This document shows, piece by piece, positions 1-64,000 of a stretch of 64,000 bases of DNA. Each line of letters begins with the position of its first letter. Position 1 is the first letter of the stretch. Source of the DNA: Heterotrichella gracilis (taxonomy: Eukaryota; Sar; Xanthophyceae; Tribonematales; Xanthonemataceae); NCBI GenBank assembly GCA_032358255.1, contig JAULBX010031260.1:109761-173760 (forward strand), in the 5' to 3' direction. The position numbers were made by a program, and so were the translations under genes. The notes below the pieces were generated by a model. The model worked only from the letters and a program-made list of their open reading frames with translations, did no database searches and was not told the DNA's origin.

Positions 1-405
1 AATGTATGCATAGGAAAAAATACATGAGGTGGGCGGCTCGCAGCTCTCCAGGACCACCTTCGTTGCCCGGTGTGTGCATTTTATGACCGTCATTATGGGC
101 CCCTATGCGCCCAGCTGTCACAGGCATGTGCGCACGGCATGTACATCTATGAAGCGTCGTTGCATATATATAGTATGAGTATCATTGCATGTAGTGTTTT
201 ACACAAGGTTCACGCCATGAGTAGAGCGTGTGCTCTTCATATGCTGTCCCAATAAGGTAGCTGCCAAACGCACTACTGGCAAGTGGCACGGACACAACGT
301 GCACTTATGTATGCTACCTGCGAGTACTCCTTGAAACATGTTTCTTGTGCCGCACCTGCCACTGGTTGTATCGAGAACTGAACAGCACCATTTCCCACGC
401 TGCAG

Positions 406-1076
406 CGCCCAGCCCCCCACCACCATCCCCGCCTCCACCACCCCCCTTGCCACCACCGCCACCACCCCTACCACCGCCGTCACCACCCCTGCCTCCTCCA
501 CCCTCGCCCCCACCACCACAGCCACCCTCACCGCAGCCACCCTCACCCTCCCACCCACCCCCACCAACCAAGAAACCCCCTCCAAAGGTGGCCAGCCCCC
601 CACCAGCAGCCAAGAAACCCCCACCCAAGCCAAAACCAGCGGCCAAATCACCACCACCCAAACCTGCCTCCCCAGCAACCAAAAAGCCACCACCCAAGGC
701 AAAACCACCTCCCAAGGCCAAGCCATCACCCAGCAAAAAACCACCACCACCCAGCAAGAAGTGCCCAATCAGCGGGCAGGCTCCAGACAGCAAGGGGCAG
801 TGCGTGTGCTCCACCCAGGGAGCCAAGGTGCAGACAGGAAAAAACAGCGCCAAGAAAGAATGTGCATGCCAATTTGGTCAGGTAGTGAAGAAAGACAGCA
901 AGGGCCACCAGGCATGTGAGTGCCCTGCCAAGGGCCAGGCGGTGGCCAAGGTGGGGGGCAAGCAGGTGTGTGCCTGCGCCATCCAGGGCCAGGTGGTTGT
1001 GAAGGGGCAGTGCCAGTGCAAGGCGGGCCAGGTGGTGAAGACGGTCAAGGGAGTGAAGCAGTGCGCCAAGAAGTGA
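406..1076 (+). CDS. Pro-rich, Cys-repeat wall-type protein (3' terminal exon, partial)
   Basis: This is the last exon of a gene whose earlier exons lie left of the window. The acceptor is the TGCAG ending at 405, entered in phase 1, and the stop is TGA at 1074-1076. About 115 residues of SPPPP, PPSPPP and KKPPPK repeats are followed by a C-terminal domain of about 100 residues. That domain has 12 cysteines, including five C-x-C pairs, spaced by GQVVK-type segments. SPPPP runs are substrates for hydroxylation and glycosylation in algal wall glycoproteins of the pherophorin/extensin type, so a secreted extracellular-matrix role is likely. The last exon of the gene ending at 5158 is a close paralogue with the same acceptor phase, which supports the splice site. 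I do not recognise the Cys-repeat domain. Any globular N-terminal domain is off the window. Confidence 0.75.
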
Positions 1077-2838
1077 TGTGCAGCAGCGAGCTGGGCACTT
1101 GAATTTGCTTGGATTTGAAGTGCGCGAGAAAAGGATGCACTTTAGCCAGCCGAGTACTTGATATTTTATTTTAATTCCAGCTCCATCCTGCTGCCGCTGC
1201 CATGGCTTGATGCTGCAAATGAACTTCTATATCTATTAAATATTCCCCCATAATCTGACTAACATAACTACACAATTTTTTTTCCAGTCCACAACGCGCT
1301 TCCAAAGTTTTTTCAACAGCTTCCATTTGTTTCAACCTGTCCCGGGAGGGATGTGCCACAGGCGTAACTGACAGTTGCCACGCCATTCTACCTATCTGCA
1401 TTTTCATTCCTTTTCCTCACAGGTGCTGCCAGGTATCTTCCCCATGAAGACCTCTGTCAATTGGTCTGTCGCAAGTGATACAAGGGTACCATTATGGATA
1501 TTTTTGTATCGATTTTTATCAAAATACCCCAATATTTCTTGCCGGCACTGTAGTGGACTATGATGTTTTGATGGAGTGAATGGTTTCAGGACTTCAAACA
1601 AGCCTTTCTATTCGACAGAGTTTGATTAGATGTTGTACGCCGCTAGTGGGGTGGGAGGTTGCGTGCCTTCGCCATGGGGGCTGAGCCTCCACGTGGACCA
1701 TTTCCACCACCTGTCCCAAATTTGGCCTCCAGAACCTCGACAGCCTTTGAACATCATATGTATAGTACCTTAACATATGTATAGTACCTTGTTAAATGTG
1801 TCAAGTGCCGTGTACACAGCCCCTGAACGAAGAAAGGATTCCTTTCAGGCAGCTACCCTTATGCCACCTGGCACTGCACCTGCGCTTGACTGCACTCCCC
1901 TGCCAGTTGGCCCACTAATGTTGGCTTCGAACCTGGTAGAGTGTCTGTTCGCTGCTCGCTGCCTGCGAGACACAACCCACGGCACTTATCGACACCAGCG
2001 TTGTTGTTCTATCGCTGGTCCCTTCACTGTCTCATTCGACCGTGTGGTTGCCGCCACTTCCAGCCTAGGTACTCGCACCGCTCTTTTTGCTTCCTGGAAC
2101 TCCCCCACACTGTGACCACCAGTCGTTGGTATAGTTGTGAACTTTCATCCTAAGCCGGTTGCACCAACGATACCAGCACAGTAAATGTTTACAGACCCAC
2201 TGGAAAGCCTCTCCTCTCCAGGCTGTCAAGTTTCGAACTCGCAGTCGGGACTTCGATGCAGTCCGTCTTGCTCCTTCATACGCTGCTGCTGGCTATATCG
2301 GCTTCCTTCAAGGTGCGCGAGACACGCTGATACCCTTATGTACTCGGTGGTGCCTGTGACCTGTACAGTGTGCCTGCGACAGTGCGCCTGTGCCCAGTAG
2401 TTGATGGACCGGCCCACAAGTCTGCTGGTTCGCTGAAGAGCAAACCTGCTGAAAAGGTATCGCCGTGCATTACCCACACCCTTTCACCCCTCACCCCTTC
2501 AACCCATGCCCTGATGCAGGCACTTGCTCTTCCTGTCTCGTGACGGGCAAACACCAGCTAGGAAGCAACTCAAAATCCCTACCAAACCCTACCCACCAGG
2601 CCTGTGCGCGTTGCCTTCACCCACTGAGTGCCACAGGCAGGGTTCCCAATGGGTCCCCGTAATTTTCATCTCGTAGTCGAGGGTCCACCCCGATTAGGGG
2701 TTTAGGGCGCTATCTTGATTTCGCTGGCCTGTGTAGCTGGGCAAGCAGCGCTAGCACCTAACGCCGGTTTACGGTTAGGGTTTAGGGTTTTACTATTTAG
2801 GGTTTAGTCCGCTGACACGACCCTACTGGCCTGTGCAG
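1077..2838. other. Intergenic / upstream region of the DOMON gene
   Basis: There is no convincing coding exon here. The first exon of the following gene, which should encode a signal peptide, must lie in this stretch or was missed. Short telomere-like TTTAGGG runs occur at about 2693-2712 and 2775-2812, just before the first exon I can support. Confidence 0.5.
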
Positions 2839-5158
2839 GTGGGCCAAGCAGCCAGTGGCGGGATCCCCTTTGCCAACGTCCCCGGCAACCCCAACATCTT
2901 CGACCCCTTGGCTCCCCCTCCCCCTCCCCTCTTTGGCAACATCCCCACCACCCCCGTCCCCGTAAATTCACCTCCCCCCCATTATGCCAACGTCCCCAAC
3001 ACCCCTATCTTCGTTTTCCCTTCGGACCCACCTCCCCCACCGCCCCTCGTGGCCGGCGACTACCCCCTGGCAAACTGCAAAGCCATCGAAACGGGCACTG
3101 GAGTGCCATCTTTCAACATGCACTGGCAGGTGGGTGCCACATGCATTATATGCGTTGAACCCTGTCGCCCTGGATATCTGCTGACCTCACCCACCCCTCT
3201 GGCACCATGCCTGATGGGGGGAAGTACAAGAAAGCACTACAGTACTATGTTTATTAGTAACAATGCTATTTTTATTGTCATTATTATTACTATTATGCAT
3301 TTGAAATTACCCTTTATCGTTATAAATTATCATAAAATATGTGTTATATGTTTTACCCTTTATTACCACGAGTATCCCTGTAGTTCCTTACTGCTCACAT
3401 GAAACATTTGTGCCAATGCTGTGCAGGTGAGCAAGGGGCGCATCAACATCGGCATCGAAATCAAGGACAACCAGCGACCCGGGGGGGGGGGGGGGGACGC
3501 TGACGGGGACCCAGACCAGACATGGGTGGGCCTGGGGTTCTCAAATGACTTCAAAGGCCAGATGTACCCTAGGTTCCGCAGCGGCCTGGCGGATGTGGCA
3601 ATTGCGGGAAAATTTGCCAACGCCCATGGGTCGTGCTTTGCACTCGACTACACAATCAATGCCATCCCGAAGGGCACGCCCAACTGTGATGCCTCTGGGG
3701 TGAGTGAGTGTTTTGAGTTTATAAAGGTCTCATTATATCTCATGTACCATGCCAAATTCCACTTCCCATGTGTAAGCATGCAGTGTGGGAAATATCGTAA
3801 TGGTAATAATAGTAAAAATGTTATGCTGCATCGATACAATTCTCCATATACAGTTACTGGCAGTGCCATATTCCAGGGTGTATACTTGCATATTATGTCT
3901 CCCCACTAAATCTTCAATAGTCGTTTGATAATGTGCAGGTTGGAGTGTGCCCCGATTCCGCACCAGGGCTGTACGGCGAAAGCGACGTGCAACTGGAGCG
4001 CTGCTGGCAGCTTGGCAAGGTCGTCTACGTCGAGTATTTGCGCCCCCTTGACACCGGGGACCCCCTGGATGTGGTCTGGCCCACCACCACCAGCACCGCC
4101 ATTTGGGCCATTGGCAAAGTCAGTTCCCTTAACAGCGCCACCGATGTCCAGCTGGATCAGCACACCGATCAGGGCAGCGTGGGGGTGAACTTTGGGGGAT
4201 CGGGGAGCTGCACCACCTTCATCCTACGGGGTAAGTATACTGCAAAAGAATGCAACCAATAATCTACCTATTGGCAGTCATTCAAAGGAAATAATGGCAA
4301 ACCCAGCGTCGACCACGTGCACCTATGCGCCTTAAATACATGTACACTCCTGTAACGCCTGCGTGCGTGCACTGTAGTGGGCTGCAAAGTGCATGGTCTT
4401 TTTCATGCGCCGAGTAGGAAGCTGGTAGCTGGTGTGGCCTGCGCACACGTATGCTACCTGGCAAGATATTTCTCTACAGATCTGCATCTCAATATCATAT
4501 AATGTTCCACATAATGTCCCAAATTGGAACGTTGCTGCATGCATCTCTGCATATGTATGTATGTATGTAGACTAGAGTCTCCTGGCCAATGCTTACCGGT
4601 AATCACAGCTGACAAGACCCATTACCCACTGTTGCAGCAACAGATCCTGGCGTGTTCCACATTGCTGACCACCCCCCATCACCACCCTCGCCGAGGCCAC
4701 CACCACCCTCACCCCCCCCACCCCTACCAACCAAGAAGCCACCACCAAAGTCACTCAAGTTGACCAGCCATCCCCCAGCAGCCAAGAAACCACCACCTCC
4801 CAAAGCCAAGCCATCACCACCTCCAAAGCCAAGCAGCAAAAATTGCAGTGTCGGCGGCCAGGCTCTAGACAGCAAGGGGCAGTGCGTGTGCTCCACCCAG
4901 GGAGCCAAGGTGCAGGAGGTGAAAAACAGCACCAAGAAAGAATGCGCCTGCCAGTTTGGTCAGGTTGTGAGGAAGGACAGCCAGGGCCACCAGGCATGTG
5001 AGTGCCCTGCCAAGGGCCAGGGGGTGGTCAAGGTTGGGGGTGAGGAGGTGTGTGCCTGCGCCATCCAGGGCCAGGTGGTGGTGAAGGGGCAGTGCCAGTG
5101 CAAGTCGGGCCAGGTGGTGAAGACAGTCAAGGGGGTGAAGCAGTGCGCCAAGAAGTGA
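2839..5158 (+). CDS. DOMON-like domain protein with Pro-rich linker and Cys-repeat C-terminus (5' end not found)
   Basis: Supported exons are 2839-3129, 3427-3699, 3939-4230 and 4638-5158, with phases 0, 0 and 1; they give 458 residues without the N-terminus. The start is a Pro-rich segment. Residues about 93-285 then resemble a DOMON domain: FNMHWQ, later TWVGLGFSN, a Met-containing segment, ADVAIAGKF, and a beta-rich second half with paired cysteines. DOMON domains bind haem or sugars and are usually extracellular. A KKPPPK/SPPPP linker and the 12-Cys, C-x-C repeat domain shared with the gene ending at 1076 follow. This order suggests a secreted wall protein with a ligand-binding head. Function beyond that is not known. 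Exon 3427-3699 contains a run of about 16 G that fixes the reading frame. The two genes are tandem paralogues in the same orientation. Confidence 0.75.
3480..3496 (+). repeat. Poly-G run inside a coding exon
   Basis: About 16 consecutive G residues encode five glycines in the DOMON gene. Its length decides the frame of the rest of the exon. The current length is in frame with conserved sequence on both sides. Confidence 0.9.
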
Positions 5159-5946
5159 TGCTCTCGAGATCTAGTGAGCTGAGCACTCTGTTCCCTCTCA
5201 TGAATTTTATTCTTTACAATAGCTTTGTTGGATGTTTAGCATCAAGCAGCACAATAAAACCCGTTCCTCCCTGATCTTTTCTTTTCTTTTCTTTTTCATG
5301 ATCAACTTTTGGACCACCTTGTTGCTTCTATTCCTAGGTCAATGGACCATGGTTGTCTTGTCTCACGTCCCTTTCATGATCCTCATGAGGTTTTTACCAT
5401 GATATTGCATGGTTACCAGAGTATTTTCCTTCCAGGGCCTCTGGATTGTTGGCTCATGGTCACCATGGTGTGCCACCGTGACACTGTGTACGGTACGCAG
5501 CTTTAATAACATAACATGATCATCGGTAATAATATTATGCTTTTTCCCCCTCTTATTTCCTAACTACGGCAACTCCCTCCCACAGCGAGTAGGTGTCCGG
5601 AAATCATTTATTTATTCCGGAAACTATTATAGCCTCACAAGGTCCTTCAGCTTCTGCCTGCTGGCCACCTTGTTTCAATACGTATGACGTACTACAATAG
5701 TATCCAGTGTCCTTTTCACTCAATGTTGCCTGCATAGTTCAGCTGTTGATATGCTAGCAGATGTTTGAACAGACTCTAATCAGTAGAATGAATCATTATG
5801 TATAAACTATTCAAATGTCAGCTACACCAGCAGTTCTCTCAGACTTTCAATGTCTCGAGACATTGAAATGCATCATCAACATATATCATGCAATAGAAAA
5901 TCTACTGCCGCCGGTCGCACACAAGTTGTCCCGCCTGGATGGCTCC
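5159..5946. other. Intergenic region between convergent genes
   Basis: This region holds the 3' flanks of the DOMON gene (+) and F-box copy A (-). A possible poly(A) signal, AATAAAA, lies near 5252, and a short TTTTC microsatellite at about 5277-5297. I see no other gene. Confidence 0.5.
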
Positions 5947-8900
5947 CTAGAAGCCAGGGCACCGTGGATCGTGAGGCAGCAAGTGCAGCTGGTTGCCGGA
6001 TGTGGTGTGCCAACGCTGGCACACTGCGCAGCGCTGCACGTCAAAGTCTTCGCAGGCGCACTCCCGGCACACCACCCGCGTCCTTGCGGGAGGCTCCAAC
6101 ATCCTCAAAAACTGCACAAACCCCACCAGCTCGCCACAAAACGGCAGGTCAATCAGCTCTAGGCTCTGCACCCCACACAGCGCATCCAGGCCCTCAAAAC
6201 CGCCCTCCCAGCTGCAGCCAGGCCCGATGGACAGGGATTGAAGCTGGGGGCAAGCCCTGTTGATGTGTTCCATGTGGCTGCTATCCACCTCCAAATTCAC
6301 CAGGCTGAGATGAGTAAGATGCTCATACACCGCCTCCAGGGACGCATCAAACGGGCAGATGATGGGGGGGGCAATCTCTGAAATACGCCCAATCATATCT
6401 GTACTCTGGAGATCGAGGTGTCGCAGGGCGGTAAGCCCTGCCAGCGTGGGCATTGCTGACTCCCATGCGCCGCTGGTGGGGTTGGATCTGATGCGCTCCA
6501 AGTGGGGGCAGCTGGTGCACATGGCTATGAGCAGACCAGCGCTGTCCAAAAAGCACTCATTGTGGTTGGTGCCCACTATGTCAAGCTCTGTGAGGGCGGT
6601 GAGCCTGCAAAGGGAGGCGCACAGCTGGCTTCGGTGGATGTCGGCCATCCCTGCATCAGGGCCTGCACGCACAATAGAAGAAATAGGAATTTCATTTCTA
6701 GTGAAATAGGTGCGTAATTTAGTAGTATTGAAAAATAACCGCAACGAGGCAAGGTGCAAAGCATTCAGAAATACTAGTACCCTAAACCCTGCAACACGCA
6801 GTGAGCATGTGCACGCCACAGTGCCACCACCCTAAACCCTGTGGCCCACAGCGAGCAGGCTTTTGCGCACAGTGCGCCCATTCGCAGTCCAAGCAATACA
6901 AGCTACCATACACCATGCCGCCCCATTCCCTGGCTAACCCCCACAAGCTGCCATTTTCCAACCCACCAAAAAATCTCCACCTGTGGTCCGCCAGCTTGAG
7001 CACTTTGAGTTTTTTTAGCGCCGTGAGCGCCCCTCGGGCCACCGCCATGTCCCCGTCATTCTCACGCAGCGCCCGCGTCAGGTCCAGGCTTGTCAGGCAT
7101 GTGAGTTGGCCAATGGAGGCGACAGCTGCGGCACCCATCTGCACCAAGGGGCACCATCTACATCAGGGTTTAGGGTTTAGGGTTTAAAGGTTTTGCGGTT
7201 GCGGCTCCTTGGGGCACCCCACCAGCCCGACTGGTGGTGGAACTGTGCGACACTGCCGGACCAGGCTGACACCCATGCGCACGAGCATAGACCGCTTGGC
7301 ACGCATGGTGAAGGAGCTGGCAGTGGGTGTGAGAGTGTGCACAGATGTAACGCTTCCCAGCATTGCGTCATTGAGATGATTGGGCGAACTTCACATCCAG
7401 CCAGCGGACCGCCACGGTCGCACCACACAACTATCCATGGACACACATGCAGGTGTACATATTGAGGCCCTTGGGACGGTGAGGAGAGACGCCCCGCACA
7501 GCACGCCATCCACGCTGCCTTTGTGAAAGCCAGCAGCCTTGTACACACACTGGTGATATGCAACCCACCGCAGACCAATTGCAAATGGTTCCCCAGCTGC
7601 GGTGCCCCATATTGTCACATCTGCAGGAAATGAAATGAAGAATACATGGAAAAATTGGTGGATAATGGATGTTTAAACGTAGTGTATGTACGCACCCCCT
7701 TGTGCAGGTAGTGCAGGTTGAGGTCCCTGAGGGCTGTGAGGCGAGACACCCCGCACAGCACGCCATCCACAGTTGCCTGCGCAGGGTGCACAGACAGCCC
7801 CGGCAGGTGCAGCGCCTGCAGCCCTGCGAGGGACCACACGCCATCCAGACCACCACGCACGTTGCGCAGTCCTTTCATTTTGAGGCAGGTCAGCTGGGTC
7901 AGGGCGCTCAGGCCAAGCAGCACTGCACGCAGCAAGGACACCAGGTAAGGGGTCTGCAGTCAAAATAATAGTAGGGTGCCTGTAACAAAAGACATGTGCA
8001 GAAACACCTTCAGAACTGGTATACGCATTGCCCACAATATGTTTGCCAAGCTAAACCCTAAGCCCTAGACCCTAACTTTACACACAAGCGCACCCTTGTC
8101 TGAAATGGTCAGGCCTAACTGTCTATAATCGGCTGTCCCCTCCACTTTCAGCCGCTGTAGCGCAGCAAACTTGGCCAGCGCGGGTGTGAGGGGCACCGGG
8201 TGTGTGAGACGCATGCTGAGGCGAGTCAGTGCAGTCAGGGAGCGAGCCAGGGCCCTCAAGCAAGGCGCAGTCAGCTCATCCCCGGCACCAGCCAAGTCCA
8301 GCGCCTTGAGCCGCCTGCGCACCACACAACCAGCTTTAGGGTTTACAAGCAAGGTTAAAGGTCCACACCCCACTATAAAGTACCACACCAACAACTCTAG
8401 TATGGTTGAGCGACCCTCAAGGTTGCCAGTTGGTGGGCATATCCAGCAGGCTATATATGCCCACCGGGCTTTGTTGCTGGAATCCGCGCACTACTCCCAA
8501 GTCCAGCGATGTGAGCCCCAACAGAAATAGGTTGTGTGGTGGCCAGCCAGTGACACATACAAAATTAGCCAGTTACTGACGGGGATATATGACAGGTGAG
8601 AAATATATCAACCGTGTGCCCACCTCAACTTGTGCAGCTCTTGGAGCTCGTTTGTCTCCACACCCCAGGGCGCAGCATCCTTCAGGTCCAGGCTCTGCAG
8701 CTGGGGGAAGGACTTCGCCAGCTCAGTGGCATGGAGCCTGTTGGGCACCAGGTGCGTGGTAGTCTGCACCGTGGCCCTGCGCCACCGGCTACACACCATG
8801 TGCATTCTCCCTGGGCGCAGGCGACCTGCCACCTGCAAAACCAAGAAAGGGTAACCAAGCCCTCAACAGACTGCTGCTATATGCATGCAAGCACAGTGGC

Positions 8901-9032
8901 ATTCTGGGAACGCTCGACAGGTCTACAGCACCCACAGATACTGCGGCTGTTTGGAGGCAGCAACAAACATACCTCAGCTAGCAGGTTCGGGTCCAGGTTG
9001 GCCCAGTCACAGACGGTGGATACTGGCTCCAT
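5947..9032 (-). CDS. F-box-like / leucine-rich-repeat protein, copy A
   Basis: Six exons on the minus strand: 8973-9032, 8624-8832, 8094-8314, 7696-7922, 6967-7138 and 5947-6662. All intron phases (0, 2, 1, 0, 1) agree, giving 534 residues. The N-terminus, WANLDPNLLAEV followed by a MHMVC-x-x-W segment, resembles an F-box, so the product is probably a substrate receptor of an SCF ubiquitin ligase. The middle is leucine-rich repeats (LQSLDLKDA, LTALTRLSMRLTH, LTQLTCLKMKGL). The tail has C-x2-C-x-C, a second C-x2-C and late His and Cys residues, which suggests a metal site. An in-frame ATG 11 codons upstream, at 9065, is an alternative start; I chose 9032 because copies B and C start there. Intron 4 (7139-7695) is long and holds a decayed copy of exon 4. 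The open frame appears intact. Confidence 0.8.
7164..7185. repeat. Interstitial telomere-like tract
   Basis: Three TTTAGGG units lie in intron 4 of F-box copy A, near its 3' end on the minus strand. Such tracts recur across the window. Confidence 0.85.
7445..7530 (-). pseudogene. Relic of exon 4 inside intron 4 of F-box copy A
   Basis: The minus strand reads SVDGVLCGASLLTVPRASI, which parallels TVDGVLCGVSRLTALRDL in the true exon 4 (7696-7922). The match covers only the 3' half of the exon. It is a partial internal duplication with no clear acceptor. Confidence 0.7.
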
Positions 9033-9515
9033 GTTGGGAGGGGCATCTGCGTCAGCAGACACCATTGTGGGTCGGAAAACGAGGCTGCGACAAGGTGCGT
9101 CAGGCGCGGCGCAGTTTGTGCAACGAAGGTTCTCAAAGGCCGTCGCTGCTTTGGGCTGATGACTAGAAGGTTGCAAGGGTTATGGTGGTCCGCACAATGC
9201 AATGCATGCATATATATGTGCCGCATCCTGAGGCCCCGAGCCCAAGGCTTGTTAAACCCTAAATGAAACCCTAAAAAACAAGGGTTTGTAAATCTCCGGG
9301 AGCCATGCAAGATGCCTGCAACGAACACTGTCCTTGATACCACTTTACTTTCGTAAGAGGTACACCAACTATTACCGCATCCTGTTGTGCATGCTGGGCG
9401 TTGTCTTTCAATTCTCCAACTGTAGCACTCGTTAGCACATATCAAGATGCTGCTCGCAGCAGACAAACAGTGGCACTGACCATACACATATGCAAAGTGG
9501 CAGAACGGGAACAAT
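9033..9515. promoter_or_regulatory. Shared upstream region of F-box copy A and the ARM-repeat gene
   Basis: The 483 bp separate the start of copy A (-) from the start of the armadillo gene (+), so both promoters and 5' leaders must lie here. I can identify no specific element. Partial CCCTAAA motifs occur near 9255-9275. Confidence 0.4.
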
Positions 9516-12500
9516 ATGGTTCAGGACTCTCCGAAGAAAAAACCCTCGCAAGAAGTGGACGTGCATCAGGACGTTGCTACTCTAGTGTCATGCCTGGTGA
9601 GTGCTCACGGGTGGCCAGTCCGAGCGTTGAATTGGGTTGCAGCAGGAAGGAGGAAAGAGTATGCAGGAAAATAGTTGTTGTTTTGAGCATCGAACTGGTG
9701 TTGGGCATCCACCGGAAGACTAGGTGTATCCTGAATAGTACCGATGCATATCAACCTTGGCACATGCACCCATGCCGTCGTATCCATGCATGGGTAGCGC
9801 TGAGTTGCAGCAGGAGGAAACAATCGTTTGCAACTAACCAGAGGTTGTTTTGGTCACCGTTTAAACGAAAGCCGGGCTCAACAGTTGCACCTTTGAACGC
9901 ACAACACACCTCACCAGTAGGCACCCCTGGCCCCTATCCTGGAAACCTTCTGTCACTGGAAACATTCAGGTGACCTGTTTGTATATGAAGTATGTACCCT
10001 TGGTTGCCTGACGCAGAAAACTGGGTCTGGGCCACTCCCAAGGGTGGATGCTCTACTGGCGCTCTGGACATATGCCCTGGGGAGCCCTGAGCAAAGCCAG
10101 GAAGTGCTCGCTTCCGGTGCCTTGGCACCCTCGCTGGCTGTGTTGGAGAATGGCTCCTCGACGATGGCAGATAAGGCAGCTGCAATTGGTATGTCTGCTG
10201 GGTGAAAGTATGCCTGGGTGCAGAGTACAAAGCAACAGCCTGTAGTCTGATTATAAAACTGGCTTCAACCATGCAGGGTTGCTCAATGTGTTGAGCTCTT
10301 GTGACGAAAACAGAGTACAGATTGCCAGAGGGAAGGTGCAAGGGAGGCCTGGTGTTCCAATCATCATAAACCTTCTCAAGGACAAGCTGGAAACGATTTG
10401 CATCCCTGCAGCCAGTTTGCTGAGGCAAACCTCAGAGAATGCAGTTGCACGTTCCATAGTGGCGACCAACACCAAAGACCACTGGCGGGACACTGTTTCT
10501 GCCCTGGAGAATACGGTGCACAACACCGAGTACCAGACACAATTGTTCACGTTTCTGCACGGCGTATGCAGCGAGGTAAATCAGGACCATGGGTGCCCAG
10601 TCACAAAATATGTATCTTAATGGTTGTACGCCGTGACCCCCATGGTGATGCCCCCCTGCACTGCCTGCATTGGGATGCAAGCCCTATCACCCTGAAAATA
10701 CCAAGTGTCAATATCATCTGATGCAGGTTGGGGTGCTCGACCAGCTTGCCAATGATGCCACAGTAGCTCATGCATTCTGCGCCATCACCAAAAGCAAGGC
10801 ACCCACGATCATCAAGGTACGTATGTACAGCTAATGCTGCGGCGGGTGCTGCCCAGTAACTTGGCAATGCCATCCTTGCACTATTCTTGTCACGCACAAA
10901 AATGCTGGATTTTGGCGCAAGTATGGACTGCCATAATATTTCTGTCTTGGTAAACGTTAAAATTGTTAAAATTCATAGCAATGTAACAAGAAAACAAAGG
11001 TCTTCTCTGTGATCACTCAGTGGCACCTTCTTCAAGGACAGGCAGGGTACTGTAGCCCAATAATTGATGGCTGTTTTGCATTTCTATATTTTCCCCACGG
11101 CGTGCAGGCTGCCGTGGACCTAGTGAAGCGCATGCTGGAGGATGAACCACGCAGGCACCTGTTTTCACATCCAGCCCACATCCGGGCACTCACGGATCTG
11201 CTAGGGCCGCCACCAGCCAAGCTGCTGCAGTGGGAGCAGCACCAGCAGAGGCTGGTTGAGGCGGCTGCAAAGGTTGCACTCGACCAGGCAAACACAATGA
11301 GCTTGCTGGCTGACGCGTCTGGTGCTCAGCAGCGCAAGAACAGCACAGCAGTTGAGCGCAGGCCATCTGGGATGCGGCGGGGGTCCCATTTTGATGCCGC
11401 TGCAAAAGGTGTGAACACTTGTCAAGCAGAGATTAATTTCAACTTGCCGGTTTCCTTTTCCAAGAATAAATCAATATCACAAAATTGTTCAATTTCAGTG
11501 TGAATGAGGTAGCTACACAGAAATTACAGATTAACCATAAGCGTGCCTCAGATTTTGTGGTCATATTGACAGTTGACCTGCACCAATATGAATATATTTT
11601 GGGTGCATCAATCCCAGGCGTGTCTGATTTTGACTGTGCTATGACGGCATGTCATGTCTGGACTACTGGCTTTGCCTGGGGTCATCAGTACATTTTAAGG
11701 CCCACTCATATGCACAAAACCATCCCAAAGCTCACTACTTGGCTCATACGTTCAACGTCTTTGGGGATCATTTCTTTTTTGGGGTGCATTCAGATCTGTC
11801 CAAGGCTGCCAATAACATCTCTGATCAAGAATTGGAGCAGCTGTTGGTACAGCTAGATGTCAACATGCTGCGCAGGCTGTCAGTGGACGTGCGCCAAGGC
11901 AACAGGCATTCCACGGTACTAGGTAAGGCAATGTCATGGTTGTTGAACACTCTTGAAATTTTGAGGTGAGAGTTAGGTGAGAGGCTACTTATATGCATTG
12001 AACACTCAGTCCCCCTTGAGCACACCACAGTTGACAGCGCAGTCTTTTGTGGAATTCTTCCACAGAGTTGTTGTGTGTCCTCATGGCACAGCATGGGCAA
12101 TGGAATGCACTCGGCAAAAATCCATGCATTTTTGCTCTGCTTTGCAGCATTGCAGAAGCTGGCGCAGAACAACATTGATGCGGATGGGAGCAGGCCACTG
12201 ACTGCCCAGAGGCGCAACTTCTTGCCACCAGACAAACTGCAGCTGTCTCAAATCGAAGGACCTTTGAGCCGGGCATTGGCTGCCCTGGAAGGTAAGGACA
12301 CACGTATTGAATAAATCGAGCATTCAGCATCAATATTCGCTAGGAGGGACACGCAATCTGCATTCAATGGAGTAATCTGTTCTAATAGGCCCATAAGAAA
12401 CTGCAGCAAGCCTGCAGCAAACTGCAGCAAAACTGCAGCAAACAAAGATATACAACTAAAACCACAATGCACATATATTGCTTGCAGGGGACCAGCACAC

Positions 12501-14971
12501 AGGTCCATCTGGTCCGCCCTCACTCGCCCAATGCTTCCTTGCCTACGGCTGGGATGTCCCGCTGGATGATGAGGTTCTGGGCCTTGCCGCCGCTTGCTTG
12601 CAGCTGCTGGCTAGCGCAGAGGACCCAGCTGTTGAGATGACCGAGCGGGCAGCTGCGCAGCGACTCACGGGTGTCCTTGCCACGGTATGCGGAAGACAGG
12701 ATTGCATGGTGTGGGGCCAATGGTGGTGGGATGCATGCCACCTGTGGCATGCATTGAATTGGCATGACGTTCAAGCTTCCTTCATTTGCTGCACACAGTG
12801 GCCATAGCACACGTGTTCCCTGTAGATTCAATATCCATGTACCATAAGCGCTTGTTTCTGCACACACACACACACTTGCATACCATAGCTTCTATCTCTT
12901 GTTGCGTCAGGGCATTGTCACGCACTCACACAACCCTAAACCCCAAACCTTAAACCCTAATCCATATGATACAGGCCATGCAGAACGTGATGGCAGCAGC
13001 CAACAAGCCCAAGAGGCAAAGGAGCCCCAAAGGTGGCATGTCTCCCGACCCCATGTCCTCCCCTGACACCTCCCCTACCTCCCCTGCTGTACTGGGGACA
13101 GTGGGGTCCTCCCCTGGTGCGCCACCCTGTAAACCTAAACCGTATACAACACCACTGATGCAAATTGACTGAATTGGATGAACATCCAAAATCAAAGATG
13201 CTCTCGTCTGAAAGAAATAAATGCGATGTGAAAGCAACAACAGTGCAGCCACTGAGGGAAATTGTCATGAGATTAAATAGTTCATATGTGGACAAAATAC
13301 CTAAGTAGGGCATGCTAGGCATATACTGTTTGACGCTCACCATTGGTGCTCTTACAGGTGGCAGCAAAAAGAAAGGGAGCCCCGGCAAGCGGCGTGCCCC
13401 CCCAATCGCCATTAAGGACCAGACGTTGGAGTCCCTGGTGCTGCACTGCACAGGTGCACTGCGCTTGCTGGCCACAGTGGACGAGGGCAACGCGTTCCAC
13501 ATTGCCCACCACGCAGAGGCCATGGGCCACCTGGTGCAGCTGGCGGAGCGCTGCGCCCGGGAGAAGATCAGGTTCAATGCACAGTCAATACTAGGTACGG
13601 CATCTCACTGACAAAAATACACCTTATTTCAGTCAATACTAGGTACGGCATCCCGCTGACCAAGGTACACCTTACATAAGTCAAAGGTCCGACAAATAAA
13701 CACTTTGTTGATACGAAAATAGTAGACAGGAGGAATGCACTCTCTCTGACAACTCCTGATTCAGAGATCACCTGTTTAACAAACAGACTGGTATAAGTAT
13801 TTATATGCATTTTCCTTGCTCTCATTGTCCAGCATGTGCCTGCAGAGAGCGTCTGCATGCTTAAAGAGAACCAGGAGGCGTTGTCCCAGCTGGATGCGCC
13901 TGTGCCCCCTGCCTACCTGCCGGTGTCCGCCATGGTGCACATGGAGCCCATGCTGCATGACACACTCAGGCGCCAGCATGGCCTCATGGCGCTGGAGCCG
14001 ATTGGAACAGGCAAGGCCCGGGTTGATGCCATTGTTAATTACATAATCATGGTCATTGACAGTGAAGTGCTCTCCCTGCCTCAGGGCACCTAAGCTTTGA
14101 TAACATGATTGAACATTATTCATGTGTGCCGTGAATATATAACAGGAGTTTTTGTTGCCTGGTTTCATGGTAGGGGAGGCAGGATGCAGAACCCCAGTAC
14201 CTTTCTCATTGCTAAACGACGCGCATGTTCAAGGACAAGTTGTATAGGTAGGATATTTCCACTTTAAAATATGTTTGTTGCCTGCGCTGCAGAGCACCCA
14301 GCTAGCCGGCCTCAATCCGCCTGGCGCTCCGCCCGCGACCGCACAGCCAAGGCGCGCATTGGCACCAACGACACACAGCCATTGTCAAGCAACCCCAACT
14401 TAGGGCAGCTTCCAGGCCAGGTTTGCAACCACCCTAAACCCTGAACCCTAAAGATGGATTTTTGCACCCCAGCAGGAGCCAGCGGTCGACCCTAACCTCA
14501 AACCCTCAACCATGGTGCTGCCAAGCTTGCAGATATTCTATACCCTAAATCCTAAGTATAATGCTGCTTGCTCCCAGCCGCTCTAAACCCTAAACAACCA
14601 CCCTAAACCCTCGAAATCTGGCCTCATCCCTGCACTTGGTTCTGCTTGCTGCCCAGGTCCGCAGGCCTGGTTCCCAGACCCGCGGCAATATCACCACCAC
14701 CACCACCACCACCACCACCAGCGACAGTGAGATGCTGGCCCGCATGTCCTCTCAAAAGGTGCAATTTGCATCCACCGAAGGGCTGGAAGGGTATGCTGCG
14801 GCTGACGGCGCAGTGGGAGCGGATGATGCACACTTGCCCAGCGTGATGCGCCAGATGTCAGTGGCAGCTGGTGCCGGTGGGGAGCAGGAGCCAATGGCTG
14901 GTGGTGGGGACCGCAGGCAGAGCCAATTTGCGCGGAATCCCAGGCCAAGCGTGCTGAGACAGCCACAGTGA
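9516..14971 (+). CDS. Armadillo-repeat protein
   Basis: Thirteen exons: 9516-9596, 10017-10188, 10277-10575, 10727-10816, 11108-11408, 11794-11922, 12148-12291, 12488-12684, 12975-13116, 13358-13594, 13846-14010, 14293-14420 and 14657-14971. They join in one frame of 799 residues. Exon 1 runs straight into exon 2 as an ARM-type helix set: VATLVSCLKTG, then VDALLALWTYALG, then SGALAPSLAVL. The next exon continues it with LLNVLSSCDENRVQIA and VPIIINLLKD. ARM repeats form a superhelix that binds other proteins. A second helical segment lies around LESLVLHCTGALRLLATV (exon 10). The C-terminal 150 residues are low-complexity, with nine threonines encoded by an ACC run. The intron at 14011-14292 has a GC donor. 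Introns near 12940 and 14420-14620 carry CCCTAAA units. The subfamily is not recognised. Confidence 0.8.
13582..13674 (+). repeat. Tandem duplication across an exon/intron junction
   Basis: Two imperfect copies of about 45 bp, 13582-13626 and 13630-13674, each contain the last bases of exon 10 and its GTACGG donor. Splicing at the first donor (13595) keeps the reading frame with exon 11. Confidence 0.85.
14422..14615. repeat. Dispersed CCCTAAA motifs filling the last intron of the ARM gene
   Basis: At least five CCCTAAA-type units or pairs are spread over this intron (14421-14656), mixed with unique sequence. Confidence 0.8.
14694..14721 (+). repeat. (ACC)n microsatellite in coding sequence
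   Basis: The run encodes nine consecutive threonines in the last exon of the armadillo gene. Confidence 0.9.
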
Positions 14972-15702
14972 TTGGGTTCAGGGCGCAGATGGCTAGCTGT
15001 TCACCGGAGTGGTGCATGGGAATTGAACTATTTGCAAGAGGGAGTCTTGCATGCGTGTATGCCAAGACAACGTTGTGGATATTTATACCATTGTACGTCT
15101 TGGGAAAGTGGAAACTGTACTGCCTAAAAAGTGGTTGTGCACACCTGGCAGGGGGTGGCCACTGCCACATCTGATCTATGAGGATGCCAAGCACTGCAAA
15201 TACGCGTCACCGCCGGTTATTGCCTCCTTGTAATAACCCATGCTGTGCTGTGCGTCATGGTTGTTGTTGCACGCGCGGGGTGAGTTTGGAGTAGGCGCTC
15301 GTATTGTAAGCAGTGGACACGGGTGTAATGTTAACAGATAAACACGCCATGACCGCATTTCAAGTATTCAGAGCGATTTGGGCTGTCATGACAGGGAGCT
15401 CGAGGTGCACAGGGACAGCACACGTACGTTAAATTCTTGAGGGGGATTAGGGTTTGCTTTCTAGGGTATTGTTTTCAAGTTTGAAAAGGGTACCTGCCCG
15501 TTTTAACCTGCTGTAGGCCCCCCTGATATGCATGCACACACCCAAAAAAACGCATACCTTCAAAACTCTCTGGCACGCAGCCCAAAACAGTGTTTACAAA
15601 GAACCATTTGGACCTACACTGTAGGCTACAGCGCTGTCCTACGCAGTTCGCCACGTCCAGTACCACGTTGACTATTGAAGCAGTCAACCAACGCGCCCCA
15701 CT
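14972..15702. other. Intergenic region, ARM gene to F-box copy B
   Basis: This is the 3' flank of the ARM gene and the presumed promoter of F-box copy B. No coding exon, RNA gene or clear regulatory motif was recognised. Confidence 0.45.
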
Positions 15703-18700
15703 ATGGACCCATCGTCAAGCTTCCGTGGCTGGGCCAGTCTGGACTCGAACCTGCTGGCTGAGGTTCGATACTGCTGTCGCACGATGTGTGGATGCTGATG
15801 ACCCCTGCATTCCCCGGATGCATGCCATTGGGTCAACAACTTATTCAAGATTGTATAAAGCACTATCGAAATCGTTGGTGCTTTGCAGGTGGCAGGCCAC
15901 CTGCGCTGCTCAAGGAGTATGCACATGGTGTGCAGCCAGTGGCGTCGGGCCATGGCACAGGCTACAACCCACATGAAGCCACAAGAGCTCCATGCCGATG
16001 AGCTGGCAGCATCATTCCCCCAGCTACAGAGCCTGGACCTGAAGGACGCTGCGCGGGTGGGTGTGGACACAGGCGAGCTCCAAAAGCTGCAGAAATTGAG
16101 GTGGGTAACAGGGTTGGTCCTGTCAGTCCTTGTCTGACCACCACATAATCGGCACTGTTTGGCCTTGCGCTGCAGCAGTCACGTTGGGACCTGCCAGTGT
16201 CAGTATTATCCTGATACTGACTCAGTAAACGTGCCACTCCAGCTTTAGCACTGCTGGGTATAACGTCATACCGGTCCTGGAGCAAGGCTTCCCCAGTTTC
16301 AGTGGTGGCCAACCAGTCTTGCCTCTTGCCGCCGTGTTTTTACCCTAGCTATGAACCCTAACCCTGGTTGTTGTGGCACAGGCAGCTCAAGGCGCTGGAT
16401 CTGTCTTTTGCGGGCGATGTGCTCACTGCGCCCTGCCTGAGGGCCTTTGCTCGCTCCCTCACTGCACTGACTCGCCTCACCATGCGCCTCACACACTCCG
16501 TGCCCCTCACACCCGCGCTGGCCAAGTTTCCTGCACTGCAGCGGCTGGAGGTGGGGGGGGCAGCCGAGTACAAATACATGGACCTCACCATGTCAGACAA
16601 AGCTGTGGTTGTCCTTCCAAGCACAGTTGGCACTTCTGTAACGCTATGTATATATCAAGATCTCGTCTTTTATGTCTCATCTAGTCACCACCAGTCGTTA
16701 TACACAGGTCCAGCTAACGCCGGTCCCTTTGCTGCGTGCAGTGCTGCTTGGCCTGAGTGGCCTGACCCAGCTGACTTGCCTCAAGTTGAAGGGGCTGCGC
16801 AACGTGCGTACCGGTCTGGATGGCGTGTGGTCCCTCACAGGGCTGCAGGCGCTGCACCTGCCGGGACTGTCGGTGCACCCTGAGCAGGCAACTGTGGATG
16901 GCGTGCTGTGCGGGGTGTCCCGCCTCACAGCCCTCAGGGACCTCAACCTGCAATACCTGCGCAAGGGGGTGCGTACTACATTTCACTATCACCTTTTTCA
17001 GCTGCTTGAATGCAAGGTTTTGTTGCTGTCGCCCTGACAGTGAAGTGACAGGTGCAACATTTGAAAGCTTGGCTGTGCATGGTAGACAGGCAACTTCCAT
17101 GTGTGCTACCAGGGGTGTTAATATATAAACCACGAATTGCCAGCTCGTGGTTTATATATTAAACCACGAGCTGGTTAAATATATTAACTCCCCTGGTGCT
17201 ACTGGGTGAGCACCAATTGCCAGCTCCAATGTACTGTGCATAGCTTGACTTGCATCCTGTGGCCAATTGTTGTAAGAGTAGGCAGCAACTGTTGCAACAT
17301 CCGCACCAATCCAGTTACGTGGGGTGTCCCTGGTTTCACCCTTTGTGCCTTGGAGCGTAATTCGTTGGGAGAACTTTGTCCTTTGCGCCCCTCGTGCGGT
17401 TCTAAACCAGATGCGCCCTGTTGCAGATGGGTGCCGCAGCAGTCGCCTCCATTGGCCACCTCACCTGCCTGACCAGCCTGGACCTGTCAAGGGCACTGTG
17501 TGAAGCTGGCGGAGACATTGCGGTGGCCCGGGGGGGCCTCACAGCACTCACAAACCTCAGAGTCCTCAGGCTAGCCGACCACAGGTGGCAGTTCTGGAAT
17601 GTCCAAGGTGCGGTGGGGCAAGTGTGCTTGAATGCTCCTTGTGAGAGTAGGGACAAGGGCAATAAGATAAGAATAGGTCCTATTATTACCTTATTACCCT
17701 TAATAGGGATCACACTCTGAAGGGTTCAAGGTTTCCGGGTCGGTGCCAAGGGCTGCCTACATGGCATACATGTCAAATGCACCTTGGTCTCAGGTGCTGG
17801 TCAGCATGTACATGGCCAGAGCATGCGGCAATTGCAATGCATCTGCAATGTCCAATTATGCCTAGAGCTTCTTAGCCCACCTCGCTTTGCACCCTTCAGC
17901 TGCGTTGGAACTGCTGGCTCAGAGGTTAACGTTTGGCGCCATGTGCGCAGGCCTGGCTTGCGCAAGGCATGTAGGGCAGACCGCTGACATCGGCGCTGTT
18001 GTGCTGAAGGGGCATTCGGTCACTCGGGCTTGCCCTTTTTGGCATGTTGCTGATTGCAGTGGTGTGGGTGGGTGCATGCAGGGGCCCACAACTTTGATCC
18101 AGCGTTTCGCGACATCGAGCGGGGCCGGCTGTGCACCTCCCTTGTCAGGCTCACTGCCCTCACAGAGATTGACATAGTGGCAACCAACCACAACGAGTGC
18201 TTTGTGGACACTGCTGGACTGATGCAAGCCATGTGCGCCAGCTATCCCCACTTGGAGCGCATCAGAATCAACACCAGCAGTGGCGAACGGGGGTCAGCAA
18301 TGCCCGCATTGGCAGGGCTCGCTGCACTGAGGGACCTCACGGTCCAGGGTACAGAGGTTATCGGAACCCTGGCAGGAGGTCTCTCCCGGGGGTCCTGTCC
18401 ATTTGATGCTTCCCTGGAGGCGGTGTGTGGGCACCTCACCCACCTCAGCCTGGTGAACCTGGAGGTGAACAGCAGCCACATGGAACACATCAACAGGGCT
18501 TGCCCAGTGCTTCAATCCCTGTCCATCGGGCCTGGCTGCATCTGGGAGGGAGATTTTGAGGGCTTGAATGCGCTGCGTGGGGTGCAGAGCCTGGAGCTGA
18601 TTGACATGCCATTTGCCGGTGAGCTGGTGGGGTTTGTGCAGTTTTTGAGGTTGCTGGAGCCGCCTGCGAGGACGCGTGTGATGTGCCGGGAGTGCGCCTG

Positions 18701-18806
18701 CGATGACTTTGATGTGCAGCGATGCAGTGAATGCCAGCGCTGGCACACCTCATCCAGCAACCAGCTGCACTTGCTGCCTCACGATCCGCTGTGCCCTGGC
18801 TTCTAG
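15703..18806 (+). CDS. F-box-like / leucine-rich-repeat protein, copy B (one splice donor missing)
   Basis: Exons matching copies A and C are 15703-15762, 15889-16100, 16382-16602, 16742-16968, 17427-17607 and 18082-18806. Every exon is the same length as in copy C, and the sum would give 541 residues. It has the same domains: the F-box-like start SFRGWASLDSNLLAE, leucine-rich repeats, and a Cys tail with C-x2-C-x-C and C-x2-C. The defect is at the end of exon 3: where copy C has GACAAAG|GTGAGC, copy B reads GACAAAG|CTGTGG, so the GT is absent. Reading on into the intron stays open but enters exon 4 in the wrong frame. A GTATAT at 16648 has the right phase and could rescue the gene with about 15 extra residues. 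Either that site is used or this copy is an early pseudogene. The other exons show no stops. Confidence 0.7.
17110..17195. mobile_element. Palindromic MITE-like insertion (86 bp) in intron 4 of F-box copy B
   Basis: The ends are inverted (CAGGGGTGTTAATATA at left, TATTAACTCCCCTG at right) and the interior is largely self-complementary around the CCACGAGCTGG segments. It is flanked on both sides by the direct repeat GTGCTAC (17103-17109 and 17196-17202), as expected of a target-site duplication. CAGGG-type ends fit hAT-related MITEs, but the 7-bp flank is shorter than the usual 8 bp. It encodes nothing. Copy C lacks it at the equivalent place. Confidence 0.75.
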
Positions 18807-19683
18807 GGCCCCCACCCAGCCAGGTTTGGTACCAAACGGTTGCGGGTGTGTTGTACGTTGATGGTATTGTAGGGCCCCCATTCAGGTGGGTTTCAGAAAG
18901 TACCCATACTTCTGGCTATGCTGTTGCAGTATCCATTTTCAAAACAGTGGGTCCATATTGTTATTGTTTGCATGCAATTGTCACTTTGTAATTGGCATGC
19001 AGAGGTTGAAAATTGAACCAGGGCCCCTGGATGAGTGCTTTTTTATGCCTAGTACATAAGCGTAAACTGGTGCGGGTTAGGCATAGGTCATCGGGGTGTT
19101 GGGCATTGGACTGTAAGGCATTTCCATGTCCCTCAAGCTGCATACTGTCTCACTGGTCCACTCATAAAACAGTGCCCACAGTTGTGGCTGTGCTGTACAA
19201 TGGCATCGTGTTTTGCACATTATTTCCCTTGTCAAATCATACAGCCGTGGCGGGCATGGAGGCGCCAGGTTGATGCCCAGATAGCATGTTGTTGCAATCT
19301 GAGAGAAAGAGTGCAGATGAGGTGGCACTGCCTAATTTTAAATTTGAACCCTTAGCTTTTTGTTGGCTGCTGATTAGGGTTTTGACATGGGTTTAGGGTT
19401 GACGCTCGGACTCCGATCGGTGCATGAGCCCTCGTGATCACGACTGGTTTCGGACCAGGTACAAGGAACGTGTGACTTGGACGTTGGTTAAAAGTGACCA
19501 GCTACTTCGCTTCTTTATACATCTAAGGACATTGCAGTCCAAACTTCGAAAGTTTCACTCCTCTGGGACCATCCACGCATTCGTGACGTTCAGAGAGTCT
19601 TTCTCAGAAGTCAGTGACCGAGACGTTTAACCTCTCGGCAAGCCCTCCAACGGTGACGTCCAACGCAGGCTCCCACTTTCGAT
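18807..19683. other. Intergenic region between F-box copies B and C
   Basis: The first 150 bp match the 3' flank of copy C (about 22390-22525), for example the shared GTTGCGGGTGTGTTGTAC and GGCCCCCATTCAGG segments, so the duplicated block includes the 3' UTR. The rest, with a single TTTAGGG near 19390, must hold the promoter of copy C. No other gene is seen. Confidence 0.55.
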
Positions 19684-22363
19684 ATGGAACACGCTCCCAG
19701 CTTCCGTGGCTGGGCCAACCTGGACCCAAACCTGCTGGCTGAGGTATTGCTAACGGCTACTGGGACGCTCGCCAGTGTGACACAGCGTGAATGTTGCAGC
19801 CTGGATGCCACCAGTATGCTCACAGCGCATAGGACCGACCAAACCGTTGGTGCTTTGCAGGTGGCAGGCCACCTGCGCTGCTCGAAGAACATGCATATGG
19901 TATGCAGCCAGTGGCGCGGAGCCATTGCACAGGCTACAACGCACCTGGTGCCCACAAGGCTCCATGCAGATGTGCTGGCAAGATCCTTCCCCCAGCTGCA
20001 GAGCCTGGACCTGAAGGATGCTGCGCCTTTGGGTGTAGACATAGGAGAGGTCCGTAAGCTGCAGAAATTGAGGTGGGTGAATTTGGTCAGTGCTGGCAGA
20101 CCACCATAAACTTCCTTTGCTTGCAGTGCTGTCAGTTGGACCTGTGAGGATGAATAGGTGCCCCCTTTTGTTGCCAGGTTGCATTCATCTCAGTTCAAAA
20201 TTTTTAGAGCTTGTAAAACCGTTATACAATGTGGCGCCAGTGCGAGTGTAGACCCTAAACCTTAGCAATATACCTTAGCAATATACCGGGGTCCCTAAAC
20301 GTTTAACCTGGTTGTTGTTGTGCACAGGCAGCTGAGGGCGCTGGATCTGTCTGAAGCTGGGGATCTGTTGACCGCGCCATGCTTGAAGACCCTGGCTCGT
20401 TCCCTGACTGCATTGACTCGCCTCTCCATGCGCCTCACACACTCAGTGCCGCTCACACCTGCGCTGGCCAAGTTTACTGCGCTGCAGCGCCTGGAAGTGG
20501 GAGGTGCAGCCCAGTACGAATACATGGACCTCACCATCTCAGACAAAGGTGAGCTCCTGTACTTTCTTACTTTTCAGGCGTCACGGGTGGTGATACGATA
20601 TGTATGTAACTTTATGAAAATTACCAAAAGTTGATATTATCCTTGACAAATAATTTACTTCGTTTAGTCTCTTATGCATATCTGTATGCAACAAGATGTT
20701 ATCTTGCAGCATCTCATCTCGAGCAAGTAATATTGATACGCAGGTCCAGCTAACACCAGGTTTCTGCTGCATGCAGTGCTGCTTGGCCTGAGCACCCTGA
20801 CCCAGCTGACTTGCCTCGCGCTGAAGGGGCTGCACAACGTGCATGGTGGTCTGGATGGCGTGTGGTCCCTCACAGGGCTGCAGGCGCTGCACCTGCCGGG
20901 ACTGTCAGTGCACCCTGTGCAGGCGACTGTGGATGGCGTGCTGTGCGGGGTGTCCCGCCTCACAGCCCTCAGGGACCTCAACCTGCAATACCTGCACAAG
21001 GGGGTGCGTACAGACGCTAATTTGAAATTCCATTATTTACCACCTTTTTTCATGCATTTCTTGTTTTTTGTTTTGTTTTGGGAATGCACCTGTTGCGTGT
21101 GGCACAATGGTGGCAGAGCAATTTGCGGCCGTACATGAACATGCTATGTAATTTTTCCATTGTGACTGTGTTGCCTTGGTGCAGATGGTTGTTGGAGCAA
21201 TGGCCTCCATTCGCCAACTGAACCCTAAACCCTACTTTGGCCCCTGATGCAGATGGGGGCTCCAGCGGTTGCCTCCATTGGCCACCTCACCTGCCTGACC
21301 AGCCTGGACCTGTCAAGGGCGCTGCGTGAAGATGGTGGAGACATTGCGGTGGCCAGGGGGGCCCTTACAGCACTCACAAACCTCAAAGTGCTCAAGCTGG
21401 CCGACCACAGATGGGGTTTTTGGAATCACCAAGGTGGGACGGGGCTGTGTATGATCATGCTCTTCATACATGTTTAGAATCTGCTCAAGGTGGCAGGCCG
21501 GGTTCGGAGACCTCCTGTGGGAGGCCGAGGCTGCTGCTGGAAGCAAGGCGAGGATGCCCCCAGATTAGGGCTGCCATATTTGTAAAATCTAACCTTTAGC
21601 CTATTTGCATCGCTGATTGCTGTGGTGGGCGCATACAGGGCCTGATGGAGAGGTTGATGTAGAGGTTACCGATTTCCACCGCAACCAGCTGTGCACCTCC
21701 CTTGTCAGGCTCACTGCCCTCACAGAGCTTGACATCGTGGCCACCAACCACAACGACTTTTTAGTGAGCGCCGGACTGCTGGCAGCCATGTGCACCAGCT
21801 GCCCTCACCTGCAGCGCATCAGGAGCAACACCATTTACCCTATGGATGATTTGACAATGGGAGCCTTGGCAAGGCTGTCTGCACTGCAAAGTCTCACTTT
21901 GCAGGGCACAGATCTGCTTGGGGATGTTAGACAGTTTCTGGCACCCAGCTCCTGCCCGATTGATGCGTCGGTAGAGGCAGTGTTTGAACACCTCACCCAT
22001 CTCAGCCTGGTAAATTTGCAAGTGAACAGCAGTCACATGGAGCACATCAACAGGGCATGCCCGCAGCTTCAGTCTCTGTCATTCGGGCCTGGCTGCATCT
22101 GGGAGGGAGATTTTGAGGGCCTTGATGTGCTGCGTGGGGTGCAGAGCTTGGAGCTCATTGACCTGCCGCTTTGTGGCGAGCTGGTGGATTATGTACAGTT
22201 TCTGAAGATGCTGGAGCCGCCTGCGAGGACGCGGGTGGTGTGCCTGGGGGGCAACTGCGAAGACTTTGATGTGCAGCGCTGCGCAGTGTGCCAGCGTTGG
22301 CACACCTCATCCAGCAGCCAGCTGCACTTGCTGCCTCACGATCCACGGTGCCCTGGCGTCTAG
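19684..22363 (+). CDS. F-box-like / leucine-rich-repeat protein, copy C
   Basis: Six exons: 19684-19743, 19861-20072, 20328-20548, 20777-21003, 21253-21433 and 21639-22363, with phases 0, 2, 1, 0 and 1, giving 541 residues. Residues about 8-48 resemble an F-box (WANLDPNLLAE, then HMVCSQWRGAI), and residues about 60-490 are leucine-rich repeats such as FPQLQSLDLKDA and LTCLTSLDLSRALRE. By family logic it recruits a target to an SCF ubiquitin ligase; the target is unknown. All splice sites are canonical, so this is the reference member of the trio. In the Cys tail the first motif, C-x2-C-x-C in A and B, reads CLGGNC here and loses one cysteine, while C-x2-C and the final His and Cys remain. It is in tandem with copy B and shares its 3' flank, so the two arose by local duplication. 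Confidence 0.82.
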
Positions 22364-22545
22364 GGCCCTGGGCCCCACCCAGCCGGGGTGGGTTTTAAAT
22401 GGTTGCGGGTGTGTTGTACATTATTGTTTTTGCAGGCCCCCATTCAGGCGGGTTCCAAATAGTACCCATACGTCTGACTTTGCTTCCAGTTTCCACTTTC
22501 AACAGTGTCACAGTGAGTCCACAACGTTGTTGTTTTTGCACTTGT

Positions 22546-22599
22546 CACAAAGTTTGTCGTTGGTTGCCAACGACAAACTTTGTGTATACCGTATACACA
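22546..22599. repeat. Two adjacent perfect hairpins downstream of copy C
   Basis: Hairpin 1 has an 18-bp perfect stem (22546-22563 with 22567-22584) and a 3-nt loop. Hairpin 2 overlaps its end, with a 9-bp stem (22581-22589 with 22591-22599) around one base. They lie 180-240 bp after the stop of copy C, probably in or just beyond the 3' UTR. Confidence 0.85.
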
Positions 22600-22699
22600 T
22601 AGTGCTTGGGCTATAAGGCATGCTTTGATCGTTTTCTAATAAAACGTGAACGTGCACTGGCAGTGGAATGCTTCTCCATTACTGGTCAAGCAGTACTTA

Positions 22700-22766
22700 T
22701 ATAAGGCGGAATACTTATATATTCCGCCTTATAGGAATACTCGGTGAGCGCGCTCGTATTCCTATA
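22700..22766. repeat. Two overlapping inverted repeats
   Basis: TATAAGGCGGAATA (22700-22713) pairs with 22720-22733, and TATAGGAATAC (22730-22740) pairs with 22756-22766. The two stems share the TATA at 22730-22733. This could be a pair of short transposon ends or a structured RNA. Confidence 0.8.
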
Positions 22767-23337
22767 ATCCTTAAAAGCCAACTGTGCAATGATAATATGA
22801 TGTTTCTTTATTCTTGTCACCATGAATACTATATGTCTCAGACTTAAGGACCTATTGGTCATTCTCATAAAATGCATCATATGCTTTCTATCACTATAGT
22901 ATTCTTGTTGCCTAAACAGATGGGTTACCTATACAGTATAAGTAAATGGTCAAGCAAAACCTTGCAAACAAAGCAGAAGAAGTCATTGTGGCACACAGTG
23001 TGTCACCTTGCAGAAGGATAAATGAGACTGATTATCTTGTTCACCAGCAACATCTGCCTAACGCATGTGCTAGGACAGCATACATGCTAGTGCACGCGCA
23101 ATACAGGCAATGCCGCACATTAGAAAAAGTGAAAAGGAGAGAAGGTTAGCTAGCAAATCGACGCCTCCGGATCCACCAAAAGGTTGATACCACGCTGAGC
23201 TCTTATGGTGTCAGGTCCCATGCTTGCAAATGTCACTGCATGGCCAATGATGTAGGGAAAGCTCAGGTCAATCCGAAAGTTGATGACATAGAACAACATG
23301 AGTAAGGGCAAAATGCCATAATGGTCTCTATGTAGTC

Positions 23338-26300
23338 TCAGTCCACTTTCCCTCGCACGTGCTGCCCCCCCGACAGCTCCTTGACCAGCTTCAGACACGA
23401 GGTGTACATCTGAGCAACCTTGTCCTCCTCCATCTCCTCTCTACTCCTAGGGACTTTGTGCTCCTCTACTGCGGCAAACAAAATGTACAAATATGTAAGT
23501 GAAAGAAAAAAAATTAAAAACTTCAAGAAAAAAACTTAAAAACAGAAAATTAAGCCCATGACGGCTGGGAATGCCTTTATGTTCATTTTGTTTTAGGTTT
23601 ACTTGTAAATAGGTTACAAAACGGTACATTTGACCAGCCTGTCCTTGAACAGGCACCATTATAAAGACCAGGAGGTAGCAAGTTGGTCCATCACAATAAT
23701 ACTACACAAGCCGATCTTCAAATGCCTTTCTTGCAATTGTGTTTAGTGGTCATTACCTTCTGCAGTGCCATCAACCCCCGCTCCAGATACTGACTGCGTG
23801 CCAGATTGCTGAAGCGCTGCAGCCGATTGGGTTTGGCTGTTCCCAGGTGCAGCCGTTCCATTTCCAACGTCAACCCCATTCTGAGCCACAGCTGTGGACT
23901 TGCCCTCCTGGTTGCTAGCTGCAACTCTGCGCGCCAGAGCGGCACGCACCTGCTGGCCAACTGCCTTGAGCGCACCATCGACTGTGGCACCAAAACTCAA
24001 CCTGCAGACAAACACAACCGGAGGATTTAAACGAACAAACAAACAAAAGGAGGATTTATACAGTACACGATCAACATCCACACAACCAGGACCCATCAAC
24101 AGGGTAATCATGGGCTCTTGATGACACATTAAACCAACTTGAATGCAGTGCTAAATGCAGCAACACCAATCCCTTGCAATTTTCAACCTTGTGAGCAGTT
24201 GTGGTCAGTTGCAAAACAAATGCAAAAGAACCACAGAAGCAGGGCTTCTGGTATGCATTACCTGCCACCAGAGGCTTTCCTCACATCCACCATCAGCTTG
24301 AGCATCCAGTACAGCTGCGTGACCCGCTCATGCTGCGAGCCCTTTGGGCTCAGCAACGCTACCATGCGGGCTGTGCTCTGGGCGGTAGCAGCGGGCTGCG
24401 CCGAGAATGGGTTGAGCAAGAATGCCCACAGCGCTCCGTGGCATTCCAACAGGCCCCCTGGCTGGAAATCGGGCGCTTGCAGGCGGGATTGCACTGTGGG
24501 CACGGCCGACACCCACTTGCAGGCAAAGCTTGATGCCGCACAGGCCAGCAGCAATGTGCGCCTGCATTGCACATGGAACTGATTGCCAGCTGTACTGTGC
24601 AGCACCTTTGAAAATATCGATGTCGAAATGTGACATAGACAACTGAACCACCCTCTAAATGCATGCACGCAACCACGTAAACGATTCCCGTTCATTTGGG
24701 CTACTTTTATGACCAGTCAAGGGGTATCATAATAGTCAGGGAGAGGAACGGCATATGCCAACATCCGTCAACCTTGACAACGGTTTGTCAAGCCCTGTGT
24801 CCTGAATTGGGTAAGTTACGCCCAGCAATGCTAACCTGACCTTTTTTAATGCACGTTCCTAACAACGAGAACATATGGCCTATCGTGTTTTAGAACACAG
24901 TACGTGCAAAATGATGGTGAGCATGCAGCCTCACCTGCCCAGCTCATACACTGGCTCACACCCATGCTCCCCAAACAGCGTCACCATGGATCGAAGCAAG
25001 CCCGCCTGGGACAGAGCCTTGCCTGTATCCACGTTGCCTGGAGCCTGCATGATGAAGAACAGCAGAATGGCAGACAGCGCCTGCACGTCTGCTGCAACAG
25101 GCCCCTCTACGCCTCCACCACCCTTCTTGGTGGCCATTGAAGTGCAGAGCTCGAGGGCGGTTGCTAGCACTGGCAGTAGGTGTGAGTGGAGGTGCTGCCA
25201 CAGCTTGGCCTGGGCGCTGGGTTGCTGTAATTGACCTGGAAAAGGAGGAGCACAAAAGGTCTTGTTGACACCCAGCAAAATAATACCTGTTCTCAATATT
25301 CCATGCAAACAGCACCCTTTTCCCACCATGATATGCAGAATGGCCCAAATGGATAGTCGCACACATCTCCATACATGTAAATCCCCATGTGACACTCTAC
25401 CACAGACTACCTGCTCCATCAAATGCAGCCTGTCAATAGCCTGATGCCTAAGTCACTAAAGGTGTAGTACCTGCCAGTGTTGCTGTGAAACCCAGGAGCA
25501 ATTGAGCGCTCTCCAGGTACTGCTCCTTGGCACCTTTACCCCCTGCAGGGCCCTCAGAAATCTCCCGCAAACCTGGCGGAGGCAAAACCATTGTCACATA
25601 AGCCTGGTAAGAGTCGGCATGGCGCAAGGCAATTGCCAACACTTGGTACTGCCAGCGCAGAATGCGGCCGGTTATTGGCACAACGCAAGATGGAATTATT
25701 CCCTCAACCGATTGCAACGTCTGACGCTTTCTCTGGCATTGCAAGTGCACTAGCACGACAGGCTCGTAACTTAAACTTTTAAGTCTTTTCGATGTCAAAT
25801 TAAGAACGATGTTTCACCACTTCAATGCCATGCAGCCTGGCGACTCACCCAAAGCATCCCATGTGTCCCGCAGCTGGCCCATTTCTGCAGGGCTGGCTGT
25901 CATTCGGTCTGTTGCCAGAGAAATGTAGGCCAGGAGCAGGGCCTGCAGGTCACTGCTGTGCGCATGTGATCGAAGCAGCTGCATGCACTGGTTGACGTGG
26001 CGCATGACCCGCTCCTGTTGCCAGGTATCGTCGTTTGAAAGCAGGTGGTATTGTATGTGCTTTGACAGGGCATCCAGCTTGACCTGCGCACGTGGAACAT
26101 GCATTGACTCTAGAAGGTTATGTGGCAAACTACAGGTCTCTAAGTTAGTGCATCTGGTGCATTGCCTTGGCCACAAGAAAATAATGCACCTCAGTCCTCG
26201 ATGTGAACAGCCTTGGTATGGGGAACAACAGATTGGAGGGTTGCATGAATTCTACACCTTCAAGCGCTCCCATTTATATGGCTTCACCATGACCTTGGCC

Positions 26301-28551
26301 CCAGGCACAGGCAAGTCCACTCGCCCAGAGGTGGATGGCAGCTCCATGTCCTCGTATGCTGTGCCATCATCGTCTTGCTGCACATGGCGCATGAGCAGTT
26401 GGTGCAACGTGCGTGGAAATGCCTATAGGCATGGTGCGGCATTGCATGGATGTGGCTGATCGCATGCATCCCGACAGTAGATGCCCACACGGAGCCATGG
26501 CCACCAACATGCATACACAGCCATGTATATCTTGTGTCCCCGCATCCATCAACCATGTCCCCCTTGCCCCGAAAATTTTCCAGGCATGTCAATTGCCTGG
26601 AGAATCCTGTGACTGCAATCCCAATAGCTTGGCGTTAGTCAGCCATGCAAGTGCGCACACCTGGTCAGAAAAGCGCTCCTGCTCCCATGATGCCGCCATC
26701 CCAGCGCCATCCTCATCCCTCAAACCCTGCCCCAGCTGCTGGAATGATTGCACATAGTCTTCCACACTAGAAGTTGCATCATCCGCGGGAGGGTTGTACC
26801 TGTGCATGAAATGCTAATTATTTCTAATTGTTTTTTTTTACATTTATGCCTGGAGTGCACGCTTTGTACTGTGCAATGGATTTACCAACAGTGACCAGTC
26901 ACCATGTGTCACCACGTGTGCAGAGTGCCTTGCTTTCATCAGCAGTGTGCATTAGCTTTTGGATGCAATCCTGCTTGGCCTCACCTGCCGAGTTGCTTGT
27001 ATGCGTCTTCATTTGGAAGGGACAGTAGCTCACCCGGCACTTTGACAAGGGCCGCTGCCAGTACCGACTGACATGCAGACTGATAACCTGCAGCAAAGCA
27101 GGCAACCCGTGGGGCGGCTGTGTGCTGGTGCCCTTGGTTTCTAGGAACTCAAAAATTCTCATATTCAAATACAGTATTCGGCCTGCCAAGATAGATGGGG
27201 GTGGCGCAAGGTGTGCAGGATGGATGCTACTGTGGCTGTACTGCGGAAATGCATGTCACTTCGTCCAACCATGTCCAACCATTAGGTGGAGGAAGGAACA
27301 CACCCCAGTGCATATGCGGCGGTGAGGCGGTCGGGAACGCACCTGCGTCACTGCTTTGTGCGCCCAAGCACAGGTTTTCAAGCAGCCTAGCGGTCAGAGG
27401 AAATTTCCTCTTCTTCCCTTTCTCGGCAGGCTTCCACAGCTCGCTTGCCAGTGCATCCAGATCACTGGCCGAGGCATCCTGGCAGGCAAAACCACATGTG
27501 GTTTAGGGCAAGGTGCAGATGCCGGACACCTCGGTTCATAGCTTCCAACAGCAGTACAAGTGGTATGCATGACAACATTATACTGGTGCAGATAATTTTG
27601 TGTGCATGCAAGCTCTATACCCAACTAATCCGTATGCATGCATATGCACATATATATGCATGCAAGCAATAGATTAAGCTAAACCACTACACCGGCGGCG
27701 AAGACGATGTCAATATCCTATGCAAGTTGCCTACCGGGAAGTCATACTGTAACTTGTCGTAGCACGACGCCGCGGTCACTGTGGCGGGCTGCGAGGCTGG
27801 GGAACGTTGTGCGTCTTCCAACGCAACGATCAGTTTTGCTGCGAAGCTGTCACTAGTCGTGGGCTCCTTCGCTTTGGGTGACTGAAAGCCTGGCTTTCTC
27901 ACTGGCTTGATGTTCAGGAGGTCTTCGTATGGGTTCTCAGACGGCTGCATGGTGTGATGAACATGCCAGATGCATGCATTGCTTTTCAACCTCCAGACAG
28001 GCGATCCTTGCCGATCCCGACGAGTCCACAAACCAGGTTCCACCCCTTCAGGTAATAATTCGTAGGTCGTGAGAACTAGACGATAGGACAGAAACTCAGA
28101 GGCCTTGTATGTCGGTGCAGTGATGGATCTAGCAAGGCCCGTCGCCTTCACCTGAAACAGGATAGAATCAGGGCAGAGTGCACGCGTATTTGTATGTATC
28201 CACGCACACAACTAGCTTTAGTATGCGCTGATCCTTGTTAGCGGGTGCATATGGGCGTGGATCCATCGATAGGCTTTGGCAATGAGAGTAACCCTAGACC
28301 CTAGCTCTCGACCCTCCCACTCACCTTGGCAGTGCCGGCGCACCTGCGGACCAACGATAACAGCTCCACACAAGCTCATGGGCGGTCAATCCATTATTCA
28401 GGGCTTGAACCCTTGTCAGGAAACCGGTTTCCAGTCTTACTCGCTGCCCTGAAAACTTCAAGAGTTGGCTGCGTATAGTGTACCGTGGCCAACCCAGTTT
28501 AAGCAGAACATTAGCGAACGCGCTTTGTTCTCCTTCCCCCAACACGCCCAT
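23338..28551 (-). CDS. Large helical protein of unknown function
   Basis: Twelve exons on the minus strand: 28325-28551, 27735-28128, 27343-27478, 26903-27182, 26661-26799, 26258-26422, 25849-26083, 25471-25572, 24935-25235, 24262-24561, 23757-24001 and 23338-23468. They join in one frame of about 884 residues. The first junction is the weakest: a TTTCAG acceptor at 28150 looks better but does not fit the phase of exon 1, so I used the in-phase acceptor at 28129. The exon 4 donor (26902) was also chosen by phase. The protein looks soluble and alpha-helical (LDALSKHIQYHLLSNDD; LQALLLAYISLATDRM), with an Ala/Gln/Gly-rich linker near residue 800 and a charged C-terminus. No signal peptide or membrane segment is seen. 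I do not recognise the family. It starts 181 bp from a divergent gene. Confidence 0.65.
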
Positions 28552-28732
28552 TTTCGTTTCTTTTAAGTTACGTCGTATCAACACAAGGACCTATATATCC
28601 GTGCCAACTGCTCTAAGCCGCCTTGGCCTTGACCATCTGGGCCCACCTGGACCGTGCCGTGACAGCAGATCATATCAATATCATATCTCAGGCCTTCATT
28701 GATAGCCAGCGTAGACTCAAAAACCACCCAAT
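28552..28732. promoter_or_regulatory. Compact bidirectional promoter region
   Basis: Only 181 bp separate the two divergent start codons (28551 minus, 28733 plus). Both promoters and 5' UTRs must fit here or overlap the transcribed regions. No TATA box is assigned. Confidence 0.5.
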
Positions 28733-29633
28733 ATGACGAGCTTTTCGGACATCATCAAGATCCTGTTCCCATTCAGTAAGTGCCACATATTTCTGCCCGG
28801 CATCGTGATTAATACAACGCCACACGGTTTGCGTAGTGAAGCCTAGCCTTTCCATCCCCTGCAACTTGTATGATTTGGGTGGTACTGCGATACTGCAATC
28901 CAACAAAACTCCCTTTGTCTCCATAGGTTGGTGCTTAGGCACTAAGAGCGATGACGACAACGCCAAGCCAAGGCAGGGCACTCCACTCACTGCAGCCCAG
29001 GGGACGGTTGCAGCAGCCACTCAGGGAACGTCAGCTGTCACCCCAGCAGACAGCCATAAAGCAGCGCCAACGGTAGCCCAAAGCACTGCCCCGCAGGAGC
29101 CTGAGGCACTTGTTGTGCAGCCGCTCTCACAGCCCAAGCAGCGCACCGCCAGCCAGGAAACAGAAGCCCCAGTTGTGGCCCAGATGGAGCAGGTACCCGC
29201 ACCAGAGTTACCAGAGCCAGAAGTTCCTGAGCCAATCGAGGTGCCTGTGGCGATACCTGCGCCAGAGCCAGTGGCTGTACAGGCGCAGGCTGACCCCGAA
29301 CCAGCCCAGGAGGTGGTGGAGCCACCCGTGCCCGAGGTTGCGTCCGAGGCCATCGCAGCCGCTCAGCGCATGGACTCCCAGCCAACCCCCGAGGAGATCC
29401 CCGCGCCAGAGCCGATGCCGGAAGCACAGCCGGAACCACAAGCTGCACCTGCGCCAGTTGCTGAGCCCGAGACTGCTGAAGCTCCTGGGGCACCATCAGC
29501 ACCCCAGGTGGAGGACAGCGTTTCGACTGAGGCCAGTGCAAGTGCAGAGCAGCCCGCTGCCCAAGCAGCCAAGAAGCAGCCCCAGCAGAAGAGGAGCAAC
29601 AGCAAGAAGGGGAAGAAGAAGGGCAAGCGCTGA
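28733..29633 (+). CDS. Pro/Glu/Ala-rich protein with basic C-terminus
   Basis: Two exons, 28733-28775 and 28927-29633, join in phase 1 to give 249 residues. The first exon encodes a short, partly hydrophobic N-terminus (SFSDIIKILFPFSWCLG) that could be a membrane or lipid anchor, with a possible acylated cysteine. The body is low-complexity and acidic, built of PEP, PAPEP and EPEPV repeats with no fold. It ends in a run of Lys and Arg (KKGKKKGKR) that could bind RNA or phospholipids or act as a nuclear signal. I do not recognise a family and assign no function. The promoter is shared with the minus-strand gene. Confidence 0.7.
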
Positions 29634-30260
29634 AGGGTTTGGGGTTGAAACCCTGAACCCTAAAGGGGTGGTCAAGGGCCGTAGTATCCATGGCCTGGGT
29701 CCCTCAACTGTTGACAACGAAGATCCTGAGGAGGTATTGCATCAGCAGGGTGTTGAGAGTTGGATGGAACATCGAGTAGCTTTTCAAGTGGGGTCAATAT
29801 ATTAGCCCCTCTACTTTATCATTTAAAAAACGCTTGTGTCCTGGCCAGCCATATTATTATTACAGGGCCGCATTGCATTGTGGCTGCTGGACCGATGGTG
29901 CTTTTCCTTTAATACCCATTTGGGATATTTATTCAAAGCCATGCCAGTGCGCCCTACCATTAAAGGCACTCGAAGGATTTTGCTTTGCGCACCTGTCCAG
30001 GATTTTGCTTTGCGCACCTGTCCCTAGCTGTGCAACATACGTTCTTTATGACACCTATCCTGTATCGCAACCGGTTTGAGTATGACAGAAAGTATCAGTA
30101 CCACACCCAGTTATGAGTCTGTGCCTTGCTTGCCTCCCACCCAAGGTACACAACTATGCACAAGTTGATGAAGTTTCTCAGCTGACCGCCAGCTGTGGGG
30201 ACTGTTCCTTTTCCAACCTGTAACTACGGTCACCGGCTGCCTTTGACCAGACTGAACACG
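29634..30260. other. Intergenic region with a 25-bp tandem repeat
   Basis: A perfect 25-bp tandem duplication lies at 29974-29998 and 29999-30023 (AGGATTTTGCTTTGCGCACC...). One CCCTAAA unit follows the stop codon at about 29655. No gene is seen. Confidence 0.6.
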
Positions 30261-33200
30261 ATGACTGATCCTTCAGGCTTGTGGGAAAGGATCAGGCCAT
30301 TGGATAAGCTGACCATAAAAGTGGTGGTAGATAACGAGTCCGACGGCCTGTCCTCAGCTTGTAGGTGTTGTGGTGAGGACGTTGGAGTCAGCTACGCCTC
30401 TGAATTCACCAAGCTGGCATTATCTGGGCAGCCGCTGGACTTTGACAGGGTTTGTCAAGCTGCACATGGCTTGTCCCTCCTGTTGGTTGCTGAAGCTGGG
30501 GGTGTCAAGCACACTCTGCTGTTCGACACCGGACCCACAAGGGAAATATGGAGGAGGAACGCTGAGGTGCTTGGCATAGCGTGCCAAGACATCGAGGCGG
30601 TGATGCTGAGCCACTGGTGAGGCATGCCTGCATGCGTTTTGAAAACGCATGGAAACCCACCGCCTGCACATGCGTTTTGGCTAACTGCAAGAGCTTGGAT
30701 GTCCCGATGTTTACCCGTGAAAACATGGGATTTAGCAAATAACCAAGGCGAGTACCCGACCATTGCACATGCATGCAACTGCACATTGTAAAATGCATGC
30801 ATGCATGTGCGCCTTGCGTCTTTTAAACCTGTACGCCAGCAGACCAGCAAGTGCATCAATACCTGCCACCATAATGTCAGTTTAGCTGCCGGCATGCAGG
30901 CATGTGGATCACAGCTGTGGCTTACCCACCGTGCTGGAGATGGCATGCAAGGACACATCGGCTACAGTGGTGGTTGACCTCCCTATCAACCACCCCGCCA
31001 ACCGAGGGGTCAGGTTGGGTCCCAGCAACGTTTGGCCCTTTGGTGAAGTGGGTACCACCACCCCATTTCATCACCTTTACAGAGTGGCCTGTAACAGTCC
31101 TGTGGTATAGTGCGTCTGCGCAAACCCTGATGATACTAGGGTGACCAGGTAACCTAATCCCCGCCAGGCGCTGCATCGAACAGGTGTCATGGCACAGCTA
31201 CCAAAGTTGTTTGCCTCTTAGGACAGTAAAATGGCGCCGAATTACAAGCACCAACCGTCTCTGTTCCACCCTAAACCCTAACACCCGCAGGACCCTACTC
31301 TCCAGGAGCTGCGGGACACTGGTGCAGACATACGCCAGGACCCCACACCACACCTGCTGCTGGATGAGTGCTTCTACGTCAGCGGCCTCATCCCACGCAT
31401 CACTGATTTCGAGACGGGGATGTCGCAGCACTGCAGCAAATGGGTATGTGCGCAAGGAGGAAGGGTGTTGGACTGCCTGGCATAAACCACATGAATGTCT
31501 GCGGAAATTGCGTTAAACCGCTTCCATTATGTAATCACATATAATGGAGCTGATGGGGTAATGGGGATGAGAGGTGGCACTAGGGGGTTGGGGAGAGTGG
31601 GGAGGGGATGTGGGGAGCGGCCGGAGATGCAAGGCACAAGATTGATGAGGATTGAGTATGCATGTAATGGGCGCCGCTGGTGACGATGACAGCACGCATC
31701 AACATGAAACAGAGTTATGTCTTGTTTCCCCCTGGCATGCAGCTCCTGCCGCAAAAATTGCACTTAGCTAAACGTTACGCCAGCATAGCACCGCGCTGAC
31801 TATGCTCCTCCTAAGTGTGTGCCCTCGGGATTGCAGGAGGCTGGTGGGGACTGGGAGTCTGACCCGCACATCATGGAGGAGCGCTACCTGGCTGTCCTGG
31901 TGAAGGGTAAGCAAGTACCCTAAATCCTAAACCCTAAACCCTAAATCCTAAATCCTAAATCCTAAACCCAAAACATCATGGAAGAAAGCTACCTGGCTGC
32001 CCTGGTGAAGGGTAAGCAAGTACCTCAATGGGCACATGCTTTGACAGTGATTGCAATGGCTGTGGAATGCCATTACCTGGCCTCCAATGACAGGCATATT
32101 ACAACAAGCATGCATCGAGGCATCGGTGATTGCTACACGCCAAAAGGCACGTGTTAATCCAAGTTGTCCAAGCGCCCTGCATTCAACGATGGCAAGGCTG
32201 GGCACCAAACCAGCAGCCATTAGTGTGCAACTTGTTACCACATGCACAGATTTCATGATGACCACTCAGGTACCCATCACCTGTTGCCTGGGTTGAATGC
32301 ATGGATTTACAAAACCATGTGATGTAATACACCGCCTTATATAACATGCCGCAATGTGATGGAGATAGTAGGATGGGCCTGGTACTGGTCAGCGTCTATT
32401 GGGCCGTACTGATGCAATGAGGTTTTGTATGATGCAGGACATGGGCCGGTGGTGTTCAGTGCGTGCTCCCACGCTGGCATCGTGAATGTGCTCAAGGACG
32501 TGGGGAATGTCACACAGCAGGGCACATATGCGGTGTTTGGAGGTGAGCTGCTGGTCATGGAAGACAGATACCGATTAATCATGACAGATAATGATTGGTC
32601 ATGACCATGCGCTACCAAAACAACGATTGCACGTACAATAAGTATAGGTGACCCCCCTCCTGCACTCAATGACACCAATAGAGACCTAAACCACGTGTGC
32701 CAGCCTTCACCTGATTTACGCGAAATTGAGGTGCGCACCAGTGAGACCAGAGGGTCCCTACGGGAGGAGGTCGACGAAGAGTCCAACCCCTGCAGTTGAG
32801 ACCCTCCACCACTTTACAAAGTTGGAAACTGGAAGTGCAGGGCTTCAGTTGCCATACAGGGAGAGGGAGGCGTGCCATCATGACATTGCTACAGGGGCTG
32901 ATCCCCGTACCCGGAACCCAAACCCTACTAGGGTTTATAACTGTATTGTGTGCACACCCCTGGCTGGCAAGGAGGGCGAGGCGCCCACAATGACGCCGAT
33001 TCGGCTTTGTAGGAGCTGAACCCTAAACCCTAAACCCCAACCCATGGATCCACCTGGCTGGCAGGGAAGGAGAGGCTCGCATCGATGTCACTGTGAGGGC
33101 GCTGCAGGAGCTCACTAAACCCTAGAGCGTAACCCTAAAGCGTAACTCTAAACCCTACCCCGTGTATGCAGGGCTCCACCTGGCTGGCAGGGAGGGAGAG

Positions 33201-33383
33201 GCGCGCATCCATGACACTGTAAAGTCCCTGAAGGAGCTCAACCCCCGCCTACTGTTCCCTGGCCACTGCACCGGCTGGAGGGCCAAGGCGGTGCTGGTGC
33301 AGGCGTTCCCTGAGCGGGCAATGCCTTGTGTGGTGGGGGGCACGTGGGAGATTGCATACAGGCCCGGCAGTGGCGGAGGGTAG
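30261..33383 (+). CDS. Metallo-beta-lactamase-fold hydrolase (dihydropterin-ribofuranosylaminobenzene phosphate synthase-like)
   Basis: Six exons: 30261-30616, 30900-31047, 31291-31443, 31837-31906, 32438-32542 and 33172-33383, giving 347 residues. The metal-binding motif SHWHVDHS (H-x-H-x-D-H) is split by intron 1, with the W codon across the junction. Upstream is TLLFDTGP, the conserved aspartate strand. Later come SACSHAGIVNVL, matching the C-S-H-A-G-I-x-N motif of this MBL subgroup, and FPGHCTGWRA, with the last metal-binding His. The subgroup is named after an archaeal pterin-pathway enzyme, and the eukaryotic substrate is not established. The short exon 1 insert with C-x-C-C is unusual. 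Introns 4 and 5 contain decayed copies of the start of exon 6 and the end of exon 4, separated by CCCTAAA tracts. The true exons are those that keep the frame. Confidence 0.85.
31918..31969. repeat. Interstitial telomere-like tract
   Basis: Seven CCCTAAA/TCCTAAA units lie directly after the donor of exon 4 of the MBL gene, between the true exon end and its intronic duplicate. Confidence 0.9.
31973..32024 (+). pseudogene. Intronic copy of the 3' end of MBL exon 4
   Basis: ACATCATGGAAGAAAGCTAC and the following bases, including a GTAAGC donor, repeat the exon 4 end and donor at 31869-31919 with a few substitutions. It has no acceptor of its own nearby. Confidence 0.85.
32950..33123 (+). pseudogene. 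Two intronic copies of the start of MBL exon 6
   Basis: Segments 32950-33017 and 33050-33113 both match the first 75 bp of exon 6 (33172-33247: GLHLAGREGEARI...KEL). Each copy passes into CCCTAAA-type sequence at the point where the true exon reads CTCAACCCC. Confidence 0.85.
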
Positions 33384-33952
33384 GTTGCGCGGTGCAGCAA
33401 CTGGAGGATACATGCAGTTTGACATTACAGTGCAGAGGATGGTGGTGGTAGATTCAGGTGCTGCGCAAATGCACGCAATTGAGGGATTCAGGCTGTGCAT
33501 ACTGGCCCATTTGGTGGCGACTGTGTGACGCTTTGTCAGCGACACAGTCTTTTGTCCTGTGCGCGTTGTGCGCATTTTTCAACTAATTCACAATCATCCT
33601 GTATCATTATTACAAGGTTTAGTGGTTCAAACAACGTATTATAGAGCATTCAATCAACTTGTAAAACAGTGGTGACAACAAGTTCCACAGCAACACATAC
33701 AACACATTCCACATTTCTCTTCACTTTTCTGGATTGTCTTGCGGTAAAATAACACTCCTTAGCATGTCTGCATAATCTTGCGGTAAAATACCACTCCACA
33801 GCATAGAGTGTCCAGTATTACGTACACCTTGTATCCATTGTCACACACTCAGCAATGCTCAGGTATTATTCATTCATCAGTATTTATTACTCAGTAGCAG
33901 TATACTAGTAATCTTGTTGCTATCGTGTCTTTCGCTATTTCTAGTGAAAAAT
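33384..33952. other. Intergenic region between convergent genes
   Basis: This holds the 3' flanks of the MBL gene and the secreted-protein gene. A short direct repeat (CTTGCGGTAAAATA) occurs at about 33738 and 33778. Nothing else is seen. Confidence 0.5.
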
Positions 33953-35309
33953 CTATCCTAGGATTCCACCCAACAACCCTCCTCCACCGGACAGCCCACC
34001 GCCCAACAGCCCACCCAGAGATCCCAGGATTTGGTTGAGTGCCCCCAGCAGCCCCACCCCCTTGAGAAGGTTGGCCACACCACACAGCAGGTCACCCAGC
34101 AGTCCAGCGCCTGGCACTGCAGTGATGTTGAGGATAAGCTCGTTCAGCTTCACCTTGAGGCCCAACAGGTTGAGGTCGAGCTTGCCCAGGTCTAGGTTGA
34201 GGATGTCGCACTGCGCAGGGGAGGGCAGTATCATTGATTTATTGTTCCATGGTCGTCAAGGGGGTGGAACTGGTGCAAGCATGTGTGGGAAGGCCAAGCA
34301 CAATGCAGACAAGCATACTATGCACAACTACATATGTCTGGAGGATGTTATTAAATATTGAATAAGCTTATTCATTGTATGCAACTATCTTCCTCAATTG
34401 TCGAGTGCGCAAGCTTTATGGTTAAGGGTTTTGAATTGCAAGCTTTATGGTTTTAGGTTTTGAATTCAAGGTGTTTGCATTTACCCCAAGAGCCAACAGC
34501 CGCCTGCCCGACACATTCTTCTCCAGCACCTTCTTGCCGTTCTGCACCACGCTGTATGACTTGATGGGCCAGTTGAACTCCTTGGCACCGCTCATGCCAG
34601 GTCCATCAATGCGCCACTTGAGGCACACGGGGTGGTTGGGAAGGGTACCATCTCCGCAGCACAGTGGCTTGCCATCTCCGTTCCCGTTGCTGCAGCCACC
34701 AGCATAGCCTGGAGGCAAGACTGGGGCACGGGAGCCTGGGGCACTGGGACCCACAAGGCGCAGGCTGTACACCTGTAAAGAGGGAAGAGGAGTGTGTCAG
34801 GCCAGCAGCACCAGAGTATACTCGCAGCTGGTGTGCAACCTTTGGGTCCACAAGCTGACAGGCTATGTAAAACACCTATGTCAATCGATCATAGTAGGTC
34901 TATGCAGATTTTGACCATGCACGCATACAGGGCCCTGTATGCTGGGGCAGGCATGCGGATACCGCATGTGGAGTCAACTGATGCAGCGCAAAACACACTT
35001 TGTACAACACATGCGCGCCAGACAGGGAACAGCTGCCTTTAAGGCAGTACATATATGCCACAGTGCCAAGCGGCAACAGCTTGTTGTACAGGCCGCCCCT
35101 AGCTAGGGTCTAGGGTTCGAGCTCACCTTCTTGCCAACGTGGTACTTGATTGCCTTCTTGGCCCAGTTGTCCACTCCGGTGTACCCCGTGCCACTGCCAC
35201 CGGTCTTCGCTTGTGAGGAGTTGCCGTTGTTGGTGCCCGGCACGCAAATGGCGAGGGCCGCAGGTGCAAGCACCAGCGCGACCGCTAGCACGGCCAGCAT
35301 GGACCTCAT
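33953..35309 (-). CDS. Secreted protein with bacterial-type C-terminal domain
   Basis: Three exons on the minus strand, 35127-35309, 34485-34772 and 33953-34210, all phase 0, give 242 residues. The N-terminus is a clear signal peptide (MRSMLAVLAVALVLAPAALA). Exons 1 and 2 each hold a related segment (NWAKKAIKYHVGKKV and NWPIKSYSVVQNGKKV), suggesting an internal repeat; exon 2 also has a Cys-rich GDGKPLCCGDGTLPNHPVC stretch. Exon 3 encodes CDILNLDLGKLDLNLLGLKV, then LNITAVPGAGLLGDLLC and a Gly/Leu-rich tail. From memory, this pattern is common in secreted proteins of actinobacteria and related bacteria and unusual in algae. Its function is unknown. The domain occupies its own exon, as expected if it was acquired by exon addition or transfer. 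Confidence 0.78.
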
Positions 35310-36724
35310 GGCGAACAGGTTTACGCTACCTACAGCGTTGAATGGCGATGTCAGTGGTTTTTTGTGTGTATTAATTCCTCGTATACTAGGTGCAAGGTCG
35401 CTGCGAGCAGCTATGGGAGCACAGCTGCTAGCTACTAGGCCATGCGCACAACATGCCATCAGAGCTAGTGGGTGAACACCGCATGCGCAGATCCGGACCA
35501 TACTTCACAGCAATGGGTTTGTTTGGAGGAGGTGGGCACTAGGATGAATTGTCCAGTCACAGTGTGTGCAGCATCCCGGCAACAACTTTGCGCGGATCAC
35601 GACGCCACGCTTGCCATGGCTTGCCACATGTCAACATGGCCCTGACAGTCGCACCTGATTGGAGAGTAGGCTTGACGTAGCTGATGCTGTGACCCTGTCT
35701 ATGCAATTACATGCCTCTGGAAATGCAGGGGTTGCCTTTATACGGCGTCTCTGTACATGGCTTGCAGGGCGAAGCCATATTGCGAACTGGCTAGTAGCAC
35801 GCGGGCAAGTGCAGACAACGTGCTTGGTGGGTTGGCAGCCGTTGGGCCACTGCGCCGCAACCCCTCCACCAACGCTGAGCGATATCCACCTGCACTTCGC
35901 CACCGCCTGTGCCCGGTTATCTTACAAAAACACCCGTGACATTCATTGCCCACCTCCCGCCACCTACCACCTACCTACCAGCATCAACAGGTGGACACAC
36001 GGCACAAAGTCACTGGTCACTGGTACACAGGGGGGGCACTGGTACACATGGGGCTGCTTCGAAAGCAAAAGATATTACAGGTAAAAAAACACAGTGAACC
36101 AGCTTATACAGGTAACATATAGCAAAGCCTCATCCAGTATCAGCCAGGTGGCACCAAGCTGCCAGGTACTGTTCCAAACCCTAATGCCAACCCTACAACC
36201 ACATCTGATCCACCCTACTGCACAACACTTTGGCAGACAACCCTACACGAATGCTACACCTCCAATAGCAAGGTAGGCCATTGCACTATTGTGCCCCTTA
36301 GTGCAAACGTCATGGACCCAGCAGCTGCAAGTCTTAGAATAAAATAAAATATTGTTACCCAAGTCTTAGAATAGAATAATATTGTTACCCATGCAACTAC
36401 ACATCCCAGCTGGCCAAAGGCAACCTACCTCGAGTATTCAATCTTCAATACCCACCTATGAGGCATTTAATTTCAGTGGCGCATAACAACAAACCCCAAT
36501 GGGGCCAGCAATCCAATCCCCACAACAAGAAAACGCAAATACCACGAGGACAATGACGGTGGAGGCCTACATAAAATACGTTCAGCCCCACACAGACCCC
36601 AGTGCATTGCCCAGTGCGCATTGCATTCGAGTAGAAATTCAATGTGTACACACTAGGAAATAGTTTCGCTGCCCGGCCCAACCCCTGCAGCAAACTGATA
36701 GGTGCGTAATTACCATCACGTGTT
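35310..36724. other. Intergenic region, 1.4 kb
   Basis: This contains the promoter of the secreted-protein gene (-) and the 3' flank of ADPRM (-). A short duplicated AAGTCTTAGAATA segment lies near 36331 and 36362. I see no further coding exon. Confidence 0.45.
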
Positions 36725-39230
36725 TCAAATCCGCAGACTTCGCGATGTGACAGTGCCACATCCTTGGATGTCCAATCTGTCCTTGTAGACCTTGACAAAC
36801 GCAAAGGCATTGGAGTCCGTGGGAGCTGCAACAGGAAATGTAGCAATCATGAAGGAGCTGCAGCTGTTAAGCGCCCAACTGCAGGTTTCAACACCTCATC
36901 TGAAGGAGACAGCATGCCATGCTGAGTGATTCTCTAGGCGCAAAGCTTTGTACTTGCATAGGCCCAAGTCGGCTACTGGCACCTGAAGGCTCAAGACAAG
37001 TTGAGAAAAGAACCCTATCAGGGCCACGCTGAGGTGCACAGCAACTGAACCAGAGCCTTCCATGAGACAGAGACAGTACTGGACGCCATTGCCGCCATGC
37101 ACCTCACCTTCCAGCATGCATGCTGAGCGATCCTCTAATAGAAAATTTCATTTCGTACGTGCGCATGTCCCCTACTGGCACTTTGGAACTCAAGAAATCT
37201 TCAATGGAAACAGCTATCAGGACCACGCTGAAGCGCAGAGCTATCAACCACTTTATCAGACAGAGATGGTACTGGACACCACCGCCGCCACGCACCCCAC
37301 CTTCCAGCATGGCCTCCAGCGTGACGTAGTGCACCCCCTCCACCTGCGCGTAGCCCCCCACGTGGTCGTGCCCGCAGAGGGCCACCGCCACCACCCCCGG
37401 GGCCTGGGAGATCACCGCGCGGATCTCGTCGTGGTTCCATGCTAGGTGTGTTGCACGGGCGGCACCTGCAATATAGGTTGAATCAGCACGGCTGTCATCG
37501 CACTTCTGAACCTGAATGCACTACATTCTTGTCCTTTTGTTTTGATATTGTAAACCTCATTCCAGCCAACCAGGCGTGCTGCTACTACACCTCAGAGACG
37601 GTATTCATTGTTGTAAAATGCAACGTAGTGCACTGATATTCATGGATGGATGAATACCATTCAAATGGGCCGATGCAGTTGCCATGCACGGGTGGGTATG
37701 CAATGGACTGATACAGTCGTCATTGACAGGTTTGCATGTCAATAGAATGACCCTCTGCAACCGTCACATGTGCTTGGCCGCGGCCTGGCATACCTGGAGC
37801 GGCACAGTGGTGCATGGCCAAAATGACCCGCTCCCCAATGGCTTGAGCGTCCTGAAGCTGCTCCAGCAGCCACCTGAAGCAAGCAAACCTGTGGTTGGAG
37901 CTTGAACCTCCCCTGCCAAATACCTTGGGTGGCGCGAGGTCAAACAGCTCCCGCCACCGGTGGCTCAAATTCGACACTACAATTACAAAAGTTCAGGTTG
38001 CAAATAGCAGCCAAACTGGTACAAGCAGCGCCAAACCGATTTGTGTAGTGAGCTGCATAACAACCAAACCCTGCCCCGTACTGGTCTGTATCCGAGCACT
38101 TATGTCCATGGTAGCGGCACGCACCGCTTTTGTGCCGCCCCAATGCCTCCGTTCCAAGAAGCCATGTTCTGACGCTGGTCATTTGCTTCGTGGCTAACAA
38201 AGTAGTCCCATGCCTCCTGCCACTCGGGTGAGCCCTGCGTGTGGTGGAAAGAGGGGGGGGGCAAGCAATTGTTAGGGTTTAGGGTTTGCTGGGAGAGCAT
38301 GGCACGCATCGGCTGCTAGCTGCACTGCTGATGCACTGGCTGCTGTTGTCAAAGCCACACAGAAGGCAACTGTGAAGTGTGCCAATGCGCACTGGAACTT
38401 GGGAGCACCAAAACCCCCAGAACCCACGTCCCAATGCCTAACCCCTACAAGCTTAACCCAACCCTAAACCCTCAAACCCACCTGAGGGTATCCGCTGTGC
38501 CCGCTCAGCTGTGTGGTGTCCAGTACCACCAGGCACCAGCCAGGTGCCACCTGGAGGCTGTAGTAGCTGCCAGGCATACCCAGCAGCTGTATGGCCTGCT
38601 CTCTTGGCACGGCAAGGCAGTGGTTGCCAAGCACATGGTACGTTGGCAGTAGTTCCTGCAAGGCATGTTCCACATCAGTACTGCAAGTTGGGTTTGGTGC
38701 ACCAAAGGCTTCAAACAGCAACCACAAGCAGGGATAGAGTGTGAGTTGTGTGCCTTCACGCACCAGCTTGGCAAAGATGTCTCTTAGCCTGGTGAGATCT
38801 CTCACGGCCTGGTTGGGCTGCAAGAATGGTGGCTATCAGAAAGGGACTGCAGAAATCATCCAATACCCACCCACCAAAAGCTTCTATTGCAAGCAGGGGC
38901 AATAATCTACCAAGTGTAGACGAACCTCCTCCGGGCCGTATCCATCCACTATGTCACCCAAGTGCAAAACGAAGCTCAGTGGGAGGGTTGAGCCCTTCCA
39001 GGCTTGCACAGCTTGCTCAAGCTTGCCAGGAACCTCTCGGTATCGCTGCGTCCGCGTTTCTGTAGTTCCATTCTCCTGGAAAAGCAGTGGGTTGGTGTGT
39101 GATGAGAGTATGCTGGGCAAACCTGGGGTACAAACGCATTGTACACATCGTGTTGGCTTACCTTCTCTGCATACTGACAGTCAGCAGCCAAACCAAATGA
39201 AAACTCAGGGATGTCTGTAAGGTCTGTCAT
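36725..39230 (-). CDS. ADPRM: Manganese-dependent ADP-ribose/CDP-alcohol diphosphatase (metallophosphoesterase)
   Basis: Seven exons on the minus strand: 39162-39230, 38926-39075, 38482-38817, 38125-38234, 37794-37873, 37301-37465 and 36725-36825, giving 336 residues, near the usual family length. Calcineurin-type metal motifs appear in order: FSFGLAADCQYAE (D-x-Q in place of D-x-H, typical of ADPRM), LHLGDIVDGYG (GD), HVLGNHC (GNH), AMHHCA and CGHDHVGGY (GHDH). The C-terminus, NAFAFVKVYKDRLDIQGCGTV, matches the plant ADPRM ending. Members hydrolyse ADP-ribose and CDP-alcohols with Mn2+ and are usually cytosolic. Exon 2 ends at an unusual GTTCGT donor. The last intron (36826-37300) holds two diverged tandem copies of about 205 bp, each including the final bases of exon 6; the phase 1 junction to 36825 restores the conserved C-terminus. 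Confidence 0.88.
36908..37320. repeat. Diverged tandem duplication spanning the end of ADPRM exon 6 and its intron
   Basis: Unit 1 (about 36908-37115) and unit 2 (about 37120-37320) align along their length, for example TACTGGCACCTGAAGGCTCA with TACTGGCACTTTGGAACTCA, and both end in CACCTTCCAGCATG or CACCTTCCAGCATGC. Only unit 2 contains the real exon 6 end and donor. Confidence 0.8.
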
Positions 39231-40224
39231 GCTTTGCCACCGAATGTAGGTTGTCAATAGCACACGTTTGCATGCATGCCCCTGATGACAGGGGATGCCC
39301 AATGCATGCAACTTGTTTCTGGGCCCGGTGACCGTTGCAGTTTCAACAGTACCACTCCAGTATCCAGTATAGCCAGGTTGTTGTACCAGCCCTCGTACTT
39401 TCTTGACAAGCCACTGTGAGGTAGAACGCCAAACCTATTATCCGGGTAAGCTCAGGGTAAGCTAATAGGGTTTAATAAAACCCTTAGGACCTAAGGGAGG
39501 AAGAATATCATGGGTACGTGTTCCTTCAGTGTACCCACTAGCACAGAGTGCAAACCAGTTGTCTATCAATGTACTGAACTTCCCATAAAAAAAAGAAATT
39601 TACACAGCTACTGAACAATACACTGGGGCCCCCACGTGCGCTACATTCATACATCACGCACTGCGGCACTGGCACCTAGACTCTTCCAGTAAGGCTGATG
39701 AGGGAAAAGGCAGCATCACTGGAGTATTGCAGCCTAATGTGTGGAATCCTATGAATTCCAACGGTGTGTCACGCGCTATGCGCTAGCTTCTTACTACATT
39801 CCTACCATGCTGAGAATAGCAGCTTTATACCACGAACAGCAAGTACAAAAAACACATACATTTAGCAGCCCCAAATTCCAGTACAGGTACCATGCACTGC
39901 AATGTAACATCCATGGACCCAGCTGACCCTAAGCTCAAACTGAGATACAATCGACACCCAATCGTTGGCAGTCAAAGCGACGGTCCACATACCTGTGCAG
40001 CATCCCATTCCAGAGAACCAACAAACCCAACGCACCATTGGCACCCCAATCCCCCCAGTGAATAGGTATGTCCCAAATAGCAAGCATGGGCAAGGGGCCT
40101 GTTGACTGATGCACTACGCTAGTAAAGGCAAAACAATAGAACAACAACACAAAAAATGAGTACCAGCTGCACAGCTTTTGACCTGACAGGTGCCAGCAGG
40201 TGTGTTTGCCCTGTCAATCCACTA
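39231..40224. other. Intergenic region, ADPRM promoter and MLO 3' flank
   Basis: One kilobase lies between the start of ADPRM (-) and the stop of MLO (-). No open frame with family resemblance, RNA gene or repeat was recognised. Confidence 0.45.
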
Positions 40225-43200
40225 TCACAGTGGCGCTCTGTGTTCTTGTGGGATGAAAACTGTCTTCAGCACTTTGATCGCCGTTGTCGCGCCGGTCTCC
40301 ACCGCCTTTGCCACATCGCTCTTGTCATCCTCCCTGGGCTCGGCGGGGCGCTGCGCTGCGCTCTCCCTGGCCCTCTGCGCCAGGCCCACCAGCTTCTCCT
40401 TGACCCCCTTGGAGAACATGTGGTGCTTGAAATCGGAGCCCATCTGGACAGCGATTGAGTACACCGGCAGGGTGTAGGTGCCAATGAACATCAGGATGAT
40501 GGTCACGATGATCAGCCCGATCTGTGGGGGTGGATGGATTTTGTGAGTGATGGGGACACTATAATAAAGGGAAGGAGAGGGAACGGCCACAGGTGACAGG
40601 TCAGGTGCAACACACAGGTTGTGTTGCGTGATCACTATGGCCAGATGCAGCAACAACTCAACAGTCTGCAGGGCACATGGGCAATGCAGGTAGACCTGCC
40701 CATAAAAAAAATGCATATAAATTAACTGAAATCATTTGAATCCGACTATGTTTTTTTTTAACACCCTTGGAACAAACACAGGTGCCATTCGCCGCCACCT
40801 GGTTGCATGTGCTGTGCTGCAACATTGCATGAACGTACGTAGAAAGCAAAGTAGATCACTGTGTTGTCTGACGTGCTGAACATGCAGGAGTCTGCCCCAA
40901 ACTGCCACCACCAGAAGACAGAGCCCGAATAGAAGAAGGAGGCAAGGAACAGCACAAACTTGATTGGGTGGAGCAGCACATACGGCTTCTTGAACCAGAA
41001 CACGTTGTTTGTGAGCTTCCTCACGTGTCCACCAGCGGTCACAGTCCTCACAACCTGCAAAGAAAATGGCAGCAACTAGGACACGGTTTCTGTGATAAGT
41101 CCCCACCAGCACTTCCTGTCCTCACACCATGAAGGATGACCAGCAGCGGTCAGCAAAACGAAGCAGTGACAAGTCACCTGTGCACACACTGCTCATCACA
41201 GTGCTGCTTGCAACCACAGCTGCCAGCTACAGCTACAATTGCATGCGGGGATACCATGGGCGAGGCATCCATCAATGGTAGCCGCACACTGGCCAGTCAT
41301 TCTTGTCCTTTAGGGTTTAGGGTTAAGGGTTTAGACTGATTTGCTGTGTTACCCTTTCAAGCACCTCCAGAACAACACACCCAGCCCTTGACTGGTCACA
41401 AGACTCACCATTGCAAGCTTGGTATTGATCACCGCACTCATGACCAGCGCCACAGCAAGGAATGCACTCCCAATCCACGGAGCTGGCGCCAGGAGGAGGA
41501 TGTAGATGATGATGGTCAGCCACAGCTCAAGGCTCAGCCCCACAATGCCGGAGAAGTCGTCCTCGAACGACAGAAACATGTAGTGCACAAAGTCAAAGCC
41601 CACCCCTGGCCTGTGAGTGAGGACAAATGCTGCCCGCATCACCTGCAATACACAAGGTGGCAGTTACTGTTATGGCGCTTCCACACAACCGAACAAGGCC
41701 CGTCCACACAAGACTGCAGCAATGGAAAGAACAGGGAATTTAAAGCAGACCCCCGCAGTGTACTTCAACACCTTGAACTTGAGGTTAGAAGTTAATCATA
41801 TACTCTACCTTGAATTCCTCGTGAGAGATAGCCCCAAACAGCCTGAACTGTTTGAAGAAACAGATCACCAGCTCGCCAAACCAGCCCCTCTTGTTTTTGG
41901 TCATGCTGTCAGACCTGCCGCCAAGCAAACAAAGAGAGATTTAGGGTTTAGGGTTTACAGAGCAAAGCGTGGGTCAGCTATGGTTGTGAACAGTAAATGA
42001 ACTCTGAAAAGTAATAGTTTTTTTCTTCACACGCCAGCACTCTGCAGGCTGCTGCTTACCTGCCCAGCCACCTCTGGCCTTGAACGCTGAGCTTGTTCAC
42101 TTTCCCGTCCTTTTCCCATGTCGACACTTTCTTGGGTTGCTCAGTGCCATCCTCCAAGCACTCATAGTCGTGCTGCAAAGCAAAATCTGATTAGAATTCC
42201 ATTGCCCCTTTGAACAGACAGGAAAGAGCATGAGCACCGTTGAGGAAGCACTACTGAGATGTAACGGGCTCACATCAGGGCATCCAAGCCATAGCGGCTG
42301 GCTTGGCAGTGGCATAGCCAATAATAAGGCGAGCAAAAAGGGTGTCATTTTTGTTTTCTACACACAGCATCATGCATGGGAGCATGCATGGCGCAAGTTG
42401 CAAGGCAGGGATGGGTGTGGCATCAGCTGAGTACCCTTCTCGTTTATACAATTACTCACCCAATTCCAAAAAAGGGACAAGCCCAGTACTGCCAGCCTGT
42501 TGGCCCTGTACATCTTCTGGTTGTAATTGCAACACCAAACCTACCCACCACCCACCACCCAGTCACCACACTGCAACCTCACCTTGTCCCCATATCGTTC
42601 CACATGTTTCTCCGCTAGTTTCTGCTCCTTGGCCTCCAGCTTGGCATCGGTGGTCACCCCCAGAAGCCCAACCACCGAGCTGACGTGGTTCAGTGCACAC
42701 TCTGTTAGCCCGCGCCCTGATTGACCGGGTCTCTGCCCATCAGCCTCGCTGCCATTGGGCGCAGCATCAAGCTCCCCCTTCTCACCATTGGAGCCTGCGT
42801 CCTGGACAGCATCCATTGTCGCACCATTGGCCTCACCCAGCGGTTCTGCTGTGCCATTGGGGGCGCTCGAGTCGGATGGATGGTCCGAGGCAGTAGGTTG
42901 GTCCTGGTCCTCGCCATACATTTCTCTGCGGATGATTTCGTCGGCTTCATCCTCAGACAAGTCCTCCTCCTCCTGCTTTTTTATCGCTTCGGGATCCCTG
43001 TTGTAACCTGGGACAGGGAACCAGGGCTGAACACCGTGCTGCTATGAAAAAGCTGCTTTAACAAGTTTTATGATGCAGTGTGTTCAACTTTGTTTTCTTT
43101 CGGTAGCATAAAACCAACACATGTGAACACCATGTGGTAAATCATGCATGCCCCTTTTTATATGTAAACTTCCAAAAAAGCTGAAGTGACAAACTCCAGA

Positions 43201-46200
43201 TGTAAACAGATACGTATGCAACATGCAGTAGTAGTACATATGCTTCCATGAAAAAGAGAACGAGTGTCAATGAAATATAAACGACACCGACACTGATCAC
43301 ATGGATGGCCCAGTGCATGGCAATCATTTTTGTACTATTTAAATCGTAAAAACTTTTATTTCTACAGTTTAAATATATTATCCATGGCACTGCACCACAT
43401 AGGTTCGCACTTTTGGGTTTCTTCACTCTGTGGGCCCCCACAACGTGCGCATCTTTCTTGATGAATATGGGCCGCCCGTGACCCGACCTATCAGAGGTCT
43501 CCAATGCATGCCGCACCCTGCACACCGCAAGCGCTGTTCAGACAGAGAGCAGGCACTGCAGGTATTGGGTCCTTCCCGCAAATGGCCGTTGGCATACAGT
43601 TACCAAGGCATGTGGCCAGCTACGTAGTCGCTGTGTCAAAGGCAGGACCCATTTTAACCAGTGAGTCATACTGGGTGCAATCTTTGAATGCATGGACGGT
43701 TGCATGCACATGATATTCCTGACCCTTTGTAATTTTGCGGTCCAGCCCACTCAACACCTCTGCAAACACACAGCACACCGCCTTGCAGCTATATCCCACT
43801 CATGCATTGCCTGCCCCGTCGATCCTTCCCTCTCTACAACTTGCCACCACAGCAACACAGCAATGCATGCCCATGCATCTCGCACCCACCACTCCCCCGC
43901 CCCCCTATGGTGGAGGGTAAGGCTCAAGTCAACAAAGCACTTGAACCACAACCTCATTAACTCTGATGACAACCAAGGTGATGGGAGATCACGGGTGCGG
44001 ATTTCATGGTTACCGCCAAAGGTTTAGGGTTTAGGGTTCTCACGCTGCAGCATGGGTGTCCTCCTCTGTCGCCCACCTCCTCCACTGCCTGATGCGCAGC
44101 ACCGCGAGCCCATACACCACAAATGCTGTGATGATGTGCATGACCGCGATGGTGAACACAAACAGGTGGATCTGGTGCAGCACCGTGGATGAGGTAGCCG
44201 GGACCTTGCCCGCCGAGCATTCGGGGTGGTTCAGCTGGACCTGGCCGTTGGTGGAAAGGAAAGGAGATTAACAATGATTGGTGACGGTCAGTCAACAGTT
44301 TGAGTAATGGAATCATCTGCGCAAAGAACAAACGTAGATGAAATGAAAGGACAAGTTTCTATGCAGCCTATCCGTGTAGGTTACGGAGGGGGTTTGGCAA
44401 ATAGGATGGCGTTGCCGCTTTCTCGCTACGTTCCCTACCTTGCCTTCGCAGACGGGGAGCTCTGGCTCTGATGACTCGCTTGCCATCAGTGAGCGCAGCA
44501 GGTGGCGGTTGTGGTGCTGCACATCGGGGGGCGGTGCGCCGCTGCCCGCTGCTTGCCCACTGTACCCCGGGGCGGGGGCCAGCAGCTTATGGTAGTCGTA
44601 CTGCATGGGCAGTGGCAGGGCTTGAGATCGGAGCCCTAGATTGATATGCTGGAAAAAATACCGCATTTGCAAGTTTATATAAAGTGCGTTTATATTCTGA
44701 AACAATACTGAATTTTTGAAATGTATATAAAGTGCGTCAATATGACACCCTTGAATCTAGTCGCTGCACCCGACACCCTGCACCAGCTTGTAAACATGCA
44801 GCCCTGGGATGGCATAGATAAGCTGCCCTTGATGACACCCTAAAACCTAATTATAGCCACAGTCACATTACACGCATGACTTTCATTCAGCCTTCAAGGA
44901 CAAGGCTGGCCAGCGACAGTGGCCCCACGCCATGCACTTCTGTGCATCTTCATTACAGAAGGACAGGGACTGCGGGTCTATGTTGATCCAATAACGCCAC
45001 TGACTCTGGCCACAAACTACGCCATGCTGTCTTACCCCATTGATGCAGGGGATGATCTTGTCAGCACATCATGTAGCGCGTGGCAGGATGCATGGAGCCA
45101 TGCAAAGATTACACAGGGTCAATGCAATCACGAATCCATACAGGTATACCACCAAAGGCCTCCCTGAAAGTCCTGTATCCTCCTCCAATACCATTCTTGA
45201 AATTGTATAAAATCCTATATCCGAAGATACTGGTGCCACTTACGTAGGGGTTCACGCATTCGGGGTCGTGGTTGTCGCAGTTGCAGTAGTCGGGGCCGCA
45301 GTTGAGCGACTCTTTGAAGCAGAAACTCACCCCCGCTGTGTCCTTGAGGCAGCAGTCACACGTATACATGCCACCCAGGATGGTCCACGTGTCTGGTTGC
45401 GATATATTTACTGCAAATGAGTCACCAGGCCGTCAGCATGCGGCAGATAAATAGATCCAGTTCGCTACTTTGATGCAGTTGCAGTTGACAATGGACTTTG
45501 GCGCTCACAATTCTCTCATGATTCTGTGACATACAGGTGCAAGACTGGTGCTTTGGCGACAGGCTGGTCTGTGGTCCAGTTCCTGCCTCTCTTGGTGGTG
45601 GTTCCAAGGTGGCAACCTAGATCTGAAGCAACCACTTGCTTTGCCCATGGCTGGAGGGCAAAACCAATGTGGGATAACACCACTCCACAATTTGAGGCAG
45701 GCTGCTTGCACACACTGAGCACATCAGAACCCTGTAATTGATACTCTGAACACCCACCGTAAAACATGATGCAGACCGTTGGCACACACTGAGCAACCCT
45801 AAACCCAAACCGTTAACCCTGACCAACACTGCATATATCATTGACACAGACTGCTCCACACACTGAGCAAACCCTCACCCCTCACCCCTAAACCCTAAAC
45901 CCTAAACTCTGCACACACACCGCATATCTTTGACACAGACTGCTCCACACACTGAGCAAACCCTCACCCCTAAACCCTAAACACTGCACACACACCGCAT
46001 ATATTTGACACAGACTGCTCGCACACGCTGAGCTCACCCTCAACCCTACACCCTGCACACCCACCGCATATCTTTGAGACGGACTGCTGGCACACGCTGA
46101 GCAGCAGGCTGATGAAGCCCAGCACCGTGAGCTCGCTGATCATCTTCTGCACAGCGCTCTGCACGCCACACAGGGTGGGTTAGAGGGTTGGGCACCGAGG

Positions 46201-46887
46201 GTTTGTGGCACAGGCAGGGGTTTGGGGTTTGGAATTTGTGCCACAGGGAGGATCCTAGTGACTGAAGTGCCCTATAGGGTATAAGGCACCGTGGTCATGC
46301 CCTACCTTCCACCCAACAGTGACAGAAGCATACTGCGACCACTCTACGTATTCAACCTGTAACTTCCAGAGCAACGGGGCATAACGGTAAACCTTGCAGT
46401 AGCATAGTATGCACTGTTGCTGTATGACCGCAGAACATGCGGCCAGTGCCTGGATTTCCTAACAGCTACCGTGTGTGCCCACGGCACCAACCATGTATGC
46501 ACCAACTCAGGTGGGTAGGTGGCTTACCAGCAGCCCTTTCTTCTTCCTTCGCTCCAGTGACCGGACAATGAGCGCCTGACCCTGGAACACAACAACACAG
46601 CCTGGTATCAGGTACTGCACTGGGAACAGGGCTGTGCACCCAACACCCCTTTTGAAAACACCTAGCGCTTGTCGTCAACCTTGAAACAACTTGATGGCAG
46701 CTGTGGGGTTGACAAGACTGGTGCTATGGAGCATGCACCTGTCATGTAGCTATGTTGAACAGCTGCACAGCACAGGTGGGGCACGTACATATTCGAAGAG
46801 GTTCGAGATGACGAGGAATACAAGGAAGATGAGCGCCAGGACATAGGTAGGCGTCTCCAGAACTGTGAGACCCTCAGCTGCTGCCAT
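40225..46887 (-). CDS. MLO: MLO-family seven-transmembrane protein
   Basis: Twelve exons on the minus strand: 46789-46887, 46528-46581, 46065-46158, 45244-45410, 44439-44600, 44044-44240, 42583-42997, 42060-42172, 41809-41914, 41409-41642, 40839-41054 and 40225-40521, giving 717 residues. MLO landmarks appear in order: LETPTYVLALIFLVFLVIS (TM1), the ELTVLGFISLLLSV segment, Cys-rich extracellular loops, STVLHQIHLFVFTIAVMHI, RQWRRWATEED, GWFGELVICFFKQF, DFVHYMFLSFEDDF and the last helix before the MGSDFKHHMF segment. MLO proteins are plasma-membrane proteins whose C-terminal tail binds calmodulin; plant members act in mildew susceptibility, pollen tubes and roots as calcium-channel-like proteins. 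Here the tail is short, with basic VKEKLVGLAQRAR as the possible site. Exon 4 adds an unusually Cys-rich loop and exon 7 a long acidic, low-complexity insert. Exon 7 must begin at the in-phase acceptor ending at 42998. Confidence 0.9.
45681..46105 (-). repeat. Five decayed copies of the MLO exon 3 end plus donor
   Basis: The end of exon 3, coding SVCQQSVSKICG and its GTGGGTGTG donor (plus 46055-46105), is repeated in intron 3 at about 45681-45720, 45749-45796, 45824-45871, 45908-45960 and 45977-46035. The copies share the pattern GCATAT, GACACAGACTGCT and CACACACTGAGC, and are separated by CCCTAAACCC-type spacers. Confidence 0.88.
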
Positions 46888-47598
46888 AGTTATTCTCTAG
46901 GGATGGGGCTCGATCTGTTGTCTCTGTGACAGCCCGCTTCGTTGTACTGCCAACAGCGCCAAACTTATGCTTCTCTGGCCCAAAGTATCGCGTAGGGAAC
47001 CATGCGTTTTCTTGTTGCCTTACCAGAGCCTGTGGTTATTGGTGGGCACTGCCCTCTAGCCAGGCACAGCCTTAACCAGTTTGGAAGCTATGTAGATACT
47101 TGGCTATCGTTCTAGGTTGCCGCCGACTGTGCTAGCAACCTTGAACACCTCAACTAGCCGCACTTGCAAGGATACAAGTATTTCCTTCATCAGCAATAAC
47201 GTGATACCACTACCTGCCATGAAGTATTTCACACCAAGTGTCCCTTGAACAAAGGGCGGGAAACTATTAGCGATTGCACACACCAGCCAGCGGGTATTTC
47301 CACAGGAAGGTTGAGCTTCACAAACCACTCCGCGCTATGTCATTTTAACTTGCAGTGGACATCACTGGTTGAAACTCGGGCACATTTGAAATGCACAAAT
47401 GCATGCATGCGTCTGTGGTGCAAATTGCTGGGTTCACCTGTGCGTGCGTGACACCCAGGGCGCTTCTGGACGGAGAAACGGTTGTACCTTGCAGAAATAG
47501 GCTGCCCTTTTCGGTTGTTAGTCCAGCTTTTGGCTAAAGGCCCCCGCGACTTGCTGGGCGTTTCTCATACCCTACCCATCTCCTCAGTGCTGAGGCGC
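46888..47598. promoter_or_regulatory. Divergent promoter region, MLO and L2HGDH
   Basis: 711 bp separate the two divergent starts. No motif is assigned and no other gene is seen. Confidence 0.4.
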
Positions 47599-50191
47599 AT
47601 GCGGAGCATTGTCGCAAGCCTGTTGCATACCAGTGCCAGCCTTGCCAGCCGCTGCGCGCTATCCCCTCTGCATGCCTCCAGGAGGCTGTGCACCGCCCCT
47701 GAGGTCGAGTGCATCGTCATTGGAGCAGGTATACAGCCCAAACCACCCCTGGTGTGGTGGCAGGAATCTGGCCATTGTCTATCATGGTACAGCTAAGTGA
47801 CAACTATTCAACGCTTCAATTCCCAACTCATGCCTCCTCAACCGCTGTGACTTCGTACATGGAGCCAAAGTATGTCCCGCCCCCCACCCTCCACCACACA
47901 TACACCTCCCCAACCCAGCACCCCCCCGCTGTCCTCACTGTGCAAGTGTCAACTGCTGGTCAGGTGTCGTGGGCCTGGCTGTGGCACGGAGCCTGGCGCT
48001 GAGCGGCACGGAGGTGGTGGTGCTGGAGGCAGCTGACGCCATTGGCACTGAGACCAGCTCCCGCAACAGCGAGGTGGTACACGCAGGTACCAAACCCTAA
48101 CCCTAAACGTGCGACACAATTTTTGCCCCAGTGGTCTACCACAACAACGCCACGTGTTCCCTGTGTAACTTCCCGTTGCATGAGCATTCTGCTTCAACCT
48201 CAAGCAGTGGCGCATACACCCCAAATCTTTACGCTGAAGGGAATGTAAGCTGTAACCAGGCAACGATCTCCAACTGGCCGCCTCCCATTCACTCATTTTC
48301 CGCCCTTTGATGCAGGCATCTGCTACCCTTGATGCAGACTACCCGTTGATGCAGGCATGTACTACCCCTTGATGCAGGCATGTACTACCCCTTGATGCAG
48401 GCATCTACTACCCACAAGGCAGCCTCAAGGCCAGGCTGTGCGTGCAAGGCAGGCAGCAGCTGTACGCCTTCTGTGACAGCCATGGCGTGCTGCACAAGCA
48501 ACTCGGCAAGCTGATCGTGGCAACCGGGGAGGGTCAGGTGCCCAAGCTGCGCCAGCTCCAGTCAGCAGCAGCAGCCAATGGGGTGGCGCTGCAGTGGCTG
48601 GGTGGGGCTGAGGCCATGGGACTGGAGCCGGCGCTGCGCTGCGTTGCTGGGCTGCTGTCGCCGCACACAGGCATTGTGGACAGCCACAGGTGGGACCTAT
48701 GGGAACAGCGTGTACATGTAGACAGCATTTCATCGCCGCAGCATGCTATCCATTACTGCTTTCTTGATGGATAGGTTAAGTGTCAGTAAGCCAATGGGAA
48801 GGCTTGTTCCTTGTCATATTACCATATGCAGAAACTGCATTCCATTGAGAATCATTCATGTCGTGTGATGCGTAGTACAAGCACGATGCCAGCACTGGGG
48901 TCTCACGGCATAACATCTTTACCTGCAATTGGCAAGTATGGCCTGCATACCCATTATTGTCCCCACATGCCTCTTTGCCGTGCCTGTTGCAAAGACAGAC
49001 CTGATTTAACCGGCAATGGATGACACCTGTCTTGCTGCTGGTTCAGCTTCATGCTGGCATTGCAAGGCGAGGCGGAGCAACATGGAGCCATGCTGGCACT
49101 CTCCAGCAGGGTGGTGGGGGGCGACGTCTCAGGTATGTCTGTACTCAGCAGTTGTGTTAGATTCATCGTCAAAATGCCAACAGTCTAGGCACAATGAATG
49201 TGGTTGCCAGGTGTGGAGCGCATCATTTCCGTGCTTTGGATTTAGGGTTTGGGGTTTGTCATATGTTGCCTGATGCTGCGGACATCGAGCCTGATTTGAT
49301 CATTTTTTATTTGATGGAGTTTTATGTTGGTGTTGCACAGCTCATCAGCACATGTACAGTGCATGAGCACAGGATTCCCTGGGTTGCAGGTCCTGTGAAG
49401 ACGCTGCAAGTGCAGGACAGCGTGTCTGGCCAGGTCACCGGGGTCACCTGCCGGATGGTGGTCAACAGCGCGGGGCTGCATGCACAGCACGTGGCATCGC
49501 GCCTGCAGGGTGTGGACGCGGCTACCATCCCTCGGCGCCACATGGCGAGGGGCTGCTACTTCTCAATGGCTGGTGGGTTCACTTGGAAATGTTTGTTTCT
49601 GAGCAGGCAGCTGAGATCAGGTTGCTGGGGGCATCGCTTTGCAGCACATGCCTTTGACTTACTGCCACCTTCACAATGCCTGACTGGTACAGAGTGTTGG
49701 AAAGGCTGATGCGCTGATTTGCGATGCGCTGATGTGCATTATGCGCTGATGAAAGAATGGCCATTTAGCATTAAAATGGTGCAGGCCGGGCGCCCTTCTC
49801 TCGCCTCATCTACCCGATCCCTGAAGATGGCGGCCTGGGGGTGCACCTCACTCTGGACATGGCTGGCCAAGCTCGGTTCGGACCCGATGTGGAGTGGGTG
49901 GACAGCATCAGCTATGGTGTGGACCCTCAAAGGGCCGAGGCCTTCTACCCAGCCGTTCGCGCATACTACCCAGACCTCCAGGATGGCTCGCTGCATGCTG
50001 ACTATGCTGGCATCAGGCCAAAGCTGTCGGGACCGGGGCAGGCAGCAGCGGACTTTTGTGTGCAAGGGAAGCAGCAGCATGGGGTTCCAGGTCTGGTCAA
50101 CCTGTATGGCGTCGAGTCACCAGGGCTCACAGCGTCCTTGGCCATCGGGGATGCGGTTGGGAGGCTGTTGAAGGGCAGCTCACGGGTGTGA
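47599..50191 (+). CDS. L2HGDH: L-2-hydroxyglutarate dehydrogenase, mitochondrial
   Basis: Six exons: 47599-47728, 47964-48086, 48401-48689, 49047-49132, 49390-49572 and 49785-50191, giving 405 residues. The first 35 residues are Arg/Ser/Ala-rich without acidic residues, fitting a mitochondrial presequence. The FAD-binding Rossmann motif [19 protein letters not shown] spans intron 1 and is followed by [17 protein letters not shown], a signature of this family of FAD-linked oxidases. Later blocks include [37 protein letters not shown], the FGPDVEW motif and the C-terminal [17 protein letters not shown]. The enzyme oxidises L-2-hydroxyglutarate to 2-oxoglutarate, a metabolite-repair step. The acceptor of exon 3 is preceded by four decayed copies of itself. 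The ATG at 47599 is the first in frame that gives a presequence. Confidence 0.9.
48308..48413 (+). repeat. 23-bp tandem copies of an acceptor site
   Basis: Units beginning TGATGCAG start at about 48308, 48330, 48347, 48370 and 48393. Each carries an AG acceptor and, in most, the first exon bases GCATSTACTACCC. Only the last unit runs into exon 3 (48401 onward). Confidence 0.88.
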
Positions 50192-50554
50192 ACTGCGAAA
50201 TGGGCAACAAGTCAAGACGTGTGCTTTTTTATGGCATTGTACTTCCGTGCTGGGGATTCTGTTTGGAGGGGACTATAGTATGAAAACACTTTTTTGGGCT
50301 GTGAAATTCATTTGATGAGAATTTGTTGTCTATTCTTTTCGTGTTGCGTGCCTCCCTGGGATTGCAAACCTTGCCCACTCTTCACCAATTTGGCAGGGCG
50401 TTGTGCGCTGGTTTACATACGCCGCTGATCTGGTTGTACACAGCGACAAATACTTGCAGCTCTTCAGGCAATCAAGCACGAAGCCCCTATCGCCCTAGCT
50501 TGCTTTCGTGTATGCGCACCTTAATTCGTATACAAACTCGAGTGTAACACAGTT
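50192..50554. other. Intergenic region, L2HGDH to hydrolase-like gene
   Basis: 363 bp between two genes in the same orientation. No feature is recognised. Confidence 0.45.
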
Positions 50555-53458
50555 ATGACGCAGCCAGTCGTTTCAGAAGGCGCAGAGGCCGGTCGTGAAA
50601 GGTGCAAGGAGCTCTTAAAGTGTTTCAGCAAGCCCAATGAAGGTACGTTAGCCCTCTTCATCGCTCTGTGTTTATATGCGCAAAGTGCGACTGTTCCCGG
50701 CATCCCACCATGTCGAACCGTCACTGGCCACCACCCCACCCATCAACAGCGTTTCAGGAACTCTCGGGCCTTGGAATGTACTGCCTGGTCCTCAAACCGT
50801 CGCCAGGAAACCTAAACAACTGACCCAGTGCAGCGGACCCGCAGGCAGGCGACTGGTGGTCAAGCCCAGGGCACCCGATGTCAGGGTGGTGTCCAAACAC
50901 AGTGACATCTCAGTCTTTCAAGACAACCGGCCCGCAATGCTTGCTGCTGGTACATCTCAAGTCCAGGTATGTGCTCGACCCAGCCACCGTCTTCGGCAGC
51001 TGCATATGCATGTGCAACACATGTCCATGGATTGTTTTGTAAAGAGTCTACCACTCGCGTTGTATGCTGTTAAACAGGTGGTTGACTGGGAGAGAGGTGA
51101 TGCAAAAAACAGAGGAATAGTGGCTGAACCCATGAGGCTAGCTGGCTCAGAGATTGAAGGCCCAGTTGAAGAAGAGCCAGTTGCCCGCCACAGCTATGCG
51201 CAGCCTCCACCGCCCCGCCTCATCCAGCGGGAGACGTGGACCCTCAGGTGGGGCGCGACAATGATGCAAAAGACTTGTTCATCCTGGCGTATCACCTCGA
51301 CGTGACACTTAACCACCAATGCTGGGCATTGCTCGTCATAGAGTTGGAATGGTGTTTTAGGTTTAGGGTTTAGGGTTTGGGGGTTATCCTACAACAGGTG
51401 CTTTTGTTGCACCATCTTCTTCAAGCACTCACATTGGCCTGTCTTTGGGCAGCTTTGATGGTCCACAGGCAGACGCTATACCGCTGTTGATCTGCCGACC
51501 AAGCGCCGCCAGCAGCTCACAACCTTGCCCTGCGCTGATCATTCAACATGACCTGGGCAAAAGCAAGGACGAGATGGTGAGTATTGCAATGTATGTTGCG
51601 CCTGAAAATGGCTGGATCATCTAGTCTGTACTGAAGAGGTACACCTGCATACTTTCAAAGAGAGCTCTTTTCAGTGCATTGGGCGCTCACGAATAATGTG
51701 ACCATCCATGGACGAGGGTTGGTTGCGTACAGCATCCGCGATGCGCACATGTGGCTGATGTGGCAGTGTCCAATCGCATGCAAATTAAATCTTTTCTGTG
51801 CAATTGCAGCTGCCTCGCTTGGAGGCTGCAGCCAGGAGGGGGTATGTTGCCGCCTGCATAGACTCACGCCACCACGGGGGGCGAGCATCGTCTACGCATG
51901 CATTCAAGAACGCTCTGCTGAAGGTAGGCTGACCCTTGCGTGTTGTTCCGCAAAACACTTGCAACACTCAGCAGCATACCCAGGGTACTTGCAATGGGGG
52001 ATCAGCAGTACAATTGTCAACCAGCATGCGTGGACATTATTTGATTATTATTTAATTATTTTTGTCAACCAGCATGCAATACTATGCGCCAGGCTTATTT
52101 GACGTAGAAAATGCTGCGTAAGTTGCCCCAAGTGCACAAGCTGCTCTGCCTTTAAGCTTCCAACAAGAGCATCATCTTTCAACTTCCCTTCTGAATTGAC
52201 GCATGATGTATGCAGAACATTCGCCTGGGGCTACAACAGAATTCAGGGCAGCCACTCATGCCTGTGTACCTTCTTGACACACTGGCCGATTTGCTCGTCC
52301 TGTTTGACTACTTGTGCTCACGGCCAGATGTGGATGCAGCACGGATTGGAGCTACAGGTAACACGCAGTGAATCAACTTATGGGATACGGCTGCAATCAC
52401 CGCGCTTTATGGTAGCAGATCATGTCATTCAGCTCACAGCCACTGTACCAATGATAGTTTATGCTGATGAAGCAGCTCCATTAATATACTTGCCGATGAA
52501 CTTGTACTCTGCAGCAAACTTGTCAGTATCAATGTGCAGTGTCTATGCTTATCTGACATGTGTGCCTGCAGGAGTCGGTATGGGTGGTGCACTGGCTGTG
52601 ATGCTTGCTGCCATCCAGCCACAGGTTGCAGTGTGTGCGCCTGTTGCGGGCTTGTGCTGGTGGAAATGGTGCCTAGACCACAACCAATGGCGCGAGTTGA
52701 TCCACAATACCCGAGCAATTGGGTATGTGGGTTTGCAGATGCGAAATGAAGGTCAAAATCTTGCTATACCAGAGGTGGGCTATAGTTGGATGAAACTTCC
52801 AAGGGCTTGACAATGGTGTGTCATGTGGCAGAAGTTTGTTGCAGAAATTTGTCACAGAGGGCCCTGTGTGCTTGTGCCCTATACTGACATACAGCTGATG
52901 TACTTGCACTTGAATTACTTATCCTTATGGAAGCCATAATCCAAGCTAATTCACAGATATAAATGCTCGCAGGTCATGCATGCAGCAGCAAAGTTGCAGC
53001 AAAAGACTGTCATGGATGCTGAGCTGGTCATCAAGACAATGAATTGCGTGGCCCGTGGGTTCCTGGAAACTTTTGATGCTCATGTGGCGCTGCAACTTAT
53101 TGCACCACGTCCACTCTTGATTGTTACTGGCGAATTTGATGAGAAGAATCCCGTTGAAGGTACACATATCATAATGCACATGCCCATTGAATATCCCGCT
53201 CATTTCTTTCTTTGTCTGCTTGTTAAGGGAACAATGTTTCCTATCATTTTGCATGTGTCAGTAACCAACAATAACGGGGTGCTGTCACCAGGTTTGGAAG
53301 CTTTGATTGACGAGGTTCAACCAATCTATGCTGGCTGTGGTTCGGCGGAGAACCTAAAGGTCCATGTTGAACCAGGAGCAATGGACCGCATTACATTGCC
53401 TATGGACAGCGCTGCTGATGCATGGCTGGATGGTGTATTATTACCTGGTGCGCTGTGA
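50555..53458 (+). CDS. Alpha/beta-hydrolase-fold protein, probably non-catalytic
   Basis: Nine exons: 50555-50642, 50758-50966, 51078-51247, 51426-51576, 51810-51923, 52216-52357, 52572-52726, 52973-53159 and 53292-53458, giving 460 residues. The second half resembles plant dienelactone-hydrolase/acyl-esterase proteins: ALIIQHDLGKSKDEM, ARRGYVAACIDSRHHGGRA, LADLLVLFDYLCSRPDVDAARIG, and APRPLLIVTGEFDEKNP. The nucleophile elbow G-x-S-x-G should lie at ATGVGMGGALA, but the serine position (codon 52577-52579) is glycine. Near the C-terminus, EPGAMDRIT stands where the family has Gly-His, so the catalytic histidine also seems lost, while the acidic residue in GEFDEKNP remains. Exon 4 must use the acceptor ending at 51425 to keep frame. 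The N-terminal 180 residues have no recognised domain. A regulatory or scaffold role is inferred. Confidence 0.75.
51355..51378. repeat. Interstitial telomere-like tract
   Basis: Consecutive TTTAGG(G) units lie in intron 3 of the hydrolase-like gene. Confidence 0.85.
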
Positions 53459-53773
53459 TCTCAAGATGCACCACCACTGGCAGGCGAAATGTATGGTCAA
53501 TGCGGCGTTGGGTGTGGCAGGGATGGGAGGGGGGAAACGTGGTGCAGGCAAGACAGCGCAAGGTGCATTATTCGTGAATTGCAAGAGCGAATCATGCATG
53601 TAAGGAAGGGTTGGCGTATGCAAACAATATTTGCAGGAAACAAGGGCATGACCATGCCTCTTTCACTGGGTAGTTTTCCTTTGCTTAGGTTTGTCAGCAG
53701 AGCCATACTTTGAGTGCACTGTTTTTACATCATCCTTCCAACCAGCGAGGTACATGTCTGCTCACACCCTGAT

Positions 53774-54595
53774 TCAAGGTGTGCTGACAAATCTTGAAAG
53801 GAAGGGTACGAGGACCGCCATGAGCACTAACACAATTTTCATCATAGAGAATAGGATTTTTTGGAGCACACTTCTGCTAGGTGGTAGTGACTGAGGGGCG
53901 CCCATTGTTGCATTGGAATGAATATTGCTAGGGTCAATTTCTAGCCATAAAGACACCTCCAGGACATCCGCTACTTCAGAATGTTGTTGGCATACTGGCA
54001 GGTTGTCATTGAGAGTGTAAACATGGATGGGCACAGTGAGTGTTGGGTTTGCACTGCCAGTCAATGCAACAAAAAATGGGTAGGTTGCTGGGTTCTTGCC
54101 CAAGTTCATGCCCCCACAGTCTGCTTGGAGCTCAAATAACCCATGGGGCTGCTCATAGGAGACGAGGGTGCTGAGGTCCAATGCATTGTGTAGTTTGAGA
54201 GGGACAGAGGTCACTTGTTGTAGGTTTTTCCTGTCTGCTGTCAATGCCCTGTTTGCAATCTCCATATGGCTGTCTTCAGCTCTACCTGGCCTCAAAAGCA
54301 TGTTGCCTGCAGCTGTTGCTTGACAGTGAGCCAGGTTGCCTTCTGGTCCAGTGGTTGATGGCATCCATAGGCTAGCATGTTTTTTACTCAGGTCATGGGT
54401 TTCGTCTGGCACACGGTTGATAGCCACCTTTTCTGAACCAGCCACTGACATAGAAATTTCATTGTGCATGTCACTGAAAAGCGTCAAGCTGCACCCATCA
54501 AGGAGTGCGTTGGATGGCCATGTCGAAGTTGAAGACAGCTCGCTCGGTGTCAGTACTGTTAGCAGCATAAAAACTGCGGTTGCGTGGCAGATCAT
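53774..54595 (-). CDS. Intronless secreted/membrane-anchored protein, unknown family
   Basis: A single uninterrupted frame of 273 residues, unusual among these intron-rich neighbours. The N-terminus (MICHATAVFMLLTVLTP) is a likely signal peptide. A lumenal or extracellular region of about 230 residues follows, with few cysteines and strand-like blocks such as LFELQADCGGMNL and LTVPIHVYTLND. A C-terminal hydrophobic helix (MMKIVLVLMAVLVPFL) ends in a short RFVSTP tail, so the protein should be a type I membrane protein. I considered a PIG-X-like GPI-mannosyltransferase subunit because of the overall layout but could not support it. It ends 315 bp from the end of the convergent hydrolase-like gene. 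Confidence 0.6.
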   Translation of the reverse strand: MICHATAVFMLLTVLTPSELSSTSTWPSNALLDGCSLTLFSDMHNEISMSVAGSEKVAINRVPDETHDLSKKHASLWMPSTTGPEGNLAHCQATAAGNMLLRPGRAEDSHMEIANRALTADRKNLQQVTSVPLKLHNALDLSTLVSYEQPHGLFELQADCGGMNLGKNPATYPFFVALTGSANPTLTVPIHVYTLNDNLPVCQQHSEVADVLEVSLWLEIDPSNIHSNATMGAPQSLPPSRSVLQKILFSMMKIVLVLMAVLVPFLSRFVSTP

Positions 54596-55871
54596 GGTTC
54601 CAAACTCTTAAGAAGCCCAGCTTCAAGTTGAGGCCCAAGGCTTGTTTCTCGCAAGACCTTTCACATTTGCCACACCGGGTGCTCACTGAGAGACTGGCGA
54701 CGAGTCTTTAGCGTGTTACAGTACGCGGGGTGTGTGCCACCGCCTGTTAGGCCTCTTGGCTCAGCTGAGGCTCACAAGGGCCGCACTTCTAGTCCAAGGT
54801 CTTCCCAAATTGACAACACCTCGAGATCTCAGACAGTGTGCCACTAGCATCCTAAGGTTCATGGCTATAACAACTCACTCGAATTAAATTGAGCGGCTTA
54901 TTACAAGTATTTTCTATTTCAAATCCATTGGATTTTGGTGCCAATAAATGCCAAACGTTGTTGGGAGTTAAATTGTTAGATATTTTGCACATGAGCGCTT
55001 CAAGGTTGACCAAGTAACTTTTGGGCAGTTGTGTCAACCAAGTCTATGACTGAAATTTGCATATCATATCCAGTGGAACTAACGTAGATAACTATTGAAT
55101 GATTCAATACATTGTCAAGTTGTCCTGACAGTGCCCTACGCCTTTAAGCTAGCCCGACAGAGTTCTGCATCTTTTACACTGTCACAGGCTGCCTGGCCAT
55201 TATCATATCACAGACAGACTGCGTATTGATGATGCCGCACTCCTGTGGGGCTGGACGAGTGCCTTGGTGCAAGGAAAGGGTAGGTGCCCATAAGTCATTT
55301 GCATATAGCCGCTGCTGCTGGTAGCCATTACACCTATCCACATGTGATAGTGTGTAAAAATGACATATTATGCCCAGACCATAAACCACAGGGCCAATGC
55401 CCAATGAGGAGTGGCCACAACTCCTGAAAGCGCTCGACAACAAAAATCCTGGCATCGTCACCTGCCACAGTGGCCAACTGTAATTTTCAGCTCCAAAATA
55501 CTGCCTGTTCACCATGCAGAAAAAGTAACCATCAATGAAGCAGTGCTGTCACTACTGCTGCCACTACCTGCTGTCGCATCATTCGTTCACTGCAGTGACT
55601 GCCCAAACTAAGCCTGAGGGTGCTGCATACAGTATGCTATGTACCAGTACCTGTCTTCCATTAGAATGTGCTTTCAAGTTGACAAGATCACAGAATGAAT
55701 TGTCACGAACAACTTCAACACTGCCTCACTTTGCCAGTGCAAGGCGAGACCAGTGGCATCCCCGCACAAGTGTGCTTCGCCTCATCAATGATACACTGAA
55801 CGGCGGGCAACGAGCTGAGCCTTGATCACAACAACCCCACCAACTGCCAGGCTGCGCGTACAGAAGGGGCA
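54596..55871. other. Intergenic region, 1.3 kb
   Basis: This holds the promoter of the intronless gene and the 3' flank of the F-box/LRR gene, both on the minus strand. Open frames here are short and lack coding character. Nothing is recognised. Confidence 0.45.
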
Positions 55872-58800
55872 TCATACTCGTCGCCGCATGCTCCTCACGA
55901 CATGTATTCGCGGGAAGTAGGCCATGACCGCTTGCATGCCAGCCTCGGTGACGGGGCAGCCAAACACCCATAGCTTGGTCAGGCTGGGAAGAGACTGCAC
56001 AACCTCCAACACCTGTAGCAACCAAGCACGGGAATAAAAGAGCAAAGTAGAAAACAAAAGCAAGTGAACTTTCCCTGAGGAAACAAATCACAGCACGGCA
56101 GCATGTGGTCCACTCCCTGTGGCTTGCAGATCCAAACTTTCACACTGACCAATGACGCAAACGTTGCACTTGAGTACTCTGCAGTCACAATAAAAAAGAT
56201 AAAGAAACTGCACCCATGTTCATTCCCCTAGCCACCGGTCCCTACACCGGCGCACCACCCACCATGGCATCGTTGATGTTGCTGAAGGACAGGTCCAGGT
56301 GGGTGATGGAGGGGCACTTGGCCAGCAGCGACACCGCCGCCATAGACAGGGGACGATCAGGCAGCATGAGCTGTGGCAAGTCATAGTCGCTCACGTCCAG
56401 GTCGCGCAGGCGGGGCAGGCGGGTCAGCGCGGCCATTAGCTCAAACGGCAGGCCCGTGCCCTGCATCTGGATGGGAGGGCACAGGAAAACAGGCTTCAGC
56501 AGGTTGTTGGTTGCATTATTAAACGAGAGTTACATCTCAAAAAAAGATATTTCATGCTCGCATGCGTCTTGTTGTTGGCACATTAAAGGGATGGATTCGA
56601 CCGCCTTATCCAGATATGTCACAATCCCTCCTCTAAAACGCTCAATTTAAATACCCTACATGCGCACCTTCAGACTCGTGAGCTGTGTCAGAGTTGACAC
56701 CGCCAGCAGCTGGTCACAGAAGTCGTGGTAGGCCTCCAGGCACAGGGAGCCCAGGCAGGGCAGCTTCTGCAGGTGGCGGATGCCGCGCGCAGTCACAAAG
56801 GTGCCCTGCAGCTCAAGGCGCTCAAGCTTCACCAGCACCTGCAAGCCAGGTAGTGTTTGTGTCAATCACCACTTTAACTCTCATTAAGACCATACATTTC
56901 CACTGTCCAGCACAACCTCCCACAATCAGGTTGCACCCCGCAAGTCGATGCATTCACCTAGCGTTTGAATGGGCTTGAATGGCCACGTACACTGCGCATT
57001 CGCATTTGTGCATGCAACTGGCTGTGCCCTGCACGTCAACAACAGGGCAAAGCGCTGTGTGTGCAATGCTTCTTCCACATTGCTATTGAACGTGACATTG
57101 TGCCCACTAGGGTATCCACCTGGTGTGATTTGTCCTAACAAAGGGTATCTGCGCCAACACTTCGACCAGTTGGCAACGGGGCAGGCCACAGCATGCCAAT
57201 GCCCCATGCTTACGCATTAACCCTAAACCCTAACCCTGACCCCCCAAAACGCACCCGCGACAGCGCCGCCAGGTGCGCGTCTGTCAGCTCGCAGTTCTGC
57301 AGGCTCAGCGAGGTCAGATTAGTGAGCGACTGCGCCAGCTGCACCACCGCGGTGCCCGACATCTCGTAGCAGTTGCTCAGCCCCAGGGCGCACAGGCCAC
57401 GCAGCGAGCTGAGCGCCTGCAGGCCCGTGTTTGAGACCTCCACCGCGCAGAAGGTGAGGTCCTTGAGGCGCGTGAGCGCGGCCAGGGAGTGCATGCCAGC
57501 GTCGTGCACGCGCGTGAACCCCATGTTGAGCTTGGTGAGCAGCGTGAGGGTGGACAGCAGCGTGATGGTTTTGTCGGTCACCTGGGGTTGCACACAGCAT
57601 GCAGGGGGTAAAAGGCCCGCAACTTGCCGATAAATGAGCTTTGAATGGTGGATGTGGCAGCACATAGAGAATACCACATTTTGAGAGAATGAAAGATCGC
57701 TACCAACACCGCATGCGCAAGTGGGGCTGCATGCAGAGACGCTGCCCAATCAGCCATGTGCCAACGTGCAGCAACCCACTCCCCACTTGGGGCAGACAGT
57801 GAGTGAGCGGTGTGTGGTGCTGGATATCAGTAAGACCCACATCTGCTGTTCTAATCTGCAAAATTCACCAAGACCACCCTTTGCCCATGTGCTGCCGCCG
57901 TGACCAACTAGCCCATGTGCATCTTGGAGTGCTCCTTATTCACACCATAGGCATTATGCAACTTCCAGCAGCCCCTCTCCTTGGCAGGTGCTTACCTTGG
58001 GGCAGCTGCACACCGTGAGCGAGTCCAGCGCTGTGAGGTGCTGCAGCACCGCCAGGCCGCGGTCCGCTATCCTGCTGCACCGCACAATGGTCACCCGCTG
58101 CAGGTTCTGAAGCTTGCTCAGCGCCATCAGCCCGTTGTTGGTCACAGCTGAGCAGTCGCCCAGGGTGAGCGAGGTGAGTGATGACAGCTGAGCGATTGAC
58201 ACCACCGCCTGCAGGGGGCAAGCGTGGGTTGGGTGTGGCGAGTGGTGCAGGGGGCGATGGGGGTAGTGCGCAGTGCAGGTATTGCTGTGCTGTCCACGTC
58301 CTCGCGACAGTGCCCAGCACATGCATCAAGCTGCGATTGGCAGATGCGGTGGAACCCATCCCGCCGCGCAACAAGGGCCACGCAGAATAACCATGTAGGG
58401 ATAGCACTCCATGTGCAGCAGCAGTGCCCACCCTAAACACTAAACCCTAAACTGGCAATGATGGAGAGTACACAGTACCTGGTTGGTGACCCGTGGCTTG
58501 CCGCAGGCGCAGTTTCCGCGCATGTTGCCCGCGCACCCTGGGCACACCACGTGGGAGATGCTCAGCGACTTGAGCTGCCAGCTGCACCTCGGCAGGATGG
58601 ACAGGTTCCTGTTCCTCAGGCTCTGGCAGGCTGCAGCAACCACAACCCACACAGTCACACGCAGGGCGGCATACAGCTGCAGTTGTAGTCACATGCTTGG
58701 CCCAGGTGGGATGGATTGCAATGCATTGCATCCACTAGCATTGGCCACACGCAATGCTCTCCTGTCTTCACAAGACGCTGCCACGGGCCAGCCCTCCAAC

Positions 58801-60073
58801 CCTCTGTCAGAAAAGTCCCAGGGTTGCATGTGGCTGGCAGCGAGGCACAAGTATGCACAGCTAGCTAGACTACCAATGTGCCAGACACCCGCCCCTCCCA
58901 TGTGTGTGGGAAAGCATGCTCCTGAGAAGCTCACCTGACAGGTCCAGCGTAGCCACGTTTGAGAACTGCTCCACTGCCTGGTGCAGCTTTGCCTGCGAGA
59001 GGGTCAGCGTCTGCAGGCACCAAACACAGCGTCAGTGGATTGCGTGTGTGAGGGGGGGGGGAGCGCATATCATACTTTGCAATGGTGTGCAGAGTGGGCT
59101 GTATGCAAGCGTTGGGACCATACTACTCTCTCTCCCATGAGCCTGCCACTCAAGACACACGCCAGGACACCTGTTGAATGCAACCTCTCACACAGAGGCA
59201 AGGCATGGAGGACATGCAGCCTCAGTATGTGTATGCACAAGGGCATGGACCACCACCCACCTCCACACTCAGGTCTGCCACCCTCCTCCAGTTGGAGCAC
59301 ACCAGCCGGAACCGCTTCATCCCCGACACGTCAAGGCTGTCCAGCACGTCTCGCATGATGCCCTCTGGGAGCCACTCCCACCCTTCCCCAGGGGTCGTCT
59401 GCTGCTGCTGCCGCTTGCGCAGGGAAGCGCTGACCTTCAGGTCGTCGTTCTGCCCATCCTCGCCCTCAGAATCGCTGTCAGAAGACTTGACGTGCCGCAG
59501 GGGCTCGTGGGTGGAGGGCTGCCGCAGGATCTGGCGGGTGGTGCGGGTGTCGTGGGCCTGCCTGGGGTCCCGGAGGGGAGGGTTCCTGCCCTGCATTCTG
59601 CCCTGCTGCAGACGCATCCGAGCCAGTTGGGCCTGCAGGCTGTTAACCCCGTCCCAGGCTGCTGGCTGGGGCTGTGGTGGGCCCCTCTGCGCCACCATGT
59701 TGGGCTGAAACGCCAGCAGGCCAGCGTTTGCACCCACGAGCTGGTTAGCTAAAAGAGGGTCTGGGCCCCACATCCCAGGGACGCCCGGCTGAGTGTTGAC
59801 AGGAATCCCGACGGCGTAGGGGACTGAGTTTCCCATGGCCACCGGTACTCCTAGCTGTGGTCCTTGCAGGTGCATTGGGACGCGCTGCATGAGCATTGCA
59901 TTGTATGGCATGTTGAGCTGCATTTGCAGGGCTGGGTCGAACGGACAGGGGAAGCTTGCAGCCATCCTCCGCTGCTGCTGCTGCTGTAGTGCGAGCTGCT
60001 GTTGCTGCTGCTGCTGAGACAACGCAAGCAAGTAGGTCTGCAGCTCCAACCTCTCATCTCGTTGTCTGCTCAT
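55872..60073 (-). CDS. F-box / leucine-rich-repeat protein with poly-Q N-terminus
   Basis: Eight exons on the minus strand: 59261-60073, 58935-59010, 58479-58630, 57996-58208, 57255-57581, 56668-56838, 56263-56466 and 55872-56012, giving 698 residues. The first 235 residues are Gln/Met/Pro-rich, with two CAG-type glutamine runs (plus 59974-60021) and an acidic SSDSDSEGEDGQ patch. The F-box follows at about 236-271 (WEWLPEGIMRDVLDSLDVSG, then FRLVCSNWRRV). Cysteine-containing leucine-rich repeats of the AMN1/FBXL type come next (LTSLTLGDCSAVTNNGL; IVRCSRIADRGLAVLQHL; LTSLSLQNCELTDAHLAAL). It is a probable SCF ubiquitin-ligase receptor. Exon 3 inserts a Cys-rich loop with CPGCAGNM and CAC. All phases agree. 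This F-box is closer to consensus than in copies A-C, and the sequence is not a close paralogue of them. Confidence 0.85.
59974..60021 (-). repeat. CAG/CTG repeats encoding polyglutamine
   Basis: Two glutamine runs of seven and five, split by LAL, lie near residues 20-35 of the F-box/LRR protein. Confidence 0.85.
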
Positions 60074-61003
60074 TTTGTGTACATGAATATGTGGCACTGT
60101 GTGCACGGTGAGGTGTAACAATACCACTCGCCCAGAAACTATACAACCACCTCCAGTGCGCCTATGCTATTGCTTATAAGCTCACTGCTTTGCCAAGCTC
60201 GCCTGGTGGTATGTAAATGGAACCTCCGTAGACGTTGCTGTATACAAGTCGTGAGCGAGCTGCAGCTTTACACACGGAGGAGGACTTGGCTTCGTGGGTG
60301 CCATCTGAGTCAGCAGGTCAAATTTAAACTTTAAGTTTATTCAGTATTTCATATTTTAGATATAAAATTTTATGCTAATGCCACCACCCTCTCGTGCCCT
60401 ACCCAAGGGTTCACAGCAACTGAGGGAAAAGGAGACCCACAAGCAGTGCAGGACGGTAGACAGCATTCGATGCGCAATGAGTTACATTGCATGCATAAGA
60501 GGCCTGCACATGCGATGGTTTTCCTCCTCAATACAAAAACAGCATTCCGGAATAAGTATTGCACAAGTGCAGCGCCAAATGCCACAAACTTGACATCCGT
60601 GGCACATCCTACCCAATGCACCAACAAACTGCGGTTGAGAAACACTCATGGAGACCACATACTCAGTATCCGCCATCTCTGCCACCCAACTAAACAACTC
60701 CCGCCCCTTCACCCCCTGCCTTTTAGCCCCACCCACCACCGCTGAACAACTCCGCACACACACAAGCTCACAGTCGCGTTGCACTTGGCTTGCAGGTGCG
60801 TATTCTTGACATCCCAACCATTGGCATGTGGCCCCCCGCCAGCGCTGCTGCCATGTCTGCGCCCTCCGGTCCACGCTGGAACAGGCCCCGCACCCCACCC
60901 TCCCTTCAGCGCTGCCGCTGCGCGCATGCCCTGACCTCTCGCGCAATCACTGGAACACACCCCGCCCGCCCCCCATTCCCCACCCCCCACCGCTGGCCCC
61001 GCC
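60074..61003. other. Intergenic region, F-box/LRR promoter and HISN4 3' flank
   Basis: About 930 bp between two minus-strand genes, C-rich near 60960-61000. No other feature is recognised. Confidence 0.45.
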
Positions 61004-63933
61004 TCACAACCTTGTGGGGATGCCCTTGGCCTGCATGTGCGCCTTGACGGCGTCGATGCCCACCTCCCTGCGGTGGAAGATGCCAGCAGCCAGTGCCGCA
61101 GCCGCGCGCGTGCCCTCAAACACCTCGCTGAAGTGCTCGGGGGTGCCTGCGCCACTGCTGGCGATGACTGGGATGGTGACTGCGTCAGACACGGCAGCCA
61201 CCAGCTCCAAGTCAAAGCCCTGCGAAGAGAAATGTGGGAAAATGTGGAAATTGGTACAGCTGAAGGAGCCTCCCAAGAGTGGTCTTCTGCTAGGAAACTC
61301 CAGGAATTTGTCTAGAGAATGTTACGCATGTAGGCAAGGCAAACAGAGGTCTGCCAACGGCATGGGTGGGCCCCACAGGGAGGGATGGTCATGGTGCATG
61401 CATGCATGGACTCGGATATGTGGCAGATATGGTTGCAAAGTGGGCGACAAATATGCATGACTGATGCAGGCACAGTGAACCATCACGCCCCTCCTTTCCC
61501 AGCCCCACCTGCCCCGCGCCGTCGTTGTCTATGCAATTGAGCAGGATCTCCCCCGCTCCCAGCTCCTCCACCGCCACCGCCAACTCCACTGCGTCCACGT
61601 CCCGCCCCTCGCGCCCGCCCTTCACAGTGCACTGCCACCAGCACCACTCCTCGCCATTGGGACCTGCAAAAAGGCATTTCCATTAGTTGCCTGGTGCCAT
61701 ACTCTTTCCGTTGTTGGACAAACAAAAGTGAAGTCATTTCCGACCTGTGAAGGGGAGACGTGGCGAGTACTGCCCATACATAAGTAAATTTTACCACGTC
61801 TGAAACACACAAACTTTTCATGCTACAACCGACTCTGCAACCACAACAACACACCAGCCCCTCCCCAATCCCTTCCCCTTCCGCACCTGGCTTGCTTGTC
61901 TTCACGCATGCGTGCTTGCACTGCTCCGGGTCAGCCTCGTACACCCTCCTAGGGTCTATGCTGATCACCACAGCCTGCGCCCCGTACACCTGGGAGATCT
62001 GCTCAATAGCGGTGGCGCCGGTCTTCACGCGCCCCCCCGCAATGTGCGCCTCAGCGGCGTACACCGCGTCGCTGCCGATGGACACCTTGTCCGCCCCCGA
62101 CCTGCACCAAATGGATTGTGCTTCAGGGTTTAGGACTTTTTGTGAAGGGCACACCCAATCAACAGCGCCAATGGACACCTCGTCTGCCACCATCGGAGTA
62201 AAGGTTAGGACACAATTGCCATGTGGCACTAAGGTGAAGTACTCTGCTGCCACCTGTCATCCATGTGTGCTCCTGCCACGCACGTAGTACACCCTCGTGT
62301 GCCACGAGAGTTTGGTGCACCCAGCTCGAGTACTCTGCTGCCCACCCCCCATGCATGTGTGCACACGCCATGCGCCACGCGTCACCCACCTGAAGTACTC
62401 CGCTGCCACCTCCAGCGCGCTGTAGTGCTTGCCTGAACTGTCTGTGAACTCCCGGATGCCGCCACCCACCGTCAGGGGCACAAACACGCCCAGGGAGGCC
62501 TGGCGGAGCACCTGGGGAGTGGAAATTTGAGGGATTCACAAAGCTGGGATTAGGCTTTGAGGTCACCACAGCTGCCCGTGCACCCTAAACCCTAACCACC
62601 CTGGCGCGGCACCTGGGGGGTATCCTGCAACAGGCAGTTCTTGTCGTGCGTCTGGTCGCATGCACTTCAAGCATGGTGACCCTCACACACACAGGGCCGG
62701 CCCCCAGAACCCTGAACTCTAAACCTCAAACCCTCACCTCCAGCATGGGCAGGTCCCCCAGCGGGAAGTCCCTGAACCCCGTGATGTTGAGGAAGGTCAC
62801 CTCGTCCGCGCCCTCGTCAAAGTATCGGCCCGCCAGCTCCACAGGCTGGCCCAGGTTGCGCACCTCGTTGGCGTCCCCCCCTTCGCGCACATCATATTGG
62901 TCCCCCTTGGTCACCACCAAGTCGCCGCTGTCATTTGCGCGCACGTCCAGGCAGGCAATGACGCGCTTGGCTAGGCCCCGCACTGCGCCTGGAAATAACA
63001 ATAGAAATACATTTTAAATACAACCCACAAAAACAGAATAAACTTCAATTCCAATCCATCTGCATGGCACAATACCCTGATTCATCCGAATGGCACAACC
63101 CACCCCCACCCCATCCCCTGATACACAAAATACACAACCCAACCCCAACCAACCCCACCTGCGTCATGCACCGGCTCCGCCCCAACCGCCAGCGGGTCCA
63201 AAAACGAGTTGAGAATTTCCAACCCCGCAGCCCCGCTCTTCTCGGGATGGAACTGCGTGGCCTGCACCTCCCCCCGCTGCACGGTGGCCACAAAATCGGT
63301 GCCGTAGTGGGAGGTAGCCAGCACCCAGTCAGCGTTTTCCGGGGTGGGCACTGCCCTGAACGAGTGCACAAAGTACACCCGCTTGTCGCCCACTGTGTGG
63401 AGGAGGGGGGAGGGCCGCCTGCGGGGTGGTGGGGTGGGGGGTCAGGGTGGGGTGAGGTGGCACAGGGAATCCAACGGTCCACAGTATTGAATTTGGTGCC
63501 AAGCTGGGATGTAGCAAATAACCAGCTGGTGTTCTCTGCAGTGGGCTTTGGGGTGCAGAGGCGGGGGTGCAGGGGCTGTGCCACATTGCTGCTGATGATG
63601 GTCCAGGCTGGGTGCGCGGGGATGTGATCCACCTACATTTGTTCCTGTTTCCCCCGAAGTATTCCACTCAATGCATTGACCCGATGTGTGACATGCGCAG
63701 GTCCAGGCCTGAACCAACAACAGAAAACCAATGAGACCTCCATCCACCAATTCACCAACCCACCTCTGCTCCAGCGTGTTCCAGCCGATGTGGGGTACCG
63801 GCAGTCCCAGCGAGGTGTCAAACATCTCCACCTGGCCGGGGATGATGCCCAGTCCCTGGCAGCCCCCGTGCTCTGTGCTCCCTTCAAACAGCAGCTGGAG
63901 GCCTAGGCAGATGCCCAAAAAGGGCTTCCCTTC
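61004..63933 (-). CDS. HISN4: Imidazole glycerol phosphate synthase, fused HisH-HisF (5' part beyond window)
   Basis: Visible exons on the minus strand are 63764-63933, 63159-63418, 62738-62988, 62390-62511, 61887-62101, 61509-61663 and 61004-61219, giving 462 residues; the N-terminus lies right of the window. The first two exons hold the glutaminase (HisH) part: [12 protein letters not shown] with the catalytic Cys, [18 protein letters not shown], and ATQFHPEKS with the catalytic His and Glu. Then comes the cyclase (HisF) barrel: [55 protein letters not shown] and PVIASSGAG. The fused enzyme makes imidazole glycerol phosphate and AICAR in histidine synthesis, in plastids in plants. Exon 63159-63418 must start at 63418, not at the nearer acceptor, to stay in phase. 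Introns contain decayed copies of the flanking exon ends at about 62154-62345. Confidence 0.92.
62154..62345. repeat. Decayed copies of HISN4 exon ends in one intron
   Basis: 62154-62196 repeats the start of exon 61887-62101 (GATGGACACCTTGTCCGCC pattern). 62232-62256 and 62326-62345 repeat the end of exon 62390-62511 (GAAGTACTCYGCTGCCACC pattern). All lie in the 62102-62389 intron. Confidence 0.75.
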
Positions 63934-64000
63934 CTGAGGGGGGCGAGGGGGGGTCACGCGGGGGGGCCGGGGGGGGGTGGGTGGGTGGGGCGGGCCGGGG
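63934..64000. other. G-rich intron sequence at the right edge
   Basis: The window ends in runs of G (C on the coding strand) that form the polypyrimidine region before the acceptor at 63934. They could form G-quadruplexes on the plus strand. Confidence 0.6.

Follow-up and report, generated by a model that had tools for sequence, protein, structure and literature searches.

Natural insertions in rice studied by Vaughn and Bennetzen in 2014 are said to be of the staggered-break tandem-duplication kind. Small tandem duplications arise in mouse cells at breaks whose 3′ overhangs are about 50 bases long, the overhangs being filled in by CST with Pol alpha-primase, which also fills in telomeres; in human cells the duplications are Shieldin-dependent (PMC8355091). 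The events described below are likewise direct duplications of tens of bases, but they lie at splice borders, and between the two copies lies a filler with a median length of 65 bp, telomeric in about half of the events. In the horse, telomeric repeats have been inserted at breaks, some with target duplication and most with in-register bases at the junction (PMC7215372, which also cites earlier primate and rodent work on interstitial telomeric insertions). Short internal runs, in-register junctions and some target duplication or filler are common to both systems, whereas in our sequences flank duplication is common (58/130 runs), the sites are exon-intron borders, and more than 1000 donor-side motif matches are present. 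Intron gain by tandem duplication, as presented in PMC4974935 and PMC2891723, likewise duplicates exonic sequence in tandem, splice-site motifs included; here, by contrast, existing introns are lengthened. Direct repeats around exon-intron borders are a further likeness (PMC11782384), although those repeats, at 4–30 bp and a mean of 11.4, link the two borders to each other, while ours are mostly 28–124 bp long and link a border to a site inside the intron that it bounds.

Intron gain by tandem duplication, insertion of telomeric repeats within chromosomes and duplication by fill-in are each known already. What seems new is the form in which these known repair products occur, targeted to borders and genome-wide; no description of it was found among the matches listed, whose titles and abstract openings (most subscription papers lie outside this set) mention neither telomeric repeats nor re-copied exon edges at splice borders. 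The reading that we favour, with a probability of roughly 0.58, is that break repair lengthens introns at their ends, through fill-in of staggered breaks and with a telomeric seam in about half of the cases.

Copies of exon edges inside introns

The window, that is, the whole 64-kb stretch analysed (C866:109761-173760), belongs to a 68.5-Mb genome of 903 contigs. Its TTTAGGG-type repeats and an Mlo gene would point to a green alga. Density figures rest on the window together with 200 kb of another contig (C2:1-200000) with a GC content of 54.4%, which was the top entry of a genome search with a telomere 17-mer and was chosen before any copy analysis of C2. Another 23 anchored loci (L004, L005, L007 and L029–L048; the overlapping L001–L003, L006 and L008 were left out) were picked for telomere runs and therefore form a biased sample. 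Gene models are predictions from DNA rather than from RNA data, made with a hidden Markov gene finder that was self-trained on these sequences alone and converged on GTRNG donors and TGCAG acceptors. The window and C2 hold 83 predicted genes with 347 introns (median 280 bp); with the anchored loci the intron total is 427. Pfam supports four of the six window proteins submitted (MBL, Mlo, DAO in L2HGDH, and LRR), and its search of the ADPRM and ARM gene models gave no match; HISN4, whose model is interrupted by stops and lies at the edge of the window, was left out. All eight C2 proteins submitted, chosen from 14 as resembling known families, have Pfam support, and copy-bearing junctions fall inside the matches to ABC1 (three), decarboxylase (two), and p25-alpha, kinase and LysR (one each).

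Two measures were applied. Measure (a) takes a piece of the flanking exon, the 120 bp at its end or its start, and aligns it against the intron; in a mismatched-gene control, 1.15% reach score 26 and 0.24% reach score 30. Measure (b), which has no mismatched control, is a self-alignment of exon-intron-exon at a score of at least 30 and also catches pieces that span the splice site. By measure (a) at score 30, a direct copy of the flanking exon edge is present in 47 of 347 introns (window 6/83, C2 41/264), against 0.24% when introns are compared with exons of other genes, and just 2/347 introns hold a reverse-complement copy. In these samples the excess of intronic exon-end copies anticipated by the sequence-only reading of the window is thus borne out. 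When the window is compared with itself, direct repeats cluster less than 250 bp apart, and inverted repeats, self-palindromes aside, have no comparable short-distance excess.

Counting the best match per class per intron over the 427 introns, measure (b) finds 38 copies across the donor and 30 across the acceptor; the remaining matches are 34 within the intron, 14 and 9 exon-only, 6 exon-exon, 4 spanning both sites and 8 others. The copied piece usually includes the splice site, so that the intronic copies carry splice sites of their own. A layout that would create an intron is rare, however, and the seeding of new splice sites proposed in the sequence-only reading is at most a possibility. 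Across 85 border events the medians are 58 bp for the copy, 65 bp for the gap, 117 bp for the period and 82% for identity, and the central 90% of duplication lengths fall within 28–124 bp. Simple two-copy pairs make up 44 of the 68 border-spanning events; the other layouts, which overlap as classes, are gapless head-to-tail or overlapping events (8), events whose filler contains a third copy (10) and events with an extra copy elsewhere (8). The period peaks at 90–110 bp, with 25 of 67 events in this range (14/44 among simple two-copy events). Differences between copy and exon are spread over the codon positions (94/831, 98/839 and 134/828) and 29 of 50 copies carry frameshifting indels, from which we conclude that the copies are non-coding; functional alternative exons were rejected on the same grounds. 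About 0.05 of the introns shorter than 200 bp and 0.25 of those longer than 400 bp hold a copy; this rise is consistent with the earlier suggestion that the process lengthens introns, though longer introns also offer more room for a copy.

In the window, the six-exon MBL-fold gene (30261–33383, plus strand; Pfam Lactamase_B, 3.2e-07) has predicted exons at 30261–30616, 30900–31047, 31306–31443, 31837–31906, 32438–32542 and 33172–33383. The last 39 bp of exon 4 and the following 13 bp of intron, donor included (31868–31919), recur inside the intron at 31973–32024 with a copied donor GTAAG (score 58 by (a); 52 bp and 92% by (b)), and a telomeric filler of CCTAAA-type repeats (31920–31972) lies exactly between the copies. 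At exon 6, the acceptor end and exon start (33169–33240) have an intronic copy at 33043–33114 (score 88 by (a); 72 bp, 85%), and the filler ahead of the exon (33115–33168) contains degenerate CCCTAAA repeats. Further upstream, within 32959–33037, a more distant second copy (32959–32994) is followed by a telomere run (33019–33037).

Other copies in the window differ in their relation to telomere repeats. On the minus strand, the end of an F-box A exon (7703–7778) has a copy at 7448–7520 in the intron 7139–7695 (score 81, 76 bp by (a)), and the telomere run in this intron (7165–7186) is not at the copy border. Three F-box/LRR paralogues lie at 5947–22363, one of them inverted relative to the other two; they share blocks that are 78–93% similar and form a recent local gene family. 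The exon end of the gene read as ADPRM (37112–37277, minus strand) is copied at 36910–37084 in the intron 35401–37158 (score 67 by (a); 70% over 166 bp by (b)), with no telomere run. In HISN4 (minus strand; 62235–62411 in all), the exon end at 62391–62411 is copied at 62235–62255 in the intron 62102–62389 (scores 37 and 30 by (a); 21–25 bp, 84–95%). The L2HGDH acceptor copy (plus strand, intron 48087–48400) is found by (b) only, and its two units, 48303–48328 and 48388–48413, share 26 bp, 13 of them exonic, inside a 23-bp minisatellite (48303–48413). No telomere run of at least 11 bp lies at the copy border in F-box A, ADPRM, L2HGDH or HISN4.

Of the seven genes for which exon-end copies had been claimed, F-box A, MBL, ADPRM and HISN4 thus keep them and L2HGDH does so only as a minisatellite, whereas by measures (a) and (b) the ARM gene (best score 24) and MLO (best 23) have no exon-edge copy beyond chance. 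A CCCTAAA tract at the copy border, claimed for MBL and MLO, holds for MBL exons 4 and 6; the MLO intron (43518–44043, minus strand) has a telomere run 5 bp inside its donor (44021–44038) with no exon copy. Three introns that had not been listed do have border copies with telomere runs. In the intron 2261–2838 (plus strand, (b) only), an acceptor-side copy (2724–2749) and telomere runs (2775–2807) precede the acceptor and exon start (2826–2852), the whole spanning 2724–2852. In the intron 21004–21252 (plus strand, also (b) only), the copy at 21174–21219 is followed by a telomere run (21221–21234) and the acceptor with its exon start (21242–21287), within 21174–21287. In the intron 45393–46064 (minus strand, both measures), an array of exon-end copies (45690–46102) with telomere runs at 45795–45806, 45886–45907 and 45968–45982 lies at the exon 46065–46158. 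The general idea of the sequence-only reading is right, and it is broader than its gene list.

Telomere motifs near the ends of introns

Exact matches to the 17-mer CCCTAAACCCTAAACCC number 2437 in the 68.5 Mb, not all of them shown to be interstitial, against a single match for the reversed word. With up to one mismatch, CCCTAAACCC is found 63 times in the window compared with 3.5 in shuffles. Telomere runs in the window and C2 lie mostly in introns (56, with 6 intergenic and 3 in exons), and within introns the heptamer is concentrated at the ends: after donors it reaches 18.8 per kb at 0–25 bp and 11.7 at 25–50 bp, and before acceptors 5.0 and 16.7 per kb, respectively. Deeper in introns the density is 1.5–10 per kb and in intergenic DNA 1.9, while composition-matched words average 0.7–1.5. 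At the two maxima, donor 0–25 bp and acceptor 25–50 bp, such words average 1.3 and 1.1 with 3.0 and 2.3 for the largest class. The heptamer peak at intron ends is 7 to 15 times the controls. Counted by presence, the heptamer occurs at 51/311 donors, 38/311 acceptors and 20/311 mid-intron positions, and it is rare at the edges of coding regions (within 50 bp of the ATG in 5/68 cases, at the stop in 3/71). The telo-box, a regulatory motif of plant genes, is located upstream of the coding start. Measured from the ATG, the tracts described here do not have that placement, with 5/68 near the ATG against 51/311 at donors.

The donor-side excess extends over the whole genome. Counted as matches, so that neighbouring repeats of one tract may count more than once, AGGTRAG is followed within 30 bp by CCCTAAAC 378 times and by GTTTAGGG 663 times (sum 1041), against 90 and 145 (sum 235) in the reverse order, telomere motif then donor; CCCTAAAC precedes TGCAGG 1495 times and follows it 710 times, the latter figure including donors that read GCAGGT. 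Together with the copies on C2, these counts support the view that the process is genome-wide rather than confined to the window.

Telomere tracts and exon-edge copies are associated. Of 137 telomere runs of at least 11 bp, 7 near sequence ends were dropped; with the telomere masked, the flanks of the remaining runs are direct repeats at a score of at least 30 in 58/130 and inverted repeats in 0/130, compared with 4.4% and 1.2% at random positions, where 65 of the 130 runs lie in loci picked for telomere runs and runs within chains are not independent. Direct-repeat flanks were found for 7/27 runs in the window (inverted 0/27), 11/38 on C2 and 40/65 in the anchored loci. A copy is present in 14/46 introns that hold a telomere run of at least 11 bp and in 33/301 that lack one (odds ratio 3.6, p 0.0017, uncorrected for length). 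Matching by position gives a stronger test: a heptamer lies within 30 bp of the copy borders in 22/55 cases, against 6.6 on average and at most 13 in 1000 draws at the same coordinates in copy-free introns; the enrichment of CCCTAAA near copy ends that had been foreseen is therefore present in these samples.

The fillers between copies are of more than one kind. Telomere repeat is the best fit among 20 words for 35/76 fillers, against 15/400 control segments, while 36/76 contain no telomere heptamer and just 2 of these 36 fit telomere best. Decayed telomere repeat as the origin of all fillers is accordingly not supported, and telomere healing is not obligatory. Copies with a heptamer-free filler are not clearly older (identity, p = 0.13), and telomere addition may therefore happen independently of the duplication, at a hot spot common to both; copy identity does correlate with how well the filler fits telomere repeat (rho 0.35, p 0.002). 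A 53-bp filler shared between loci, considered in view of several 53-bp gaps, was rejected by eye: the fillers differ, and the one at C2 4374 is a third copy. At 24 junctions from 13 loci or C2 sites, where the ancestral side was inferred from the other copy, in-register bases average 1.25 against 0.32 by chance, and 7/24 junctions have at least two such bases where 1.4 would be expected. No telomerase polarity was seen at these junctions. A telomerase RNA-binding domain (TERT) is present in the genome. The telomerase healing put forward earlier is in this light plausible, although it lacks the polarity and is not a necessary step.

Preference for splice borders and its possible causes

Local direct duplications in the window and C2 were counted with the telomere masked, at a distance of up to 400 bp and a score of at least 34, after removal of matches that were of low complexity, longer than 250 bp or largely overlapped by a better match. 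They comprise 45 border, 9 intron-internal, 4 exon-internal, 8 other exon-plus-intron, 6 gene-edge and 1 intergenic case, in 67 kb of intergenic, 88 kb of exon and 109 kb of intron sequence; inverted local duplications number 2 in all. Border copies are easier to detect because their exon side is conserved. Set against the intron-internal and intergenic classes only, with the exon-internal and mixed classes excluded, the border share of 45/55 gives p 1.6e-14 if a twofold detection advantage of the border is granted and 1.9e-7 if it is fourfold, and for copies of at least 88% identity (12/15 at the border) the values are 1.5e-4 and 0.011. These figures bear on the proposal that local duplication is uniform and that border cases are merely over-seen, their exon copy being conserved and exon-internal duplications being lethal. 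Intron-internal copies would indeed lose identity on both sides and border copies on one, and border copies of at least 88% identity reach further into the exon in 16/22 cases (p 0.052). The excess nevertheless persists under either detection advantage, and intergenic DNA has a single event in 67 kb; we regard a uniform background as improbable. About equally improbable is ordinary minisatellite growth, in which a telomere-like word near the border would simply join a unit expanded by slippage. Arrays at 45795–46102 and 48323–48413 and chains in L029, L035, L036, L039 and L044 have this appearance, and slippage could make the gapless events (8/68), those with a third copy in the filler (10/68) and those with another copy elsewhere (8/68), but simple pairs prevail (44/68), the median gap over the 85 events is 65 bp, and slippage would not be expected to favour splice borders.

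A different explanation is that selection, not mutation, places tracts and copies at borders, where G- or C-rich elements or decoy sites would aid splicing or regulation. Heptamers are more frequent at splice borders than at the ends of coding sequences (89/622 against 8/139, p 0.005), and within 50 bp of acceptors CCCTAAA exceeds TTTAGGG on the coding strand by 107:29, with 46:22 for intronic runs in the anchored loci. No such bias is seen for intronic runs in the window and C2 (29:27) or at donors (68:56 at 0–25 bp, 33:39 at 25–50 bp), and the genome-wide donor counts are 378:663. The acceptor bias would fit mere avoidance of TTTAGGG, which perhaps offers a false TTTAG acceptor. Since the copies decay without codon constraint, and score-30 copies also occur in 33/301 introns lacking a telomere run of at least 11 bp, selection seems to us an unlikely cause, if a less remote one than slippage or a uniform background. 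Introners, which are mobile introns, or some other element that makes long target-site duplications would leave an exon edge, a filler and a second edge in the same order as observed, and yet just 20/427 introns in the sequence samples match an intron of another gene, on which ground introner families were rejected. The fillers that were compared by eye show no common sequence beyond telomere repeats, duplication length varies between 28 and 124 bp, and copies spanning both borders occur in only 4/427 introns, 12 more matches pairing the exon sides otherwise; this origin is very improbable. Intron gain by tandem duplication was likewise rejected as the main process: none of the 4/427 introns in which copies span both sites is exactly aligned, and the closest donor-to-acceptor alignment between copies (C2 91008) is 5 bases off.

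A proposed break-repair route to longer introns

Growth of introns by repair of staggered breaks accommodates the direct copies, the often-abutting telomere tract and the in-register junctions, and the break repair with re-copying that the sequence-only reading had invoked fits this anatomy. We propose that a staggered break opens at the exon-intron border when the two strands are nicked at points tens of bases from each other; typically one end would lie a few to tens of bases into the intron, while the other would reach into the exon by a few tens. If both single-stranded overhangs were filled in before joining, a segment X, made up of exon edge, splice site and a little intron, would become X-X′, with about 25–120 bp duplicated per event; the change presumably ran in this direction, from X alone. 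In about half of the cases, telomeric repeats might be added at the exposed 3′ end, or captured via short in-register homology, and this step before joining would yield X-(TTTAGGG or CCCTAAA)n-X′. Chains could then come from repeated events or later slippage. The outer splice site would keep serving the old exon, so that the gene survives with a longer intron, while the inner copy would decay as non-coding DNA. By analogy with the systems described above, fill-in and telomeric insertion in combination could give X-telomere-X′ without new chemistry, with the fill-in enzymes presumably of the known kind and telomerase a plausible source of the tracts.

The preference for splice borders is not explained by known mechanisms, and the spacing of 90–110 bp is not predicted by the break-repair model. 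One idea on the targeting is that edges of mRNA-DNA hybrids might be nicked at exon ends, because such hybrids end where exons end. A more far-reaching proposal, which we hold tentatively and consider somewhat doubtful, is that exon-intron borders are a genome-wide hot spot of breakage and that telomerase and telomere fill-in act as an intron-lengthening engine, re-copying the splice site inward, often by about 100 bp, and leaving a seam, in thousands of introns by extrapolation. If this were true, chromosome-end maintenance would have shaped gene structure; and if it is mutation that favours the borders, DNA breakage would be directed by gene structure as such or by the RNA made from it. The events bear on two open questions, intron lengthening and splice-site duplication. 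As they are frequent (about one in seven introns), can be ranked in age by divergence and often carry a telomeric seam, one genome suffices for a statistical study of mutation at borders.

Some further observations concern individual sequences. Copies of a donor or acceptor with a telomere motif recur about 88–110 bp apart in several contigs, for example at C45:109993/110097, C47:131311/131399 and C13:318016/318113. A LysR-type regulator with a substrate domain is encoded at C2:167113-170666, with intronic exon-edge copies, on a contig that is intron-rich; at a guess, this gene is perhaps plastid-derived or transferred. In the window, the stretches 687–1078 and 4775–5160 are 86% similar and lie in proline- and lysine-rich coding sequence, which we take to resemble pherophorins.
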